Source: Tetradesmus obliquus
Lineage: Eukaryota > Chlorophyta > Chlorophyceae > Sphaeropleales > Scenedesmaceae
DNA: 64,000 nucleotides
Assembly (NCBI GenBank): GCA_030272155.1
Contig: CP126203.1
Coordinates: forward strand, 2,170,001-2,234,000
Direction of reading: 5' to 3'
The notes beneath the pieces are model-generated. The model saw only the letters and a list, made by a program, of their open reading frames with translations, ran no database searches and was not told where the DNA came from. Position 1 is the stretch's first letter; each line of letters opens with the position of its first letter. This document shows, piece after piece, positions 1 to 64,000 of the stretch. The position numbers were made by a program, and so were the translations under genes.

Positions 1-1191
1 GACGGGGAATGCCGCGAAGGGTGCAGGAACTGGATACCAGCAGCAGTACACGGCAGTTGCATGCAGGTGATGCAGACCCTTGGATAACCATTCACAGGCA
101 CGATGTAATTCGAAGCTCAAGAACGACACCATACGATTGCGAATCAGCAACACTGTCCGGTGGCGCGCAAGTTAAACCGCTGTGGAGTGAGCTGACCTGT
201 CGACTGGTGATTTTGAACCCAGCTGTCATTCATGTGGTCAACACATCACAGCCACGGTGGCTGAGCCACCAGAACCGCTGAAAAAGACCACATCACTGCA
301 TGCTTGCAGTTGCAAGCCTCAAAATGGCATATCGCAAGCCACAACGGGTTGCTGGCAGTGAGTTGCACTGCACGACACCCTGATCCAAGCATCTGCAGTC
401 GCTGGGTGTACACAAGGACAACGTGTGAACACCTTGAACTGACAAAACACCATCAGCGTTTTGGCTGGACCAAGCAACAGCACCTAAGCAACAGTACTTG
501 CGTCAAAGCCGATACCACTGTCTCTGGCATGCTGACTACAGCATGGCAGGCCGATTCACCGCCATAATGGGCCAATAAAAGAAGCCACCAGGCATGTGCC
601 TCAGAATGGGGTTTGCTACTTAGCCAAGCGCCGACCACAACAAAAATGTGCCTTTGAAAGTCGCCAGTCTGACTATGGTACATGTGACTTGAGGCGCAGC
701 CAGCCTGGCAGGAACGGTCAGGGGCCCTGAGCGGGTTGCTTGCAGGATGATGTCGTCGTTGTGTTGTGTGTTTTGTGTAGTCCATTCTTGCCAATGGCAT
801 GACATGAAATCCAGTCTCAATCCTTGGTTGTCATCTCGCCATACTGCGACGCAGTGCAGAACACGGCAGGTGTTTATGGTGAGGCGAAGCCCAGCACATA
901 GACTTCAGGTGACTAGAGTGCTGTGTGGACTGCCAAATTGTGTCAGCAAAGAACCTGTGCACGTGTCCACATGCAGTGCAGCCATTAAAGCACTCCCATC
1001 CGCAATGTGTTCTTACCAAATCGCCTGACAGCCGTAACACCTGACATTGAGGTGGCATGAGAAGCACGCAGATGGCAGAGCAGCAACGCAGGCCAACAAC
1101 TTGCTTGATTGAAGCAGGCAAGGACCACACGAGCACATGCGCATCCACACACGCGTGCATCAGAACCGATGCAGTGCGCGTATTGCCGCAC
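1..1191. other. 3' flank of helical-repeat gene, no gene resolved
   Basis: No open frame here has convincing protein-like sequence. The gene on the minus strand to the right has a good donor at its last recognised exon (GAG followed by GTGCGG at 1191-1186), so one or more C-terminal exons should lie in this stretch or beyond the window edge, but I could not place them. Base composition is mixed and lacks long triplet runs. Confidence 0.4.
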
Positions 1192-1271
1192 CTCCGCAGA
1201 GTCCTCCACGTTGCTCTCCCCCAGATTGAGCAGTATCTGGGGGTTTTCCTGCAGCAGCGCAACAGGGTCCT

Positions 1272-1334
<63 letters not shown>

Positions 1335-3305
1335 ATGTCAGCACCACTCAAGCTGTTGCTGTGCAGGCTGATCCCACCCAGCATGATCGCGAGCCTCAGA
1401 TGTTTGCGCTACGCGTGCAGCTGCTGAGCAGCACACAAAAGTGTCACAATTTGCCATCCAAACACATGACATGCTGCCACCGCTGCTTCCTCACACCTTG
1501 CCCCTGAATGACCTTGCTAGGAAGCGGCTGGGTCACTGCACAACACAGCCGCTGCTGCACCGTCATAGTATGCTAGCAGACATACGACAGCGCTGCAACC
1601 CGCCTTGCTCCTGCATGAACTGATCAGGAAAGCGCATGGAGCAACCCTCCTGCGCTTACCCTGCTACTGCCCAACCCTCAGCATACACCCCAAACATAAC
1701 AGCTGCCACCACACCTTGCCCCTAAAAGAGCTTGCCAAGAAAAACAAGCTCCTGCTGAGGGTGGCTGGGTCAGTCGTGTCACACGTGCTGCTGCTTGATC
1801 ACTTGCAACTGCAGCATGCTACTACCGGCTGCTGCCACTCGCTGCTTCCACACACCTTGCCCCTGAATGAGCTTGCCAGGAATGCCAGGCTCCTGCTGAG
1901 AGTGGCCGGGTCAATCAACTCAGGCACAGCCTGGATGATGGCATCGATGTCCTTGGCTGCGCTAAGCAGTGTTTTGACCTGCAGCAGCAGCAGCAGCAGC
2001 AGGCAGCATGTTCCACTTAATTAAGGCACCGCCTGAGTGATGGCGTCAATAGCGTTCGCAGCGCTCAGCAGTGTTTGCAAACTGCGGCAAAAGCAGGCAG
2101 CAGCAGCAGCAGATGCATCAGAAGCCAGCCAGCCAATAGGCTCAGCGCTGCACGTGTGCAGCTGCCACCACTGTCGCAACGCCACTATTCTGTTTAAGTT
2201 GCAGCGCGTGCGGCCGAACAGCAAGGGCGCTGCCACCCCACCTGCTACGCGTCGCTGGCGATACGCTCCTCGCTCTGCAGCAGCATCTTGGGCCAGGTCC
2301 AACGGACACCCCTAGACAGAACTGCGGCCACCAAGCCCTGCTTGCGCAATACCAACACAACACGCCGCCACAAGCGCACCATGCCGCATGCTCCCACACA
2401 TATCCAGAACTGTGCTGACAGCTACCAAGGCAATTACAGCTGGCATATTTACTATTTGTTTAATTCCTCCCACCTGCTGTGCGTCGCTCGCAATGCTGTC
2501 CTCGCTCTGCAGCAGCGTCTTGGGCCTGCTGGCGATGACGCTGAACACGTCAGCGCTGGGGAAGGCCGTCTTGAGCAGGATGAGCTTGTTGGCGGCGCTG
2601 TTCACGTCCTCAGACAGCGTTACCTGGTGAGACAGATTGGCATGGGTTTGACAAAAAAGCAACAGCAGCAGCAACAACAGGGTGAGGATACCCAGGCTTT
2701 GTAATCAGTGCCTGTTTTGATCAGGATGAGCTTGTTGGCGGCGCTGTTGACATCCTCACACAGCGTGACCTGGCAAAAGTCAGCAAGCAGCAGCAGCAGC
2801 TTGACACACAACACAGTGGTGGACACTGCATGTTGTAAGCAGAAGCAGGATGGACAGGCTGGCAGCAAATAAAGACTGTGCTGTTGCATCATGGCCTTGC
2901 AGGCCTCTGCCGCCTTGGTGTCAGCAACTTTGGTTGCTTTCTGTTCTCTTTGACTCCGTCGATCATGCCTCTCACCCAGTCAGCCGGCTTCATCTTGTTG
3001 AGGTTTATCAGGTTGGGCATGAGTGCGTCCAGCTGCTCCAGGCCTTTCTGCACTGCAGCCTGATCCTTGCCGCGCTTCTTGGCGGACTGTGGGGCGGTGC
3101 AGCATAAGAGGCAGCAGGCAGCAGCGGCAGCAGCGGCAGCTGTGCGAGTCAGGTGAGCTGGCTTAGCACTAACGCGTGCAAAACTTCTTGCTGGCTGAAG
3201 CTTGGCTGTCTCTGCTACACCTATGGTTGTGTTGCAATCAGCTGTCCTGCTGCTGCTGCTGCTGCTGCTGTTGCAGGAGCAAAACAATCTCCAATGTGTG
3301 ATGTA

Positions 3306-3342
<37 letters not shown>

Positions 3343-3524
3343 CTCTTGACCTGCCGGCTGCGCTGTGTCTTTGGATGCGCTGCCTCTCATGCTGGCGCTG
3401 CTGGTGCCACCGCTGGCGCTGCTGCTGCTGCTGCTGCTGCTGCCTGATCTGCTGTGCTGCCTCTTGTTCTGCCTCCTGAGCTGCTTGCTGTGCTGCCTTT
3501 CGGGATGCACTGCTCCCGTGCAAT

Positions 3525-3572
<48 letters not shown>

Positions 3573-4211
3573 TCACCAGCAGGATATCCTCCATGTCACG
3601 CTTCTTCCTGCGGGCCTCCCACTCTGCAGCAGCAGCAGCAGCAGCAGCAGCGCCTCAACCCATGACACCTGCTGTACACACCGCAGCTTGACAAAAGCAG
3701 CATGTGTAGCAGCGCTGCAGGCACGGTTGGGAAAGCACAGCTGGCAGCACTGCTGCTCATTAAAAACAGCAGCCACCTGCTGCACATGCTATCGTGGTCT
3801 GCAGCTGTCGTACGGAATGTGGGCCTCTAGCCATAACATATGGACAGCAAGCAGCGCTGTATAGAGCAACCTTGCGTGCGAGTCACCTGAGAGAGGCACT
3901 GCTGCAGGCCTGTCCTTGACATACAGCTGGCTCATTGTGTATGCTGCTGCAAAGGCTTGATGGAATCGTGCCTCCTCCGACTCCAACTTTGAGGGTGCTG
4001 CTGCTGCTGGAGCAGGTGCTGGGGCTGGGGTTGCTGCTGCTGGTGCTGCTGGCGCTGCTGCTGTCTGTGGGTTGCTGCTGCTGCTGCTGCTGCTCGCCAG
4101 CGCATAGCTGCTTCGCCGGCTTAGACGCGCATTGGACGTAACAATTTGTGATACGCTTTTTAGATGAATACAAGGAGCACCAACAGCTCGTAGCGACGGG
4201 ACGGGGACCAT
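1192..4211 (-). CDS. mTERF-like helical repeat protein (3' partial model)
   Basis: Multi-exon minus-strand gene. Exon 1 is 4211-3887: ATG, a basic Ser/Arg-rich leader resembling an organelle transit peptide, then an Ala/Pro linker. Likely later exons are 3623-3577 (EWEARRKKRDMEDILL), a tentative coiled-coil exon near 3526-3351, 3086-2976 (ends LNKMKPADW), 2623-2474 (NSAANKLILLKTAFPSADV, then ASRPKTLLQSE), 1978-1856 (VKTLLSAAKDIDAIIQAVP) and 1269-1192 (DPVALLQENPQILLNL). The last four join in phase 0. The repeating helix-turn-helix text with 'RPKTLL' and 'NPQILL' motifs resembles green-algal mTERF-like proteins that act on organelle nucleic acids; that assignment is by style of sequence, not by alignment. 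The join of the coiled-coil exon to 3086 is out of phase, so that part is unsure. Several degenerate copies of exons 2623-2474 and 1978-1856 lie between the exons. Confidence 0.55.
1272..1333 (+). repeat. (CAG)n tract before an acceptor
   Basis: About 20 uninterrupted CAG units. On the sense (minus) strand of the helical-repeat gene this is a CTG run that ends at the acceptor of the exon 1269-1192, so it lies in an intron and serves as its 3' pyrimidine-containing tract. Confidence 0.8.
1485..2302 (-). repeat. Degenerate exon copies in helical-repeat gene
   Basis: The exon 1978-1856 (VKTLLSAAKDIDA... ending SSFRGK before GTGTGT) has partial copies around it. The 5' half is repeated at about 2087-2021 (TLLSAANAIDAITQAVP, then a stop). 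The 3' half with its donor is repeated at about 1790-1735 (DPATLSRSLFFLASSFRGK) and about 1530-1488 (SRFLARSFRGK). A copy of the 3' part of exon 2623-2474 lies near 2300-2225 (PKMLLQSEERIASDA), and a copy of its 5' part at about 2770-2712 (EDVNSAANKLILIKT). Confidence 0.7.
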
Positions 4212-4936
4212 GCTTTTGTGTGTTGCTGTCGGAACCGTTGGGATAGCGTGCCGAGCCCTGGAGTTTAGCTTGAAATTGAGAGAGATTCTTCAAATGTAAG
4301 ATGCCACCGGCGCTGGACTGAGCTTATAGCGGCAGGTGTGGCGAAGCCAGAGTGCACAGTGCTTGTACAGCAGGAACAGTAGTAAGAGGAAGGCCGATCA
4401 ACTGTTGGACTTGGAAGATAACATTTACGACGACCGTCGCAGAGCATGCAGACACAGCAAGCAGATGCAGGGCACGGCTGTCGCCAGCACAGCACAACAG
4501 GGTTCTGGAGTACTACTACTGGTACTCTGTAACAAGCCGGCATGGCCTTTCCAGCTATACCCTTGCATTGCTTCTTGTGCAGCAGTCAACTTGACTTTGA
4601 AAGGAACCAGCCCTTCCAGCGAAACACACGATCACGCCTTAGGTCTCTGACATCATTGCGGTATCAAGATGCCGCGGCCAGCTAGGGTTTGACCGCCTTA
4701 CAGAGCCTAAACCCTCAACTAGATGCCCTCACTGGGCGGCAACTTCTCGTGCTATTCGCTGCAGTCCAGTAACAGATACTCTGTCAACAAGCAGCAGAAT
4801 GTCGAGGCTCACCAAAACACACGTAGTAAAACCCCAAACTCTTCAGCAGAGCAGCAGACGGCCATTCTAAACATGTGCACCCACAAGTGTTGTACAACAG
4901 TCTCCCGCCGCCAGAGCACGGGCAGCTGTGGCAGCC
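4212..4936. other. Intergenic, 5' flank of helical-repeat gene
   Basis: Lies between the start of the helical-repeat gene and the stop of the MYND gene, both on the minus strand. It should hold the promoter of the former and the 3' UTR of the latter. I see no TATA element or coding sequence that I can defend. Confidence 0.5.
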
Positions 4937-5476
4937 TCAAACGCATGCCAGGCCAGCAGCAGCCATGCCCTTACATGCACGCTTGTGCCGCTTCCAGTCA
5001 GTCATCTGGCAGGCTGCGCTGCAGTAGTGGCACCGGCAGACAGCGCAGCGCTTGCTTGCAGCTGCCGCCTCGCTCACTCGAGCCAGGCCCTCACAGCTGG
5101 GGTTGTTGCACACCAGCGGCAGCGGTGCAGCGGCTGCTAGCACCCTGCACAGCTCCAGCGCATCCATGTACTGCTGCTCTGTGATAGGTATGGCCTCAGT
5201 ACTGCTGGCTGTGCGTGCAGAAAAGAACCCCTGTGCATTGTCACGCCAGCCAGGCCACTTGGCCTCAAATGCAGCGAATGCTGCTGTCCACCGTGGGCTG
5301 CACTGCTGCAGCTGCAGCAGGTAGCCCCACTCGATCTGCTGGGCGCTGCTGGGGTGGCCAGCCCTGCTGCTGCTGCTGCTGCTGGCTGCACTGCTGCCAC
5401 CACCAGCTGACGGTCCTGTTGTTGCTGCTGCTGCGGCGGCTGCGGCGACCCCTGTCGCTGCTGCGTCAACCCCTGC

Positions 5477-5515
<39 letters not shown>

Positions 5516-7446
5516 GTCAACCCCTGCTGCTGCTGCTGCTGGTGCAGGTGGTGCAGCCGCGGCCCCTGTGAAAGCAAGCACCACCTGGCGCATGGCCTTC
5601 AGCATGCTGGCGTGCCAGAGATGCCACTGGCCGGGTGCGTTGTGCATTGCGCTGCTGCCGCTGCAGTCATGTGCAATCAGAACGACTGCTGCCGCTGCAG
5701 TCATGTGCAATCAGAACGACTGCTGCCGCTGCAGTCATGTGCAATCAGAACGACTGCTGTGTCGCCCTGCTCTGGCGCCCACCTGCAGTGGTACCGCGGT
5801 CTGGCCATGATGCACCTGAACAGCAGCTGGGGCCCAACTGCCTCCATTGCATCTGCCAGCTGCACCAGGCTGCGTGCAACGACCGCAGACAGCAGGGCAG
5901 TGCTCGCAGCAGCCTGGCTGCTGCTGCTACTGCTGCTGCTGCTGCTGCCAGCAGTGCTGCTGGTGCTGCCATGCTGCGATGCACTCAGCAGGCAAGCAGG
6001 CAAGGCGCCTTGCGGCAACTCAGCCATGTAAGTGACAGCAGCTGGAAAGTATGCTGCTGCTTCTGCAGGCACATCACCTTGTGCTGCAGCAGCAGCTGCC
6101 TGAGCCTGCAGCACGATTGCCTCCCTGGTCAACTGCACTGCTTTCTTGGTAAAGCTGGTGACAGCAGACGCCAGGCCTGCCACTGCTGCTGTGCTTTCCA
6201 ATGCTGCAGGTGGCCTGCTCAAGTTGCCCAGTACCGCAACTGCTGCATGTGCAAGCACCTCAGCTGCTGCTGGCATGTCTGCTGCTTGCAGCACTGGTGA
6301 GCGCAGGTAGCAGTCGAGGAAGGCAGTAAAGGCCTGCGGGTGTGCTGCTGCCAAGCTAAACAGAGGGGATGCGTCCAACCCTGCCCTGTTAGGTAGCAAC
6401 AGGCGGGCAGTTACAAAACGGCCCGTGCTGCGACAGGCATGCAGCATTGTGGTGACACTTTGTTGCGCAACTGCCCGCTTTGCCGGCCTGGCAAGCTGCA
6501 CACGCAGCAGACAATTTGGTGCATGGCAAGCACACGGAGACAAAAGCAGATACAAGCAAACAGAGAGGTAGTCAAGCACGCACACCAACAGGCTGCCATT
6601 GCAGCAGTATTTCTCTTCTGTGTATTGCAGAGCACCTCTTGGCCACGCACTAATAGAAACCAGCAGATTCCAAACCCACAGCCTGCCGGCAAACATACAT
6701 CAGGGACAGGTGTCACCATGCAGCGTCAAACTCTGCAAACCCTGCTGCACTGCTGCTAAGACGGCCTCACCAGATGCTGCCTGCAGCAGCTGTGGCACTC
6801 CAAGTGCAGGTGCAGCAGCTGTAAGTGCCAGCAGCTGCTGGCCAGGCGAACCGGGCTGGTTGTTTGCAACAGCCCTCATAGCAAGCGCCGTATATCCGTC
6901 CATACTTGCGGCCAGCTGCAGCTGCTGCAGCGGCGCCGACAGCGCCTGCAGCAGCTGCAGCCCAGCCTGCTGCAGCACTTCGGGCGGCAGGCAGCTGCTG
7001 CCAGCTTGATGGACTGCTTTCACCTGTCGGTGCAGCAGCGCCGTGCTGCCCAGCAGCAGGCGGTGCTGGTCATTCTCTTGTTCTGCAGGGGCCTGTTGCA
7101 GCCGCACGCGCTGCACTGCACCAGCAGCCAGCAGCTGCAGCTCCAGCACCAGCCGCACAGCAGCTGCCGACAGCGCAGGGGCATCGCCCTCTGCTGCCCT
7201 GCTGCCCTGCTGCAGCATGCAGCCATGGCGCAAGTTGCACTCCAGTGCAACAACAATTGTATAACCTCGTACGAGGCAGGTCGACCGTGTGCTGGACCCT
7301 GCTTTGTCCTTTTCAGCCACTATCTGACCTGCGATATCCAGGTAGGCCTGGCCGCGTGGCAGCAGCTGCAGCATGTCAGGATGCTGGTGGAAGGCGGGAA
7401 CTGCTAGCAGGTCTGCACGCAGCTGCTGCTTGCTGCCTTGGGTTTC

Positions 7447-7480
<34 letters not shown>

Positions 7481-8883
7481 CTGTGGTGTTGGTGCAGCAG
7501 CGCGGTGTAGACTGCCAGCAGCTGCAGCAGCAGCACCGCCACTGCAGGCTCCCGCCGCAAGCTGATGACAGCCTGCGCTGCTGCTGCGTCCAGTTGCCGC
7601 TGCATCAGCAGTTGATAGCAGAGCTGGTACAAAAAGTCCCCGCACGCTAGCTGCAGCCTGTGGTACAAGATCCACGCATCTGACCGGCTGCTGACGTCTA
7701 CTGGCGCTGCTGCTGCTGCTGCTGTGCCTGCTGAGAGAAGCCTGCCGTAGCACCGCAGCTGCCGCAGCAGCGGCTGTGCTGCATGCACCAGAGTGGGCAG
7801 TTCTGAGGGCACATGTTATGTTGCCCTGGCCCATAACGTAGGCAAATAAGCAGGACCTCGAACGTCGCCAGCAGCACTGGGCAGTCACCTTCGCGCGTGG
7901 CAGGCAGCCGCTGCTACCGCTGCTGCAGCAGCAGCTGTGCTAGCTCTGTCAAGCTGGCAAGCACACCTACACGAGCAGCAGCAGCAGCAGCAGCATCAGC
8001 AGCAGCAGCAGCAGCAACATACTGAGTTGCATTGTGATGCAGGTTGCTTGTCAACCGCCTGCAGTGCCCAGCCAAGCTTGCTGTGTGGCAAGTGAGGCAG
8101 TTGAGCAGATGTGCCGTATGCTAGTGTACTGCATGTTGAACGAGGCAATGCAAGTAAGCGCATGTCACAGGAGAACTGAAGCAAATTTTGACCACTAAGT
8201 GAGCACGTGAGTGGACAGAAGCCGTCCGCATACTCCTGTAAACTTGGCACCTCAGTGCTTCTGCACATTCAAACACCACAAGAAACACATTATCCCATCA
8301 AACCAAGTTATTGATAGCCACCATGCCAGACAAAGAACAGCAAAGCTTTTGGCTACACCCTTCAGCAGCAAACACACCCACCTGACTGAAGCAACTGCTG
8401 AGTCAATGTGGCTATGAGTTCAGCCACAGCTGCCATGCAGCTGCCGCCCCTTGTGCAGATGTACAACAGCTCAACGAGCCCAGACAGCACTTGCATGCCG
8501 GCACGCCAGACTCCTTCTGTCGCATTGAGCTGCACCACGCTGCCATAAGACACCTGCAGCATTGCCGCCAGCTGTTGCGGCTGCTGCTGCTGCAGCCACA
8601 CCATCAGCACACCAGCACTGTGCACTGGATGGTGGCGCAGCACGCCCCTCAGCAGCTGGACTGCTGCTGCTCTGCCTGCATCAGTGTTGGGGAGTTCATC
8701 AGGCAGGGTGTTGCAGAGCTTGAACAGGCTGCTGCTGCAGCTGTCTAGCACTGCAATTTGTGCTGCAGTTGGTTGAGGAGGCAGGGGTTGCTGTAGCAGC
8801 TGTGTTACTTGGGGACTGCACACCAAGCTGCTCAGCTTGTTTGCTGCCTCCTCTGCTTTCTTCGCACGCTGAGCAGGTCGCAT
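4937..8883 (-). CDS. MYND zinc-finger protein
   Basis: Four exons, 8883-8382, 7802-6751, 6495-5783 and 5660-4937, sum to 2,991 nt (996 residues) with no frame break. The body is Ala/Leu/Gln-rich and helical, with a poly-Gln run near 7450-7480 and poly-Ala/Ser runs near 5350-5520. The C-terminus carries a MYND finger: CNNPSC, then CAVCRCHYCSAACQ and WKRHKRAC, giving paired zinc ligands. MYND fingers bind proline-rich partner proteins, often in chromatin or assembly factors; the rest of this protein I do not recognise. MYND proteins with long low-complexity bodies are numerous in chlorophytes (family knowledge). The donor at 6750 (GTGCAG) is weak; a nearby stronger-looking GTGACA donor at 6716 would break the frame. 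Confidence 0.75.
5654..5755 (-). repeat. 34-bp x3 repeat carrying a 3' splice site
   Basis: Three identical 34-bp units (5654-5687, 5688-5721, 5722-5755). Read on the minus strand each holds a CTGATT branch-like element and a GACTGCAG acceptor. The unit nearest exon 4 gives the in-frame join at 5660. Confidence 0.9.
7968..8021 (+). repeat. (CAG)n tract in MYND intron 1
   Basis: Imperfect CAG run, interrupted by CAT, inside the intron 8381-7803. It reads as CTG on the sense strand. Confidence 0.7.
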
Positions 8884-9614
8884 CGAGACAATCCCGTTGT
8901 TTTCAGGTGTTGTTTTCAGGTGTTGTTTTCAGGTGTGTCCTGCAAGGCACTGCTACTGCTGGCGCTTGTGCTGCTGCCTGTGCTGGTGCTGCTGTTCTTC
9001 AGCTGCAGCCTGGGATCGTTGTCATTCAGCCAGCCAGCAAGGCGAGAGCACAGAATGGGCAGCTGCTGGTGACAAGAACAAGCCGCGAGCTGTTTCAACG
9101 GCGGATATGCTACTGCTGGCTGTCCAAGACGTGGAACGGTTCAGGCCAAGAGCATGCTGGGCGTGTTGCTAAGGTAGTGACGAACGCGGTTGAATGTATT
9201 GAAGCAAGGTCAAAGTTCTCGAAGTTTGAAAGACGAGTCGCTTCATGACGGGCGAGCCGTGCTGCCAGCACGGTGCTGCACGACTGCTTGGTGCACCCTG
9301 AAACCTGAGTTCAAATTTGTTGCCGGGCCGGGCAATGCCCCTGCTATTGATGGGGACTACCAAGGCTTACTTGTTTGTCACGGTATGGCACATGTTCAGC
9401 ATCACCTGCTTCTAGAGTGTATGTTGCCGCTGCAACTCAGGGCCCCCCTATCATAGGGCCATGGCATGGCCCTGAGGGCAATGCTGTAGGCTAGAAAGCT
9501 TCACTGTAGGTGCAAAGTATAGTTTACATGCTTGTATTGACCTGTACGTACGTGTTTATAGTCATTTGGAACCTCATGGTGGGTTGTGCTTGGTGTCACC
9601 TTCTGCAATGGGTC

Positions 9615-9920
9615 ACCCATTCATAGGGTTTCCTTTCGATGCAAGTCCGCCACAGCATGGATGCAATGAGCATGCAATGAACATGCAACCACGATGCAAC
9701 GATAAACAGAATCTTGAGGATTTTAGGGGTAAACACCCTCTGCGAGCCCGAAAAAAGCCCGGATTCGGGTTCTACATGTTCTAATACCTTTGTTCCTTCA
9801 GTTTCGCGGCCAGGCGCCCAGTAAATTGTGAGTTATCCACGATCGAATCTTGATTGCAATTGCAATGCTTGCCATTCGCCGTGGCGGAATTGCATCGAAA
9901 GGAAACCCTATGTTATGGGT
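9615..9920. mobile_element. MITE-like element with ~39-bp inverted ends
   Basis: The left end (9615-9653, ACCCAT..ATAGGGTTTCC, then TTTCGATGCAA.TCCGCCAC) returns inverted at 9881-9920 with only a few mismatches. The 306-bp element has no coding capacity. No clear target-site duplication is visible, so it could also be a large imperfect palindrome. Family unassigned. Confidence 0.45.
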
Positions 9921-9938
9921 GAGAGCTGTCAGCTGATG

Positions 9939-10050
9939 GCTTGAGGTCTGGTGCCATTGCGACAGCAGCCATTGGTGGAGGTGCCACACCATCTGACAAG
10001 AGTTGCACCTCCACCAATGGCTGCTGTCGCAATGGCACCAGACCTCAAGC
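9939..10050. repeat. Perfect 46-bp inverted repeat, 20-nt spacer
   Basis: Left arm 9939-9984 and right arm 10005-10050 are exact reverse complements (46 of 46), separated by 20 nt. A short palindrome (GCACGACT-TGA-AGTCGTGC) follows at about 10049-10067. Transcription through it would give a long perfect hairpin. Confidence 0.95.
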
Positions 10051-10768
10051 ACGACTTGAAGTCGTGCAGGTGCTGTTCGTTGCTGCGGCAGCAGCTGCCG
10101 GCTGTGCTGCGTCCTTCTGTCCTGCTGCCAGCAGCAGCACCCCTAAACATGCAGCCCCCGGACATCTCTTTGAATTGGCACGTACATCTCAAGCACCTGC
10201 CATGGCGACTGCATTAGGCAAGTCAGGTGACTATCGGTGCACTGGAGTCATTGGACGGCCCACGTCAAAACTTTCAGCCCCGGGCACATACCTTCAAGCA
10301 AATTGCTGCAAGAAACAGCTTCACTGCGGCACAGTTTCCGCAGTCAACTTGCAGGGGGTTGCTCGTCTAGCCGGCGCTTGCTGGGCTTGCTGACTCACCC
10401 ACAGCTGCCAGCTGTTGGCCACCAGCCCAGTGTTACCGCGGCTAGCGGTTTACCGCAAATCTAGCGGAATGAGGCCTTGCGGTGGCCGCAGGCCACCGCT
10501 GGGCACCGCAAGTACACGATAGAAAAGTCAGATCGAGAAAGTAAAAAGCGGACTGTGTTCAGCTCACCGAGAGCAGCAGTTTGGCACCCTCAAAAAGTTA
10601 CCTGCACCCCTGGATATACTAGCTACCCTACTAGGCCTCTATGCACAGCACTTAGCCAGATTTGAGTAAAGTGGACTAAAACAAGGGGTCTGCTTGACTG
10701 CTTTCACTGCTGAAGTGCTTAAAATAGCAGTGGAATTGGGCACTGCAACCCTTGAAGTCTCGCCAGCT

Positions 10769-10840
10769 TCTGGGGCTGCGCCCCAGACCCCACCAGGGGG
10801 GCTATCGGCGCCCCACCTGGACCCCCCGCCGCGTTTTTTC
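10769..10840. repeat. GC-rich palindromic element
   Basis: TCTGGGGC-TGC-GCCCCAGA (10769-10787) is a perfect 8-bp stem, followed by G- and C-runs to about 10840. Such GGGGC/GCCCC palindromes are common dispersed repeats in chlorophyte organelle and nuclear DNA (general knowledge); whether this is one family member or part of a longer element cannot be told here. Confidence 0.5.
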
Positions 10841-11167
10841 CTGCTCCATTGTAACAAGTTGCGGAATTCGAAGTCAGTCCCGCGGTAACCCTGCACCAGC
10901 CAGTGCTAGGGCCTGACCCCACAACCCTAGTCAGTCAATGCTCGTAGTGTCTTCCTTCTGCGAAGCCTTTCGAAACTTCTATACAATCACGGCAACATAC
11001 GACATTTGCGTGGCGCTCTGTTCGCCCAGCAAGCCCGTGTAGCCGTGTGATGTGCTGCTCCTGCTGCTGCCGACACATGTTTCCCTGACATCGCACTGAA
11101 CAACAACTTTACACCAACCGCTTGATACTGCAACTGTTATTACAACAACCCGCATAGCTGAGCAGCA

Positions 11168-12137
11168 ATGCTTGGTAACGTGATCGCCCGCCAAGGCTTC
11201 CGGCTAGCAAAGTACACAGGCCGCAGGGGCCTCCATAGCGCATCTAGCAGCCTCATTGGATGCCCGAGATGGGTCGTAATGGCTCGCAAAGGCGGGAAGC
11301 GGAAGGAGCACAGCAGGGAGGACAGGCAGCAGGGAGAGGTGGACCTGGACAGGTGAGCATGCTGCTGCTGCAGCTCTGTCGTCCAAGCACGGCAGCCCTA
11401 AAGCAGGCCAGGTTATATGTGTGCTGCTTGTGCACCTCGACTCACAGCATGTGCATCATGGTTCCTGCAACACGACTAGACAAGCAGCAGCAGCAGCAGC
11501 AGCAGCTAGAGGTGGTTACCGCAGCAGCAAGCAGCCGCTTTCTTGGTCAGTTGAATCAACCCGTCCCGCACGGTGTGCCGCATGCTGCGTTTACCAGCTC
11601 TCAAGCACACCCTGCAAGCTGCTGTTTCGCCCCGCTGCTGCCAATGATATCTTCGCAGCACGAACGCGCTCATGGGCCAAATGGAGCAGCAGTTTGACCT
11701 CGATGCATTCCTGGCAGATGAGCAGGCAGTGGCAGCGCTGCGCAACAAGCTGCTGTCTGAGATGCGAGGGCACCAGGGGCCGGAAGCAGCAGCAGCAGCA
11801 GCAGCAGCGGCAGCGGCAGCAGCGCCGTCCCGTGGCAGAGCGTTTGATAGGTAGGCCTGGCAGTAGCAGCCATTGGGGCGGCTGACGTGCAGCAGTTTGT
11901 AGCGTGCTTACTACTCTGTTGCTTTTGGCGTACCCATCAGTAGGTTAGCTATAAGCAGCAATCTGACGTTGAGCGCACACAGCTGTGTTGAATGGCGGGT
12001 GGCGTGCAGTGGAAGGTTTCCTTGCGCCCTTCAAGCAGCAGGACTGCACATAGCAGCTGCAATGGGCACCACATGCTGTGCAACTGCTGGGTTCAATGCT
12101 GGCAGAAGTGAGGAATAAGCTCATTGATGCTGTCCTG

Positions 12138-12186
<49 letters not shown>

Positions 12187-14935
12187 AGTGATGAGTATGA
12201 CTTGTCAGCGCTTGACAACGGCAACGAGACTGAAAGCATTGACGAGATCGCCCAGGAGGCAGCACACAAGCTTGCAGTAGACTCGAGTGACATTGCAGAG
12301 CACATCATTGCAGAGCATCAACATGATAACATGATTGATGAGGCAGCCGGCAAGCGCAAAAGCAGCAGCAAGGGCAGCAGCAATGGCAGCAGCAGCAGCG
12401 CATTTAGCGTCAGCTGGCCGCTGGGAAGCAAGAAAGAAGCCGGCAGCAGCAGCAGCAGCAGCAGGGGTGCGGCAGCGCAGCAGCAGGGCAAGGGTGACCA
12501 GCAGCAGCAAGCAGGCGGCAGCCAAGGCCGCAGCAAAAGCTCCACCAGCAGCAGCAGCAGCGGCGACAAGCAGGCAGCACGTAGCGGCGGCAAGCAAGGC
12601 AGCAGCGGCAGCAGCGGCGGCGGCTCCCGCGGCAGCAGCAGCAGCAGCAGCAGTGCGTCTTCGCGCCTGACTGGTGACACTGCCATAGGGCGTGTCGCTG
12701 AGAGCAAAACCGGAGTGGCTGTGGTGGTGCTGAAAAAGGGCAAGGCTCGGCTGTTTGAGGCTGGATCACCCATGGTGAGCCTGCGTGTGTTATGATCACA
12801 TAACAGTAACAACATAACAGTAACAACGTTGCTGAGGTTTCTGCCAGTTTGCCAGGTGCAGCCTGCAGCACATGCAGCTGGTGTGGAGTGCTTGTACTCC
12901 ATTCTATCCATGTTCTGCGTGTACTCCGCTGGCGGCAGGTGCACAGTGGCGCTGCTGACTCAACAACACATTTCAATCTGGCAGTAACATGCTCAGTAGC
13001 ATGCTTTCTAACTGTTGCACCTGGTATGCTGTGCGGCTGGCTGCAGGTGTACAGTGGCGCAGTCAATTCTGTGTTGGGCAGGCCTCCTCCTGCTGCTGGT
13101 GATGTGGTGGTGGTGGCAGGTCACACTTGCCTGTCGCTAATATGTTAGTAACACATCAGTAACTGTTAAGCCTGCTATGCTCTGCCGTCACCTGCAGGTG
13201 TACAGTGGCGCAGTCGACTCAGTGGTGGGCAGGCCTCCTCCTGCTGCTGGTGATGTGGTTGTAGTGGCGGATCACACTTGCCTGTCACCAATGTGTTACT
13301 AACATCTGTTGTGGGCAGGCCTCCTCCTGCAGCGGGTGATGTGGCGGTAATAGCGGATCACATTTGCCTGTCACTAATGTGTTACTAACACGTCCGTCAC
13401 TGTTACGCCTGCTATGCCCTGCCGTCACCTGCAGGTGTACAGTGGCGCAGTCGACTCTGTGGTGGGGCGGCCGCCTCCTGCTGCTGGTGATGTGGTGGTG
13501 GTGGCGGACCATAACATGACACCCATTGCTTGGGGAGTGTTCAACCCGGTGTCAATGTTCAGGGTCAGGTGGGTGCTGCTTGTGTTGTCAGCAGAAAAGG
13601 TGCAGCTGTCAGCCGCCGCCTACAGCAACCACTCCTCATGGTGGGAACGGCTGTCTGTTTCGCTCTTATTGGAGTCTAGGTGCGTAGCGCACGGCAGCAG
13701 CAGAGTCGTGCCAGCAGCAGGCAGGTGATGTGGTGGTAGTGGCGGACCATAACATGACCCCTATTGCTTGGGGCCCCCAACACGCCGGGCGTGTTCAACC
13801 CAGTGTCCATGTTCAGGGTCAGGTGGGTCTGCTTTTCGTGTCAGCAGAAAAGGTGCAGCTATCAGCAGCAGACAAAGAGATTGCTTGCTGCAAGTGCAGG
13901 CGACAGCGCTGGACGTCACACCTTCTTCACACGCACTTGCCTCACCCGCTGCCCCTGCTTCTCTCTCCCCCAACACCACCCACACACAAACCAGCCAACA
14001 GGATCCTGCAAGTGGAGTCTGAGGCACCTGCAGATGACAGCGCCGTGCTGGACATTCCAGCGCTTGTGGAGCTGCCGGTGCAGCAGGCAGTGGCGCCTAT
14101 GATTACACTTGTTCCACGTGCTGCCCCCTACCGTACTTCCCAACCTACAGGATCCTGCAGGTGGAATCCGAAGCTCTGGCGGACGACAGCGCAGTGCTGA
14201 GTGTAACATCTCACACTTCCGCAGTGCTGAGTGTAACATCTCACACTTCCGCTGTCCGCTTCTGCAATCTCCATCCAACCTACAGGATCCTGCTGGACAT
14301 GTCACTTCTTCTTCACATACAATGTCTCACTCGCCGTCCCCTGCTTGTGTCTTGCCCTTTCACACAAACCAAACAGGATCCTGCAGGTGGAGTCTGAGGC
14401 CCTGGCAGACGACAGCGCCGTGCTGGACATCCCCGCCCTAGTGGAGCTGCGGGTGCAGCAGGCAGTGGCGCCTGTGATTACAATTGTTTCACGCGCTGCC
14501 TCCTGCTGTACTCCCCAACCAACAGGACCCTGCAGGTGGAAGCGGCAGCTCTGGCAGGCGACAATGCAGTGCCAAGTGTAACATCTCACACTTCCGCCGT
14601 CCCCTGCTGCAATCTCCAACCAACAAACAGGATCCTGCAGGTGGAGTCTGAGGCACTTGCAGATGACAGCGCAGTGCTGGACGTCCCCGCCCTAGTGGAG
14701 CTGCGGGTGCAGCAGGCGGTGGCGCTGCGAGCCACACTCGGCCTGCCCAGCAAAACAACGGATGCGCTGCGGCTGCTGAACAGCGAAGGGGACAGGCTGT
14801 CAGGCGTGATTGCTGACATGCTGGGCGAGGTGGTGGTCGTGCAGGTGGGTGTTACTTGTTGTTACGCACTGAGGTCAATGTGAGGTGGTTACGCAAGTGG
14901 CGGCCCTGCTTCTTGCTGTTCTGCATGGTGTGCAG

Positions 14936-15000
<65 letters not shown>

Positions 15001-15402
15001 AACAGTGCAAAGTAGGCTGTCACGGAGCATCCTCCATCAGCACTGAACGCGCACCCGCAACTCATCAAGCACTGTCTGTCACTGCTGCTGCCTGCCCTGT
15101 CCCGTTATACCGTTCCCCTGCCTCCCCCAGTCCTGTGCAGCGTGGTCGGAGCGCTACCGCAGCGTCATTACAGAGTCTCTGCTGCGCCACACGCGCTGCA
15201 GCAGGGTGGTGTGGCGGCCAGCTGTCAGCATCCTCAAGGAGGAAGGCGTTGAATTTGAAACTCCAGAAGTTCAGGATGAAGTTCTCACCAGCACAGCTGA
15301 GAACTCACTGGGAAGCTCCCCCATGAGTTCCCAGTCTGAGGAAGTGACAGCAGCAGCAGCAGCAGGCATGCCAGCCGGCAGTGACTCTACAGGCGGCACA
15401 AC

Positions 15403-15438
<36 letters not shown>

Positions 15439-15886
15439 CAGGCACAGCCGCCGGGAGCAGATGCTTGCAGATGCTGTGCAGGTGCATGAAGCTGGTGTGA
15501 CCTTCCTCACCACACCGGAATCCGGCCAGAAGACAGGGTTTTACGCAGACCAGCGCCTAAACCGCGCATTCATTGCCAGCATGGCGGCTGGCAAGACTGT
15601 GTTAGATCTGTGCTGCTACTCTGGGGGATTTGGCATCATGGCGGCTGCTGCTGGTGCTGCTGCTGTCACTGGCGTGGACTCCTCTGCTGCTGCTGTGGAG
15701 CTGGCGACAGCTAATGCGGAGCTGAACGGGCTTAGTGACAGGTGGGTGTGTGAATACAATTTACAGTGGAGATTTCTGAAGCTGCTGCTGTAGTGTGATG
15801 CTGCAGTGGAGCTGGTTACAGGTAATGCGGAGCTGAACGGGCTTGACGACAGGTGAGCGTTTTGGTAAAGTTACAGATTGCACTTC

Positions 15887-15941
<55 letters not shown>

Positions 15942-16017
15942 AGTGAGGTGCTGCTGCCAGCATGATGACATGAAGGCAGCTTGCCTGCACACACCCCTGA
16001 CCAAGCCAATGCTCAGC

Positions 16018-16056
<39 letters not shown>

Positions 16057-16309
16057 GCAGGTGCTGCTTTGTGCGTGATGACGTGGCCACCTTCCTGCGT
16101 GCTGACCAGTGCTGGGAAAAAACTCTTGCACACCTGTCAAAGCCAATGCTCATCGCTGCTGCTGCGGTCGTCCCTGTTGCTGCTGCTGCTGCCGCTGCCG
16201 CAGGTGCTGCTTTGTGCGTGATGACGTGGCCACCTTCCTGCGTGCTGCACTGGAGATAGCCTCTTGCACACCATAAAGCCAATGCACATCGATGCTGCTG
16301 CGGTCACCC

Positions 16310-16349
<40 letters not shown>

Positions 16350-17748
16350 AGGTGCTGCTTTGTGCGTGATGATGTGGCCACCTTCCTGCGTGCTGCGCTG
16401 GAGGCTGGCCAGGGCTGGGACATTGTCATCCTGGACCCCCCCAAGCTGGCACCCAACAGGTGCGGCTGCGTGTTATGTTATATGTTACTTTGTTATGTTT
16501 CATAATTGTTGCAACTTTGCAGTGCTGGAGGCTGGCCAGGGTTGGGACACTGTCATCCTGGACCCGCCCAATCTGGCACCCAACAGGTGCAGCTTGAGGC
16601 GGTTTGTCAAGCATCATGTGTGCACAATCCGGAATCTGTCAGAATTCCTCGACGATTGTCAAACTCCTGATGGATGTATCTAGCAGATGCTGCAGGTCTT
16701 TGCTGCTGCGCGCAAGCCACAAGTACCGCCGCCTCAACGCCAGCTGGCACCCTCTGACGTAATTTGCAGCGCATCTGCTATCTCAAATCACTGATCACAC
16801 GTTGTCACATTTGTTGACGTTGCAGGAATTCGCTGCCCCGCGCCAGCCACAAGTACCGCCGCCTGAACGCGCTGGCGCTGGGTGTGGTGCGTAGCGGCGG
16901 CCTGCTGATGACCTGCAGCTGCAGCGGGGCCATGACACAGAGCGGAGGGCTGGCAAAAATTGTGACGGATGCGGCTGGCGAGGCGGAGCGGCAGGTGCGT
17001 GCCTGAGGTATCTTACACAGTATGTGTGTTGTAATGTGTCTCACTTGGTTGCAATGTGTCTCCACTCGTGCTCAGCCCGTGTGTTATGGAGGTAGTGGTG
17101 TGTTGCCTGTGGTGGCTGGGGCCTACTGACGACCTGCAGCTGCTCTGGCGCCATGACGCAGAGTGGAGGGCTGGCCAAGGTTGTCACAGATGCAGCAGGA
17201 GAGGCGGAGCGGCAGGTGCGTGCCTGGATTCTATTGTGCAGTAGTTGTTTCAGTTTGTTGCTGCACTTGCGCTCAGCAGGAGTGTGTTTTGGGGGTGGTG
17301 GCCTGCTGTATGTTGTGTGTTGGGGCCTGCTCATGACCTGCAGCTGCAGCGGGGCCATGACACAGAGCGGAGGGCCTGGCCAAGGTGGTCACAGATGCGG
17401 CAGGAGAGGCGGAGCGGCAGGTGGGTCAGGCGGTCTGCTGTGTTATGGATTGTATTAGTCTTACGTGGTTACTTGTGGGAAGCGCATGCCTGTGAAAGGG
17501 TTGCACAGTGTAACGTTGAACCAGCTGCAGAACAGGGGCTTGTCCGAGACTGAATTTGTTGTGGAGGTGCGGTTGCCTGCCCAGCACTTAGCGTGCATGC
17601 CGGCACTTGCAGTGAACATTGGTCACAGCCACCTGACTTGTCCTGTTGGCGGCGTCTCCATCCTGAGCTGGCTCATGTCGAGTGAGGGTCGTTGGCTGGA
17701 CCTACTTGTGACTGGTGCCTGCCTCTACTATAATAGCTCCAACCTGGC

Positions 17749-17798
<50 letters not shown>

Positions 17799-17902
17799 AG
17801 GTGACGCTGCTGGCCAAGTCGGGCGCAGCGCCCGACCACCCGCTGCACCCTGCCTACCCTGAGGGGGAGTACCTCACCGCGCTGACCTACAGGGTGGTGT
17901 GA
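11168..17902 (+). CDS. RlmI-like SAM-dependent RNA methyltransferase
   Basis: Nine exons: 11168-11352, 11659-11850, 12189-12774, 13435-13568, 14631-14844, 15131-15741, 16352-16459, 16826-16994, 17801-17902. They total 2,301 nt (766 residues) and close in frame. The N-terminus ([17 protein letters not shown]) looks like a mitochondrial or plastid leader. A Ser/Gln-rich linker follows, then a PUA-like domain ([19 protein letters not shown]) and the Rossmann methyltransferase. SAM motif I is [10 protein letters not shown] in exon 6, the DPPKLAPN motif ends exon 7, the catalytic-type TCSCSG is in exon 8, and the ending [16 protein letters not shown] matches the C-terminus of bacterial RlmI (COG1092), which makes m5C in 23S rRNA. 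An organellar rRNA target is inference. A poly-Gln insert sits at 15410-15437. Exons 4 to 8 are each flanked by partial tandem copies. Confidence 0.88.
12128..12188 (+). repeat. (CTG)n tract ending in acceptor of exon 3
   Basis: CTG run ending CTGCAG directly before exon 3 of the methyltransferase gene (12189). Confidence 0.85.
12940..13790 (+). repeat. Tandem copies of PUA exon (exon 4)
   Basis: The acceptor plus 5' part of exon 4 (CTGCAG then GTGTACAGTGGCGCAGTC) occurs at about 13047, 13198 and 13435, with a diverged copy near 12940. Internal copies start near 13310 and 13725. The intronic text after each copy (CACTTGCCTGTC.. then AATGTGTTA) is shared too, so whole segments of about 110-240 bp were duplicated. 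Only the 13435 copy leads to a full exon with donor AG/GTGGGT. Confidence 0.85.
14002..14740 (+). repeat. Tandem copies of exon 5 edge
   Basis: The acceptor and first part of exon 5 (AGGATCCTGCAGGTGGAGTC) recur at about 14008, 14150, 14382, 14525 and 14630. Long copies at 14008 and 14382 match to the codons for QQAV and then run into shared intron text (TGATTACA.TTGTT). The copies near 14150, 14284 and 14525 are short. A 27-bp unit, TAACATCTCACACTTCCGC with flank, is also repeated near 14203-14250 and 14580. Confidence 0.8.
14937..14998 (+). repeat. (CTG)n tract in methyltransferase intron 5
   Basis: About 20 CTG units in the sense orientation within the intron 14845-15130. Confidence 0.85.
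15790..17425 (+). repeat. Copies of exon 6, 7 and 8 edges with splice sites
   Basis: The 3' end of exon 6 with its donor is repeated at about 15795-15857. Exon 7 has two 5'-part copies with acceptors (about 16060-16112 and 16202-16257), one full copy (16352-16459) and one 3'-part copy with donor (about 16525-16590). Exon 8 has a 5'-part copy near 16697-16750, the full copy at 16826-16994, and two 3'-part copies with donors at about 17125-17216 and 17330-17420. Three CTG runs (15888-15940, about 16019-16056 and 16310-16351) separate the copies. Confidence 0.8.
17752..17800 (+). repeat. (CTG)n tract ending in acceptor of exon 9
   Basis: CTG run ending CTGCAG, directly abutting the last exon of the methyltransferase gene. 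Confidence 0.85.
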
Positions 17903-18661
17903 TGATGTGTTACAATGTTGTACGGCAAGGAGGGTGGCAACAGCGGATGCAATCACCGCCAGTAGCAGCAGCGGATGCAGCAGTAGGTGTGCTAGCGCGG
18001 CGTTCATGAATCTTGAAGTTGGCGCAATTGGCTGGCTGTTGTGTACATGTACACAGTGGGCTGCCGCAGGTGCAGCGGGGCTTGCGGCATTGACCCAGGG
18101 TGCATGACGTGATGTTCATCCGTGTGGCATGATATTGGAACTGCGTCATGTTACCAGCCATTTTGGGTTGTGTGTATGCGCTGTTTACCGTGTTAAATGC
18201 GTCAGCGTGTTAATTTTGTTGCTGCTAAAGCAGTGACATCTGGAGTGCCATTGCTGTCTACCATCAGAAATTATTGTCCAAATCAACAAGCAGGATGAGT
18301 CAAGGGATGCTGCACTGCGCTGATAAGGCCAGGGAGCTAGTTTTGACGCATTGTCAACAACTAAGTATTATCAAATGTCGTTACATCAGTGTGCTAACGT
18401 CCAACGTTGCTACACCCATATGCTGGGATGTAAGATGCAGCCTGAACTATATCATGCATAGATGAGATCTTCACCATCAACAGCCTGCCAGGCAGTCGAA
18501 TGAACAGCCACCACTAGCTAGGCAGTGTTGTACAGTGTCCTGTGGACTTGCACACTGGCCAACACTGTACGTGCACAGTGCAGTACTGAGCAGTACACAC
18601 CTCAAGCACTCCCCTCATTCCCAGCGCAAACACACAATCTGCCAACACACGCACGCATTCG
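17903..18661. other. Convergent intergenic region
   Basis: Lies between the stops of the methyltransferase (+) and the EgtB-like gene (-), so it holds two 3' UTRs. More A+T-rich than its surroundings and without triplet runs. No gene is supported. Confidence 0.55.
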
Positions 18662-18950
18662 TCACACGCTCCTGCAGAGCCTGAACTTGGCAAACACGTG
18701 CTGCTGCCCAGCCTGGTACCAGTTCCGGAAGCTGCCCCTGCTTGCAATGGCCCCCAGGGTGGCCCAGCTGGCCCCAAGCAGCACCCGATGCTTGCCGTCA
18801 AAAAAGTCAGCCGAGTACTCTGGGTACCTTGGGTGGGGTTCGAACCCAGGATGTGCCTCAAAAGCAGTGCTGCTCCACTCCCAGCCATTGCCGGTGAGCT
18901 GGGACAGCAGAGGAGGGGCTTCGGCGTGCAGCTGCATTGCAGGGCCATGG

Positions 18951-18990
<40 letters not shown>

Positions 18991-19072
18991 AGCAATGAAG
19001 CATTGGTGGCTGCAGCTGCACCTCCACTGGATGCCACACCTGGAAGTCGACTGCCGCTATGCTGCCTGCAGC

Positions 19073-19131
<59 letters not shown>

Positions 19132-19990
19132 TGTTGCTGTCATCGGCATGCGGACCTGCCTCAAATGTTTTGTACTGCCTAACCATGTCATTGTACTGCC
19201 TAGCCACATCATCATTGTACTGCCTAGCCATGCCATCATTGTACTGCCTAGACGTGCCATCAGTGTACTGCCTAGCCACATCAGCATTGTACTGCCTACC
19301 CACGTCAGCATTGTACTGCCTAGCCACATCATCATTGTACTGCCTAGCCAGCAGCAGCTCCCCCTCAGTGGGAAGCCTGCAGCTGCCTCCATCCCACCAA
19401 GCAGCATATGCGTCCGCCTGCAAGGCACTACAGTACACCGGCCATAGCCCTGCTGCACCAACATGCACAGGGCCAAACACACTCTTCACTGACACCAGCT
19501 GCTGCAGCGCCTCAAAGAGCTGCTGCTGCGAACCACTGCTGCTGCTGCTGCCATCTGCAGTCGTGTGCGCATTGCTTTCAGCGTCCTGCACTGCAGCTGC
19601 TGCCGCTGGCACTGCTGCATTTCTGTGCGCAGCAGCAGGGTTGAGCTGCAGCGACAGCGGCAGCAGCCCCTGCAGCGACCCTCCATCGCACAGCAGCTGC
19701 AGCACCCTCTCGCTGCTGCTGCTGCCGCTGCTGCTGCTGCTGCTGCTGGTGGTTTTGCTGCTGCCGCTGCCATCAGCAGATTCACTCAGCAAGTCATCTG
19801 GTGCTGCTGCTGCTGCTGCTGCTGCCAGCTTGTGTGCCAAGAACCACAGATACTCAAGCACACACACGGGCCTGTGCTGCATGGCAGAGCCTGCAACATC
19901 TGCAGTGCGAGCTGGCGTCTCATTGTCCCAGCCAAAGCGCAGCAATTGCCTGGGCTCCTGTGCTGCAGCCTGTGCTCTTCGTGTGGCTGC

Positions 19991-20021
<31 letters not shown>

Positions 20022-20445
20022 CCTGTTGGGCTGAAGCCCAGGGTCACCTTGTCAGCTGGCAGCTGCACCATGTGTGCCGCAGGCGGCCGTGGCATCACTG
20101 CATTGAGTGCAGAGCCGCCTTCTTGAGCGGCTGCTTTACCATTGCTGCTGCTGCTGCCAGTGTTGCCAGCCACTGCGGCAGCATCAGCAGCAGCGGCAGC
20201 AGCAGCGGGTGCCTGCTGCTTCATTATGGCAGCAGCTGGTGGTGCTTTGGTGCGCTCATACTGCACCAGCATGTACAGCAGTGTCTCAAGGTGCATGGCC
20301 TCATGCTCATAGCACAGCCACAGCACATGCTGCAGCTTGCTGGACATGGCCGCAACTGCAGCAGATCCCGCTGCCTCTGCTGCTGCTGCTGCTGAGGTGC
20401 TGCCACCCGTTGTGCCATGCTTGGTCTCTGCTGTAGCAGATGCCA

Positions 20446-20478
<33 letters not shown>

Positions 20479-21279
20479 AGCTGCTGTGCTGTGCATACAG
20501 CTGGGCAATGCGCTGCCTCACGCAGTCCCTGTACTGCAGGATGTGCGGCAGCTCAGGCCACTGCTCGGGCACTGGAGAGTGTGCATGGCCTGCAGGACAC
20601 ACACAGCAGCAGGGCACAGCAGGTCAAAACATGACACCGAACAGGCCTTTTACCCTTGAAGGATCCCTGCCTGAAAGATTGTGCATCACAGCTGGGTCCT
20701 ATGCCATCCTCTGTCAGCAGAGTGTGCAGTCCTGTCACAGGGGTTAACACAGGTGATGGTCACACGCAGCATCAGCCAGCGAATTGAACAATGCACTACA
20801 TCGTAAACTTTACCACGGCTGTCATCAACAAGCTGATAATGCACGACCAGAGCAACCTCTAGCACACTAAAAACACGAGCTTTGTTGATGGCGCAGCACT
20901 CGCATTTGGAGGGATCGTCAAGGTCAGGATCAATGCCCCTGGCAAACGTAACGGCAAAGCCCTGGGGTTCAGTCAAGTCCTGCCCCAAAACCCTCGCCAG
21001 GCGCGCATCAGTGAAGGCTGGCAGATGGCCAAGGTAGAATATGAAGGGGTGCCTCAGTGCCAGTGGCTGAGCAGCATGGGAGCCTGGGGGCAGCATGTCC
21101 AGGGTGACAGTGTCCCACAGCTGCCACAAGCGCTGCCATTCGCTGTATGTAGGAGCTGGGGAGCCGCCTTCAGCAGGACAGCGTGTTGCAGCTTGCTGCT
21201 GGTTGGTCAGGGGTGCAGTCTGCGGAGCAGCTGGCATTCCAGCACAGACGCTGCTGCTGCTGTAGTGGGCAACCGTTGC

Positions 21280-21312
<33 letters not shown>

Positions 21313-21429
21313 ATGGTATGCTTTACATCTGCAGCTCCGTCTACACTGATTCAAAGCAACTTTGTTCGCCATGCCTGAAGCCCTGTCGGCTTCGATAAAG
21401 CGACATGAGCGTTGAAGGTAAAGGGCCAT
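18662..21429 (-). CDS. EgtB-like ergothioneine sulfoxide synthase
   Basis: Two exons, 21429-20877 and 20589-18662, give 826 residues in frame. The N-terminal DinB-like part has TYSEWQRLWQLWDTVTLDML, FYLGHLPAFTDARLAR and FARGIDPDLDDPSKC, close to the EgtB half of fungal Egt1. HEAMHLE near residue 280 supplies the His-x3-His iron motif. The C-terminus is an FGE-sulfatase fold ending NGWEWSSTAFEAHPGFEPHP, DFFDGKHRVLLGASWAT and RGSFRNWYQ. The enzyme family joins cysteine (or gamma-Glu-Cys) to hercynine using iron and oxygen in ergothioneine synthesis. The hercynine-forming methyltransferase half found in fungal Egt1 is absent, and none lies nearby. Poly-Ser, poly-Ala and poly-Gln inserts and an octapeptide array enlarge it. 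The donor at 20876 is GTGTTT, chosen because it restores the HAHSPVP join. Confidence 0.85.
18952..18987 (+). repeat. (CTG)n tract in EgtB-like exon
   Basis: CAG on the sense strand, coding poly-Gln within exon 2. A second sense-strand run, AGC (poly-Ser), lies at 19074-19129. Confidence 0.8.
19158..19355 (-). repeat. 24-bp x8 array coding RQYNDDVA
   Basis: Eight in-frame copies of a 24-bp unit coding ARQYNDDV, ARQYNADV, GRQYNADV, ARQYTDGT, SRQYNDGM and similar, inside the FGE domain just after LPTEGELLLARQ. Copies differ by single substitutions, mostly non-silent. Confidence 0.92.
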
Positions 21430-22584
21430 GGTACTGCTTTAGTATGAGAGCAGGGCCTGTCGGATCCACCACATATCCGGGAGAAACCAATAAGGAACTG
21501 CAGTGTTGCAATAGCTTTACGCAAGGTTTCTGGCACCTCGCAGCAGCTTCGACATGATCTGATTACCTTGGAGCACCTTCAATCGCTGCGTCATGTCTGT
21601 CGTGTGGACATTGATTCCGTTGTTGAAGAAAGCATCATTGCATATAGTTGTTAAATTCATCGACATAAACATGCAGGTAGCAAAAGAACATGCACTGCTG
21701 CTCTGGAAGCCACGGCAGCAGATCAACCAGGCTGGCAGGTCACCTGCCGATGATGACCCAGCCTGGGGGGGGGCTGTTGACATAGAGTTTGCTGTGCCAG
21801 GGGCAGAGTGACGATCCAGCACAAGCACAAGATGGATCTTGTCATTTGATCCCTGTCCTTCAAGTGCCTGCCATTCAGGCGCTCCCAACCCCCACACAAT
21901 GTGGTTGCAATCCCTGCTGCATGATTGCAGCTGTGCACAAGCTATCCTGCACCCAGCAGCAACACACGCTATGAACTCCACCATCACCCAGCGCCAGTTC
22001 TGCGTTTGATTCAAACAGCTGACTACTAGCTTGACTCTTAGTTGCCAGCAATGTGCCAGCAAACAATGAAATGCCTTGCCTGTACGCCGCACATACTGGA
22101 CGACATGCATGTCTCAGCAAATCAGGTCCATACAACGATCTGTCTGCGCGGAAAGCTTGACGTCAGCACCTGCTTACGGCGAGGCTGATGGAAAGCCAGC
22201 CAATGCATCCAACGTGCAATGGAGCCGTTGTCACCATCCAACATCTGTATGTTCGTCTACCAGATTAAGAAGAGAGCCACGTATGCACATGCTGCCCATA
22301 AGGGGCAAGCGCCGTGCACATCACATCCAACGCTGCATTGTTTTTGATTTGTGTACGCTGTGTAGACGTCCCAGCCCAGGTAGTTCCAGACATGCCAAGG
22401 TGCATGCAAACGTACAAACTGGTCTTATGAGAAGCATTCCGCATGCCACATTTTCCGTTTATTGACCCCCGCACGGGCCGTGATACCCCCTCCCCTCAAC
22501 CAGTAGCTGGCACTCCAGCATAGCTCTAGCTCACGCACCACTGCCCCTGTGCAGTGCTAATACCCCATTGCTGCAAAAGCACAC
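21430..22584. other. Intergenic, 5' flank of EgtB-like gene
   Basis: Between the EgtB-like start and the CLC stop, both minus strand. An open frame of 197 codons at 22110-21517 has no recognisable protein features and I do not call it. A G-run (GGGGGGG) sits near 21767. Confidence 0.5.
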
Positions 22585-25500
22585 TCAATACAAGCCGCGG
22601 CTGCCCGGCTGCTGCTGCTGCTGGCTGTTGCCTGCCGCACTGCTGCCGCCCAGCGGCCCAAACTGCAGCCCAGCCTCACCTGCAGCAGCAGTCACGCTGC
22701 CGCCACTGCCAGCTACAGGAATATTCGCCTGCTCACGTGGCTGCTGGCTGCTGCTGCTGCTGCCACCTGCAGCGCTGGGCTGCTGGCGGCTGCCAGCTGC
22801 GCCAGCCCTGAAGGCCCTGAAGAAGCCGGAGGGCTCCCTGCTCTCCTCTCCATCGCTGTCGCCATCGCCGCTGCCACGCAGGCCCTGCCGCTCGTGCTCA
22901 GCTGCCTCCTCCTCATCCAGCTCGTACGGCGCCTTGCTGTCCTCGCCTGCTGCTGCTGCTGCTGCAGTCCTGGCTGCTGCCCCATCGGCCTCCTTGTTCA
23001 CCAGCTTGGTGATGAAGTTTGGCACGCTTGGGATGTGCCTCAAGAAACTGCATGAGAGGACAGCGGCGCAGCACGCAGACAGCAGAAAGGCAGCGGCGAG
23101 TTAGTGGCAGAGCAGCAAAAGCAAGCAGGAGCTGCACAGCTGCCTGCCACCCAGTTATGTACCCTGACCTGTCAGCGCTGCAACAATCTGCTGAAATACC
23201 TAGCACGGCAGCCACACAAGCGCACCTGTTGAATGGTGCAGGGCGCTTGCTGTGGCGGCTCGGCTTGGGCGCCTGCGCGCTCATGCGCCACCAGCCATGG
23301 CCCGCAGCGTGGTCCAGGTCTTTGCGCGTGCAGATGCCCACAATGCGGTTCTGCGCATCAACCACAATCAGGTGCCGCAGCCCCAGCAGCACGAACGCCT
23401 GCAGGCAGAGCAGCAACCATCAGTGTGACAGCAAGCATGCCATATTAATGTTGGCAAGGACAGCCTCGTTCAACAAAAGCACGGTACAGCAGCTTAGACT
23501 GCAGGCAGTTGGAAGGGAAGTTCAACAGGACGCATAAGCCACTGCATCATCGCGCAGCATTCTGGTGCAAACACACTGTGATAATCCGGATGCTTCGTGA
23601 TGCGCCCTGCTGCCCACCTGGTGTGCCCGTGAGGCGCTGCAGTCCCGCCGCACTGTGAAAGGGCTGCGGTTCATGTAGGGCCGCATGTCAATGAACAGGC
23701 TGCTCAGGTCCACGCTGCCGTTCTGCAGCTGCAGCGCCTCCAGCGGCGTCGCTGTGGCTGACACGTAGCGGTTGTGCGTGAAGTAGCGCCGGAAGAAGGT
23801 GCGCATCTCAGTCTGCATGCGGCGCAGCGGGCAGCACAGGCACAGACAGGAGCAGCTGTAAGCTAAATGTGCAGCAATGCGCACGCACGGAGTGCTGACT
23901 GCCTTCCAGTCAGATGCAACCTGCTGCCTGGCATCAGCAACGGCATGTGCATGTTTGTCCTTGCCGATGACCAGCTGGAAGTATGCCACATCAAACCAAG
24001 AGCACGCTGTCCATGGCTGCTGCTGTGCCCCTGCACTCACCTCCAGATCAATCTCCTCCTTCTCGTTGTACTCGCGCCCCACAGGCCGGCCGTGCTGGTC
24101 ACAGAAGTGGCGCCGCTGCAGCAGCACCAGCAGCTGGCTGCGCAGAATCACACCCTCCAGCCTGCCGCCCTCACAGCTAGCCACCACACCACCGCCCACA
24201 GCACCAGCAGGCACTGGGCTGCCGCCAGCTGCAGCCGCAGGTGCTGCCCTGACAACAGCAGCAGCAGCTGCTGCTGTCACCTCTCCCATGGCAGCAGCTG
24301 GCACGGGTGGCGCAAGGCCAGGGGACCCCGGCTCGGGTGTAGGGGTGCCTTGCAGCATGCGCTCCTGCATGGCCCCCAGCTGAGCCAGTGACACCAGGCT
24401 GCCGTGTGAGCCAGCAGCGCCGTGGTTCAGGCCGCTACGCACAATAGGCCCAGCATCGCCGCCTTCAGGCGTGAATGCGATGGGGAAGCCGTTGTGTGTG
24501 GTGCTGTGCAGTGCTGCCAGGACGTTTGCCACTGACTCGACTGGCCGGAAGCCCACCACGCCTGTCGCCATGATCATCTCAGCTGTGAGTGTGTGCAGCC
24601 TGCAGGAAGCATCAGCAGAGTGCAGCATCAGGGGCAGAGTCAAGTAGCACCAAGTGTTGCATTATGTGCTGGCACAGCACCCTAATTTCCCTGTCATGAG
24701 CGGATTGCTGCGACCAACCCTCATACAGGTCAGCGCTGAAAGCAGCAAACACAGCAATATATAGATGCATGCAGAGAAGTGCCTGCTTACGGACACAGAC
24801 AGTGCCTGATACGCCTGGCAAAGGCAATTCAGCAGTCAAGACACAGAACACCCTACCCACCTGTGTGGCGCCTCGTCGCGCAGGAAGTACAGGTTGCCGA
24901 TGCGCTCCAGCTCGCTCTCATACACGCCGTCGTGGTGGATGTGGTGCGCCACCCAGTTGGCGACCACCACGCTGAGGATGATGCCAAACATAAACTCAAT
25001 GCCGCGCGTGCCCTCCATCACCAGCACCACCAAAGACACATTGGACCTGCATACACCCAGCAGCAAGTGTGCAGGGCGCAAGTCGACAACCGCAGCAGCC
25101 ACAGCTGTATGCCGCCAAACAGCACCTGCTGCTGCCCCTGAATGTTTGCAAGCCTGTGCTTACATGTTGCGCATTTCCAGCCACTTCCGATGCACAGAAC
25201 GTTTGTGTTTGCAGATGACCTCCATACCTGAACACTCCTGCCAGCACGCTGGATGCTGCCATGACGCCGTACACGCCTGGCTGAATGTTCCAGTGCTGCA
25301 GCCAGTCGCGCAGCGCTGAGCCCCACAGGCCACCCCATGCAGCACCAACCTGCAGCAACAGGCAAAGCAGCAACTGACATCAAGCACCTTTGCTTCCTGC
25401 CTTGCATTTCGCTTAATCATACCTGCATGTGTCCCTGCAGCTGCTGCACCTGTTGCATCTGCTGTGTCAGCTCTGCGCTGGTTGTGAAGTGACCCTTTTA

Positions 25501-28500
25501 GCACGCGCTCACCATGATTGATGGCATGAACAGGCCACCTGGAATGGCGACTCCTGCGCCAACAGACATCAGGATGAGGTAGATCACCACGAACAGCACC
25601 AGGCTGCCCTGTGTGAAGTGCACCACGTAGGCCTCGCCAGGGTTGTGGCCCATGCTGAACAGGTTCACAATGGTGTGGTGGCTGCTGGACAGGAACAGCG
25701 TCGCCAGGTCGTTGTGCTCGCCCTCCTCACACCTGTTGCAAAGCAGCAGTCCTTGCGAGTCACTATCACGCTGACGCCATCATCATGCAGTCAACATGCA
25801 GCAGTGGCACTGAGGTTGTCAACCTGGTGTGTTTCAGCCACCTGGGTTCAACACACTCCTAGACTCCCATTGCAGCAGCAACAAGCACAGAGTTTATTTC
25901 CTTGTCTTGAACCAAGCAATTGCAGCCGCTGGCACTCACAGGAACTTGATGCCGTACTCCTCGCCCCACTCAGGGTTCTTGGGGATGCACTTGCCGGCAG
26001 TCCAGGCAAAGAAGAAGCCGCAGGTTGTGCACATGAACGCCAGGCCGATCACCTCAGCAATGCGCAGCACATGGCGAGTCTTGCTGGCGCGCAGCTTCCA
26101 CAGCCACATGCGCATGCTGTTGAAGGCAGCGCCAAGCAGGCCAGCCACTCCTGCAAGTGGTCAAGCACGCCGGCGTGACAACATTGAAGAGCAGTGCATG
26201 CATAAGCCCAGGAGACAGCAACAGCAGCACACTGGTCCCATGTTCTCATCAACTGTTGAATTCAACTGTTGAACATTTGCCACCAGCAGCCTGACTCCAA
26301 ACACATGCGCCGTCAATAACCAGCACACGGCGTCTGGTGCACGCGCACCTGCATTGATCAGGATGAAGGGCAGCTGCATCAGCCAGTCCCTGTTCTCGTA
26401 GTTGTGCACGCCGGTGAAGGAGATCATGCCGTGAGCAGCATTCTTGCTCAGCGACTGCAGTGTGAAGGTGGCGCACACTGCAGCCAGGAAGCACCGCCAG
26501 CTGGTCTTCCTGCAAGCAGCATATGGTGTGCAACAGCCCACAGTTCACGTCTTGTCCTGCCTGGGTATGCATAAACAAGTAAACATCATATGCATATCAT
26601 CTGCTCCAGCGACTCAGCTGCATGCACAGCAGCTCCAGCCACTGCTGTCTAAGCGCACGTTCTATGCTCTCTTTGCTGCCATGCCAGCTGCACCTCGATG
26701 CCAATTGCCGATACGATACTTGCCTGTTCCAGAAGCTGCAAGCCTCCTCCATGGCAAAGAGCACGCCGCCAATAGGTGCCCCGAAAGCTGCAGAAATGCC
26801 CGCCGCCGTGCCAGCTGACACAAATTCGCGGTGATCTGCACAAAAAACAATGAGGTGTCAGCAGCCATTGGCTTTAACTGCAACATGCTGCACACACAAA
26901 CCCAGCAAGCACATGTGGAATTGATGAGCCACTGGTGATGGCGGTGCTGCTGCTACTGCTGCCGCAGTGGTGTTTGTAGCAAGCACTCCATATGCTGCCG
27001 CGCACCTGAATCACTGACAATGTCGTCCAGAACCTTCATCTTCTCCAGTATCTGCGCCTCGCGCGACTTGGCACGCTTGCCAAAGCAGCTGAGCCAACGA
27101 CCAGAGCGGATGCAGGCTGCAACGGCAGAGGTGGCAAGGCAGCAAATCCGTCAGCAAATGCACTGCTGGCAGCAGCGCAGGTACATCCAGCCTTTACAGC
27201 CAAAGGCAGAGGTACCACAAGCTGCATTGATCCTGCAAGCTGCTGCAGGAGTAGGTTACAACTGTTACTTGTGGGAACAGATTGCTGCCGTCCAGCACAG
27301 CACCATCCTGCAAGCACTGCTTGCTATGCATTGCTCGCAGAAGCTGACATATCAGCCACTCACTGCACTCTGCGTAGGTGATGACCGATGCTAGGCACGC
27401 GCCGATGTGCACCATGGGGCCCTCCGGTCCCATGGGCAGGCCCGCAGACACAGAACAGCAGGTGCCAACAAACTTGGTGATGAGTGTGCGCAAGCGCAGC
27501 AGGTTGGGCACGTGGTTGCCGTTGAGGTACGCCATGACCAGGGTAACGCCAGCACCTGCTGCTTGGGGCGCCCAGTACTGGACCTGCAAGCATCAAGCAG
27601 CAGCACACCTGCTGTAATGCACCGGCACAGAGATTTCTATGGTGCAAGCCAACTTAGGAAAGAGTGTGCTGTAGCACATGCTGGAGTCTTAGCAGGCGCG
27701 CTCTTAAACTGAACTCTTAAGCCCAGTAGGTTTGCAGCTGATGCCATTTCTTCATTGATGCATAACAACACACAGAGCAGCGACATTGTAAGCATGCTAA
27801 GCATGCTCTGGTTCATCGCTGACGCTGCCTTCTTGATTCAGATACTGCGCAGCTGCTGCCGTTGGCCACCCCACCTACCAGTGCTACTGCAAAGGAGACC
27901 AGCAAGCAGCTGTAGGCAGCATGCCACAGGTAGGCAATGAACACCCTGTGCTCGCCCTCCTCGTCAAGCAGCTCTTGCACGAAGCCATTCTTCCACTCAA
28001 ACATAGTTCCCACAGTTGAGGACATCCATACAGCAAAGACGCCAGTCAAGATGCCAGACACCATGGTGATGATGAACTTGGCGAGTGTGTGGCCTGTGTA
28101 CCTGCAGGCAACCACGTGTCCCGGGTCAAAGTATTTTGCAGGCACTTGAACAGGCTGCACACACACCCGCAGGTGCATGCATACACAGCAGTGGCAACAA
28201 CAGCAGCTGCATGTGATGTAAGCTACGTGCTTGGGTGCCTCCAGCACCCAAACAAGCACTGGGATCATCACTACTCCCTCTGATGAGCTCTCAAATGAGC
28301 TTACCCGAACAGGTGGCGCTCCTTCTTGGCTGCTTTCATGCGTTCATAGAAGATTTTGTTCTGCACAGGCTCGTAGTCCAATGACTCCGAGACACGCTGG
28401 TTCGGCGCGTTCTTAGTGCCAAACACCTTGGTCATGATAGTTTCAGTGGAATTCTGAGATTGCTGGGCAGCTGCAGAGCCCCTGAAGGTCACGTTCCGAG

Positions 28501-28540
28501 CCAACAGAGGGCTGTTCCCCCCACCCTCGTCTCTAGCCAT
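22585..28540 (-). CDS. CLC voltage-gated chloride channel/exchanger
   Basis: Fourteen exons: 28540-28305, 28101-27879, 27583-27364, 27116-27006, 26835-26724, 26509-26349, 26150-25940, 25732-25513, 25349-25228, 25046-24861, 24599-24041, 23812-23618, 23398-23226, 23047-22585. They total 3,192 nt (1,063 residues) in frame. CLC motifs in order: [13 protein letters not shown] where GSGIPE is usual, [14 protein letters not shown] with the gating Glu, [20 protein letters not shown] with the proton-path Glu, and [14 protein letters not shown] for GxFxP. After the membrane part come CBS-type segments ([40 protein letters not shown]) split by an Ala-rich insert, and a low-complexity tail. By family it moves chloride or nitrate across an internal membrane, and the second Glu suggests proton exchange. 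Intron 5 uses a GC donor. Confidence 0.92.
26718..26724 (-). other. GC-AG intron donor in CLC intron 5
   Basis: Exon 5 ends AACAG and the intron starts GCAAGT. Joining to GAAGACC at 26509 gives [12 protein letters not shown], which matches the CLC consensus SFWN..LTWR. The only nearby GT donor (GTATCG, four bases on) puts exon 6 out of frame. Confidence 0.85.
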
Positions 28541-30183
28541 GGCTTCGACCTTCCCTGTCGATAAATGCCTTTGTTCTGTTCCTTTAAGGGTCTGGTACAC
28601 GTCCTGCAACTCGATGAGAGCTCAGCCAGCACCAGCAGTGCGCAGGCACCTGCAGCGTATGCTTGGAACGCTTGTCTTTATGCTAAAAAACAATTCTGGA
28701 CCCTAAAGCTCAACGCTTGGAAACCATACATAACACTGGAAACGTGAGAAATGCCATGGATTGACCATGTCTGTCAGTGACAGAATTTTGACCAAATGCT
28801 AACCCCTCTGAAAGCTGCTCAAACTGGCGTCAATGCCATAGCCAGACTTCGCCTTGCACTTTGATGCGATCAGTGTTCAGCAAAGCGGCTGCGGATGGCG
28901 CTGACAATGCTCAGCCTGATTTTTGAGACTGATCGCTAGTGGTTCTGCCATGTGTCACAATATATTGATCAACCGGCAGGCACGCGACATTACAATAAAC
29001 TATTGAAACTACATGACTGATGCTGAACTAATTACGATGCTGCTAGGCACCGGCTGTGGTGTGGTAGTGGTCCAATCCCGCCATGTACGCTCGGCACATG
29101 GTGTTGTGACTGTGCCCGTGTGGCTGCACTGCTGCTGCTGCTGTAGATGCAGCTGAGCTGCAGTGTGCCGCGTTGCAGGCAGAGGGACAGGGTGGGCGTC
29201 AATGTTTGAACATTTTGCTGTGGCTCAGCCACCCTGCAGGCTGCAGGGCCCCTGCCTGTTGGACAGTCCATTTGCTTGCCTGAGTGCCACGCAGATGCGG
29301 CATCTCCGCACATCTGCAGCGAGTAAGGTGCTGCCCTGATAACGTGATCAAGCCCGTGCTATATTGCTCAACAGGAGGTGGAAATCCCAGTAAAGCATAC
29401 GTACATCATCAGCCATTAGGAGCAAGTGCTGTGGAGGTAGCCATTGTCACAAAGCAGATGCTTGCCGCAAGCATGCCAGAGGCTCTGGCAAGCTGTCAGG
29501 TGTGCCGCATCGTCGCACGCGTTTGATGTCAAGGCTTGCAATGCTGTGGGTGACTGTTGTGCAGGGTTAGGTCTGTGCTTGCAATTTGAGTGCAGACACA
29601 GTACAGGCAAGCACAGACAGTCACTGCGTTGCAGCGGCTGGATTTTATGAAAACTGCTGGGTGCGTTCATCCCGCGCCTAGGCACCCAGCAAAAGATCTT
29701 CTCTAGACCACATGGTTCAGATCCTTTGCTGAAACCGTCTGTCAAACCACGCGTGGCGTTGCCACTATGTCTGCACATGGTTGCAACAGCCCAGGGTGCT
29801 CATCTGTACTGCCTCTTACTGCTCAGTGAATCATTGATCACGGCTCATGTGCATGTGGTGCAGAGCACGTGCCAGCCATGGCGATGGGCGGGTCGTGGAC
29901 AATGCTCGAATAGCCTGCCACCTCAACAACTGCACACCATGCAACCGTGTGGTCGAACCCGCGCCGGGGACATGAAAGTTGCGTGAGATTACGACTGTTA
30001 CAAATCCTCCTCCAGATCGGCCACTTTGAAAGCTACTTGGAAGCCTTGATGCATGATATACAGACCTTCAACCGGTATAAACAACCTGCGCATGCGGGCG
30101 CCTTGCTATATTTGCCTTTTCTGCTGTCCAGGCTGGTTGCACAGCTGTACATCTGGCAGCAGTTGTCTTTTCCTGCACGAACC
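28541..30183. other. Divergent intergenic region, CLC / OCT-like
   Basis: 1.6 kb between the CLC start (-) and the transporter start (+), presumably with both promoters. A+T-richer near 28680-29030. No convincing gene. Confidence 0.5.
30076..30082 (+). promoter_or_regulatory. Possible TATA box of OCT-like gene
   Basis: TATAAAC lies 108 bp before the start codon at 30184; a second A+T element, CTATATTT, lies at about 30107. Position fits, but no transcript start is known. Confidence 0.3.
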
Positions 30184-32338
30184 ATGAGCCATTCCGAGGG
30201 CTTTGGGGGCTCGAGATTTGATGCTCCTTTGACATACGATGAGGCGCTTACCAAGCAGATCGGGCAGTTTGGACCTGGGCAATGGCAAGCTGTTCTGTGG
30301 GCCAGTATGTTCTCCATTGCCAATGCTGCAACCTTCTTCTTCTGGACGTTTGCAACAGTCGATCCTGTGTCTGACCATGGCTGGAGCTGCGCCAGTGCAG
30401 CCGATGCTGCATGTGCAGCAGTGTGGCAGCAAAGCACCCCAAACAGGCAGAGCTTCTGCAGCCTGGCAGCTGACCAGTGGCACTGGACCAGCCAAGGTAA
30501 AGCCTGCGCCGCCTGCAACAGCGTGGCTGTCTTTTTAACATCGCTGCTGCTACAAATATGCTGTTGTTCAGCATCTGCACAATGTCATGTGGTGCACGAG
30601 GCAGCAAGATGGCGCCAGCTCAGTGCAGGCGGGCAGCAGCACCCTTCAGCATGGTGTGGCTGGGTGATGTTCTGTAAGCTCACTCGAAGTCGTGAGCACA
30701 GGCTGTGTTGCTGCTTTGTGTAACATTGTGTGGTGTCGCTGCTGTCCTGCAGACAACCTAGTGGCCAAGTTCAGCCTGGTCTGCGGTGATGCCTGGAAGG
30801 TCCAGTTCGCCAACTCGGTAGGTGGACATAGCGCACTGTCCAGCGCAGCAGGACATGTGGGTCTGTTACTAGTTTGTTCTATTTGCCTCTGCTCAGTGTA
30901 TAGCAGTGCTGCATTTTCAACAGCTGTTGGGCACAGCGGGTTGCTCAGGCGCCGTTGCTGCTTGCTACCAGAAGGATTGACACAAGTTGCATGGGCGTGC
31001 AGTTGCGCGCACCTTACCAGCACACCGCCTAAACTTGTAGTGAGCTGCACATCTTTTGCCGCTTCTCTCCACACACTTTCCAGATGACCTTCTTTGGTGC
31101 CTTCCTTGGAGCCGGCGTCTTCCGCTTCCTCTGCGACCGCCTGGGCCGCCGCAACCCGCTCTTCCTGTCCACAGCCCTCATCGCTGTGCCCATGCTCGCC
31201 AGCCTTGCTGCACCCTCCTACTGGGCTATGGCTGGGCTGCGTGCTGTGACCGGCGTGGGTGCTGCGGGGCAGGCGCATTGCATCTTCCTGCTGGCAACAG
31301 AGCCTGTGGGGCCAGACTTCACGTGTGAGTCTGGTGAACTTTAGTGTGAAGTCTGTCTGTCAAATCAAGTGTGGAGTTTGCCTGTACTGCACTGCATCTT
31401 CCTGCTGGCAACGGAGCCTGTTGGGCCGGACTTCAGGTGTGAGTCTGGTTAACTTAAGTGTGAACGCTGACTGTCAAATCAAGTGTGGAGTTTGCCTGTA
31501 CTGCACTGCATCTTCCTGCTGGCAACGGAGCCTGTTGGGCCGGACTTCAGGTGTGAGTCTGGTGAACTTAAGTGTGAACGCTGACTGTCAAATCAAGTGT
31601 GGCTTTTGTCTGTACTGCACTGCATCTTCCTGCTGCCAACGGAGCCCATGGGGCCGGACTTCGGGTGTGAGTCTGGTGAATTTAAGTGTGTGAACGCTGT
31701 CTGTCAAGTTAAGTGTGGCTTCTGTCTGTACTGCACTGCATCTTCCTGCTGGCAACGGAGCCTGTGGGGCCAGACTCCAGGTGTGCATGACACTGGGTAG
31801 CTTGCTTCGCGTACAGTTCAGCAGGTGACGGCTTGCAACGGTTGAGGTAGTTGCACTGCAGTAAGGCGCTGCCAGCAGTGGCAGTGTGGACGTTTGCCAG
31901 GTGCAGTTGCTGCAGGCCTGCACTGGTGGGTGAGCTGGTTCTATTGACCGCTTGACGCTGCACCCTGGCCTGCTGCAATGATTGTTGAGCGCTGCCGTGC
32001 TCATCTGTTTGCTTCTTTTGCTACTTGCACTTGCAGGGGCTTTGCAGGAACCATCACGCTCCTCTTCTTCACGGTAAGCCGCCACCTGAAGCAGAGGATG
32101 TGTACGCATGGTGGCTTGAGCTCAGTTCATCAGCAACAGGCCAGGGCAGCTTGTTGTGTCACTCAAAGCTGCAGTGCGTGCGTGGTCATCAACACAACAC
32201 AACATAATGTCTGTTGTGAGGGTGAATGCTGCTCTGTGCAGTGGGCCAGCCCGCTATGCTGTTCTACACAGCAAAGCTGGTGCGTTACTCTACCGTGTCA
32301 ATGCGCGCCCAACGCCAACATGATGCTATGCGTGCTGC

Positions 32339-32374
<36 letters not shown>

Positions 32375-34448
32375 GCTGCAGTGGGCCAGCCCGTCATGCT
32401 GATCTGCACCGTGGAGTTGCTGCTTCACTGTGCCGCACTTTATTAGTTGCAAGGCACATGATGCTATGTGTGTCGCACTGCTGCTGCTGCTGCTGCAGTG
32501 GGCCAGCCCGCCATGTTGATCTACACCGCGGAGCTGCTGCCCACCAACTGCCGTTCCACCATCATGGGAGTGTGCAGCCAGGCCTCAAGGCTCGGCTCGC
32601 TGGTGGCGCCTTTTCTGCTTATGCTGGGCAACCAGCTGGGCCTGGCAGGACACAGCCAGGTGGGGCCTTGGATGGTTTACACTCTGTAATAACATGTTCA
32701 TCAGCTGTTTGCTGTTTGCAATGCCAAGAAAGGTGACAGTATGGGCCCCAGCCCCCTGTGTGAGGTGGCACTGCAAGAAAGAGCTTGCTGATGGTGCATT
32801 AGGCGCCGTGTGCTGTGGCTGCACTTGTGGCTGCACCCATGGCTCTTTGCACGTCTGCATGGGTTTGCGCATGTTGGTTAGACACATGCAATGGAAGCAG
32901 GTGGGCAACAGATCAGCCGCGTATGTTCACAGTTGCAAAAACAAGGGCACCGCACCATCACGCAGTGCCTGACTGTCTGCCTGTGCATCATGCTGCTGCG
33001 CTGCAGGTGTTCTTTCCGTTCATGGTGTTTGGCTCGCTAACCTGCTGGGCAGGGTGGTCACCATCTTCAAGCTGTTGCTGGGAGTGTTCAGAGCTTGATT
33101 GGTGCTGCTGCGCTGCTGCCGTTGCTGCTGCTGCTGCTGCTGCTGCCGCAACTGCAGGTGTTCTTCCCCTTCATGGTGTTTGGTGGCTGGCCTGCTGGGC
33201 GGGGTGCTCATCTTCTTCATGCTTTTGCTGGGAGCACTCAGAGCCTTTGTTTGTGCTGCGGCGCTGCTGCCGCTGCTGCTGCTGCTGCTGCCAAAACTGC
33301 AGGTGTTCTTCCCCTTCATGGTGTTTGGCTCGCTGGCCATGCTTAGCTGGGTCCTCACCATCTTCATGTTGGGTGGGGTGTCCACAGCCTTCATAAAGGA
33401 TGATTATGAGTGCTGCTGCGCTGCAGGTGTTTTTCCCCTTCATGGTGTTTGGCTCGCTGGCCGTGCTGGGCGGGGTCCTCACCATCTTCATGCCGGAAAC
33501 ACTGGGTGCTGCCATGCCGGAGAACGCAGAGGTGAGGCTCTGTGCTGTGCTGTGCTGTGCTGTGCTGTGCTGTGCTGTGCTGTGCTGTGCTGTGCTGTGC
33601 TGTGCTGTGCTGTGCTGTGCTGTGCTGTGCTGTGCTGTGCTGTTCTCGCCGTGCCAAAGAACAAAGAGGTGGACTTGTGCACTGTGCTGTGCTGTGCTGG
33701 GCGCTGCTATGCCGGAGAATGCAGAGGTGAGCCTGTACGCTGTGCTGTTGCAAAAGAGATTGTGTATTGTAAGCTGCGCTGCCTTGTAAACACACAACAT
33801 AACAACATGACCCTTCTTTACGTCTTTACGCATGATCTGTGCTTTGCAGGACCTGGACGATCTGCTGTCTCCATTCACAGCCAAGCCATGGCGCAGGGGA
33901 TTCCCTACTGCTGCATGACATGATTCGTAACAAACATGAAATAACAACATGACATAAACAATAACACCCTCACGTGTCATCTGCTGTGCGTGCAGGACCT
34001 GGACGATCTGCTGTCGCCATTCACAGCCAAGCCGTGGCGCAGGGGCATCCTGGCCCTCTTCGCCTTCATTTTCAGGACCAAAGCAGCATACGCGTACAAA
34101 ACCTACCAGTGCAGGGAGTGCAGGGCGCACACCTGCACCTGCTTCAACGAAGCACTGCTGGACGCAGCAGCAGCAGCTGCAGCTGGCGAGGCTGCGGGCG
34201 GGGAGGCAGCAGGTGGCATGGGGGAGGTTGAAGATGGGGCTAATGAGTCACAAGATGACTTTGATGATGGGGTAGCAGGCACAGGTGTGAGCGGAAGTGC
34301 AGAGCTGGGCGGTGGCAATGCGTGTGATGATGTATCTGCATCTGCATCTGCAGATGAGGCTGCTGCTGTTGTGCGTGGCACAGCAGGCAGCTCTACCAGC
34401 GCTGCAACCAGCGACGACAGCAGCGGCAAGAGTATTGCTATTGAATAG
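30184..34448 (+). CDS. OCT/SLC22-like MFS transporter, centre missing
   Basis: Recognised exons: 30184-30496, 30753-30817, 31084-31322, 32037-32073, then 32499-32659, 33427-33531, 33996-34448. The first part follows the organic-cation/carnitine transporter pattern: DAPLTYDEALTKQIGQFGPG, DNLVAKFSLVCGDAWK after the large loop, FLGAGVFRFLCDRLGRRNP (MFS signature) and LLATEPVGPDF. The second part has IYTAELLPTNCRSTIMG (TM10-11 loop), MVFGSLAVLGGVLTIFMPET (TM12) and an acidic Ser/Ala-rich tail after a Cys cluster (YQCRECRAHTCTC). Nothing between 32073 and 32499 codes for TM5 to TM9, and the exons on either side are out of phase (phase 0 to phase 1). The gene may be broken, or this part of the locus may be mis-assembled. 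Substrate cannot be inferred. Confidence 0.75.
31270..31790 (+). repeat. Five copies of OCT exon 3 end plus donor
   Basis: The end of exon 3 (codes LLATEPVGPDF, then donor GTGTGAGTC) recurs at about 31270-31329, 31383-31443, 31505-31563, 31615-31673 and 31730-31783, a period of about 110-120 bp. The intron text after each copy (GGTGAACTT.AGTGTGAACGCTG.CTGTC) is also conserved. Confidence 0.9.
32240..32560 (+). repeat. Copies of OCT TM10 exon start
   Basis: The acceptor and first bases of exon 32499 (GCAGTGGGCCAGCCCG) also occur at about 32238 and 32380, each following a CTG run or a TGCT-rich tract and running on into diverged coding-like text. Confidence 0.8.
33001..33530 (+). repeat. Four copies of OCT TM12 exon
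   Basis: GCAGGTGTTCTT.CC followed by CTTCATGGTGTTTGGC appears at 33004, 33155, 33299 and 33424. The first three are 5'-part copies with acceptors; only the last runs to a donor. CTG runs precede copies two and three. A short 3'-part copy with a donor lies at 33690-33727. Confidence 0.88.
33540..33645 (+). repeat. (TGTGC)n pentanucleotide tract
   Basis: About 21 near-perfect TGTGC units in the intron after exon 33427-33531, beginning right behind its donor. Confidence 0.95.
33849..34060 (+). repeat. Two copies of OCT last-exon start
   Basis: Acceptor plus about 55 bp (CAGGACCTGGACGATCTGCT, continuing to AAGCC.TGGCGCAGGGG) occurs at 33847-33900 and 33993-34046. Only the second continues into the long terminal exon. 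Confidence 0.9.
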
Positions 34449-36307
34449 GTCATGCAAAGTCAACATGCGGTTGCTGGCCTGATCTTTTGACTATCCGTAC
34501 CAAGGAGTGTGATGGTGTGCCAAGCGCCATGCTGACACTGCATTGTTTGAGCAAGCTACACCAGTGTTGGTGTGAGCAGGTGTCCTTGCTTCTGGCACCC
34601 ACCATGAGTGGGTTGGGTGTACACATATGGATTGGGCGTGCTTTTTCGCTGACCCCTTGTTTCTCTTGATCGATTGATCAAAACTAGGATCGTGCTTTTG
34701 CCAAATAGGCTCCTTGCCGACCATCCAGCTGAATGGCGCCTTTGTTTGCTTGCTGACGTTTCATGTCTGCAATGCTGTATCATAAGCTTAAGCGATACTA
34801 ACTCAGGCCGGAATCATGTCTGCGTGGTATGAACCAGGATGTCATTGTCCTTTCTCTGGAAAAACACATATGGAGGAGCTATGCTCCTATGGATCTGGCT
34901 TGTCTGCTTCTACTGTACACTCTTCTGGTGCACCTAGTACCTGGCCGCTGCCTGGGGCTTCTGATATTCAGATCTACATGTGCCAGCAGGCTTGGTCAGT
35001 CGAGTGCTTTGCAGCGTTGCAAATGGCTTCAGCTGCCTTTCGGGTGGCATTTGCCTGCTTACTCAGCTGCAGGCTTGTGCAGTAGTATTTGTGCACATGA
35101 GCTATGTAGGTACTATGCCGCACTTGACAGTGCGAGGAAACATTGGATGTGCATTGTTGCTTGTTTGTTTGCCGCAGTCACTTGTTGAGCTTCATTGAAC
35201 CTGGCCGCCTCACGCAGCTGTAGCATTTGTATAGCAGGCTTCGATTGTTGGCACTGGTTGTCTGACATGAGGTCCTGTTTGTGCTCATGATCCATGTCCA
35301 CTGCCCCAGTGTGCCACCTTTACTGCTGTACAGCTGTGCATTACGCTGTGTGGCGATGCTTTGCCCAGACGCATGCGCTATCAATTTGTGCAAACGCCCT
35401 AGAGCTTTTCAGGTGACAGTGGTCTTACGCGCCCTCTGTTGTGTGTTACAGAGGTGGCCACCTACACTGCTACTACACTACCCGTGTGCTCACTCGCATA
35501 CGTGCAGGTTCTATCACACAGTATGTATCTGCCAAGGTCCCAGCTGGCCTGTTTCACCAAATGGCTTCAGCACCTGCCTGCCGTCGAGGGCTGGCAGCAT
35601 TGCCCTGACAGCCAGCTGTAGAGAGATCTCAAGAGCTTGTTGACAAGTGTAAACCAAATTTCCTTCAGACAATCCTTAGAACCCTACTTGTTGAACCACA
35701 TCACAAGGGCTGAACCTTGTGGTTTGGCCACGACTAGCAATGCATGGTGCTTGAGAGCTTGCACCTGGGATGACAAGCCACAGCTGTGACTATTGTTGAG
35801 CTTGGCTTGCAGTAGACATGTGTATGGTGTGACACTTTGTGACACAAACATGAGTAGTGCAACTGTGGAACCCACAAAAACAACCATGCACAGCAGCAAA
35901 GGTATCACGTGGTGCCGTGCGTTGTCCAGCTCACAGAAACCCTTATGACTAAGTGAATAACGCGTCTTATAGCCCTTTGCAGCATAATAATCACAGTAAC
36001 AAAATAAATATATACCAAGAAGTAACAAACTCCAATGGTGAACCTCGCATGACATAAACCCTGAGGTATTCAGCGCTGCATTTGTCATTCTGTAGTCGTT
36101 TCAACAGACATCATTTGGGATCAAGCGCGGCCTCATCCAGCAAGCAGAACAGCCAGCTTCCTGCAGAAGATGCTGATCTGGCCAGCAAACGGCTGCAACA
36201 GCCCACACACCAGCTGTAAGGCAAGCAGCCAACAATTGCTGCTTGCCACGGCATCACTCAACACGTCTTTGCTTGTACTGCCTCACCCTGTCATACTGCA
36301 CTCCCCA
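34449..36307. other. Convergent intergenic region
   Basis: 1.9 kb between the stops of the OCT-like gene (+) and MYB A (-). A+T-richer than average. A 134-codon open frame at 36088-35684 (-) starts with ATG and has two hydrophobic stretches (LLLLGIYLFCY and VIPLLLCMVVFVGSTVALLM); it could be a small membrane protein, but codon use and context give no support. Confidence 0.4.
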
Positions 36308-36424
36308 TCAGCTGCTGCTGTGTGCTGCTGTAGCAGCAGCACCTGACCGCAGAGCCTCATCTGACAAGTCCAGACAGAAACGCTTGGCAGCAATGTAAGC
36401 AGGCAGCTTCTGCTTGGGCTGCTG

Positions 36425-36455
<31 letters not shown>

Positions 36456-36872
36456 AGTTCCGGCTGTGGCTGCTGCTGCTGCGGCGCGTCCCACTCGCCT
36501 GGCCTGCCTAGAAAGCACATCGCGGCGTGCGTTGCGTGCTGCTGGATTTCAGGTAGAGAGCTGCACGCGTCACTGTAATAGCGGTTGCCATTTGCATTGT
36601 TTGCTCTGCCAGCAGCAGCAACAGCAGCAGCACCTTGCATCGCCCCATGCCGCTGCTGCACCCACTCGTGCGTGCTACTGCTGCTGAAGCCTCCTTCACT
36701 ACCATGCAGCTGCATTCCTGCTGCCACGCCCCAGCTGCTGCCGCCTGCTGCTGCAGCAGCTGCTAGGTGGCGACACAATGGAAGCTCCAGCTGTGAAGCC
36801 CTACGCTTCTGCCCACTGAACAGCTGCCGCTGAGGATTGGCTAGATCCAGATCCAAACCCTGCTGCTGCCAC

Positions 36873-36903
<31 letters not shown>

Positions 36904-37000
36904 GCTCGGGGGAAGACTCTAATCCACTAAATAGGCTGAATCCATTCAGACTGATCCTGCCAAACCCTGAAGCCCTGAACCCATCCCATGGCTCCAGCTC

Positions 37001-37031
<31 letters not shown>

Positions 37032-37600
37032 TGTGCACAGTACTCATAAGCAGCAGCAGCAGCGCCAGCTTCTGTGGCTGCTGCAAAAGCTGCTGCGGGA
37101 TCTGCTCCAGCTGTTGAACCCTGGACAGATCTGGGATGTGCTGAGTCAGCGTGCCGTGGCTGCGCATGGTGCAGATCAAACTCTGGACAGTAGCTGCTTG
37201 CAGGAAAGCCCAGATGGTGGTCTAGCAGCAGCGCTGTAGATACCCTGTGACCTGCAGGAAACAACGCCAGGCGGTGCGTAAGTATGCCGCTCTTGCTTTG
37301 TGCCAGGCAGGGATGCAGATGCTAGGGCTACCCAACATGCAGCCGGCAAGCTAGGGTTCTTTTTATCATGTCTTCATCGTATTGTGGCTCATTCATCCAT
37401 TCGTTCATTTTTGTGGCTCATACCTTCTGAGATGGCGCCATGACAAACCTGTAATCAGCCTCTCTCTATCTGACATGTCAGCACCTCAGTATGCTTACAT
37501 ACGTGATCTGTAGCATGTTCTTAGCTCAGCTGACGGCGGCTTACCTGCAGCATGTGACTCTACCAGGCAGCCACTTACAGCCCTGCTGAGCCCCTGTGTA

Positions 37601-37635
<35 letters not shown>

Positions 37636-37972
37636 CGCCTGCGCTGCTGCTGCTGCTGAGACAGGCTGCTGCATCTCAGCATCTGCTGCTTCCTGGCATC
37701 CAGCACAACCATCAGCATAAGCAGCAGCAGAGGTGTTGTTGTGCAGCAGATGCGGGGAGCTGATGAAAGCCATGCCTGGCTGCTGCTGCTGCTGCCTGGA
37801 AGGGCCTGCCCAGTTGTGGTTGCAGCTGCTGCGGTGGCCGGGTACCGTGCTGTTACTGTTACAGATCGGATCTTCGGGGCTCTTTGGAAGCAGCACCATT
37901 GGGGATCCTTCTCCCCAGCCTGCCTGGTTGCTGCAAGTGCCGCCACCTGATGCTGCACCGCTGTGGCGGTTG

Positions 37973-38023
<51 letters not shown>

Positions 38024-41006
38024 GCGTCTGCTGCTGTGCCGCTGCCAGCAAAGGCAGCAGGAGCCCAAGCTGCACCATGAACCATGCCCTGCAAGCAGCA
38101 ACACAGGAAGGCGTCGCAGTGTGGTCGAAGCTTGGGGTTCAACAGCTATGGTGTACAGCAAAGTAGGTGTGCTTGACTTGGCCTTGCATCAGTTATGCTG
38201 ATAAAGGGGACAGCCGCAGCTGCTCCTTGCCCCCGCCTTGCTGCTTGGCTAGTTAGCTTGTGACACCTTACCATTCAGCAAGTCGTATTTTGGCACAAAT
38301 ATGCACTGCACTGCACTGCACTGCACTGCACTGCACCGCACCGCACCGCACCGCACCGCACCGCACCGCACCGCACCGCACCGCACCGCACCGCACCGCA
38401 CCGCACCGCACCGCACCGCACCGCACCGCACCGCACCGCACCGCACCGCACCGCACCGCACCGCACCGCACCGCACCGCACCGCACCGCACCGCACCGCA
38501 CCGCACCGCACCGCACCGCACCGCACCGCACCGCACCGCACCGCACCGCACCGCACCGCACCGCACCGCACCGCACCGCACCGCACCGCACCGCACCGCA
38601 CCGCACCGCACCGCACCGCACCGCACCGCACCGCACCGCACCGCACCGCACCGCACCGCACCGCACCGCACCGCACCGCACCGCACCGCACCGCACCGCA
38701 CCGCACCGCACCGCACCGCACCGCACCGCACCGCACTGCACTGCACCGCACTGCACTGAACCGCACCGCACCGCACCGCACTGCACTGCACTGCACTGCA
38801 CTGCACTGCACTGCAGCCTGCCCCACGCACCATTGCTGCAGCGTCCAGCAGCTGCTGCTGCTCTGCCGTCATCAGCGCTGCCTCCTCTATGTCGTCATCA
38901 AACAGTAGGTCAGCCTCCTCCCCTAGGTCTGCAGCATAAAGAGAGATAACCGTGTTGTTACCTTTTTGATGGGATGTATGCAGCTCATTATGATGGCAGC
39001 TGTGGCAGAGGCTAGAGTACCGGGGTTAAAATGTGTGTACATGCTTGCAGCTGATGGAGCTCTGCTGATGTCTGCAGCCTGGTCACCCTTGTCAATAAAC
39101 GTCATCAGCATTGTCAAAGTCAAAGTCAACATCATCATCGCCTGCCAGCTCATCAGCACCCACCTAGGTCAGCATCCAGGTCAGCATCCAGGTCAGCATC
39201 GTCAAAGTCAAAGTCAACATCATCGCCCGCCAGCTCATCATCATCTGCCTCGTCATCTGCTGCCGCAGCTGCTGCTGCTGCTGCTGCGGCCCCTGCAGCA
39301 CATGCGCCAGCAGCAGCTGCTGCCGCGCTGCTGCGGCTGCCGCCACGCCTGCAGCATGCAAAGTCAATTGGATGCAGCTTTTACAGATCAGCGCTGGCAA
39401 GATGAGAAGTTCAAGGGGCTCTATGCAGCAGCCCCTGTCTAGAGTGGCGGAGATATGCTGTTTGCCGACGTCTGTGACGGCTTAGCCCACTTGCTGTGCT
39501 GCAGCTGTTGGCACAAGCCATGGCAGCTGTTTGCATCAAAATTGCGAGGCTGCTGTTGGTGCCGTCTAGATAGCCCCACAGCTCCTTCAAGCACTTGTAC
39601 CTGCTTGTGTGCACCTGTTCAGAAGCATACCAAAGAGACTAACATCATGATGATGAGACTGGCAAGGGCATGCAGAAACGCACAGCAACAACACCTAGTC
39701 CAGCAGGAGCAGACTGTACATTCACGAAGTAGCTGATGACTCACCCGCGGGAGCGCTGGCTCCTGCGCTTGTGCGCATACCAGAAGTTCTTGACTGCAGC
39801 GTTGGTGCGCCCTGGCAGCATGCGCGCAATGGCTGCAGGTGGCACAATGCAGCAGGACAGCAGAATGCACATCAACAACGTCAGCTGCTTGCGGCGTGCT
39901 TGCAGGAATGGCGGCGTGCTGTGCAGCACACACTGAGGGTTCAGCGCAACCGCGCCTCCTGGCAAGGTTTGCTTGCAGGAAAGGCACAGTCTACCACATT
40001 GGGGTGCATCCACTGTGAAGTTCGCATTGGGTGCTGCCGTACTTGATGCGCTGTATGTTTCATTTCTTGAAACACAGAATGCAGGGCTGTGTGCTGTGAG
40101 ATTGCTGCTGCCGGTGGCTGCTCGCACCTGACCAGTTGTTTCCGAGCACCTTGTGAGCCTGCAGGCAGCAGCACAGCAGCACACAACACATCACTTACGA
40201 GATCTTTTCAGCCTGCATCCAGGTACAGGCTGTTGAATGCATCAGCTGTTTCACAGCAATTGAGCTGGCTGGGGCAGGCATTGACTGCAAGCATTGCTAA
40301 TCGCTTAGTATCTTTTGCTGGGGTATTTCTGCAGGGGCAGCAGGTGCAGCTCACCTCTTTGACCACAGCAACCTCCCAATCTGTGAATGGGTTGGTGCTT
40401 GTGTGCATAACCCCTGGCTGCAGGTACGTCCTCCACCTGCAACGAAAGTACACCACAATCAGAAGCAGCAAATGCAAGTGAGACAATGCTAGATTGATTT
40501 ACAGCAGCCGCTGATCAGTGCAGTGCCAGGTTGTGCAACACTTGCATGCTGGAATGACTAGCTGAACAGGCATACGTGTGGTGTGGTGTGCATGCAATGA
40601 CAGGGAGCATAGCATACCTGTGGCTGCATGCTTTGCTGGTTCGCCCCGGCAACAGCGCTGCTATCTGTGCCCAACGCTTGACTCCATAGCGTGCTACTGC
40701 AGCCTTGAGACATTGGTCTTCCTGCAAGCAGAAAGTGGTAGTCCAAAGCAGCAACTATCTGTTTCGTTGCTCCAATCGTTTGTGTGCAAATGCTGGTAAT
40801 GCGGTGTGGAAGTCAGCAGCGACAGACAAGCAGACAGCTGCTGGGTGCATGACTAGCTGTCTGCTTCTCATTGCCCTGGCTGCACTCTCTTGTGTGGTTT
40901 TCTGCTGCCGCTGCTGCCATATGTGCTGCCTACTGCTGCCAATGTCAGCAGCGCTGCTGCTGCCGCTGCTGCCAGCTCTGCTGCCCACTGCCGACAATTG
41001 TTGCAG

Positions 41007-41050
<44 letters not shown>

Positions 41051-41141
41051 TGGCCACTTGCATCAGCGCAAGCAACTCAAGAAGCAAGAAACTCACTTCG
41101 TCTGTCCAGGCCATTCTTGCTAAGTTTGAGGAAAAGGCCAT
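36308..41141 (-). CDS. R2R3-MYB transcription factor A
   Basis: Nine exons: 41141-41097, 40721-40618, 40436-40355, 40158-40128, 39832-39745, 39348-39164, 38928-38831, 38088-37545, 37251-36308. They total 2,121 nt (706 residues) in frame. Two MYB repeats lie at the N-terminus. Repeat one starts AWTDEEDQCLKAAVARYG and holds IAALLPGRTSKACSHRWRTYL. Repeat two holds PFTDWEVAVVKEAHKVLGNN, then AIARMLPGRTNAAVKNFW. These bind DNA as in plant and algal R2R3-MYBs. The C-terminal part is acidic (DDVDFDFDDADLDADLDADL), then rich in Gln, Ala and Ser, as in activation domains (inference). Exon 4 is only 31 nt. Intron 7 holds a 0.5-kb pentanucleotide array. The paralogue MYB B lies directly upstream on the same strand. 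Confidence 0.87.
37972..38021 (+). repeat. (CTG)n tract in MYB A exon 8
   Basis: Reads CAG on the sense strand and codes a run of about 16 Gln. Confidence 0.85.
38302..38814 (-). repeat. ~100-unit (TGCGG/TGCAG)n array in MYB A intron 7
   Basis: Pentanucleotide array on the plus strand as CCGCA in the core and CTGCA at both edges (38302-38335 and most of 38736-38814). On the sense strand it reads (TGCGG)n. It fills most of the intron 38830-38089. Open frames through it in several phases are artefacts of the repeat. Confidence 0.97.
39070..39300 (-). repeat. Duplicated acidic coding segment
   Basis: The acidic part of MYB A exon 6 (DELAGDD.VDFDFD.AD) is repeated downstream of its donor at about 39158-39095, where it runs into a stop. 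Within exon 6 a 12-bp unit (GACCTGGATGCT) coding DLDA is also repeated. Confidence 0.8.
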
Positions 41142-43058
41142 ATCACGCCCGCAACTCGTTTCTGCAGCCCGTATCAGTAGGCATAACAGCGACGTAGGCA
41201 GGTACTACCTTCGCAGAAACTCCGATGGTTGTTTTTTTGACGGGATATATAGTTTAAGCGTGCTTGTAGCGTGCAGAGGCAGTGGATTCGTGGATCGGCG
41301 TCGGCCAAGGCGGGAAACCAGGAGAGCTCAAAAACTATCCTACATGTGCTTAATACTATTCAAATCTATTTGCAACTATGACACGAAAGTCCTGTCAGGT
41401 GCACAGTCTAGGAGTCGATGACCAGGCGGGTGAGTGCGTGTATACCGCCGCTGCCAGCGCAGTTTCTAGTACTGCAGCGGTCGCATGGCACGGAAGTAGT
41501 TAAACTGCACATACTATGCCAATTGTATGAATCATTTACAGTGATGCTCTGCCGAAACCTTTTCGTTGTAGTCGCAGCAGCCTGGACTTGGACGGGGTTC
41601 ATTACTGCTGGCTGTGGCTGGGGACTTGCCACTGTCTTGAAGGCAGTCGCCTATGCATACAATAAAAAAACGACCCGAACTTTGTGCATCAATTCTTAAG
41701 GGTACTAAATGTTACAGCAAGCCTGACGTGAAACAGCAGCATGTTCAGGTTCCCTAAGGATGCCGTCACAACAGAGCAGCCCAAACGGCCGCACTGCTGC
41801 TTACCGCCTGGTGCATACCACATCCTAATTACTCTGAGCTTGTCGAAAAGTCTGAGTGACAATCATGCGCTGCAAGCTCATGCAACCCCAAGGCTTCCAG
41901 GTGGCGCAGTTGACACATTCAAGGCATGAAGCATGTTTGCGTAGCTCCACCAGAAGGCTGTAAAGGGAGAGTTTTCATTCTACAACATGTAAGCAGGACT
42001 GCAGCTGTGCGTAGAAGGCTGCACATAAGTAGAAAGATTACAACCATACAGTCACCCCACCCTGACTATAGCAGGAACCACGTGATTGTTTCATGCAGAT
42101 TCGTTCTATATATTGCGCCCCAGGGGGCCCATGCTCATTTCATGCAGCCTGTAGTGGCCCAACACCACGCAACATAATATGGCCGAGGGTCAAGCCTGGT
42201 TTGCAACACGTATTTTCATCCCGACAGCAGGTGCAGACAGCAGCAGGTGCTGCTGTTCTGAGATCAAAACGCGCATTCTGGAAGGCGGCCTTCTCTGCTA
42301 TCATAGAGAACTAGTGACCTCCCGACACCAAAACGACCAATTGCTGCTCAAACAAGCGCTGCGCACAACATCCTGCAGCTGCGATACCACCATCAGCCTT
42401 ATAAGAAGCTTATAAGCCCCCTTGTGCCAAGCCACTACTGAGGTATGGCAAAAATCTGCCAGCAACAGCAGTGCTGCTACAAGCAAGAATGCAGCAGCAG
42501 AGAAGCACACCTTGAAACTCACCCGTCGCAATCAATACGGAAGCCAAAGCATAAAGTAAAGGATCTGCACAATCCTACACCGACAACAGCATTGACGGCA
42601 GTTTGAAAAATAAAGTGCAGCAGGCTGAGATTTTGCAGAACTGCGGGCTGCAGCACTGCTGTTATCATCTGTGCGTAACAGTGAGGCAGCATGCCCATAC
42701 AGCATGCTTTGGAGATGCATTTGAGACGCAGGCACAATGTTTCTTTGGATGGGAGAAATGATCAGACGTGCAGCACACCTGCTGCAAAAACGGCAGAGCC
42801 AGCTGCACAGCCAGCAACCAAAAGTCAATCAATCAAGCCACTCGAAGCTGCACGATGCTGCTCATGCAGCAATGCTGTGGATTGTAACATTGGCACAGCA
42901 GCAGCAGGGTCTTTTTGGAGCACTCACCCACTGCAGAAAATGTTCAGCACCGCACGATCACAAGACAACACTTCACTAAACACCAGCAGTTGTTAGCTAC
43001 TACTGGGTAACCCAAACCTTACTGCAAAACCTCAATCTAACACCCTACTTCCACACCC
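41142..43058. other. Intergenic between the two MYB genes
   Basis: Holds the 5' flank of MYB A and the 3' flank of MYB B. A+T-richer than the genes. No supported gene; short open frames here lack protein features. Confidence 0.5.
41245..41251 (-). promoter_or_regulatory. Possible TATA box of MYB A
   Basis: ATATATA on a run reading CTATATATCCC on the minus strand, about 105 bp upstream of the MYB A start codon at 41141. Confidence 0.4.
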
Positions 43059-44058
43059 CTACACCTTCCAAAATGACAGGCAGTCATCCACGTCCGCGCC
43101 GTCTGCACTCGGCCGGCCAACCGCCAAACCACCCATGTACGACACCCGATGCCGCTTCGCGCTCGCGCCATTCCTCGGAGACGTCAGAGTGAGCGACACC
43201 CGCGGACGCTTGTGCAGCTCCCCGCCGACTGCCCCCAAAATGCTGCCTGAAACCCTGCCCTGCCTCCTAAACAATGCTGCCTCTCGCTCTGCTGAAGCAG
43301 CACCAGCAGGCACAGCAGCAGTGCCAGATCCTGACACCCCATACCAAGCTGACAGCCCCCTGCTAGATGTTCTGCCACTCAAGCTAAGCCCATACCCGCC
43401 TGAGACTAGGCTGCCGTTCGAGAGCCTGCTGCTGCTGGTGTTGCGTCTGCTGCTGCTGCCATGTCCCTGGCCCTCACTCTCCCGCTTGATTGCACGCAGC
43501 TCCACTGCTGCTGCTGCTGCAGCAGGGTCTGCGGCAGCAGTATTGCTGAGTGGATCTGAGCTGGCAAGGACACCCAGCAGCAGCCGAAGGCTACGCCGCT
43601 CTGCCCGAGTTTGTGCGCTGTCATCTACAGCAGTGCTGAGGTCAAAGCCACACATACCCATGGGGTCCTCAAGCATTAAGCAGCCATCCATGCTGCCTCT
43701 GTTGGCAAACAGCCGGCCTACAGGGCTCAGCAGTTGCATTGACGCCCGCTGCTGCTGCTGCTGCTGCTCGTTGTCGGTCGGGCACTGCACTCGCAAGCTG
43801 CTGATGCCTGCTGGTGCTGCTGCCGGCACAGCGGCAGACACTGCTGCTGCTGCTGCCCCTGCTGCTGGAGCTACAGGTTGTCCTACAAACCCTGCAGCAT
43901 CTGCTGCTGCTGCTGCTAGTTGTTGGCTGCCTGGCTGCTGTGCTGTGCCTGTTGCTGCCTGCTGCTGTGCTTCTGATGGCCCTGCCTGCTCCTGCTTGGC
44001 AGCGGCACTGCCAGGCAGCTGCAGCGCTTGCAGGACATCATGGAAAGTGGCAGGAAGC

Positions 44059-44091
<33 letters not shown>

Positions 44092-46279
44092 AGCTGCTGC
44101 TGGGCTACTGCCCCCTTCTCTGGCGAACCTTGCTGCTGCTCCTGCTGCATGTCAGCTGTGCTCTGCCCGCTAGCCTGCACACTGAAGCAGCAGTTCGTTG
44201 GCTGGCTGCTAGGTGCCACACTTGCAGTACCCGCTGCACCTGCACCTGCAGTGCTGCCAATTGCAGGAGAGAAAGGAGTCTTCTGTGCTGCTGCTGCTTT
44301 GAAAGGCGACTCACACCTGTCACTTGTCTCATGACATGTGCTGCTGCCATGCTGACCCACAGCCTCCCATCCTGCCACATTCACCACACCAATGCCAAGG
44401 TGATGTCCCGCTGCTGCATGGTGATGCTTCGGAGGCGGCATCAGCAGGTGCTCTAGGTGCTGCTGCTGCTGCGACGCGCGCAGCAGCAGCAGCTGCTGCT
44501 GCGAGAGCCTCGGCATACTGCTCAATGCCACTCCCCTGCTGCTGCGGCGGCTGCCAAACCCATCCGCCGACCCAGTCAAACTGAACCTGCTTCCATCCAA
44601 GCTGGTGCCCCTAAACAACCCAGCCACAGCACCTAGCCCTGTCCAGTCAGCATGAGAGCCTGATCCTGCAGGCCCGCTGCCTGAAAGCAGCTCATCTAAG
44701 CTGCTGAGGGACACTTTGAAGTCCACGCCAGACGGCTGGAAGCTTTCAAAGTCAGCCACGTCATCATCTAATACAGCAAGCAGCCGGCCGTCAGTGCCAG
44801 GCTTCTGGCGGCTACTGGAGATGGCATAGCCAGCCGGGCCTGATGCTGCAGGTGCGCCGTACATAGCAGCAGCAGCAGCAGCAGCTGCTGCTGCTGCACT
44901 TGCAGCAGCATTGCTAGGTCCAGCAGCGGCAGCAGGACCGTGACTGTTAAGGTCGTAGTAGTTGCCACCAGCGCCCAGGCTCACTCGCAACCCTCCTGCT
45001 GCTCCTGACCATGGCAGCTTGCCTAGCTCAGCTGCAGCAGCTGCAGCTGTGCTGGCGGCGTTCGGCCCATCTGGCACCCCTGCTACTGCTGCATAGCTGT
45101 GCATCGCATTCATCCCTGCTGGACCTGCTGCTGCATAGCTGCTGCCCGCATCTGGGAGGGGAGCCGGCATCGCTGCTGCTGCTGCAGCATCCACCACCGC
45201 CATACCCTGGCATTCCACCATGCCTGCATGGCCCAACATTGACGGCTGCGCGCCAACGCAGTTGTTGCCAAGCGCTGCTGGCATCGCGCTGCTGCTGCTG
45301 TGCATAGCAACAGGACTCGAGCTCACAAACTGGCTGCTGCTGCTGCCACCAATAGCCACATGCTCATGCGTGCTACAGCGAGCCAGCTCCTCTTCCCTTG
45401 ACATGCCAGCTGGCACATATGTCTCATCATACGGATCGTCACAGCTGTACCGCACACGTGGCCGCCGGCCCCTGCCCCTACCTCCACCCCGCTTCAATCC
45501 ACCCTGAACTCCCCAGGCAGATGCAACACTGCCACCCATCTGCATGCTGTAGCCGCCGCTGCTGCCAGCAGCAACAGCAGCAGCAGCAGCAGCAGCAGGG
45601 CTGCCGTGCCACGCCATGTGGCTGCCGACAGCCGCCGGGCCGCCGAGGCAGTTGTTATTGTTGTTGTTATTAACATGGCTGTGGCTCTGCGTGGCTGCGG
45701 TGTGGGTGAGGGAGTCGCGGCGGAAGGAGCTTGCTGCGCCTGCCTGGCTGCTGCTGTTGCCGTTTGCGTGGCGTGGTGAAGGTTGACCCATCATTGCCAG
45801 CTGCTGCTGCACATATGCACTGGCTTGCCGCCTCATGTCTTCTTTTGGGTCTAGGGTGGGGTCCACAGGGCCCTGCTGGGCTGCTGCTGCTGCTGCTGCC
45901 GCTGCTGCTGCTGCTGGGTCTGCTTGAATGGCTGCGCCTTCCATTTCAGGCTGCATGTCTGCTACAGCACCACAAGCTGCTGCTGCTGCTGCTGCTGCTG
46001 CTGCGGCGGCGGCGGCAGCATCTAGGGCTGCTTCCATCATGCCGCCGCTGCTGCTGCCATCAGATGCTGGCAATGCAGCCATGTCAGCAGTCACAGCAGC
46101 AGCAGCAGCACTTGTATCTATGGTCACTGTACCGTAAGCTTGCGCTGCTGCTGCTGCTGCTGCTGCCATGGCCTGGTGGTCTGCTGCTGCTGCAGCCATC
46201 ATGCTGTCTGCGGGCATGTGGGTCATCCCTGCCATTTGGAAGTCCATCATGGGCTGTTCATATTGGTAGTGCTGCTGGA

Positions 46280-46311
<32 letters not shown>

Positions 46312-46746
46312 TGCTGCTGGAGATGGTGGTGGTGGCTCTTAGGGTGGTGCAGCTGCAGGAGAGGATGCAGGCAAGTGTGCACAGGGCAGCAGACTGTCAT
46401 TTAGCCAGCACAAGAAGCATCACACAGTATCGGAGAGGATACAGGGCTGACGTTTTCAGGCACGGCAAGGGGCGGGGCCCACATGCACGCGCCTGATGTT
46501 CAGCTGTTTGTTGAGTGACATGGTAGAGGCATGGATTTGGCCGCAGCTGAGCACGTTGGTATCTGAAATGTGCCTGTCAGCAGAGCATGCGCAACATTGG
46601 TGATGCACCTGCCAGAAGCTCTGTCCTGGCAGCTGCCCCTGCTGGCTACCTGGCTGGCTGTAATGGCAGTGCGCAGCAAACTTCACACGAGTTTGCATGT
46701 ATCTTTCATAAGATCAGAACCGATGACAGCAGCAGGAGCAGGAGCA

Positions 46747-46781
<35 letters not shown>

Positions 46782-46905
46782 GCCGCACCTGGCCTGTGGG
46801 TGCCGTGCTGGGGAAGGCCGGCAGTGCCACTGGGTGGATGCGCTCCTCATGTGGCACCTCAGCCAGCAGGAAGCGCAGCCCGTAGCCCTCCACGATGAAC
46901 CTGCG

Positions 46906-46952
<47 letters not shown>

Positions 46953-48272
46953 TGTGACCAGAAGTGCTGCCATGAGCAGCAGCAGGAATTGCATGATGAG
47001 CGCCTCCAGCTTGAAACGGCAGCGGCGGCAAGGATTAAGCACGCGCTAATAGCTGCAGCAATCAGCCATAATAAGTGTTTCCACTTGGCCCAGCACACCA
47101 ACATCAGCCTGCCACAGCATATGATGTGATCATCATGTGATCATCATGTGAACATCATGTGATCATCATGAAATCAACATGTCTGGGCCAGGGTGTGACA
47201 CATGTACCACGCAGCAAGCTCTTGACAATGATCACAGCAGCAGCAAACTCTCGACAATGCCATAGCATGAGGAGCTGATGTGCGTCTGTTTCACTTTGCA
47301 AGCCGAGCAGATGTCTCGTTGCCAGCCAAATATTTCATTCCCACCTGTTGGCGTTGGTGCCTGAGCCGCTCTTGAGGCGGCAGTGCCAGAAGTTCTTCAC
47401 GGCGGTGTTGCTGCGCCCCGGCAGCAGCAGCTTGGCGATGGCTGCGGCAGCACAACAGCAGGCTTTGTGTTGAGCAGCTTGTTACAGGTTCAGCAGATTG
47501 CTTGTTGTAGACACATGGTGCAGGTTTCATGCAATGCACTGCCAGCTGCGGCTACCAGGGGCACCAGCTTGGCAGCATTGACTGTACCAGCTGAGAAGCA
47601 GAGCTGCCTGAATCAAAGCAGAGGAGCAGGGCATCTTTAAACAGTACAGATTTAAGCTAACACATGGGCAGTTTGCTGCAGTGGCTTACCCAGCCAGTTG
47701 TTGCCCATCTCCCGCTGCGCCTGCACGATTACTGCTGCCTCCCACTCAGTGAAAGGCTCGAGGTGGGGGTGCTTCACATCAGGGCGCAGGTACGTCCTCC
47801 ACCTGCAATACAAACAGTGTGGAAGCACAAGGGGTTATACCAATAGTGATTATCAATGCTAAGATACCATAAATACAGTCATCCTGCTGTCTCTGCAGTG
47901 ATGGGGCGGCAGCTGCTGCTTGGAATTGAGCAGCAGCAGCAGCAGCAGCAGCGCACCTGTGGCTGCAGCCTTTGCCTGTGCGCCCTGGCAGCCCATTGGC
48001 CACCATGTTCCATCGCTTCTCGCCATAACGTTCGACGAGAGAGATCAAGATGGCATCCTCCTGCAAGCAAGCGCAGTGGCTTGTCAGGCATGCCGTGCCG
48101 TGCTACGTTGCGTGTTGACCTGTAGTGCCATGCTTCGCAAACAGCCAGCTGCTGCTCCCACGACTGTCAAAGTTAAAGGATCTCCGTTTTCATAGAATAC
48201 ATGTCTCGTTTTGAGCCGCTTTGAACGCACCTCCGCCGTCCATGGAAGCCTTGTCTGAGCTTCGTGGGACAT
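43059..48272 (-). CDS. R2R3-MYB transcription factor B
   Basis: Six exons: 48272-48231, 48060-47957, 47802-47690, 47441-47345, 46900-46789, 46352-43059. They total 3,762 nt (1,253 residues) in frame. Repeat one: PWTAEEDAILISLVERYGEK, then VANGLPGRTGKGCSHRWRTYL. Repeat two: PFTEWEAAVIVQAQREMGNN, then AIAKLLLPGRSNTAVKNFWH. The first exons match MYB A in length (42 against 45, then 104, then 113 against 82+31), so the two are tandem paralogues. The last exon of 3.3 kb codes about 1,097 residues of His/Gln-, Ala- and Ser-rich sequence with islands such as DDDVADFESFQPSGVDFKVS and PRVRYSCDDPYDETYVPAGM that may be functional modules. It ends DDCLSFWKV. Role beyond DNA binding is unknown. Confidence 0.88.
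46752..46951 (+). repeat. Two CAG tracts flanking MYB B exon 5
   Basis: CAG runs (CTG on the sense strand) at 46752-46780 and 46909-46951 lie directly after the donor and directly before the acceptor of exon 5. Confidence 0.85.
47119..47175 (+). repeat. Short direct repeat ATGTGATCATC
   Basis: Four imperfect copies of a 12-bp unit (GTGATCATCAT, with variants) in the intron between MYB B exons 4 and 5. GTGATCAT is itself partly palindromic. Confidence 0.8.
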
Positions 48273-48782
48273 AGGGACCTCTTATGGCCCCTGTCCTAAA
48301 ACACTATCGGCTAAAGGTGCTTAAACGATTTGGTGAGGCTTTGCTTTCACTGTGTCCAGCAACACGCCCACTATCCGTTTCCGGCCTTCCAATTCTTTGG
48401 CAAAGGCGGGCTGGAGAAACTGCAGACTTCTGGCGCAGTCAAGCTGCCAAAATGATTTTTGCTGTTGTTCTACAGAGTATCAAATTTGCTGAAGCACAAG
48501 CAGAACTACGGTGCTTGAACCAAAACAGCTTCGTTTCGACGTGTCGCTGAGCACTCCGTGAACAAACAGCGCACTGAAACAACAAAGAAAGATAAATTAA
48601 TGTCAGGGAATCCAAATGCTTTTAGTTTGCGTGGTCATCAGCCCGGTCCCTGATGCCAGAAACGCCTTGAACCCTCATGCTCGGCATCGTCACCCCACGA
48701 GTGACTGCATAAAAAATTCCATTGACAAACACAAAAAAACTTCTTACATCTTGAGCATGTCTTTAATGTGAGGTTGTGGTCG
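48273..48782. other. Divergent intergenic, MYB B / secreted protein 1
   Basis: 510 bp shared between the start of MYB B (-) and the first secreted-protein gene (+). An A-rich element, CATAAAAAATTCC, lies at about 48707-48720, some 65 bp before the ATG at 48783, and may be a TATA-like box. Nothing else is seen. Confidence 0.4.
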
Positions 48783-50466
48783 ATGGGGGCAATGAGTTGC
48801 TTCTGGGTGGCAGCACTGCTGCTCGCGCTGCACAGCGCTGCTGCAGTCGGCCCCGGCAGCGACATGGATTCTTGGATGTCATCAATGATAGCAAAAGCAC
48901 CCAAGGTGGCGAAGTTCAACTCGACGCCCTCTACGCTAGCATGTACGTGAGGCACTACATGCATGCGGGTAGGGGACCGTGGGTGTGACGGTCACGTACG
49001 GCGAAGGTGCCGGGTGACTCGAGCAGCTGCATGTATGGTTATGGTTAGCGAGCATGTAATAAAAGCGTTAACTAACCTCCCATGCATGCTTTGACAGCCA
49101 TGTATGATGCAATATGCTGAAGAAGCATGCTTTTGCTGTCGCTGCTGCTTTCGCTGCTGCTGCTTCTGCTGCTGCTGCTGCTGCTTCTGCCGCTGCACTT
49201 TTACTCCCCGCTTGCGCAGACATCACCACTACAAAGGTCACTGCATGCTCTTTCTCAAGCTCTTATGCTACAGCAGGAGGCAGATCAGCCACCAGCAACC
49301 TTATGAAGGCACGCACCTTCAACTTGGCAGCAAGCACCTGTGCCGATGCAGTGTCAGATGCCTTTGCAGATTCCTGCAAGGGCAGCAACGTCATCAGCAG
49401 GATCTCGACAGCTAGCACGACATGTGGAAATGCCATGGCGGGTGTGTTTGTGCAGCAGCTGTCAGCCGCGACATCAACAGACAATGCACGCGCCTGCTCC
49501 ATGGGCTGTGCACTCGCAGAGACAGGCGGCGCTGCAGTGGCATCTGCAGCAGGTGATGCAATCCTGTCTGTACTCGGCAACTGTGGAGCAGTCAGCGGAT
49601 GGATGAAGTCAGGGCAGTTGGCAGCATCTTTTGTGGACATAACAACCAAGGCGTTCTCCCATGCATGTACATTTGGCAAAGGCGGCGCTCACAACCAGGG
49701 TGTCATCCTCTCAAAGACCATTGCGCAGTCCCTTTCCAAGGTTTTGACGCAGGTTGTTGGCCAGGCGTGCAGCTGCAGGCAGTCTTGCAACTGCCCACCA
49801 CTACCTGAGGGATTGGAATATGAGGACCAGGCATTCTCTGAGTCTGTTGGGAAGGTTGTATCAGGCCAGTTTGCAGCGCAGCAGACTGTGGCAGATGCAG
49901 CCGGCTTGTTGTGTGACGGCAAAAGTGTGCAAAGTGCTGCTAAGAAGGTGCTGGAAGTCACAACAGAGACAATTGTGGATGGCTTGCAAGTCATGAACAT
50001 GGATAGTAAGGCTGAAGGGAAGTTTGCATCTGCATGTGGCATAATGTACAACAAGCAGGCTGCATTTTCCATTGCCATGGCATCCTCCCAACTCCTTGCG
50101 AATGCGTTTTCACTTAACTTCAACAAGACGTGCGGCGGAATCGGCTTTGCAGCCGTTACAGGACTCGCCAAGTCGAGTGACGCCGCGCTATGGATGGTAG
50201 ACCGGCTCAGTGTGAACTGCAATTTGAATGGTAGGAACTTCACACGGTCCCTTGTGAATGATATTGTGAAGGATTCACCGTACGGCAATGCAGTGCATGA
50301 TTCACTGCAGGGAGTGGTGAATACATGCGGCTGCAAGGACCGCTGCTGGTGTGGCACGCCCTCAGCCACATGCAAGCCGCAGCTAACGTGCCCTGCTTAT
50401 CAGCTCGGGGATGCAGAAGTAGAGGTCAGCAGCAGCGGCAGCAGTAGAAAGCTAAGGTTTGTCTGA
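48783..50466 (+). CDS. Secreted Ala/Cys-rich protein 1 (unrecognised family)
   Basis: Two exons, 48783-48942 and 49220-50466, give 468 residues in frame. Exon 1 codes a signal peptide (MGAMSCFWVAALLLALHSAA) and the first mature residues. Its donor is the strong GTACGTGAG, in phase 1 as in the two best paralogues. Exon 2 is a chain of short Ala/Ser/Val helices with regularly spaced single cysteines (for instance TCADAVSDAFADSCKGSN). A Cys cluster, CSCRQSCNCPPLPEGLEYED, lies in the middle and CGCKDRCWCGTP near the end. It lacks the second intron of its paralogues. A signal peptide and even cysteine content suggest a disulfide-bonded extracellular or wall protein; the function is unknown. Translation from an ATG at 49114 in the intron would also give a hydrophobic leader fused in frame. 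Confidence 0.8.
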
Positions 50467-51725
50467 CCTTCTGACTGAAACAGTTTTGGTGGTGAGAGCT
50501 AGTTTAGCATTTTACACTTAATGCTGTTGCAATTCTCGACAGCCGGGCTGTGAGCTGCGATTGTGGGTGGTGCAGGTGTATGGTCCTGCAGAGCAATATA
50601 CATATGCGTCTAGTAAGCTGTGAGTTGGTAGATTGGCACATGTGATTCTGGCGGCATCTGGCGTGTCATGCATTCAGGGTAGGGGTTGCGTAGGCAGCAG
50701 CGGGTAGTAGGCATCAGCAGCAGCACCACGTCTAGCCGACATCCACTGCATTGTATACTGGAGCGTCTAATGATACATCAAATTAAATGTCAAATACATG
50801 CATGCAGCAGAGTGTGTTGTGTTCATTGATTGCAGCCAACGGCAGCTACTTTCTGGTCATCCACATTGATTTGATCGCGTTTAGCAGAACACTATGACGT
50901 AGTGCACAGTGTGCACCCCTGTGGTTGCTGCCAGCAGCACATAGCCTATGTGCCTGTAGTAGAGAATGTGCAGGGCAAAAACGGCTGGGCTGGCAACACA
51001 ACTCAGTGACGGCTGCTGCTACTCCTGCCTGCATTGTGTTGAGTCAGCACTGCCGCCCAGGCCGCAGGCTGCAGTCTTTGTCTCGGGATGCTCTGCAGGC
51101 TGCAGTCTTTGGCTCATGTTGCTCTGCAGTTGTTTCCAACTTTCAACCAAAGTCGCCTGCAGCTTCTTTCAGAGTTTGTGCAAATTTTGATGAAGGCAGC
51201 CGGCCGCTGCGTCTGCAGGGTGTGTTCTTGCTCTATGGCTGCCCTGCAAGTGCTTCTCTGTTAGTGATTAGGTTGACAGGGCAACATCTGCTGCGCTGCC
51301 GGCAGCAGCATACCCAGGAGCATACCGGTCGTGCCAAGGTCCAAGTTACAACAACAGAATACATTGTCAGACGCTGCATTTGCGCGACAGGAAGCTATTT
51401 GAAAATCAACAACTGCAACGATCAAGTTGCCGCGCCAGACATACTGACGTGCAATGCGGAAACACACCACCCTGGAACACGAAGCGCTTGCCCCTTGTCC
51501 AACATTATGAACCATGCCCATTCCTAGTCCCCATGTGTGAGGCGCAGCAAAAACTCTTGCGGACTGCGGTATGTGATGTTTGTGCCTGTCCTCATGTCCA
51601 CATGCTTTGATGTGCATGATAAGACTTGACTCTGTGCTCTACTGTTGCAGCAATCTGCTGCAGCAACATCCGGCTGCTACTATCTCAACTATCGAGTCGG
51701 CATACATGCTGCATGCTGCTTGTGA
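50467..51725. other. Convergent intergenic region
   Basis: 3' flanks of secreted proteins 1 (+) and 2 (-). GCAGGCTGCAGTCTTTG is repeated at about 51064 and 51097. No gene is supported. Confidence 0.5.
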
Positions 51726-54259
51726 TTACACAAATCCGCAGGCGTTGACTGCCGGCATGGCCTTGAAAGCCTTGCGGATGTTCTTCTCATTGGCAGGGTC
51801 CAGCTTCACCAGCCGAGCAAATAGGCCTGCAGGCAACATGAAGGGACACAGCGCAAGCAGGACAAGGCAGGTTGCAGCAGAGCTGTTGCAGTGGTGACGG
51901 CAGGTGCTTGGTGACATTGCAAGCAGAATATGTGCCAAAGGCTGGCTATTCGAGGACATGCAGTGCACAGATACTCTGCTGGCTGTCTACTTGTGCCGAT
52001 GCTGCAGCAGTTGCTGCGCTTGCTTCTGCTGTCAGCGCGCTGCTTCTCCCTTGTGCAGGCTGCGCTCAAACACTAGCTACTGTATTGTCTATCAGCAATC
52101 TCCCAAGCTCCCTTGCACTCACTCTTTGCAAAGGCCTTTGGTGCCTCACACCCATTGAAGGTGATGGTGTAGTCAACAGCAGACAGCAGGCTTTCAAGCA
52201 GCTTGTCGCTGTGCTTTGCAGAGTCCAGCTGGGCAAAGGCAGCAACGAATGCATTGCTCAGCTGCCACTGCTCCTTCTCTGTACCAGCCTTCGTGATGGC
52301 TGCTGTGTATACATCTTGCACAGCCTCCTTGGGAATGCCTGCAAGTAACACAACAAGAGATGAAACAGCAGGCTTTGGCCTGTTTGGGGGACAAACCTGA
52401 CGTTAGACTTCCGCTCGCTGCTGCTGCTGCTGCTGCCAGCGCTGCTGATGCAAAGCGTTTGGCAGTCACATGATTGCCACCTGCTGCATCTACCACACCC
52501 CAACCTGCAGCTATCCATCATACTAGCATCCTGAGCACCCACCAAACTGTGTGGAGGCTGCAACTGCGCTTGCAAAGCTGCAACCGTCTTTCACAGCCGC
52601 CGTCACCAGCGCATATGCTGCTGCAGCCACCGGCGCTGACTTGTCCAGCCGGCAGGCAGATGACGTCACTAACGACAGCCCAACTGCAGAGGCTGCCTGC
52701 ATGCGCCTTGTGCAAGGAGATGTTGGCGGGGGTAGGTTGAAGACAGGGGAGTCTTTGAGCTTGGAGAAGCGCCGCACCCAGCAGGTGTTGCCGCTTTTGA
52801 GGGCACTTGTGAGGAAGTGTGCTGAGAGTCCGGGGTTGGATTCCTTGATCGAGAAGTAGACAGCTGCGCAGGGCAGTTGCGAGGGCAGTTGTGCAGGCGT
52901 CAGGAGTTATAACAGCTGGACCTGTGTAAGCACGTGCTACCTGCAAGCGTGGTCTGTACATAAGCTGCTCCTGCTGCTCCTGCTGCTTGTCCTGCTGTTC
53001 AGCTGCTGCTGTTCACATCCCATCTTCTGCTCAATCAGGCATGAGCTCAACACAGCCTTGGCGCTCAGTGGCATGCAACACATCCAAAGTTGATAAGCTG
53101 CTCTTGCTAGGCAGCTGCTGCTAATCATTGCAAGAGGCAGTCTATTTTACAGGCAGTGACGACAGCAAAAGGGTTGCTCCGCCACTCACTTGCAGCAGCG
53201 TCAGTTGCCGCACTGCAGCTGACATCCAGCGCCAAGTCATTGATTGCCTCAATTGTCTGGTTTGTGAGCGCCTCTGCGGCAGTGCCTGACATCGATGCTA
53301 GCGCATTGCCCAGAGCAGATGCGACGCCAATCGTCTTGTTCTTTGAGTCGGCTACTGTCAAGGTCTCAGATATGATCTGAGCCATTTGCCCCTTGCCGCT
53401 GTCATCAGGCCCTGCATGGAGCAGCCAGGCAGTCAACAATGGCATGCGCTGAGGTGCCACAGTGTGCAGAGGAGGAAGATGAGGTGGTGCTGCTGCTGCT
53501 GCTGCCGCTGCCACTGCCACTGCCGCTGCCAACTAGCATTCCAGGCAGCCAGTGCTAGTTGTGGGCTGAGTTGTCACAGTGTGCAGAGGAGGAGGTGGTG
53601 GTGGTGGTGCTGCTGCTGCCGCTGTCGCTGCTGAGTAGCATTCCTGATCTTTCACTTGCGTTACAGAAAAGCAGGTTGGCGAGCTGTGCCTGGGCTGCTG
53701 CTGAGTGTCTCGAGAAAGGCAAGTGCTTTCAAGGAACACATGCTGTCCTTGAAGTCGTCCATGCCTGGCAAGCAGCAGCAGCTGTACAAGCAGCAGCAGT
53801 AGCTGAGCAGCAGTGAATGCACAGAACATTCTGTGCGCTGCCGCTGCTGCACCGAGCCTGCTGCTGGCAGTCTTTCTGCTTCAGCTACCTGCTAAAGCAG
53901 TAGCTCCAACTGACAATCCCGCTCCAAAAGCCTGTAGATCGCCATCAGCAGCTGCAGAAGCCACTGCTCTGGCTGCCCCCTCGATATCCCCATTGCAGGA
54001 CGTCAGCACTACCATGGAAACAGCGAGTCCTGCTGCAGTCCGTTGCTTCTCCGGCAACTGACCACATATGTCCGGGCAGAATCCTGCAGGAAGCAGAAAA
54101 CGTGCTGAGTTCGAAGCTCCCGCCTCGAGCGCACTCACTACCATCGTGGTGCACGCACGCACCTGTCAGCTCTGATTCATTATTGGCAAAGCATAATCGA
54201 GAAGATACTAAACATACTGCCAGCAGCAGACAGAAACAGACGTTGTGTCTGCGCTCCAT
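51726..54259 (-). CDS. Secreted Ala-rich protein 2 (divergent relative)
   Basis: Eight exons: 54259-54163, 54083-53889, 53700-53656, 53411-53190, 52863-52778, 52696-52543, 52338-52081, 51826-51726. They total 1,158 nt (385 residues) in frame. A signal peptide (MERRHNVCFCLLLAVCLVSS) is followed by CPDICGQLPEKQRTAAGLAV, then Ala/Ser/Leu helices with scattered cysteines (DVSCSAATDAAAS, TSSACRLDKSAPVAAAAYAL). The end is KAFKAMPAVNACGFV. Composition, cysteine spacing, the signal exon and the first-intron phase 1 resemble proteins 1, 3 and 4, but there is no clear C-x-C-K cluster, so the kinship is tentative. Six of seven introns are phase 1. It shares a short divergent promoter region with protein 3. 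Function unknown. Confidence 0.65.
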
Positions 54260-54599
54260 TGCCAGCTACCCCACCGCGCCTTTAACTGCAGAAGTGCCAA
54301 ATGCCTGTGTGACGAAAAATAATAAAACTTCCGTTTTTTTTTAATGTTACAACCTTGCCACATGCCCTGTACAGCCCAATTCACATCGATCAAACATCTG
54401 ACACACCAAGAACCCCGCGCACATCACCGACGGCAAGTTGCTCGTCACACCGATATATTGCATCTCCTTATCAATTTACGCTTGCACGCAGCTCTGTGAG
54501 GCTTCTTCTGCTTCGCAGGGTTCGCTGCCACCAAAACATAGTGCCCTGCCTGCAATTCAGACATTGCATTGTGCGTTGGTTCATATTTGTTTGTCCACC
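54260..54599. promoter_or_regulatory. 340-bp shared divergent promoter region
   Basis: Start codons of secreted proteins 2 (-) and 3 (+) lie only 340 bp apart, so both promoters must fit here or overlap. The stretch is A+T-rich in the middle (AATAATAAAACTTCC then a T-run, 54319-54345), and GATATATTGC lies at about 54450. The protein 3 start has a good context (CCACCATGG). Confidence 0.5.
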
Positions 54600-56280
54600 A
54601 TGGGGTGGCGCCCCCTTGCCGGGCTGGTGCTGCTACTCGCCTGCGCAGTACTGCTGGGTGGTGGAGCAGCAGATGCGGCCGACCCCATCGTGACTCCCAC
54701 AGAAATAAACACGTGTAGTAATTCAAGTGAGTGGTTTAATTAATAGTTGGTCAGCATCAGCGATGAACAGCATCTTCCCTGATGTCCCTCGCAGTGTCCT
54801 CCCGCCCTCGCGCCAGATGCGCCAAAGACAGCAGCTGCTTGAGCACCTGCCCGCACATTGTTTTTATTATCTAATGTAAAAGACTATTCAAACGTTTGCT
54901 TGCTCATGCGTGATGCTCCTGCAGGCACCGACACGGCCCCACAGATCTCGCGAGTGCAGACCTGTGCCAGGGCCTCGGTCACGGGCTATGGCGTAGGCAG
55001 TGCCTTCTCCTTCGCATCTTCTCAAGCATCAGTGCTTCGAGTGGCATCTGCGGCATGTGGAGACGCAGTAGCTGGCTCCATCGGCGACCTGTGTGCTGGA
55101 GCAGACCCGATGGCAACAATCTTTTCTATGGCACGCACCTGTGCCACTGCCATGGCTGCTCTCTACACAAAAGCCATCACATCCAGCGCAGTGTATGACA
55201 TGTCTCCAACCTCAATCGAGGGCAACGTGACAAAGGAAGGTATGCTGCAGGCCTGCGGCAGCGGCTGCGCCAACGCACAGGGCTCAGCGGAGGCTTTTGC
55301 GCAAGCGGCTGCCTGCGGCGTCGCCGTCGCCACCGACAACTGCATCGCCGCAACCACGCACGTCAAGACGCGCGCCTTCTCCCGTGCATTCGTCAAGAGC
55401 ACAGCTGACTCCTGGGGCAAAGCCTGCACCCAAGGCATCGGCGCAGTCAACTCTGGCGGCGAAACCATCGCTGTGACAGCTGCAGCATCCGTCGCCAAAG
55501 CCATGGCCTCCGTTGCGGCCCAGGCCTGCGCCAACTGCCCAACCTGCAAGTGCAAGAAGCTGCCACTGTCATTCAACTGGAACGACGCCGGCGACTTTTC
55601 AGACGCCGCAGCAACCATCACAGCTGGGCGCATCGGTTTGGCACGTGCAATCGCAGACGCTACCACCAACTTCTGCGCTGGAGACGGTACTATGCAGAGC
55701 GCCAAGACGCATGCACACACACTGATGAATACCCTGGCTGATCTAGTGGTGGCTGGTCTGGGTGCAGTGAGGGGCTTTGCTAATGCAGTCGGCAAGGATG
55801 CTTGGGCCTGCGGCAGCGGCAGCCTTGTCAGCGATCTCACGGTGAGGCGCGCTGCTGCTGCATGACTTCTGGCTTGTATAACAGCACTGCACAGCACATT
55901 TCAGCACAGCAGCGCTGAACTGCCAAGCAATGACCAGGTTGTAGCAGTGACCAGTGTGCGTGGGAAGCTAAATGCTGACAGTGGCTGAGCAGGGGAGTCA
56001 CAGCTTGCCCTGTCAGCATTGATCCTGCAGAGGTGATGCGGTGCAAGCTTCTGTGCTGCTTTGTGTGCTGCTGGTAGCTGTTTAGCGTCAGGTTGTGTGG
56101 CCGGCATCAGTCAGGGACAGTTGTTCAGCGTGCTTAGGAGCGACATGCACATCATCTGCGGCCGCTGCTGGCGCATGTTCCACCACCCGTCGCCAGCCAC
56201 AGCAGTCCATCATACGCACCTGCTGCATTCAAAAGCAGATCTGCTGCTGATGCTCAGCCCGTGCTCATACCTTGCTATGC

Positions 56281-56312
<32 letters not shown>

Positions 56313-56775
56313 GCAGGCCATCAAGGACGTGTCCGCCGAGGTCTTTGCAGATGCAGCTGGTGTCGTCTTCAACAGCTGGTGCCCCAAAGCCTCCGCCAAG
56401 CTCAGCCAGATGGAGCTGCTCACCTCAGAGACCCTGCAGCACATCGTGAACAAGGCAGTCGAGCGATGCACGCAGCGCGACGGCAGCGGCGGAGACCGGC
56501 AGCTCATCAGCACCATCATCACCGGCAACAAGCCCTTCATCAAAAACATTGCGGAGGCGCTAACCGAGGCTAAGTCCTGCGGCTGCAAGTCCTCAAAATG
56601 CTTCTGGTGCAGTGCTGGGCAGGAGCTGCCTAACCCGCCTGCTACAGTGGCCCCCAAGCCAGCAGCAGCACCAGCAGCAGCAGCAGCAGCGCCTGCTGCG
56701 GCACCAGCGGCTGCTGCTACCGCAGCGCCAAAGCCAGCAGTGGCGATTGGCCCAAAGCTTCCAGGGGCAGCCTAG
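54600..56775 (+). CDS. Secreted Ala/Cys-rich protein 3
   Basis: Three exons, 54600-54726, 54925-55841 and 56317-56775, give 500 residues in frame. Signal peptide: WRPLAGLVLLLACAVLLGG. Exon 2 starts TDTAPQISRVQTCARASVTG and aligns by eye along its length with exon 2 of protein 4 (917 against 914 nt). Shared features are CAGADPMATI, the ACGSGCANAQGSAEAFAQ block, the Cys cluster ANCPTCKCKKLPLSFNW and FCAGDG. Exon 3 holds CGCKSSKCFWCSAG and ends in an Ala/Pro-rich tail ([20 protein letters not shown]), as in wall-associated proteins. Intron 1 is phase 1 and intron 2 phase 0, both as in protein 4. A CTG run ends at the acceptor of exon 3. Likely secreted and disulfide-bonded; function unknown. Confidence 0.85.
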
Positions 56776-58831
56776 GCTGATGATGCTGTAGGGTAGCTGC
56801 ATGCTGCATGTAGGGCAGATTGTTGTGTCAGGTAGCTGTCTTGTGCTGTAGGTTTAGTTGAGGTGCGAAACAGGCTCTGTAGTCAGTGCAGGTGTGTTTG
56901 CAGGGTTGCTGCATTGTTGTTGTGCTTCTGAGGCGTCGATGGAGAGACGTGCAGGTCAAAGCGGATCACAGCGCGCGTGTTTGTGACACTTGGCCTATGG
57001 AGGATGAAAGCCACTGCGGTGTTGCAGGAGCGGCCCATCAGGTCTTACTTGGTAGTGATATGGTGATCTGGCTTTTACATTATCATCAAGCCACTTGCTG
57101 CTGTGCATGTAGTATACAGGCAGTAGGTAGATAGGGGCATACCATCAATACAACCTTATACTTGTTACAGTTGGGTGCTGCTTTGTTGCACCTCTGTACC
57201 TCAATATCTTATCATGTAGCCATGACAGAGCCGTTGCCTGCGTGCTGGCAGGCAGCCGTGCTGCTGTTGCTGTCAGAAGACCTTTTAGGCAGATCATGGG
57301 GGTATTTGAGCGCGGCTGCAGCCAGCTGCAGTTGTCTCAATATGGTACATCTACATTTCAATATTGATTGAGAGCTGGCGACATGGCAGCACATGTTTAG
57401 TGATTGCACACCTGTCTGTTGCTGTTGTTGTGCTCAAGTAGCAGGCACCCCGCAGCATCAGCGCTGACCATGCTCTTTGAAGGTTTCTGCTGGGTTGACA
57501 CCCTGCAGGAAATGGTTTGACAGTGAGGCTTGCACAGCATGAGGAGAAGCCTCATCTCCCCAGGCCAGTGCTGTTGCTGTTGCACACTTATTATTAGAAA
57601 AACAGCGCACTCTACCCGTGCCAAACTGTCCTGCGACTTGCTTTCACTGTGGAATAACACCAGAAATAACACGCCCTGCTTAGCGCCTTCAGTTTTTGCC
57701 CCCACAGCTGGCCCTGCTGTTTTGTAGCTGCCGCAAGGCAGTGCCCAGGTTTACTTTCTGCCTAATTATATGACTCCAAAGGACTTGTTGTTACGTATTT
57801 GTCTGCTGCCTTGTTGTGCTGTTGGGCTGGCTGCATCACCCCATTCATTGTGCAACCTTTGACCAGATTTGTGGTGGTTGTGTATGGCTGCAGTGCTGCA
57901 GCTTGTCTCAGCGCAGTGGCACAGACCCTTGCGCATTGCGCTGTTGTTACTTATGCATTATACTTTGACCATTGTTGACACAGCTACACTTGGGTAAGCA
58001 TGCTGACCAGGCTGCTTGGTTTGGTCAGGCGTGGCACACTGCTTGCAGCGTGTGACTCGATACAGCGCTAACAGCTGTGAATGAACAACGTGTATGGTGC
58101 AGCTGCCATAGCCTAGTGCGCTGTTGGCATGGGGCTATTGCCGTACAGGCGTGCATGCCATGTAACTTCACAACTGCATTCTCACTGCGGTGCGTTCTTC
58201 TGTGTGTTGCTGCTCAGTGTACTGCCAGAAGCAGCGGCACTGGAAATGCGGAGCAAGATGTACACAGAAACAGCAGAACCGCGCGCTGCTAAGCCTCCCG
58301 TCATGCTCATACAGCAACATGTGCAATCCTGTGCGTAAACTGGAGTTGCCTGTGCAGGAGGAGGAGCATGCTCTCTTGCACAAATAGCAACGTGTCAAAT
58401 CATTTAGGGCCCCACACCACCTGTGCACTTTCCGTGCACTTTCCAATATCTATCATAGTGCGTAAAGCAGTTGAACGGCTGGACGGTTGCACCTATACTG
58501 CGGGCCTGCTGGCAGTACAGCGCGTGTGGAAGACTGTCCTGACGCACAGCTGCTGGGAGCTGCAGCGCATCAGGGTGATCTTGTACTGTCTATGTCAGGT
58601 TATGCAGCGCATTCAGTGACTTCTACGGCCGCTGCAGATCAAACTGACATGTTTGTCGGGCAGCAGGTGCTCAAGGACGGGAGAGAGCCAACAGCAATCA
58701 CGTACAGCTTGCGATGCTGGGTCAGCAGATCATGTGACAAGTCGCATCACGCATTGCCAAGTTCAGCTCCAAGAATAAATGATACACTAGTTGCCGTCGT
58801 AAAACAAACCGAATTTTCCAGCGACTTGATC
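56776..58831. other. Intergenic between secreted proteins 3 and 4
   Basis: 2 kb on which I find no supported gene or repeat of note. Short open frames have no protein character. The end should hold the promoter of protein 4. Confidence 0.5.
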
Positions 58832-59149
58832 ATGAAGCAATTGCTGTGCGCTTCTTTGCTGCTGCTCGCAGCAGCCTCATGCAGCTGCCAGCTCTTCGAT
58901 CCTTTCGCGTTGTTTAAACAAGCTCAGGCACCGTCGTTTACGGTTACGTATGATTCAAGCTCGCAGGACCAAAGCAACGATGCCTGCACTGGCGCAAGTG
59001 AGTGAATGCGCGCCACTTGCTAGGCGGTACATCGCGCGCGTGCATGCTTTACAGAAGCTGGAGCAGCTATCGATGTCTGTGATATCTTTATAGTCCTAAT
59101 AGCGTTCTGGGTAGCACTTGTGGCGCCGAGAAGGAAGCAGCAAGACAAG

Positions 59150-59188
<39 letters not shown>

Positions 59189-61121
59189 GAGCAGGCAGCA
59201 TCTTCACCACCCTGCATGCCATACGCATGGAACTGCTAACCAATGCCATATCTGACCATTTCAGCCATTATATTCGTCTTCTGCCTCCCGCAGATGCATA
59301 CACACGCCCGCAGCTAGCAAAGATAGAGGTGTGCTCCAGGAGCAAGGCATATTCAGCAAACGGGGCAGGCCTCGTGTCTGCCTTCTCCAACAGCACCTTC
59401 CACCTCAAAAACCAGGCCACAGCAGCGTGCGCAGAAGCAGTCGGCAATGCAGTGAAGGGCATGTGTGCTGGGGGTGACCCTATGGCTACCATCAGCACAA
59501 TTTCGAGCACTTGTGCTTCCGCAATGGTGGAGTTCCAAGCCAGCAGCATGAGCGGCATTGACATCACCCCAGCAACAGACATGCCGCTGCTGAGTCCGAC
59601 CAAAAAGGCATTCACGCTAGCTTGCGCCAGCGGCTGCGGCAATGCGCAGACCTCAGCTGAGGCCGTTGCGCAATCCAGCGCCTGCGCTTGGATGGCTTCA
59701 ACCAAGGGCTGCAATGCGGTGCGGGTGGCGCTGACAGGCCAGAACTACGCGCAAGCCTTCATCAAAAGCACTGCAGCAGCCTGGTCTAATGCATGCTCTC
59801 TGGGTTATGGCAGGGCCACCAGTACTGGTACTGCACAAGCCAAGTCCACTGCAGATGTGCTGTCCAGGGCGTTTGGTGAGGTAGTAGCAGCAGCCTGCAG
59901 CAACTGCGATACCTGCAAATGCAAGCCGCTGCCGCCCGGCTGGACATATGACAAGTCAGATGACATCTCAAAGGCGGCTGCTACGAGTGTGGCTGGCCAG
60001 TTCACAATGGCCAAGGCGATCTCGCAGGCTGTTGGCGCATACTGCGACTCTGATAAGAGTGCTAAGGCCCTGCAGGCGGGCGTGAATGCTACGATGAACA
60101 CGATGGCTGTTATTCTGGCGAATGTGATGGCGAAGACAACTGCGGATGCAAGTGCACAGGGAGTGGCCATGTCATGCGCCGGCGGCTACGTCAGCCAGCA
60201 AATCAAGGTGAGCTGTGTGCTTGTTGGATTGCCGGTTGCATACCCTTCTTTGCAATCTTCTTGAGGTGTTTCAGGAGTGCCTCAAGTGTTGCAAAATCAA
60301 GCAGCTGTGTCAGACTGCACATATCATGCATGTCATGGGCCTGCGGCTACGTCAGCCAGCAGATCAAGGTGAGTTGAGAGTTCCCAAACTGTAGTACACA
60401 GCAACGTAGCAGTACACCAATGGATATATATAACAAGTCACAGTATCTGTTGCTGTTTGCACTGTCGTGGTCGCCGGTTGGAATTGTTTCCTCATGCTCT
60501 ATCTGCAAGCGCCTAGGGCGCTGCATCTTATGATGCCTCTGTCAAGCCATACCTGTCAAGCCATATCATGCTGAGGGAGAGGGCACCTGCACAGCTTGAT
60601 TTCACTTCAACCTGATTTCAACATGTCCCCACCAGCTTCAACTGCTGTTTGCCCACCTGTTGCTGCGCTGCACACCCCACAGGCGTCCAAGGTTGCGTTC
60701 ATCAACGCCTTGACAGACGCAAGCGCTGTCGTGTTCAACCACCAGTGCGCAGCAGCACATAGCCGCATGAAGACAATGGCCAATGCACTTTCTGACAGCA
60801 TAGACGAGTCCTTCGAGTCCATTTCCAGCAAGTGTGCAAAGGCAGCAGCAGCCGCAGAACCTGTTACAGTCAACGCAGAAGACATTGTGAAGAAGACCCT
60901 GACACACAACAAGCCGGTGGTGGCTTCCATTGCTGAGGCATTCCAGGATGCAGTCTCATGCGGCTGCAAGCCAGGCAACTGCTTCTGGTGTGTTGCAAAC
61001 GAGGCAAACAAAACGCTGAGTGCCAGCAGTGTGTCTGCATTTGACCTTGGAAATAATGTCACGGGCCAGTTCCAAGCGCCACTGAACTGGAACCAAATGG
61101 CGGGTATCGCCGTGGCCGGCG

Positions 61122-61168
<47 letters not shown>

Positions 61169-61327
61169 GGCATTGGCGGCGGCATCAGCAATGGCAGCAG
61201 CGGCAACAGCAGCAGCACCGCCAGCAGCAATAGCAGCAGCAGCACGGCTGGTGCTGCTGACACTGGCAGCAGCACACCAGGATCTGGTGGCAGCAGCAAC
61301 AGCAGCAGCAGCAGCAGCAGCATCTAA
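58832..61327 (+). CDS. Secreted Ala/Cys-rich protein 4
   Basis: Three exons, 58832-58997, 59294-60207 and 60683-61327, give 574 residues in frame. Signal peptide: MKQLLCASLLLLAAASCSC. Exon 2 starts YTRPQLAKIEVCSRSKAYS and carries CAGGDPMATISTISSTCASA, ACASGCGNAQTSAEAVAQ and CSNCDTCKCKPLPPGWTYD, each with a counterpart in protein 3. Exon 3 has CGCKPGNCFWCVAN and ends in a long Ser/Gly/Asn tail (poly-Ser coded by AGC at 61123-61170, then GIGGGISNGSSGNSSS). The tail replaces the Ala/Pro tail of protein 3. Sites of N-x-S/T type are frequent, which fits a glycoprotein of the wall or matrix (inference). The end of exon 2 with its donor is duplicated in the following intron. Confidence 0.85.
60165..60375 (+). 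repeat. Duplicate of secreted protein 4 exon 2 end plus donor
   Basis: GGCTACGTCAGCCAGCA(A/G)ATCAAGGTGAG occurs at 60184-60211 and 60345-60373 with the preceding GTCATG.GCC.GCGGCTAC context. Both donors are usable and the exon frame is the same up to the border. Confidence 0.9.
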
Positions 61328-62346
61328 ACCTGTAGCGTTGTTTCTCCTGTGTAGGCTAGTTGAAACTGTCTTCAAAGTAGTGGTAGAATAGCTGGCCTGT
61401 TGAGCTGGTGTGACGTAGTAGGGGGTAGTACAGTGTTAGGTCAACCTGAATTAGCATTGCATACTGGTTTGTGGTGGATTCTCACAAGCAGCTCGTGTGC
61501 TGGCTCTGCCTGGCAGCAATGTCAGCAAGTCGAGCACGCATGCGTGCAGCTGCTACGTAGTGTAGCAACGTCTTGCCTAGCACACTGTGGATGTCTCGTG
61601 GCGTATCAGAAAAGCACATCAAACACAAAGTACGATGTGTATGCATGGTTGTGTCAGCAGGGTGATCAGGACTGTCAGGTTAGCTGCAGTGCAGCCTTGC
61701 ACATGCTACAGTGTGGCTGCACAGCCAAGTTGGCAGCAGGCCCAGGGCATGTGCCGTATTGCCAGCAGCAACGCTATGGCTTAAAAGCCAGGTCACCAGC
61801 TTGCAGAATAGCTGCAGGGGATGTCTTGGCTGAGCCACAAGCAGGGCCAGCTGTACAGCGACATCTCAGTTTGGCTGGTGTACTGCCGTACCGTACGGCG
61901 TACGGACACCTTCAAGTGGCAAGCACGCTGGTGCTGTTATGTGGTTCAAAAAAGCGCTCAGTTGGTGGACTCAGGAGTGCTTTTAGACATGCTGCTGTTC
62001 ATTTACAGAAGTTGGTGTGCGCAGGCTCAGGCCTGAGCTCAGGCTCGAACCTAGTCAGGCCCTGTCAGTACAGTACCACGATTAGTGCAGCAGTTGTTGC
62101 AGCTGCGACTCTAAAACCATAAGCACTGCAACCCTTGACCAGGTGTCAAGTATGGGCCGTGTATTGGGGCTGCGATGAAGTTGCTGATCGGCGCAGGCAT
62201 CACTCATTCCTAATGACAAGCCCTGGTGGTGTTAACCCGCCAGGCTGAGCCAGCTCTTCATCTAATCGTGCCACTCAATCTTCTGGGCGCACGTTCACAT
62301 AGTTCTCAGCCTCAACTTGTCTGTAGTCAGTCTGTACCTGTTCAAC
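61328..62346. other. Intergenic
   Basis: 1 kb between secreted protein 4 and the hydrolase gene. CCGTACCGTACGGCGTACGG (61888-61907) is a small palindrome-rich patch. A GCCTGAGCTCAGGCTC inverted repeat lies near 62029-62044. No gene is supported. Confidence 0.5.
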
Positions 62347-64000
62347 ATGCAGCGAATCGTTGCAATCCTGCTGCTTGGAGCGGCCCTGGTCGCTCAGGCC
62401 AGCCCTGTTCCTGCCAAGCAGGTGCAGGACTTTGCTAAGAGCCACTCCAACAAAGGCAACGCCGTTGGCGTCGTTTCATGGACCGGCAAAGGAGCTGGAA
62501 AGGAAGTCAAGCTGGGTGGGTGCTCATTGGCAGCCGCGCGCAGAATCATTATTAGTTGCATCTTGTATAAGCGCGATCGATCATTATCAGGATCCGGTCC
62601 TCCGTGGACCTATCATGTGGGAGGTCGCAGAAAGCACATTCCACGGTGCCAGGTGCCACCGCCTACAAGGGAATTTTGTGATTGTTCTATGTTTACAATT
62701 CACGATAGTGATTGATAAGGGCTGCGAGATGGCGTGGTGGGAAGATGCTGCTCATCATCGCACTCACCAGCAGCAGCAACCCCATCCTCACCACCACACG
62801 TTCCTGCTGCTGCTTTCTGGCCTCCTGCAGCCGGCCTCGATGCTTACGTGGCCACCCCCAGCGGCCCGTTCAAGGCAGCTGTGCTGATGATCAGTGATGT
62901 GTTCGGATGGAGGGTGGATGCCGCGCGCGTGTGGGCAGATAACATGGCCAAGCAGGTAGGGTCATTTGGGGCACCATGTGCTGCTCCCATATAGGGCCCA
63001 GCTGCAGTATTTTGTTCCTTTACATATGTTTTGCTGAGTTGTTGGTCCTGAGCAGTGCATATCCCATGCTGGCAGTGTGAACATGGCCAAAGAGCGCAGC
63101 TGCCAGTGCCGCATGCTGTTCACTGCTCACTGCTTGCTGCCCACTCTCATGCAATGCCAGTCACTGCTTTGCTTTTACGTTAATGCCTTCGCTAACTTGG
63201 ATGTACCTCAAGTCCCTTCTCCCTTGTTATGGCCGCTGCTGCTGCTGCTGCTGCCGCCGCAGGGCTTCCTGGTGGTGGTGCCGGACTACTTCAAGGGCGA
63301 GCCCCGCAAGAAGACCGACAGCCCAGACACCTTCGCAGCCTGGTGAGGGTGGAGGGTTTTGGTACATGGTGTGGGGTTTAAGTGATTGGGTGTTATGTTT
63401 TGACTAATTCAAGGGCGAGCCCCGCAAGCAGACCGACAGCCCAGACACCTTTGCAGCCTGGTGAGGAGCGAGGGTTTTGATGGTTAGGGGGGAGTGGGGT
63501 TTGATTGTAATGTTTTGATGGACTACTTCAAGGGCCGTGCCCGCAAGAAGACCAACCATTTTGACATCGTTGTAGCATGGTGAAAGCAGCAGCAGCAGCA
63601 GCAGGGCTGTGCCATTGGCGCAGCATGCAGCGACACATGTTGACACGCTGCTGTCAATCACCTTGTCAGCAGCACTTTTCATACCCAACATTGAAATCCT
63701 GTTCAAACGCTCTGTGTTGTCTGCAGGCGCGCCAAGTTTCCCCGCAAGACTGTCATGAAGCAGAGCACCGACATGATCGCAGCCATCAAAGCTGCCTACC
63801 CATCTGTGAAGAAGGTTGGAGTGGCAGGGTGAGCCACCTACGGCAGCAGCAGCAGCATCAGCAGCAAACGATACAGCAGATGTGCCTTCATATCAGCAGC
63901 TTCTTGGTTGCTCCTGCTCCTGAAACAGCCACCCTTGCATGTGTGGTGATGCATTCGTGTCTGCAGCTCTCGTGTGGTGCAGCTGCAGCTGCAGCTGCAG
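62347..64000 (+). CDS. Dienelactone-hydrolase-like secreted protein (5' part)
   Basis: Exons 62347-62515, 62831-62955, 63263-63342 and 63727-63828 join in frame (158 complete codons and a partial one); the gene runs off the window. A signal peptide (MQRIVAILLLGAALVAQASP) is followed by YVATPSGPFKAAVLMISDVF, GWRVDAARVWADNMAKQGFL, VVVPDYFKGEPRKKTD and a segment ending SVKKVGVAG. This is the N-terminal half of an alpha/beta-hydrolase of the dienelactone hydrolase type (family pattern E/D-x-F-G...aeqGY.v..PD...G). The nucleophile Cys motif would follow in the next exon, outside the window, so activity cannot be judged. The end of exon 3 with its donor is present three times. Confidence 0.8.
63263..63590 (+). 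repeat. Three copies of hydrolase exon 3 end plus donor
   Basis: TTCAAGGGCGAGCCCCGCAA with the following codons and the GTGAGG donor occurs at 63288-63348 and 63408-63470. A more diverged copy at 63522-63588 codes DYFKGRARKKTNHFDIVVAW before GTGAAA. The text after the donors (GGAGGGTTTTGG / GCGAGGGTTTTGATGG) is shared by the first two. Confidence 0.9.

Follow-up and report, generated by a model that had tools for sequence, protein, structure and literature searches.

Partial copies of exons lie inside the introns of six genes in a 64-kb stretch of the Tetradesmus obliquus genome (64,000 nucleotides of contig CP126203.1; the window), and the question is whether they mark one unusual locus or a process that acts across the genome. 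An earlier note on this DNA had described copies of 40-200 bp that take in one exon edge and keep its splice site. We read the sequence base by base and found exon-edge copies in all six named genes. In T. obliquus, stretches of exon edge are duplicated into the adjoining intron, mostly together with the splice signal, and in many genes. The size range needed correction, in that the copied exon stretches in the window measure ~30 to ~104 bp, and a splice site is usually kept, the exception being a MYB copy with no visible donor.

The methyltransferase gene (forward strand) carries copies at all five exons examined, with acceptor-side copies upstream and donor-side copies downstream. The real PUA exon (13435..13568), whose donor was set from the copy alignment and which the gene finder had extended to 13679, is preceded by two acceptor-side copies (13047..13117 and 13198..13274) and a further partial copy without the acceptor (13305..13360), and is followed by a donor-side copy with a 16-bp insertion (13721..13822). 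Upstream of the exon at 14631..14844 lie four acceptor-side copies (14002..14096, 14151..14199, 14377..14471, and 14526..14572). The second of these differs from the exon by 7 synonymous and 0 non-synonymous changes, and the last starts 105 bp upstream with open reading into the real exon, which a second gene-finder run began at 14536. The exon ending at 15741 has a donor-side copy at 15796..15852. Two acceptor-side copies (16061..16104 and 16204..16255) and one donor-side copy (16518..16586) flank the exon at 16352..16459, which encodes a DPPK stretch, and the exon at 16826..16994 is flanked by an acceptor-side copy with a 2-nt insertion (16699..16748) and by two donor-side copies (17112..17215 and, with a 1-nt insertion, 17324..17420). 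Searched against the genome, this last exon matched itself, its three local copies, and nothing else, and exon 24281-24599 matched itself only. No homeologous second gene copy was found for either exon in this search. When the window and 24 other loci were compared all against all, one 58-bp match at E up to 1e-10 joined different loci. On the matches of exon 16826-16994 and this comparison, we rejected introners or other transposon-derived introns, which would place members of one element family at many unlinked sites, as the source.

The other five genes show the same arrangement. In the OCT-like gene (forward strand), the exon ending near 31322 is followed by four 114-bp units (31389..31780), each made up of a 48-50 bp exon 3' end, its donor, and intron sequence. 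Acceptor-side copies precede the exon starting near 32500 (32243..32283 and 32383..32423), the exon at 33427-33531 (33007..33072, frameshifted; 33158..33222, with two 1-nt deletions; and 33303..33368), and the exon starting at 33996 (33850..33904); a donor-side copy of exon 33427-33531 lies at 33697..33726 (3 synonymous and 0 non-synonymous differences). The helical-repeat gene, on the minus strand, has donor-side copies of the 3' end of exon 1856-1956 at 1497..1534 (edge 1497) and 1715..1775 (edge 1715), an acceptor copy for 1956, and copies on the donor side (2242..2294, edge 2242) and acceptor side (2714..2769, edge 2769) of exon 2474-2623. Its protein had no match in Pfam, which was searched with seven proteins or fragments of eight predicted genes (two genes in part; the set left out the ClC-like gene and the minus-strand gene at 51.7-54.2 kb). 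On the minus strand, the acidic stretch of the MYB exon recurs at 39100..39154, directly after the donor, in a copy that was seen by eye, not by masked BLAST. On the forward strand, the secreted protein 4 exon ending at 60207 has a donor-side copy at 60329..60368, and the hydrolase exon ending at 63342 has one with an internal stop codon (63402..63460) and a second, more diverged one (63520..63579).

The window is nothing special relative to other loci. We masked microsatellites and scanned for repeats <2 kb apart in the window, cut into pieces, and in 24 other 10-kb loci. The window pieces contained 51 direct pairs and 1 inverted pair, and the 24 other loci (240 kb) contained 201 direct versus 4 inverted pairs, which is the orientation expected of tandem duplication. 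By contrast, dinucleotide shuffling of the 31 pieces, three times each, yielded no direct pair at all and 2 inverted ones. The whole masked window aligned to itself gave 53 pairs <3 kb apart, 51 of them direct, with the two inverted pairs at 9.6-10.05 kb. Because near direct pairs occur in 20 of the 24 other loci, and two window pieces (20-30 kb and 40-50 kb) hold none under the masked <2 kb filter, the window does not stand out. One locus that consists entirely of N (L010) was excluded throughout, and one that is a single satellite (L024) was excluded from gene models and kept in the near-pair count; Rfam at gathering scores gave no match in L022, L024, or L033.

With a home-made gene model, we counted 124 exon edges duplicated into the intron next to them, relative to 413 strong predicted exons (score ≥5, >30 bp), counts that are approximate because some of the 413 are themselves copies; to our knowledge, such a density is undescribed. 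These edges fall in the window and in 16 of 23 other modelled loci, on 14 of 17 contigs, and a phytochelatin-synthase gene chosen independently from a paper had copies at 5 of the 6 edges read, all of which bears out the genome-wide process that had been proposed. Up to four copies occur per edge, and exon and copy diverge by 11.8% on average. Some pairs are 98-100% identical, so it is plausible that duplication is still ongoing. Overall, the observation in the earlier note is confirmed and its interpretation is partly supported.

Placement was strongly one-sided. Among exons with score ≥8 and >60 bp, 50 of 59 partial acceptor copies lay upstream of the real exon (9 downstream), and 63 of 68 partial donor copies lay downstream (5 upstream). 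This is what tandem duplication across one splice junction predicts, and it agrees with the earlier proposal that a single exon edge is taken into the adjoining intron. Of the 14 wrong-side exceptions, seven lie in the window, where reading showed them to be copies that the gene finder miscalled as exons, and seven lie outside it. Edge and copy were 96-164 bp apart in 86 of 124 cases. The edge-copies comprised 127 partial and 22 whole copies, so that a minority of whole-exon duplicates exists. The rarity of truncated copies on the wrong side led us to reject duplication of whole exons followed by truncation, and functional, mutually exclusive tandem exons, which would be whole exons with both splice sites and an intact frame, do not fit the predominance of partial over whole copies or indels that are mostly frame-breaking. 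In a placement test of 170 non-redundant pairs, 48 duplications were exon-free versus 86.7 expected at random, and 9 had both copies inside exons versus 4.6 expected, an excess at exons that miscalled copies inflate.

These results probably reflect frequent short tandem duplication that is tolerated across splice sites and leaves decoy half-exons in introns. Short tandem duplications in direct orientation would be frequent in the genome and would typically put the copy edge 96-164 bp away from the real edge. If such a duplication spans one splice junction, the spliceosome could go on using the site joined directly to the main part of the exon; the mRNA would thus stay the same, and the intron would retain a half-exon and a surplus splice site. 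Inner copies would not normally be spliced in, and duplications would pile up, lengthen introns, and decay without maintenance of frame. The duplications were observed to be direct, to occur across the genome, to lie on a specific side, to lose frame, and to be in excess at exons. Intron growth, which the earlier note had suggested, follows directly from copies lying in introns. A contribution to alternative splicing or new exons, also suggested there, would have to contend with the frame-breaking indels, with the frameshifts or stop in some window copies, and with edge-to-copy distances of which 40 of 124 are divisible by three.

Plain neutral decay of the copies does not account for everything, since their exon halves are preserved beyond it. 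The intron half could be scored in 103 families (21 of the 124 lacked a scorable intron half and were excluded). It was clearly similar in 23 (class A), intermediate in 16, and below 0.62 global identity in 64 (class B) while the exon half was 73-100% identical. Both the OCT-like 114-bp array and class A provide contiguous arrays that include a duplicated intron half. In a test that covered 83 families, all 11 from class A showed residual local similarity of the intron half (p<0.05), as did 13 of the 15 intermediate families and 17 of the 57 from class B, and the class B figure links that class to class A. Identity along the donor fell abruptly past the splice consensus, from 0.82 at +5 to 0.53 at +6 across all families in the profile, which covered those whose exon part measured 20-140 bp and whose distance was <320.

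Indels and substitutions bear on neutral decay as well. The exon copies had 35 indel runs in 97 pairs (0.055 per mismatch), of which 32 break the frame and 3 are multiples of three; exon-free duplications had 24 runs in 33 (3 multiples of three; 0.074 per mismatch), and the aligned intron halves had 188 runs in 54 pairs (0.202 per mismatch). The low rate in exon halves compared to intron halves points to renewal, to constraint, or to an effect of how alignments are cut. The ratio of non-synonymous to synonymous differences between exon and copy was 251 to 328 (0.77), compared to the 1.30 that would be expected if the copy were neutral and the exon evolved synonymously (binomial P 1e-10, ignoring relatedness of copies). 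Hand-framed window genes, with one copy per edge at 13 edges, gave 24 non-synonymous to 48 synonymous differences (P 6e-5), in a table that omits the gapped or partial copies at 13305, 13721, 16699, 17324, 33007, and 33158. Gene conversion was not accepted as the full answer, because by our reasoning conversion alone would raise this ratio, opposite to the value of 0.77 observed, and coding constraint was not accepted as the full answer for the copies because of their frame-breaking indels. The most likely addition to tandem duplication is a putative step of recombination or gene conversion where just the exon and the splice consensus match, whose partners could be other copies or well-diverged alleles. 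A tandem gene pair with chlorophyll-binding matches (L021), with one exon 97% and another 87% identical and introns largely unalignable except for repeats and one stretch, fits patchy conversion.

A broader reading, for which we see some room but which is doubtful, is that exon-edge copies form a genome-wide reservoir that exchanges sequence with real exons, so that exon edges would behave as small concerted families. The exon half would then be renewed or constrained by the protein, and sequence past the splice consensus would be free. Recombination among highly diverged alleles is an unlikely explanation, in which the duplications would be young and one half of each array would come from another haplotype, with introns too diverged to match and with exon differences concentrated at synonymous sites. 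It accounts jointly for the synonymous bias and the saturation of introns. It also agrees with a by-eye pick of nine of the 23 class A families, whose summed differences were 42 of 440 exon sites versus 35 of 492 intron sites, although constraint on exons predicts the reverse, and with a like contrast between coding paralogues at L021, where one exon differs at 15 synonymous and 2 non-synonymous sites and lies beside an unalignable intron. However, this explanation requires allelic synonymous divergence near 0.2, and exon halves matching at 40 of 40 (L023) and 41 of 42 (L018) positions occur without detectable intron similarity. Moreover, identity does not drop towards the splice site as a crossover within the copy predicts, in a profile confounded by alignment ends.

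Templated insertion at breaks through synthesis-dependent repair, with unrelated filler and a class B intron half that was never duplicated, is quite improbable. Near-identical copies with non-matching spacers favor it, such as L023 7482-7524 and 7608-7650 (43 bp, 100% identical, distance 126), and a vertebrate study describes repair duplications close to their source that reach 619 bp and in some cases contain filler (PMC2671141). Against it, filler in that study was 1-68 nt, and 17 of the 57 class B families tested retain residual intron similarity. Insertion also leaves unexplained why matches end at the splice consensus and why copies lie almost exclusively on the side predicted by tandem duplication.

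Slightly less probable still is that selection keeps the copies as alternative splice edges or splicing decoys, with protein sequence and splice site conserved. The synonymous bias favors this explanation, as in the PUA copy at 13198 (7 synonymous and 0 non-synonymous differences), as do changes unique to a single copy (31, 25, and 80 by codon position) and the match of class B donor bases +1 to +3 at 0.87; the scarcity of indels per mismatch in exon relative to intron halves raises its odds slightly. Against it, 32 of the 35 indels break the frame, some window copies contain a frameshift or stop, most copies read have a single recognisable splice edge, and the distance to the real edge is divisible by three in 40 of 124 cases. 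Duplicated pieces of the methyltransferase exons and of the L023 exon, which we take to be proteasome-like, would be expected to harm the protein. Finally, it is very improbable that the copies are an assembly artefact or result from collapsed haplotypes joined in series, because they differ by 11.8% on average from their source, reach four per edge, and occur on 14 of 17 contigs. Moreover, each lacks one end, and the side on which it lies is nearly always the one that fits splicing.

Tandem duplication inside genes has precedents. Gao and Lynch in 2009 reportedly found internal gene duplication with intron creation, and Zhuo et al. in 2007 are said to have found introns arising from tandem arrays. 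These cases share tandem duplications inside genes that include splice sites, but most units here span only one exon edge. In intron gain by tandem duplication, a new intron comes from duplicated exon or intron-exon sequence, as in a potato RdRp case (PMC4974935); in the AGGT model, the new intron is bounded by duplicated AGGT and the mRNA is unchanged. That process resembles the one in T. obliquus in that short tandem duplications in direct orientation contain splice signals, but here existing introns grow and receive half-exons. The vertebrate study lists 4 partial exon/intron donors among 824 proximal duplications, having excluded copies ≤50 bp apart as tandem duplications (PMC2671141). Those duplications are likewise short and closely linked, and a few join partial exon and intron, whereas the copies in T. 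obliquus are mainly of exon edges and lie on one side. A literature search of titles and abstract openings found no description of such copies from green algae, Scenedesmaceae included.

Many exon edges of the T. obliquus genome simultaneously gain sequence from which alternative splice sites, longer introns, or altered exons could come, which makes it possible to follow what becomes of duplicated splice sites in large numbers. The synonymous bias in copies whose frame is not kept is a testable puzzle, pointing to recombination, conversion, or hidden use. In this group, decoy half-exons may also lead gene finders, the mapping of RNA, and predicted proteins astray; our home-made gene model miscalled several copies as exons.

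Copying of exon edges is real. Near direct repeats (<2 kb apart, with simple repeats masked) are frequent in the window, with none in shuffled sequence, and reading of the sequence showed them to be partial exons adjoining real exons. The clearest array lies 3' of the OCT-like exon ending near 31322, where four further units follow with a period of 114 bp, each containing the last 48-50 bp of the exon, the donor, and 60-odd bp of intron. The real donor (window 31320-31326) reads CAC/GT, provided that splicing uses the GTGTGAGT donor, compared to CAG/GT in three inner copies and CGG/GT in one; in that case, the site with the weaker last exon base must be preferred. The methyltransferase gene (Pfam Methyltrans_SAM and PUA_3) carries copies at 5 of 5 exons examined, with exon starts and their acceptors copied upstream and exon ends and their donors copied downstream. 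Edge copies are also present in the helical-repeat gene, the MYB acidic exon, secreted protein 4, and the hydrolase (Pfam DLH), so that the six genes named in the earlier note as carrying such copies all proved to do so. By contrast, the ClC-like channel gene (23226-28554, minus strand; named by eye from its predicted protein) gave no pair in the window self-alignment, despite about a dozen well-predicted exons, which implies strong gene-to-gene differences.

Twenty-five loci of 10 kb were sampled elsewhere at round coordinates, with content unseen at choice; one was all N, and 24 were used. Near pairs in these loci were almost all direct (201, compared to 4 inverted), and 4 of the 24 loci lacked a direct pair. 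A small hidden-Markov gene finder was trained (donors about CAG/GTGAG, acceptors GCAG/G). Across the window and 23 loci, it called 413 strong exons, and 124 predicted exon edges were matched by a copy in the adjoining intron. Edges with copies were present in the window and 16 of these 23 loci, supporting the earlier proposal of a genome-wide rather than local process and extending its reach beyond what was first claimed. A phytochelatin-synthase gene, chosen independently from a paper on its Scenedesmus acutus transcripts (PMC12899622), showed copies at 5 of the 6 edges of its three Pfam-matched exons in our reading of the alignment pairs. The same paper describes a full-length CDS encoding one 645-residue protein (PMC12899622), which would fit omission of the copies from the mRNA. 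Two sampled loci consist of longer repeats, neither of which had a match in an Rfam search: a direct tandem repeat of 4,310 bp with 100% identity spans the whole of L022 (C14:1600001-1610000), and a 1,689-bp tandem repeat with at least 99.9% identity fills L024 (C16:1100001-1110000).

Tandem duplication across a donor would leave an intact exon with the copy downstream in the intron, and duplication across an acceptor would place the copy upstream. Partial donor copies lie downstream in 63 of 68 cases and partial acceptor copies upstream in 50 of 59, the one-sided placement expected from tandem duplication across the splice junction. Of the 14 wrong-side exceptions, seven lie in the window, and each of these seven is a copy taken as an exon by the gene finder. 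Exon edges are over-represented among duplications, since exon-free duplications number 48 of 170 compared to 86.7 (SD 6.7) expected at random placement, and 11 compared to 18.9 (SD 3.0) among the 33 pairs that are at least 92% identical; this excess is due in part to exon halves being identifiable for longer and in part to copies that were themselves called as exons. CTG arrays at 16019-16068, 16310-16359, and 17750-17798 lie immediately 5' of acceptors (CTGCAG or CCGCAG), and the first two belong to duplicated units. Such arrays may help start duplications.

The 124 families, each an edge with its copies, were sorted by likeness of the intron half into class A (23; intron half still alike), intermediate (16), and class B (64; global intron identity <0.62), with 21 lacking a scorable intron half. 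In the class B profile (61 families), exon-side identity is 0.63-1.00, mostly >0.8, as far as the junction. Donor values are 0.87 over +1 to +3, 0.68 at +4, 0.84 at +5, and 0.45 at +6, and past +15 they are mostly 0.2-0.35; acceptors show 0.80-0.93 across the four final intron bases, followed by a more gradual fall. The low intron identity of class B follows from its definition, but the step at +6 does not, and it is also seen over all families (0.82 at +5, 0.53 at +6). Simple decay does not fit this survival of the exon half, because an intronic copy should decay at the rate of the surrounding intron. Local alignment recovered similarity between intron halves in 11 of 11 families of class A, in 13 of 15 intermediate ones, and still in 17 of 57 of class B, implying that at least some class B families began as ordinary duplications.

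Third codon positions account for most exon-copy differences in class B (76, 80, and 240 at positions one to three). The exon-copy N/S is 0.77, compared to 1.30 expected for a neutral copy and an exon changing only synonymously at equal rate; for window genes with hand-set frames, it is 0.50 (24 versus 48; one copy per edge, 13 edges, gapped copies left out). Indels in copies are mostly frame-breaking, with 3 of 35 being multiples of three compared to 3 of 24 in exon-free duplications. Per mismatch, exon halves have 0.055 indels, not far below exon-free duplications (0.074), compared to 0.202 in the intron halves aligned for those same families. Taken together, the synonymous bias and frame-breaking indels give the copies the look of non-coding DNA whose differences from the source mostly follow a coding pattern. 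Such divergence could come from exchange, either with the real exon or with diverged alleles, or from a period of constraint. A yardstick is provided by two genes in tandem that match the chlorophyll-binding family (1242-1916 and 4894-5656 of L021, another sampled locus; 52 family matches in the genome); their exon identity is patchy (97% and 87%), which may reflect gene conversion. One exon has 15 synonymous and 2 non-synonymous differences with unalignable flanking intron; another has 97% identity, and the intron beside it aligns in part. Events of this kind are already known; the surprise for a specialist is the density of copies, their concentration on exon edges, and their protein-like divergence.

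The genome comprises 104.66 Mb in 17 contigs, and the window (contig 13, 2170001-2234000) has a G+C of 0.52-0.62 in 2-kb steps, both similar to the 109 Mb and 57% G+C published for Tetradesmus (Scenedesmus) obliquus (PMC5966456). The window also contains a (GCACC)n array (38303-38815; ~103 copies), a (CTGTG)n array (33540-33643), and, among very few inverted repeats, a palindrome of ~112 bp that is 90% self-complementary (9939-10050).
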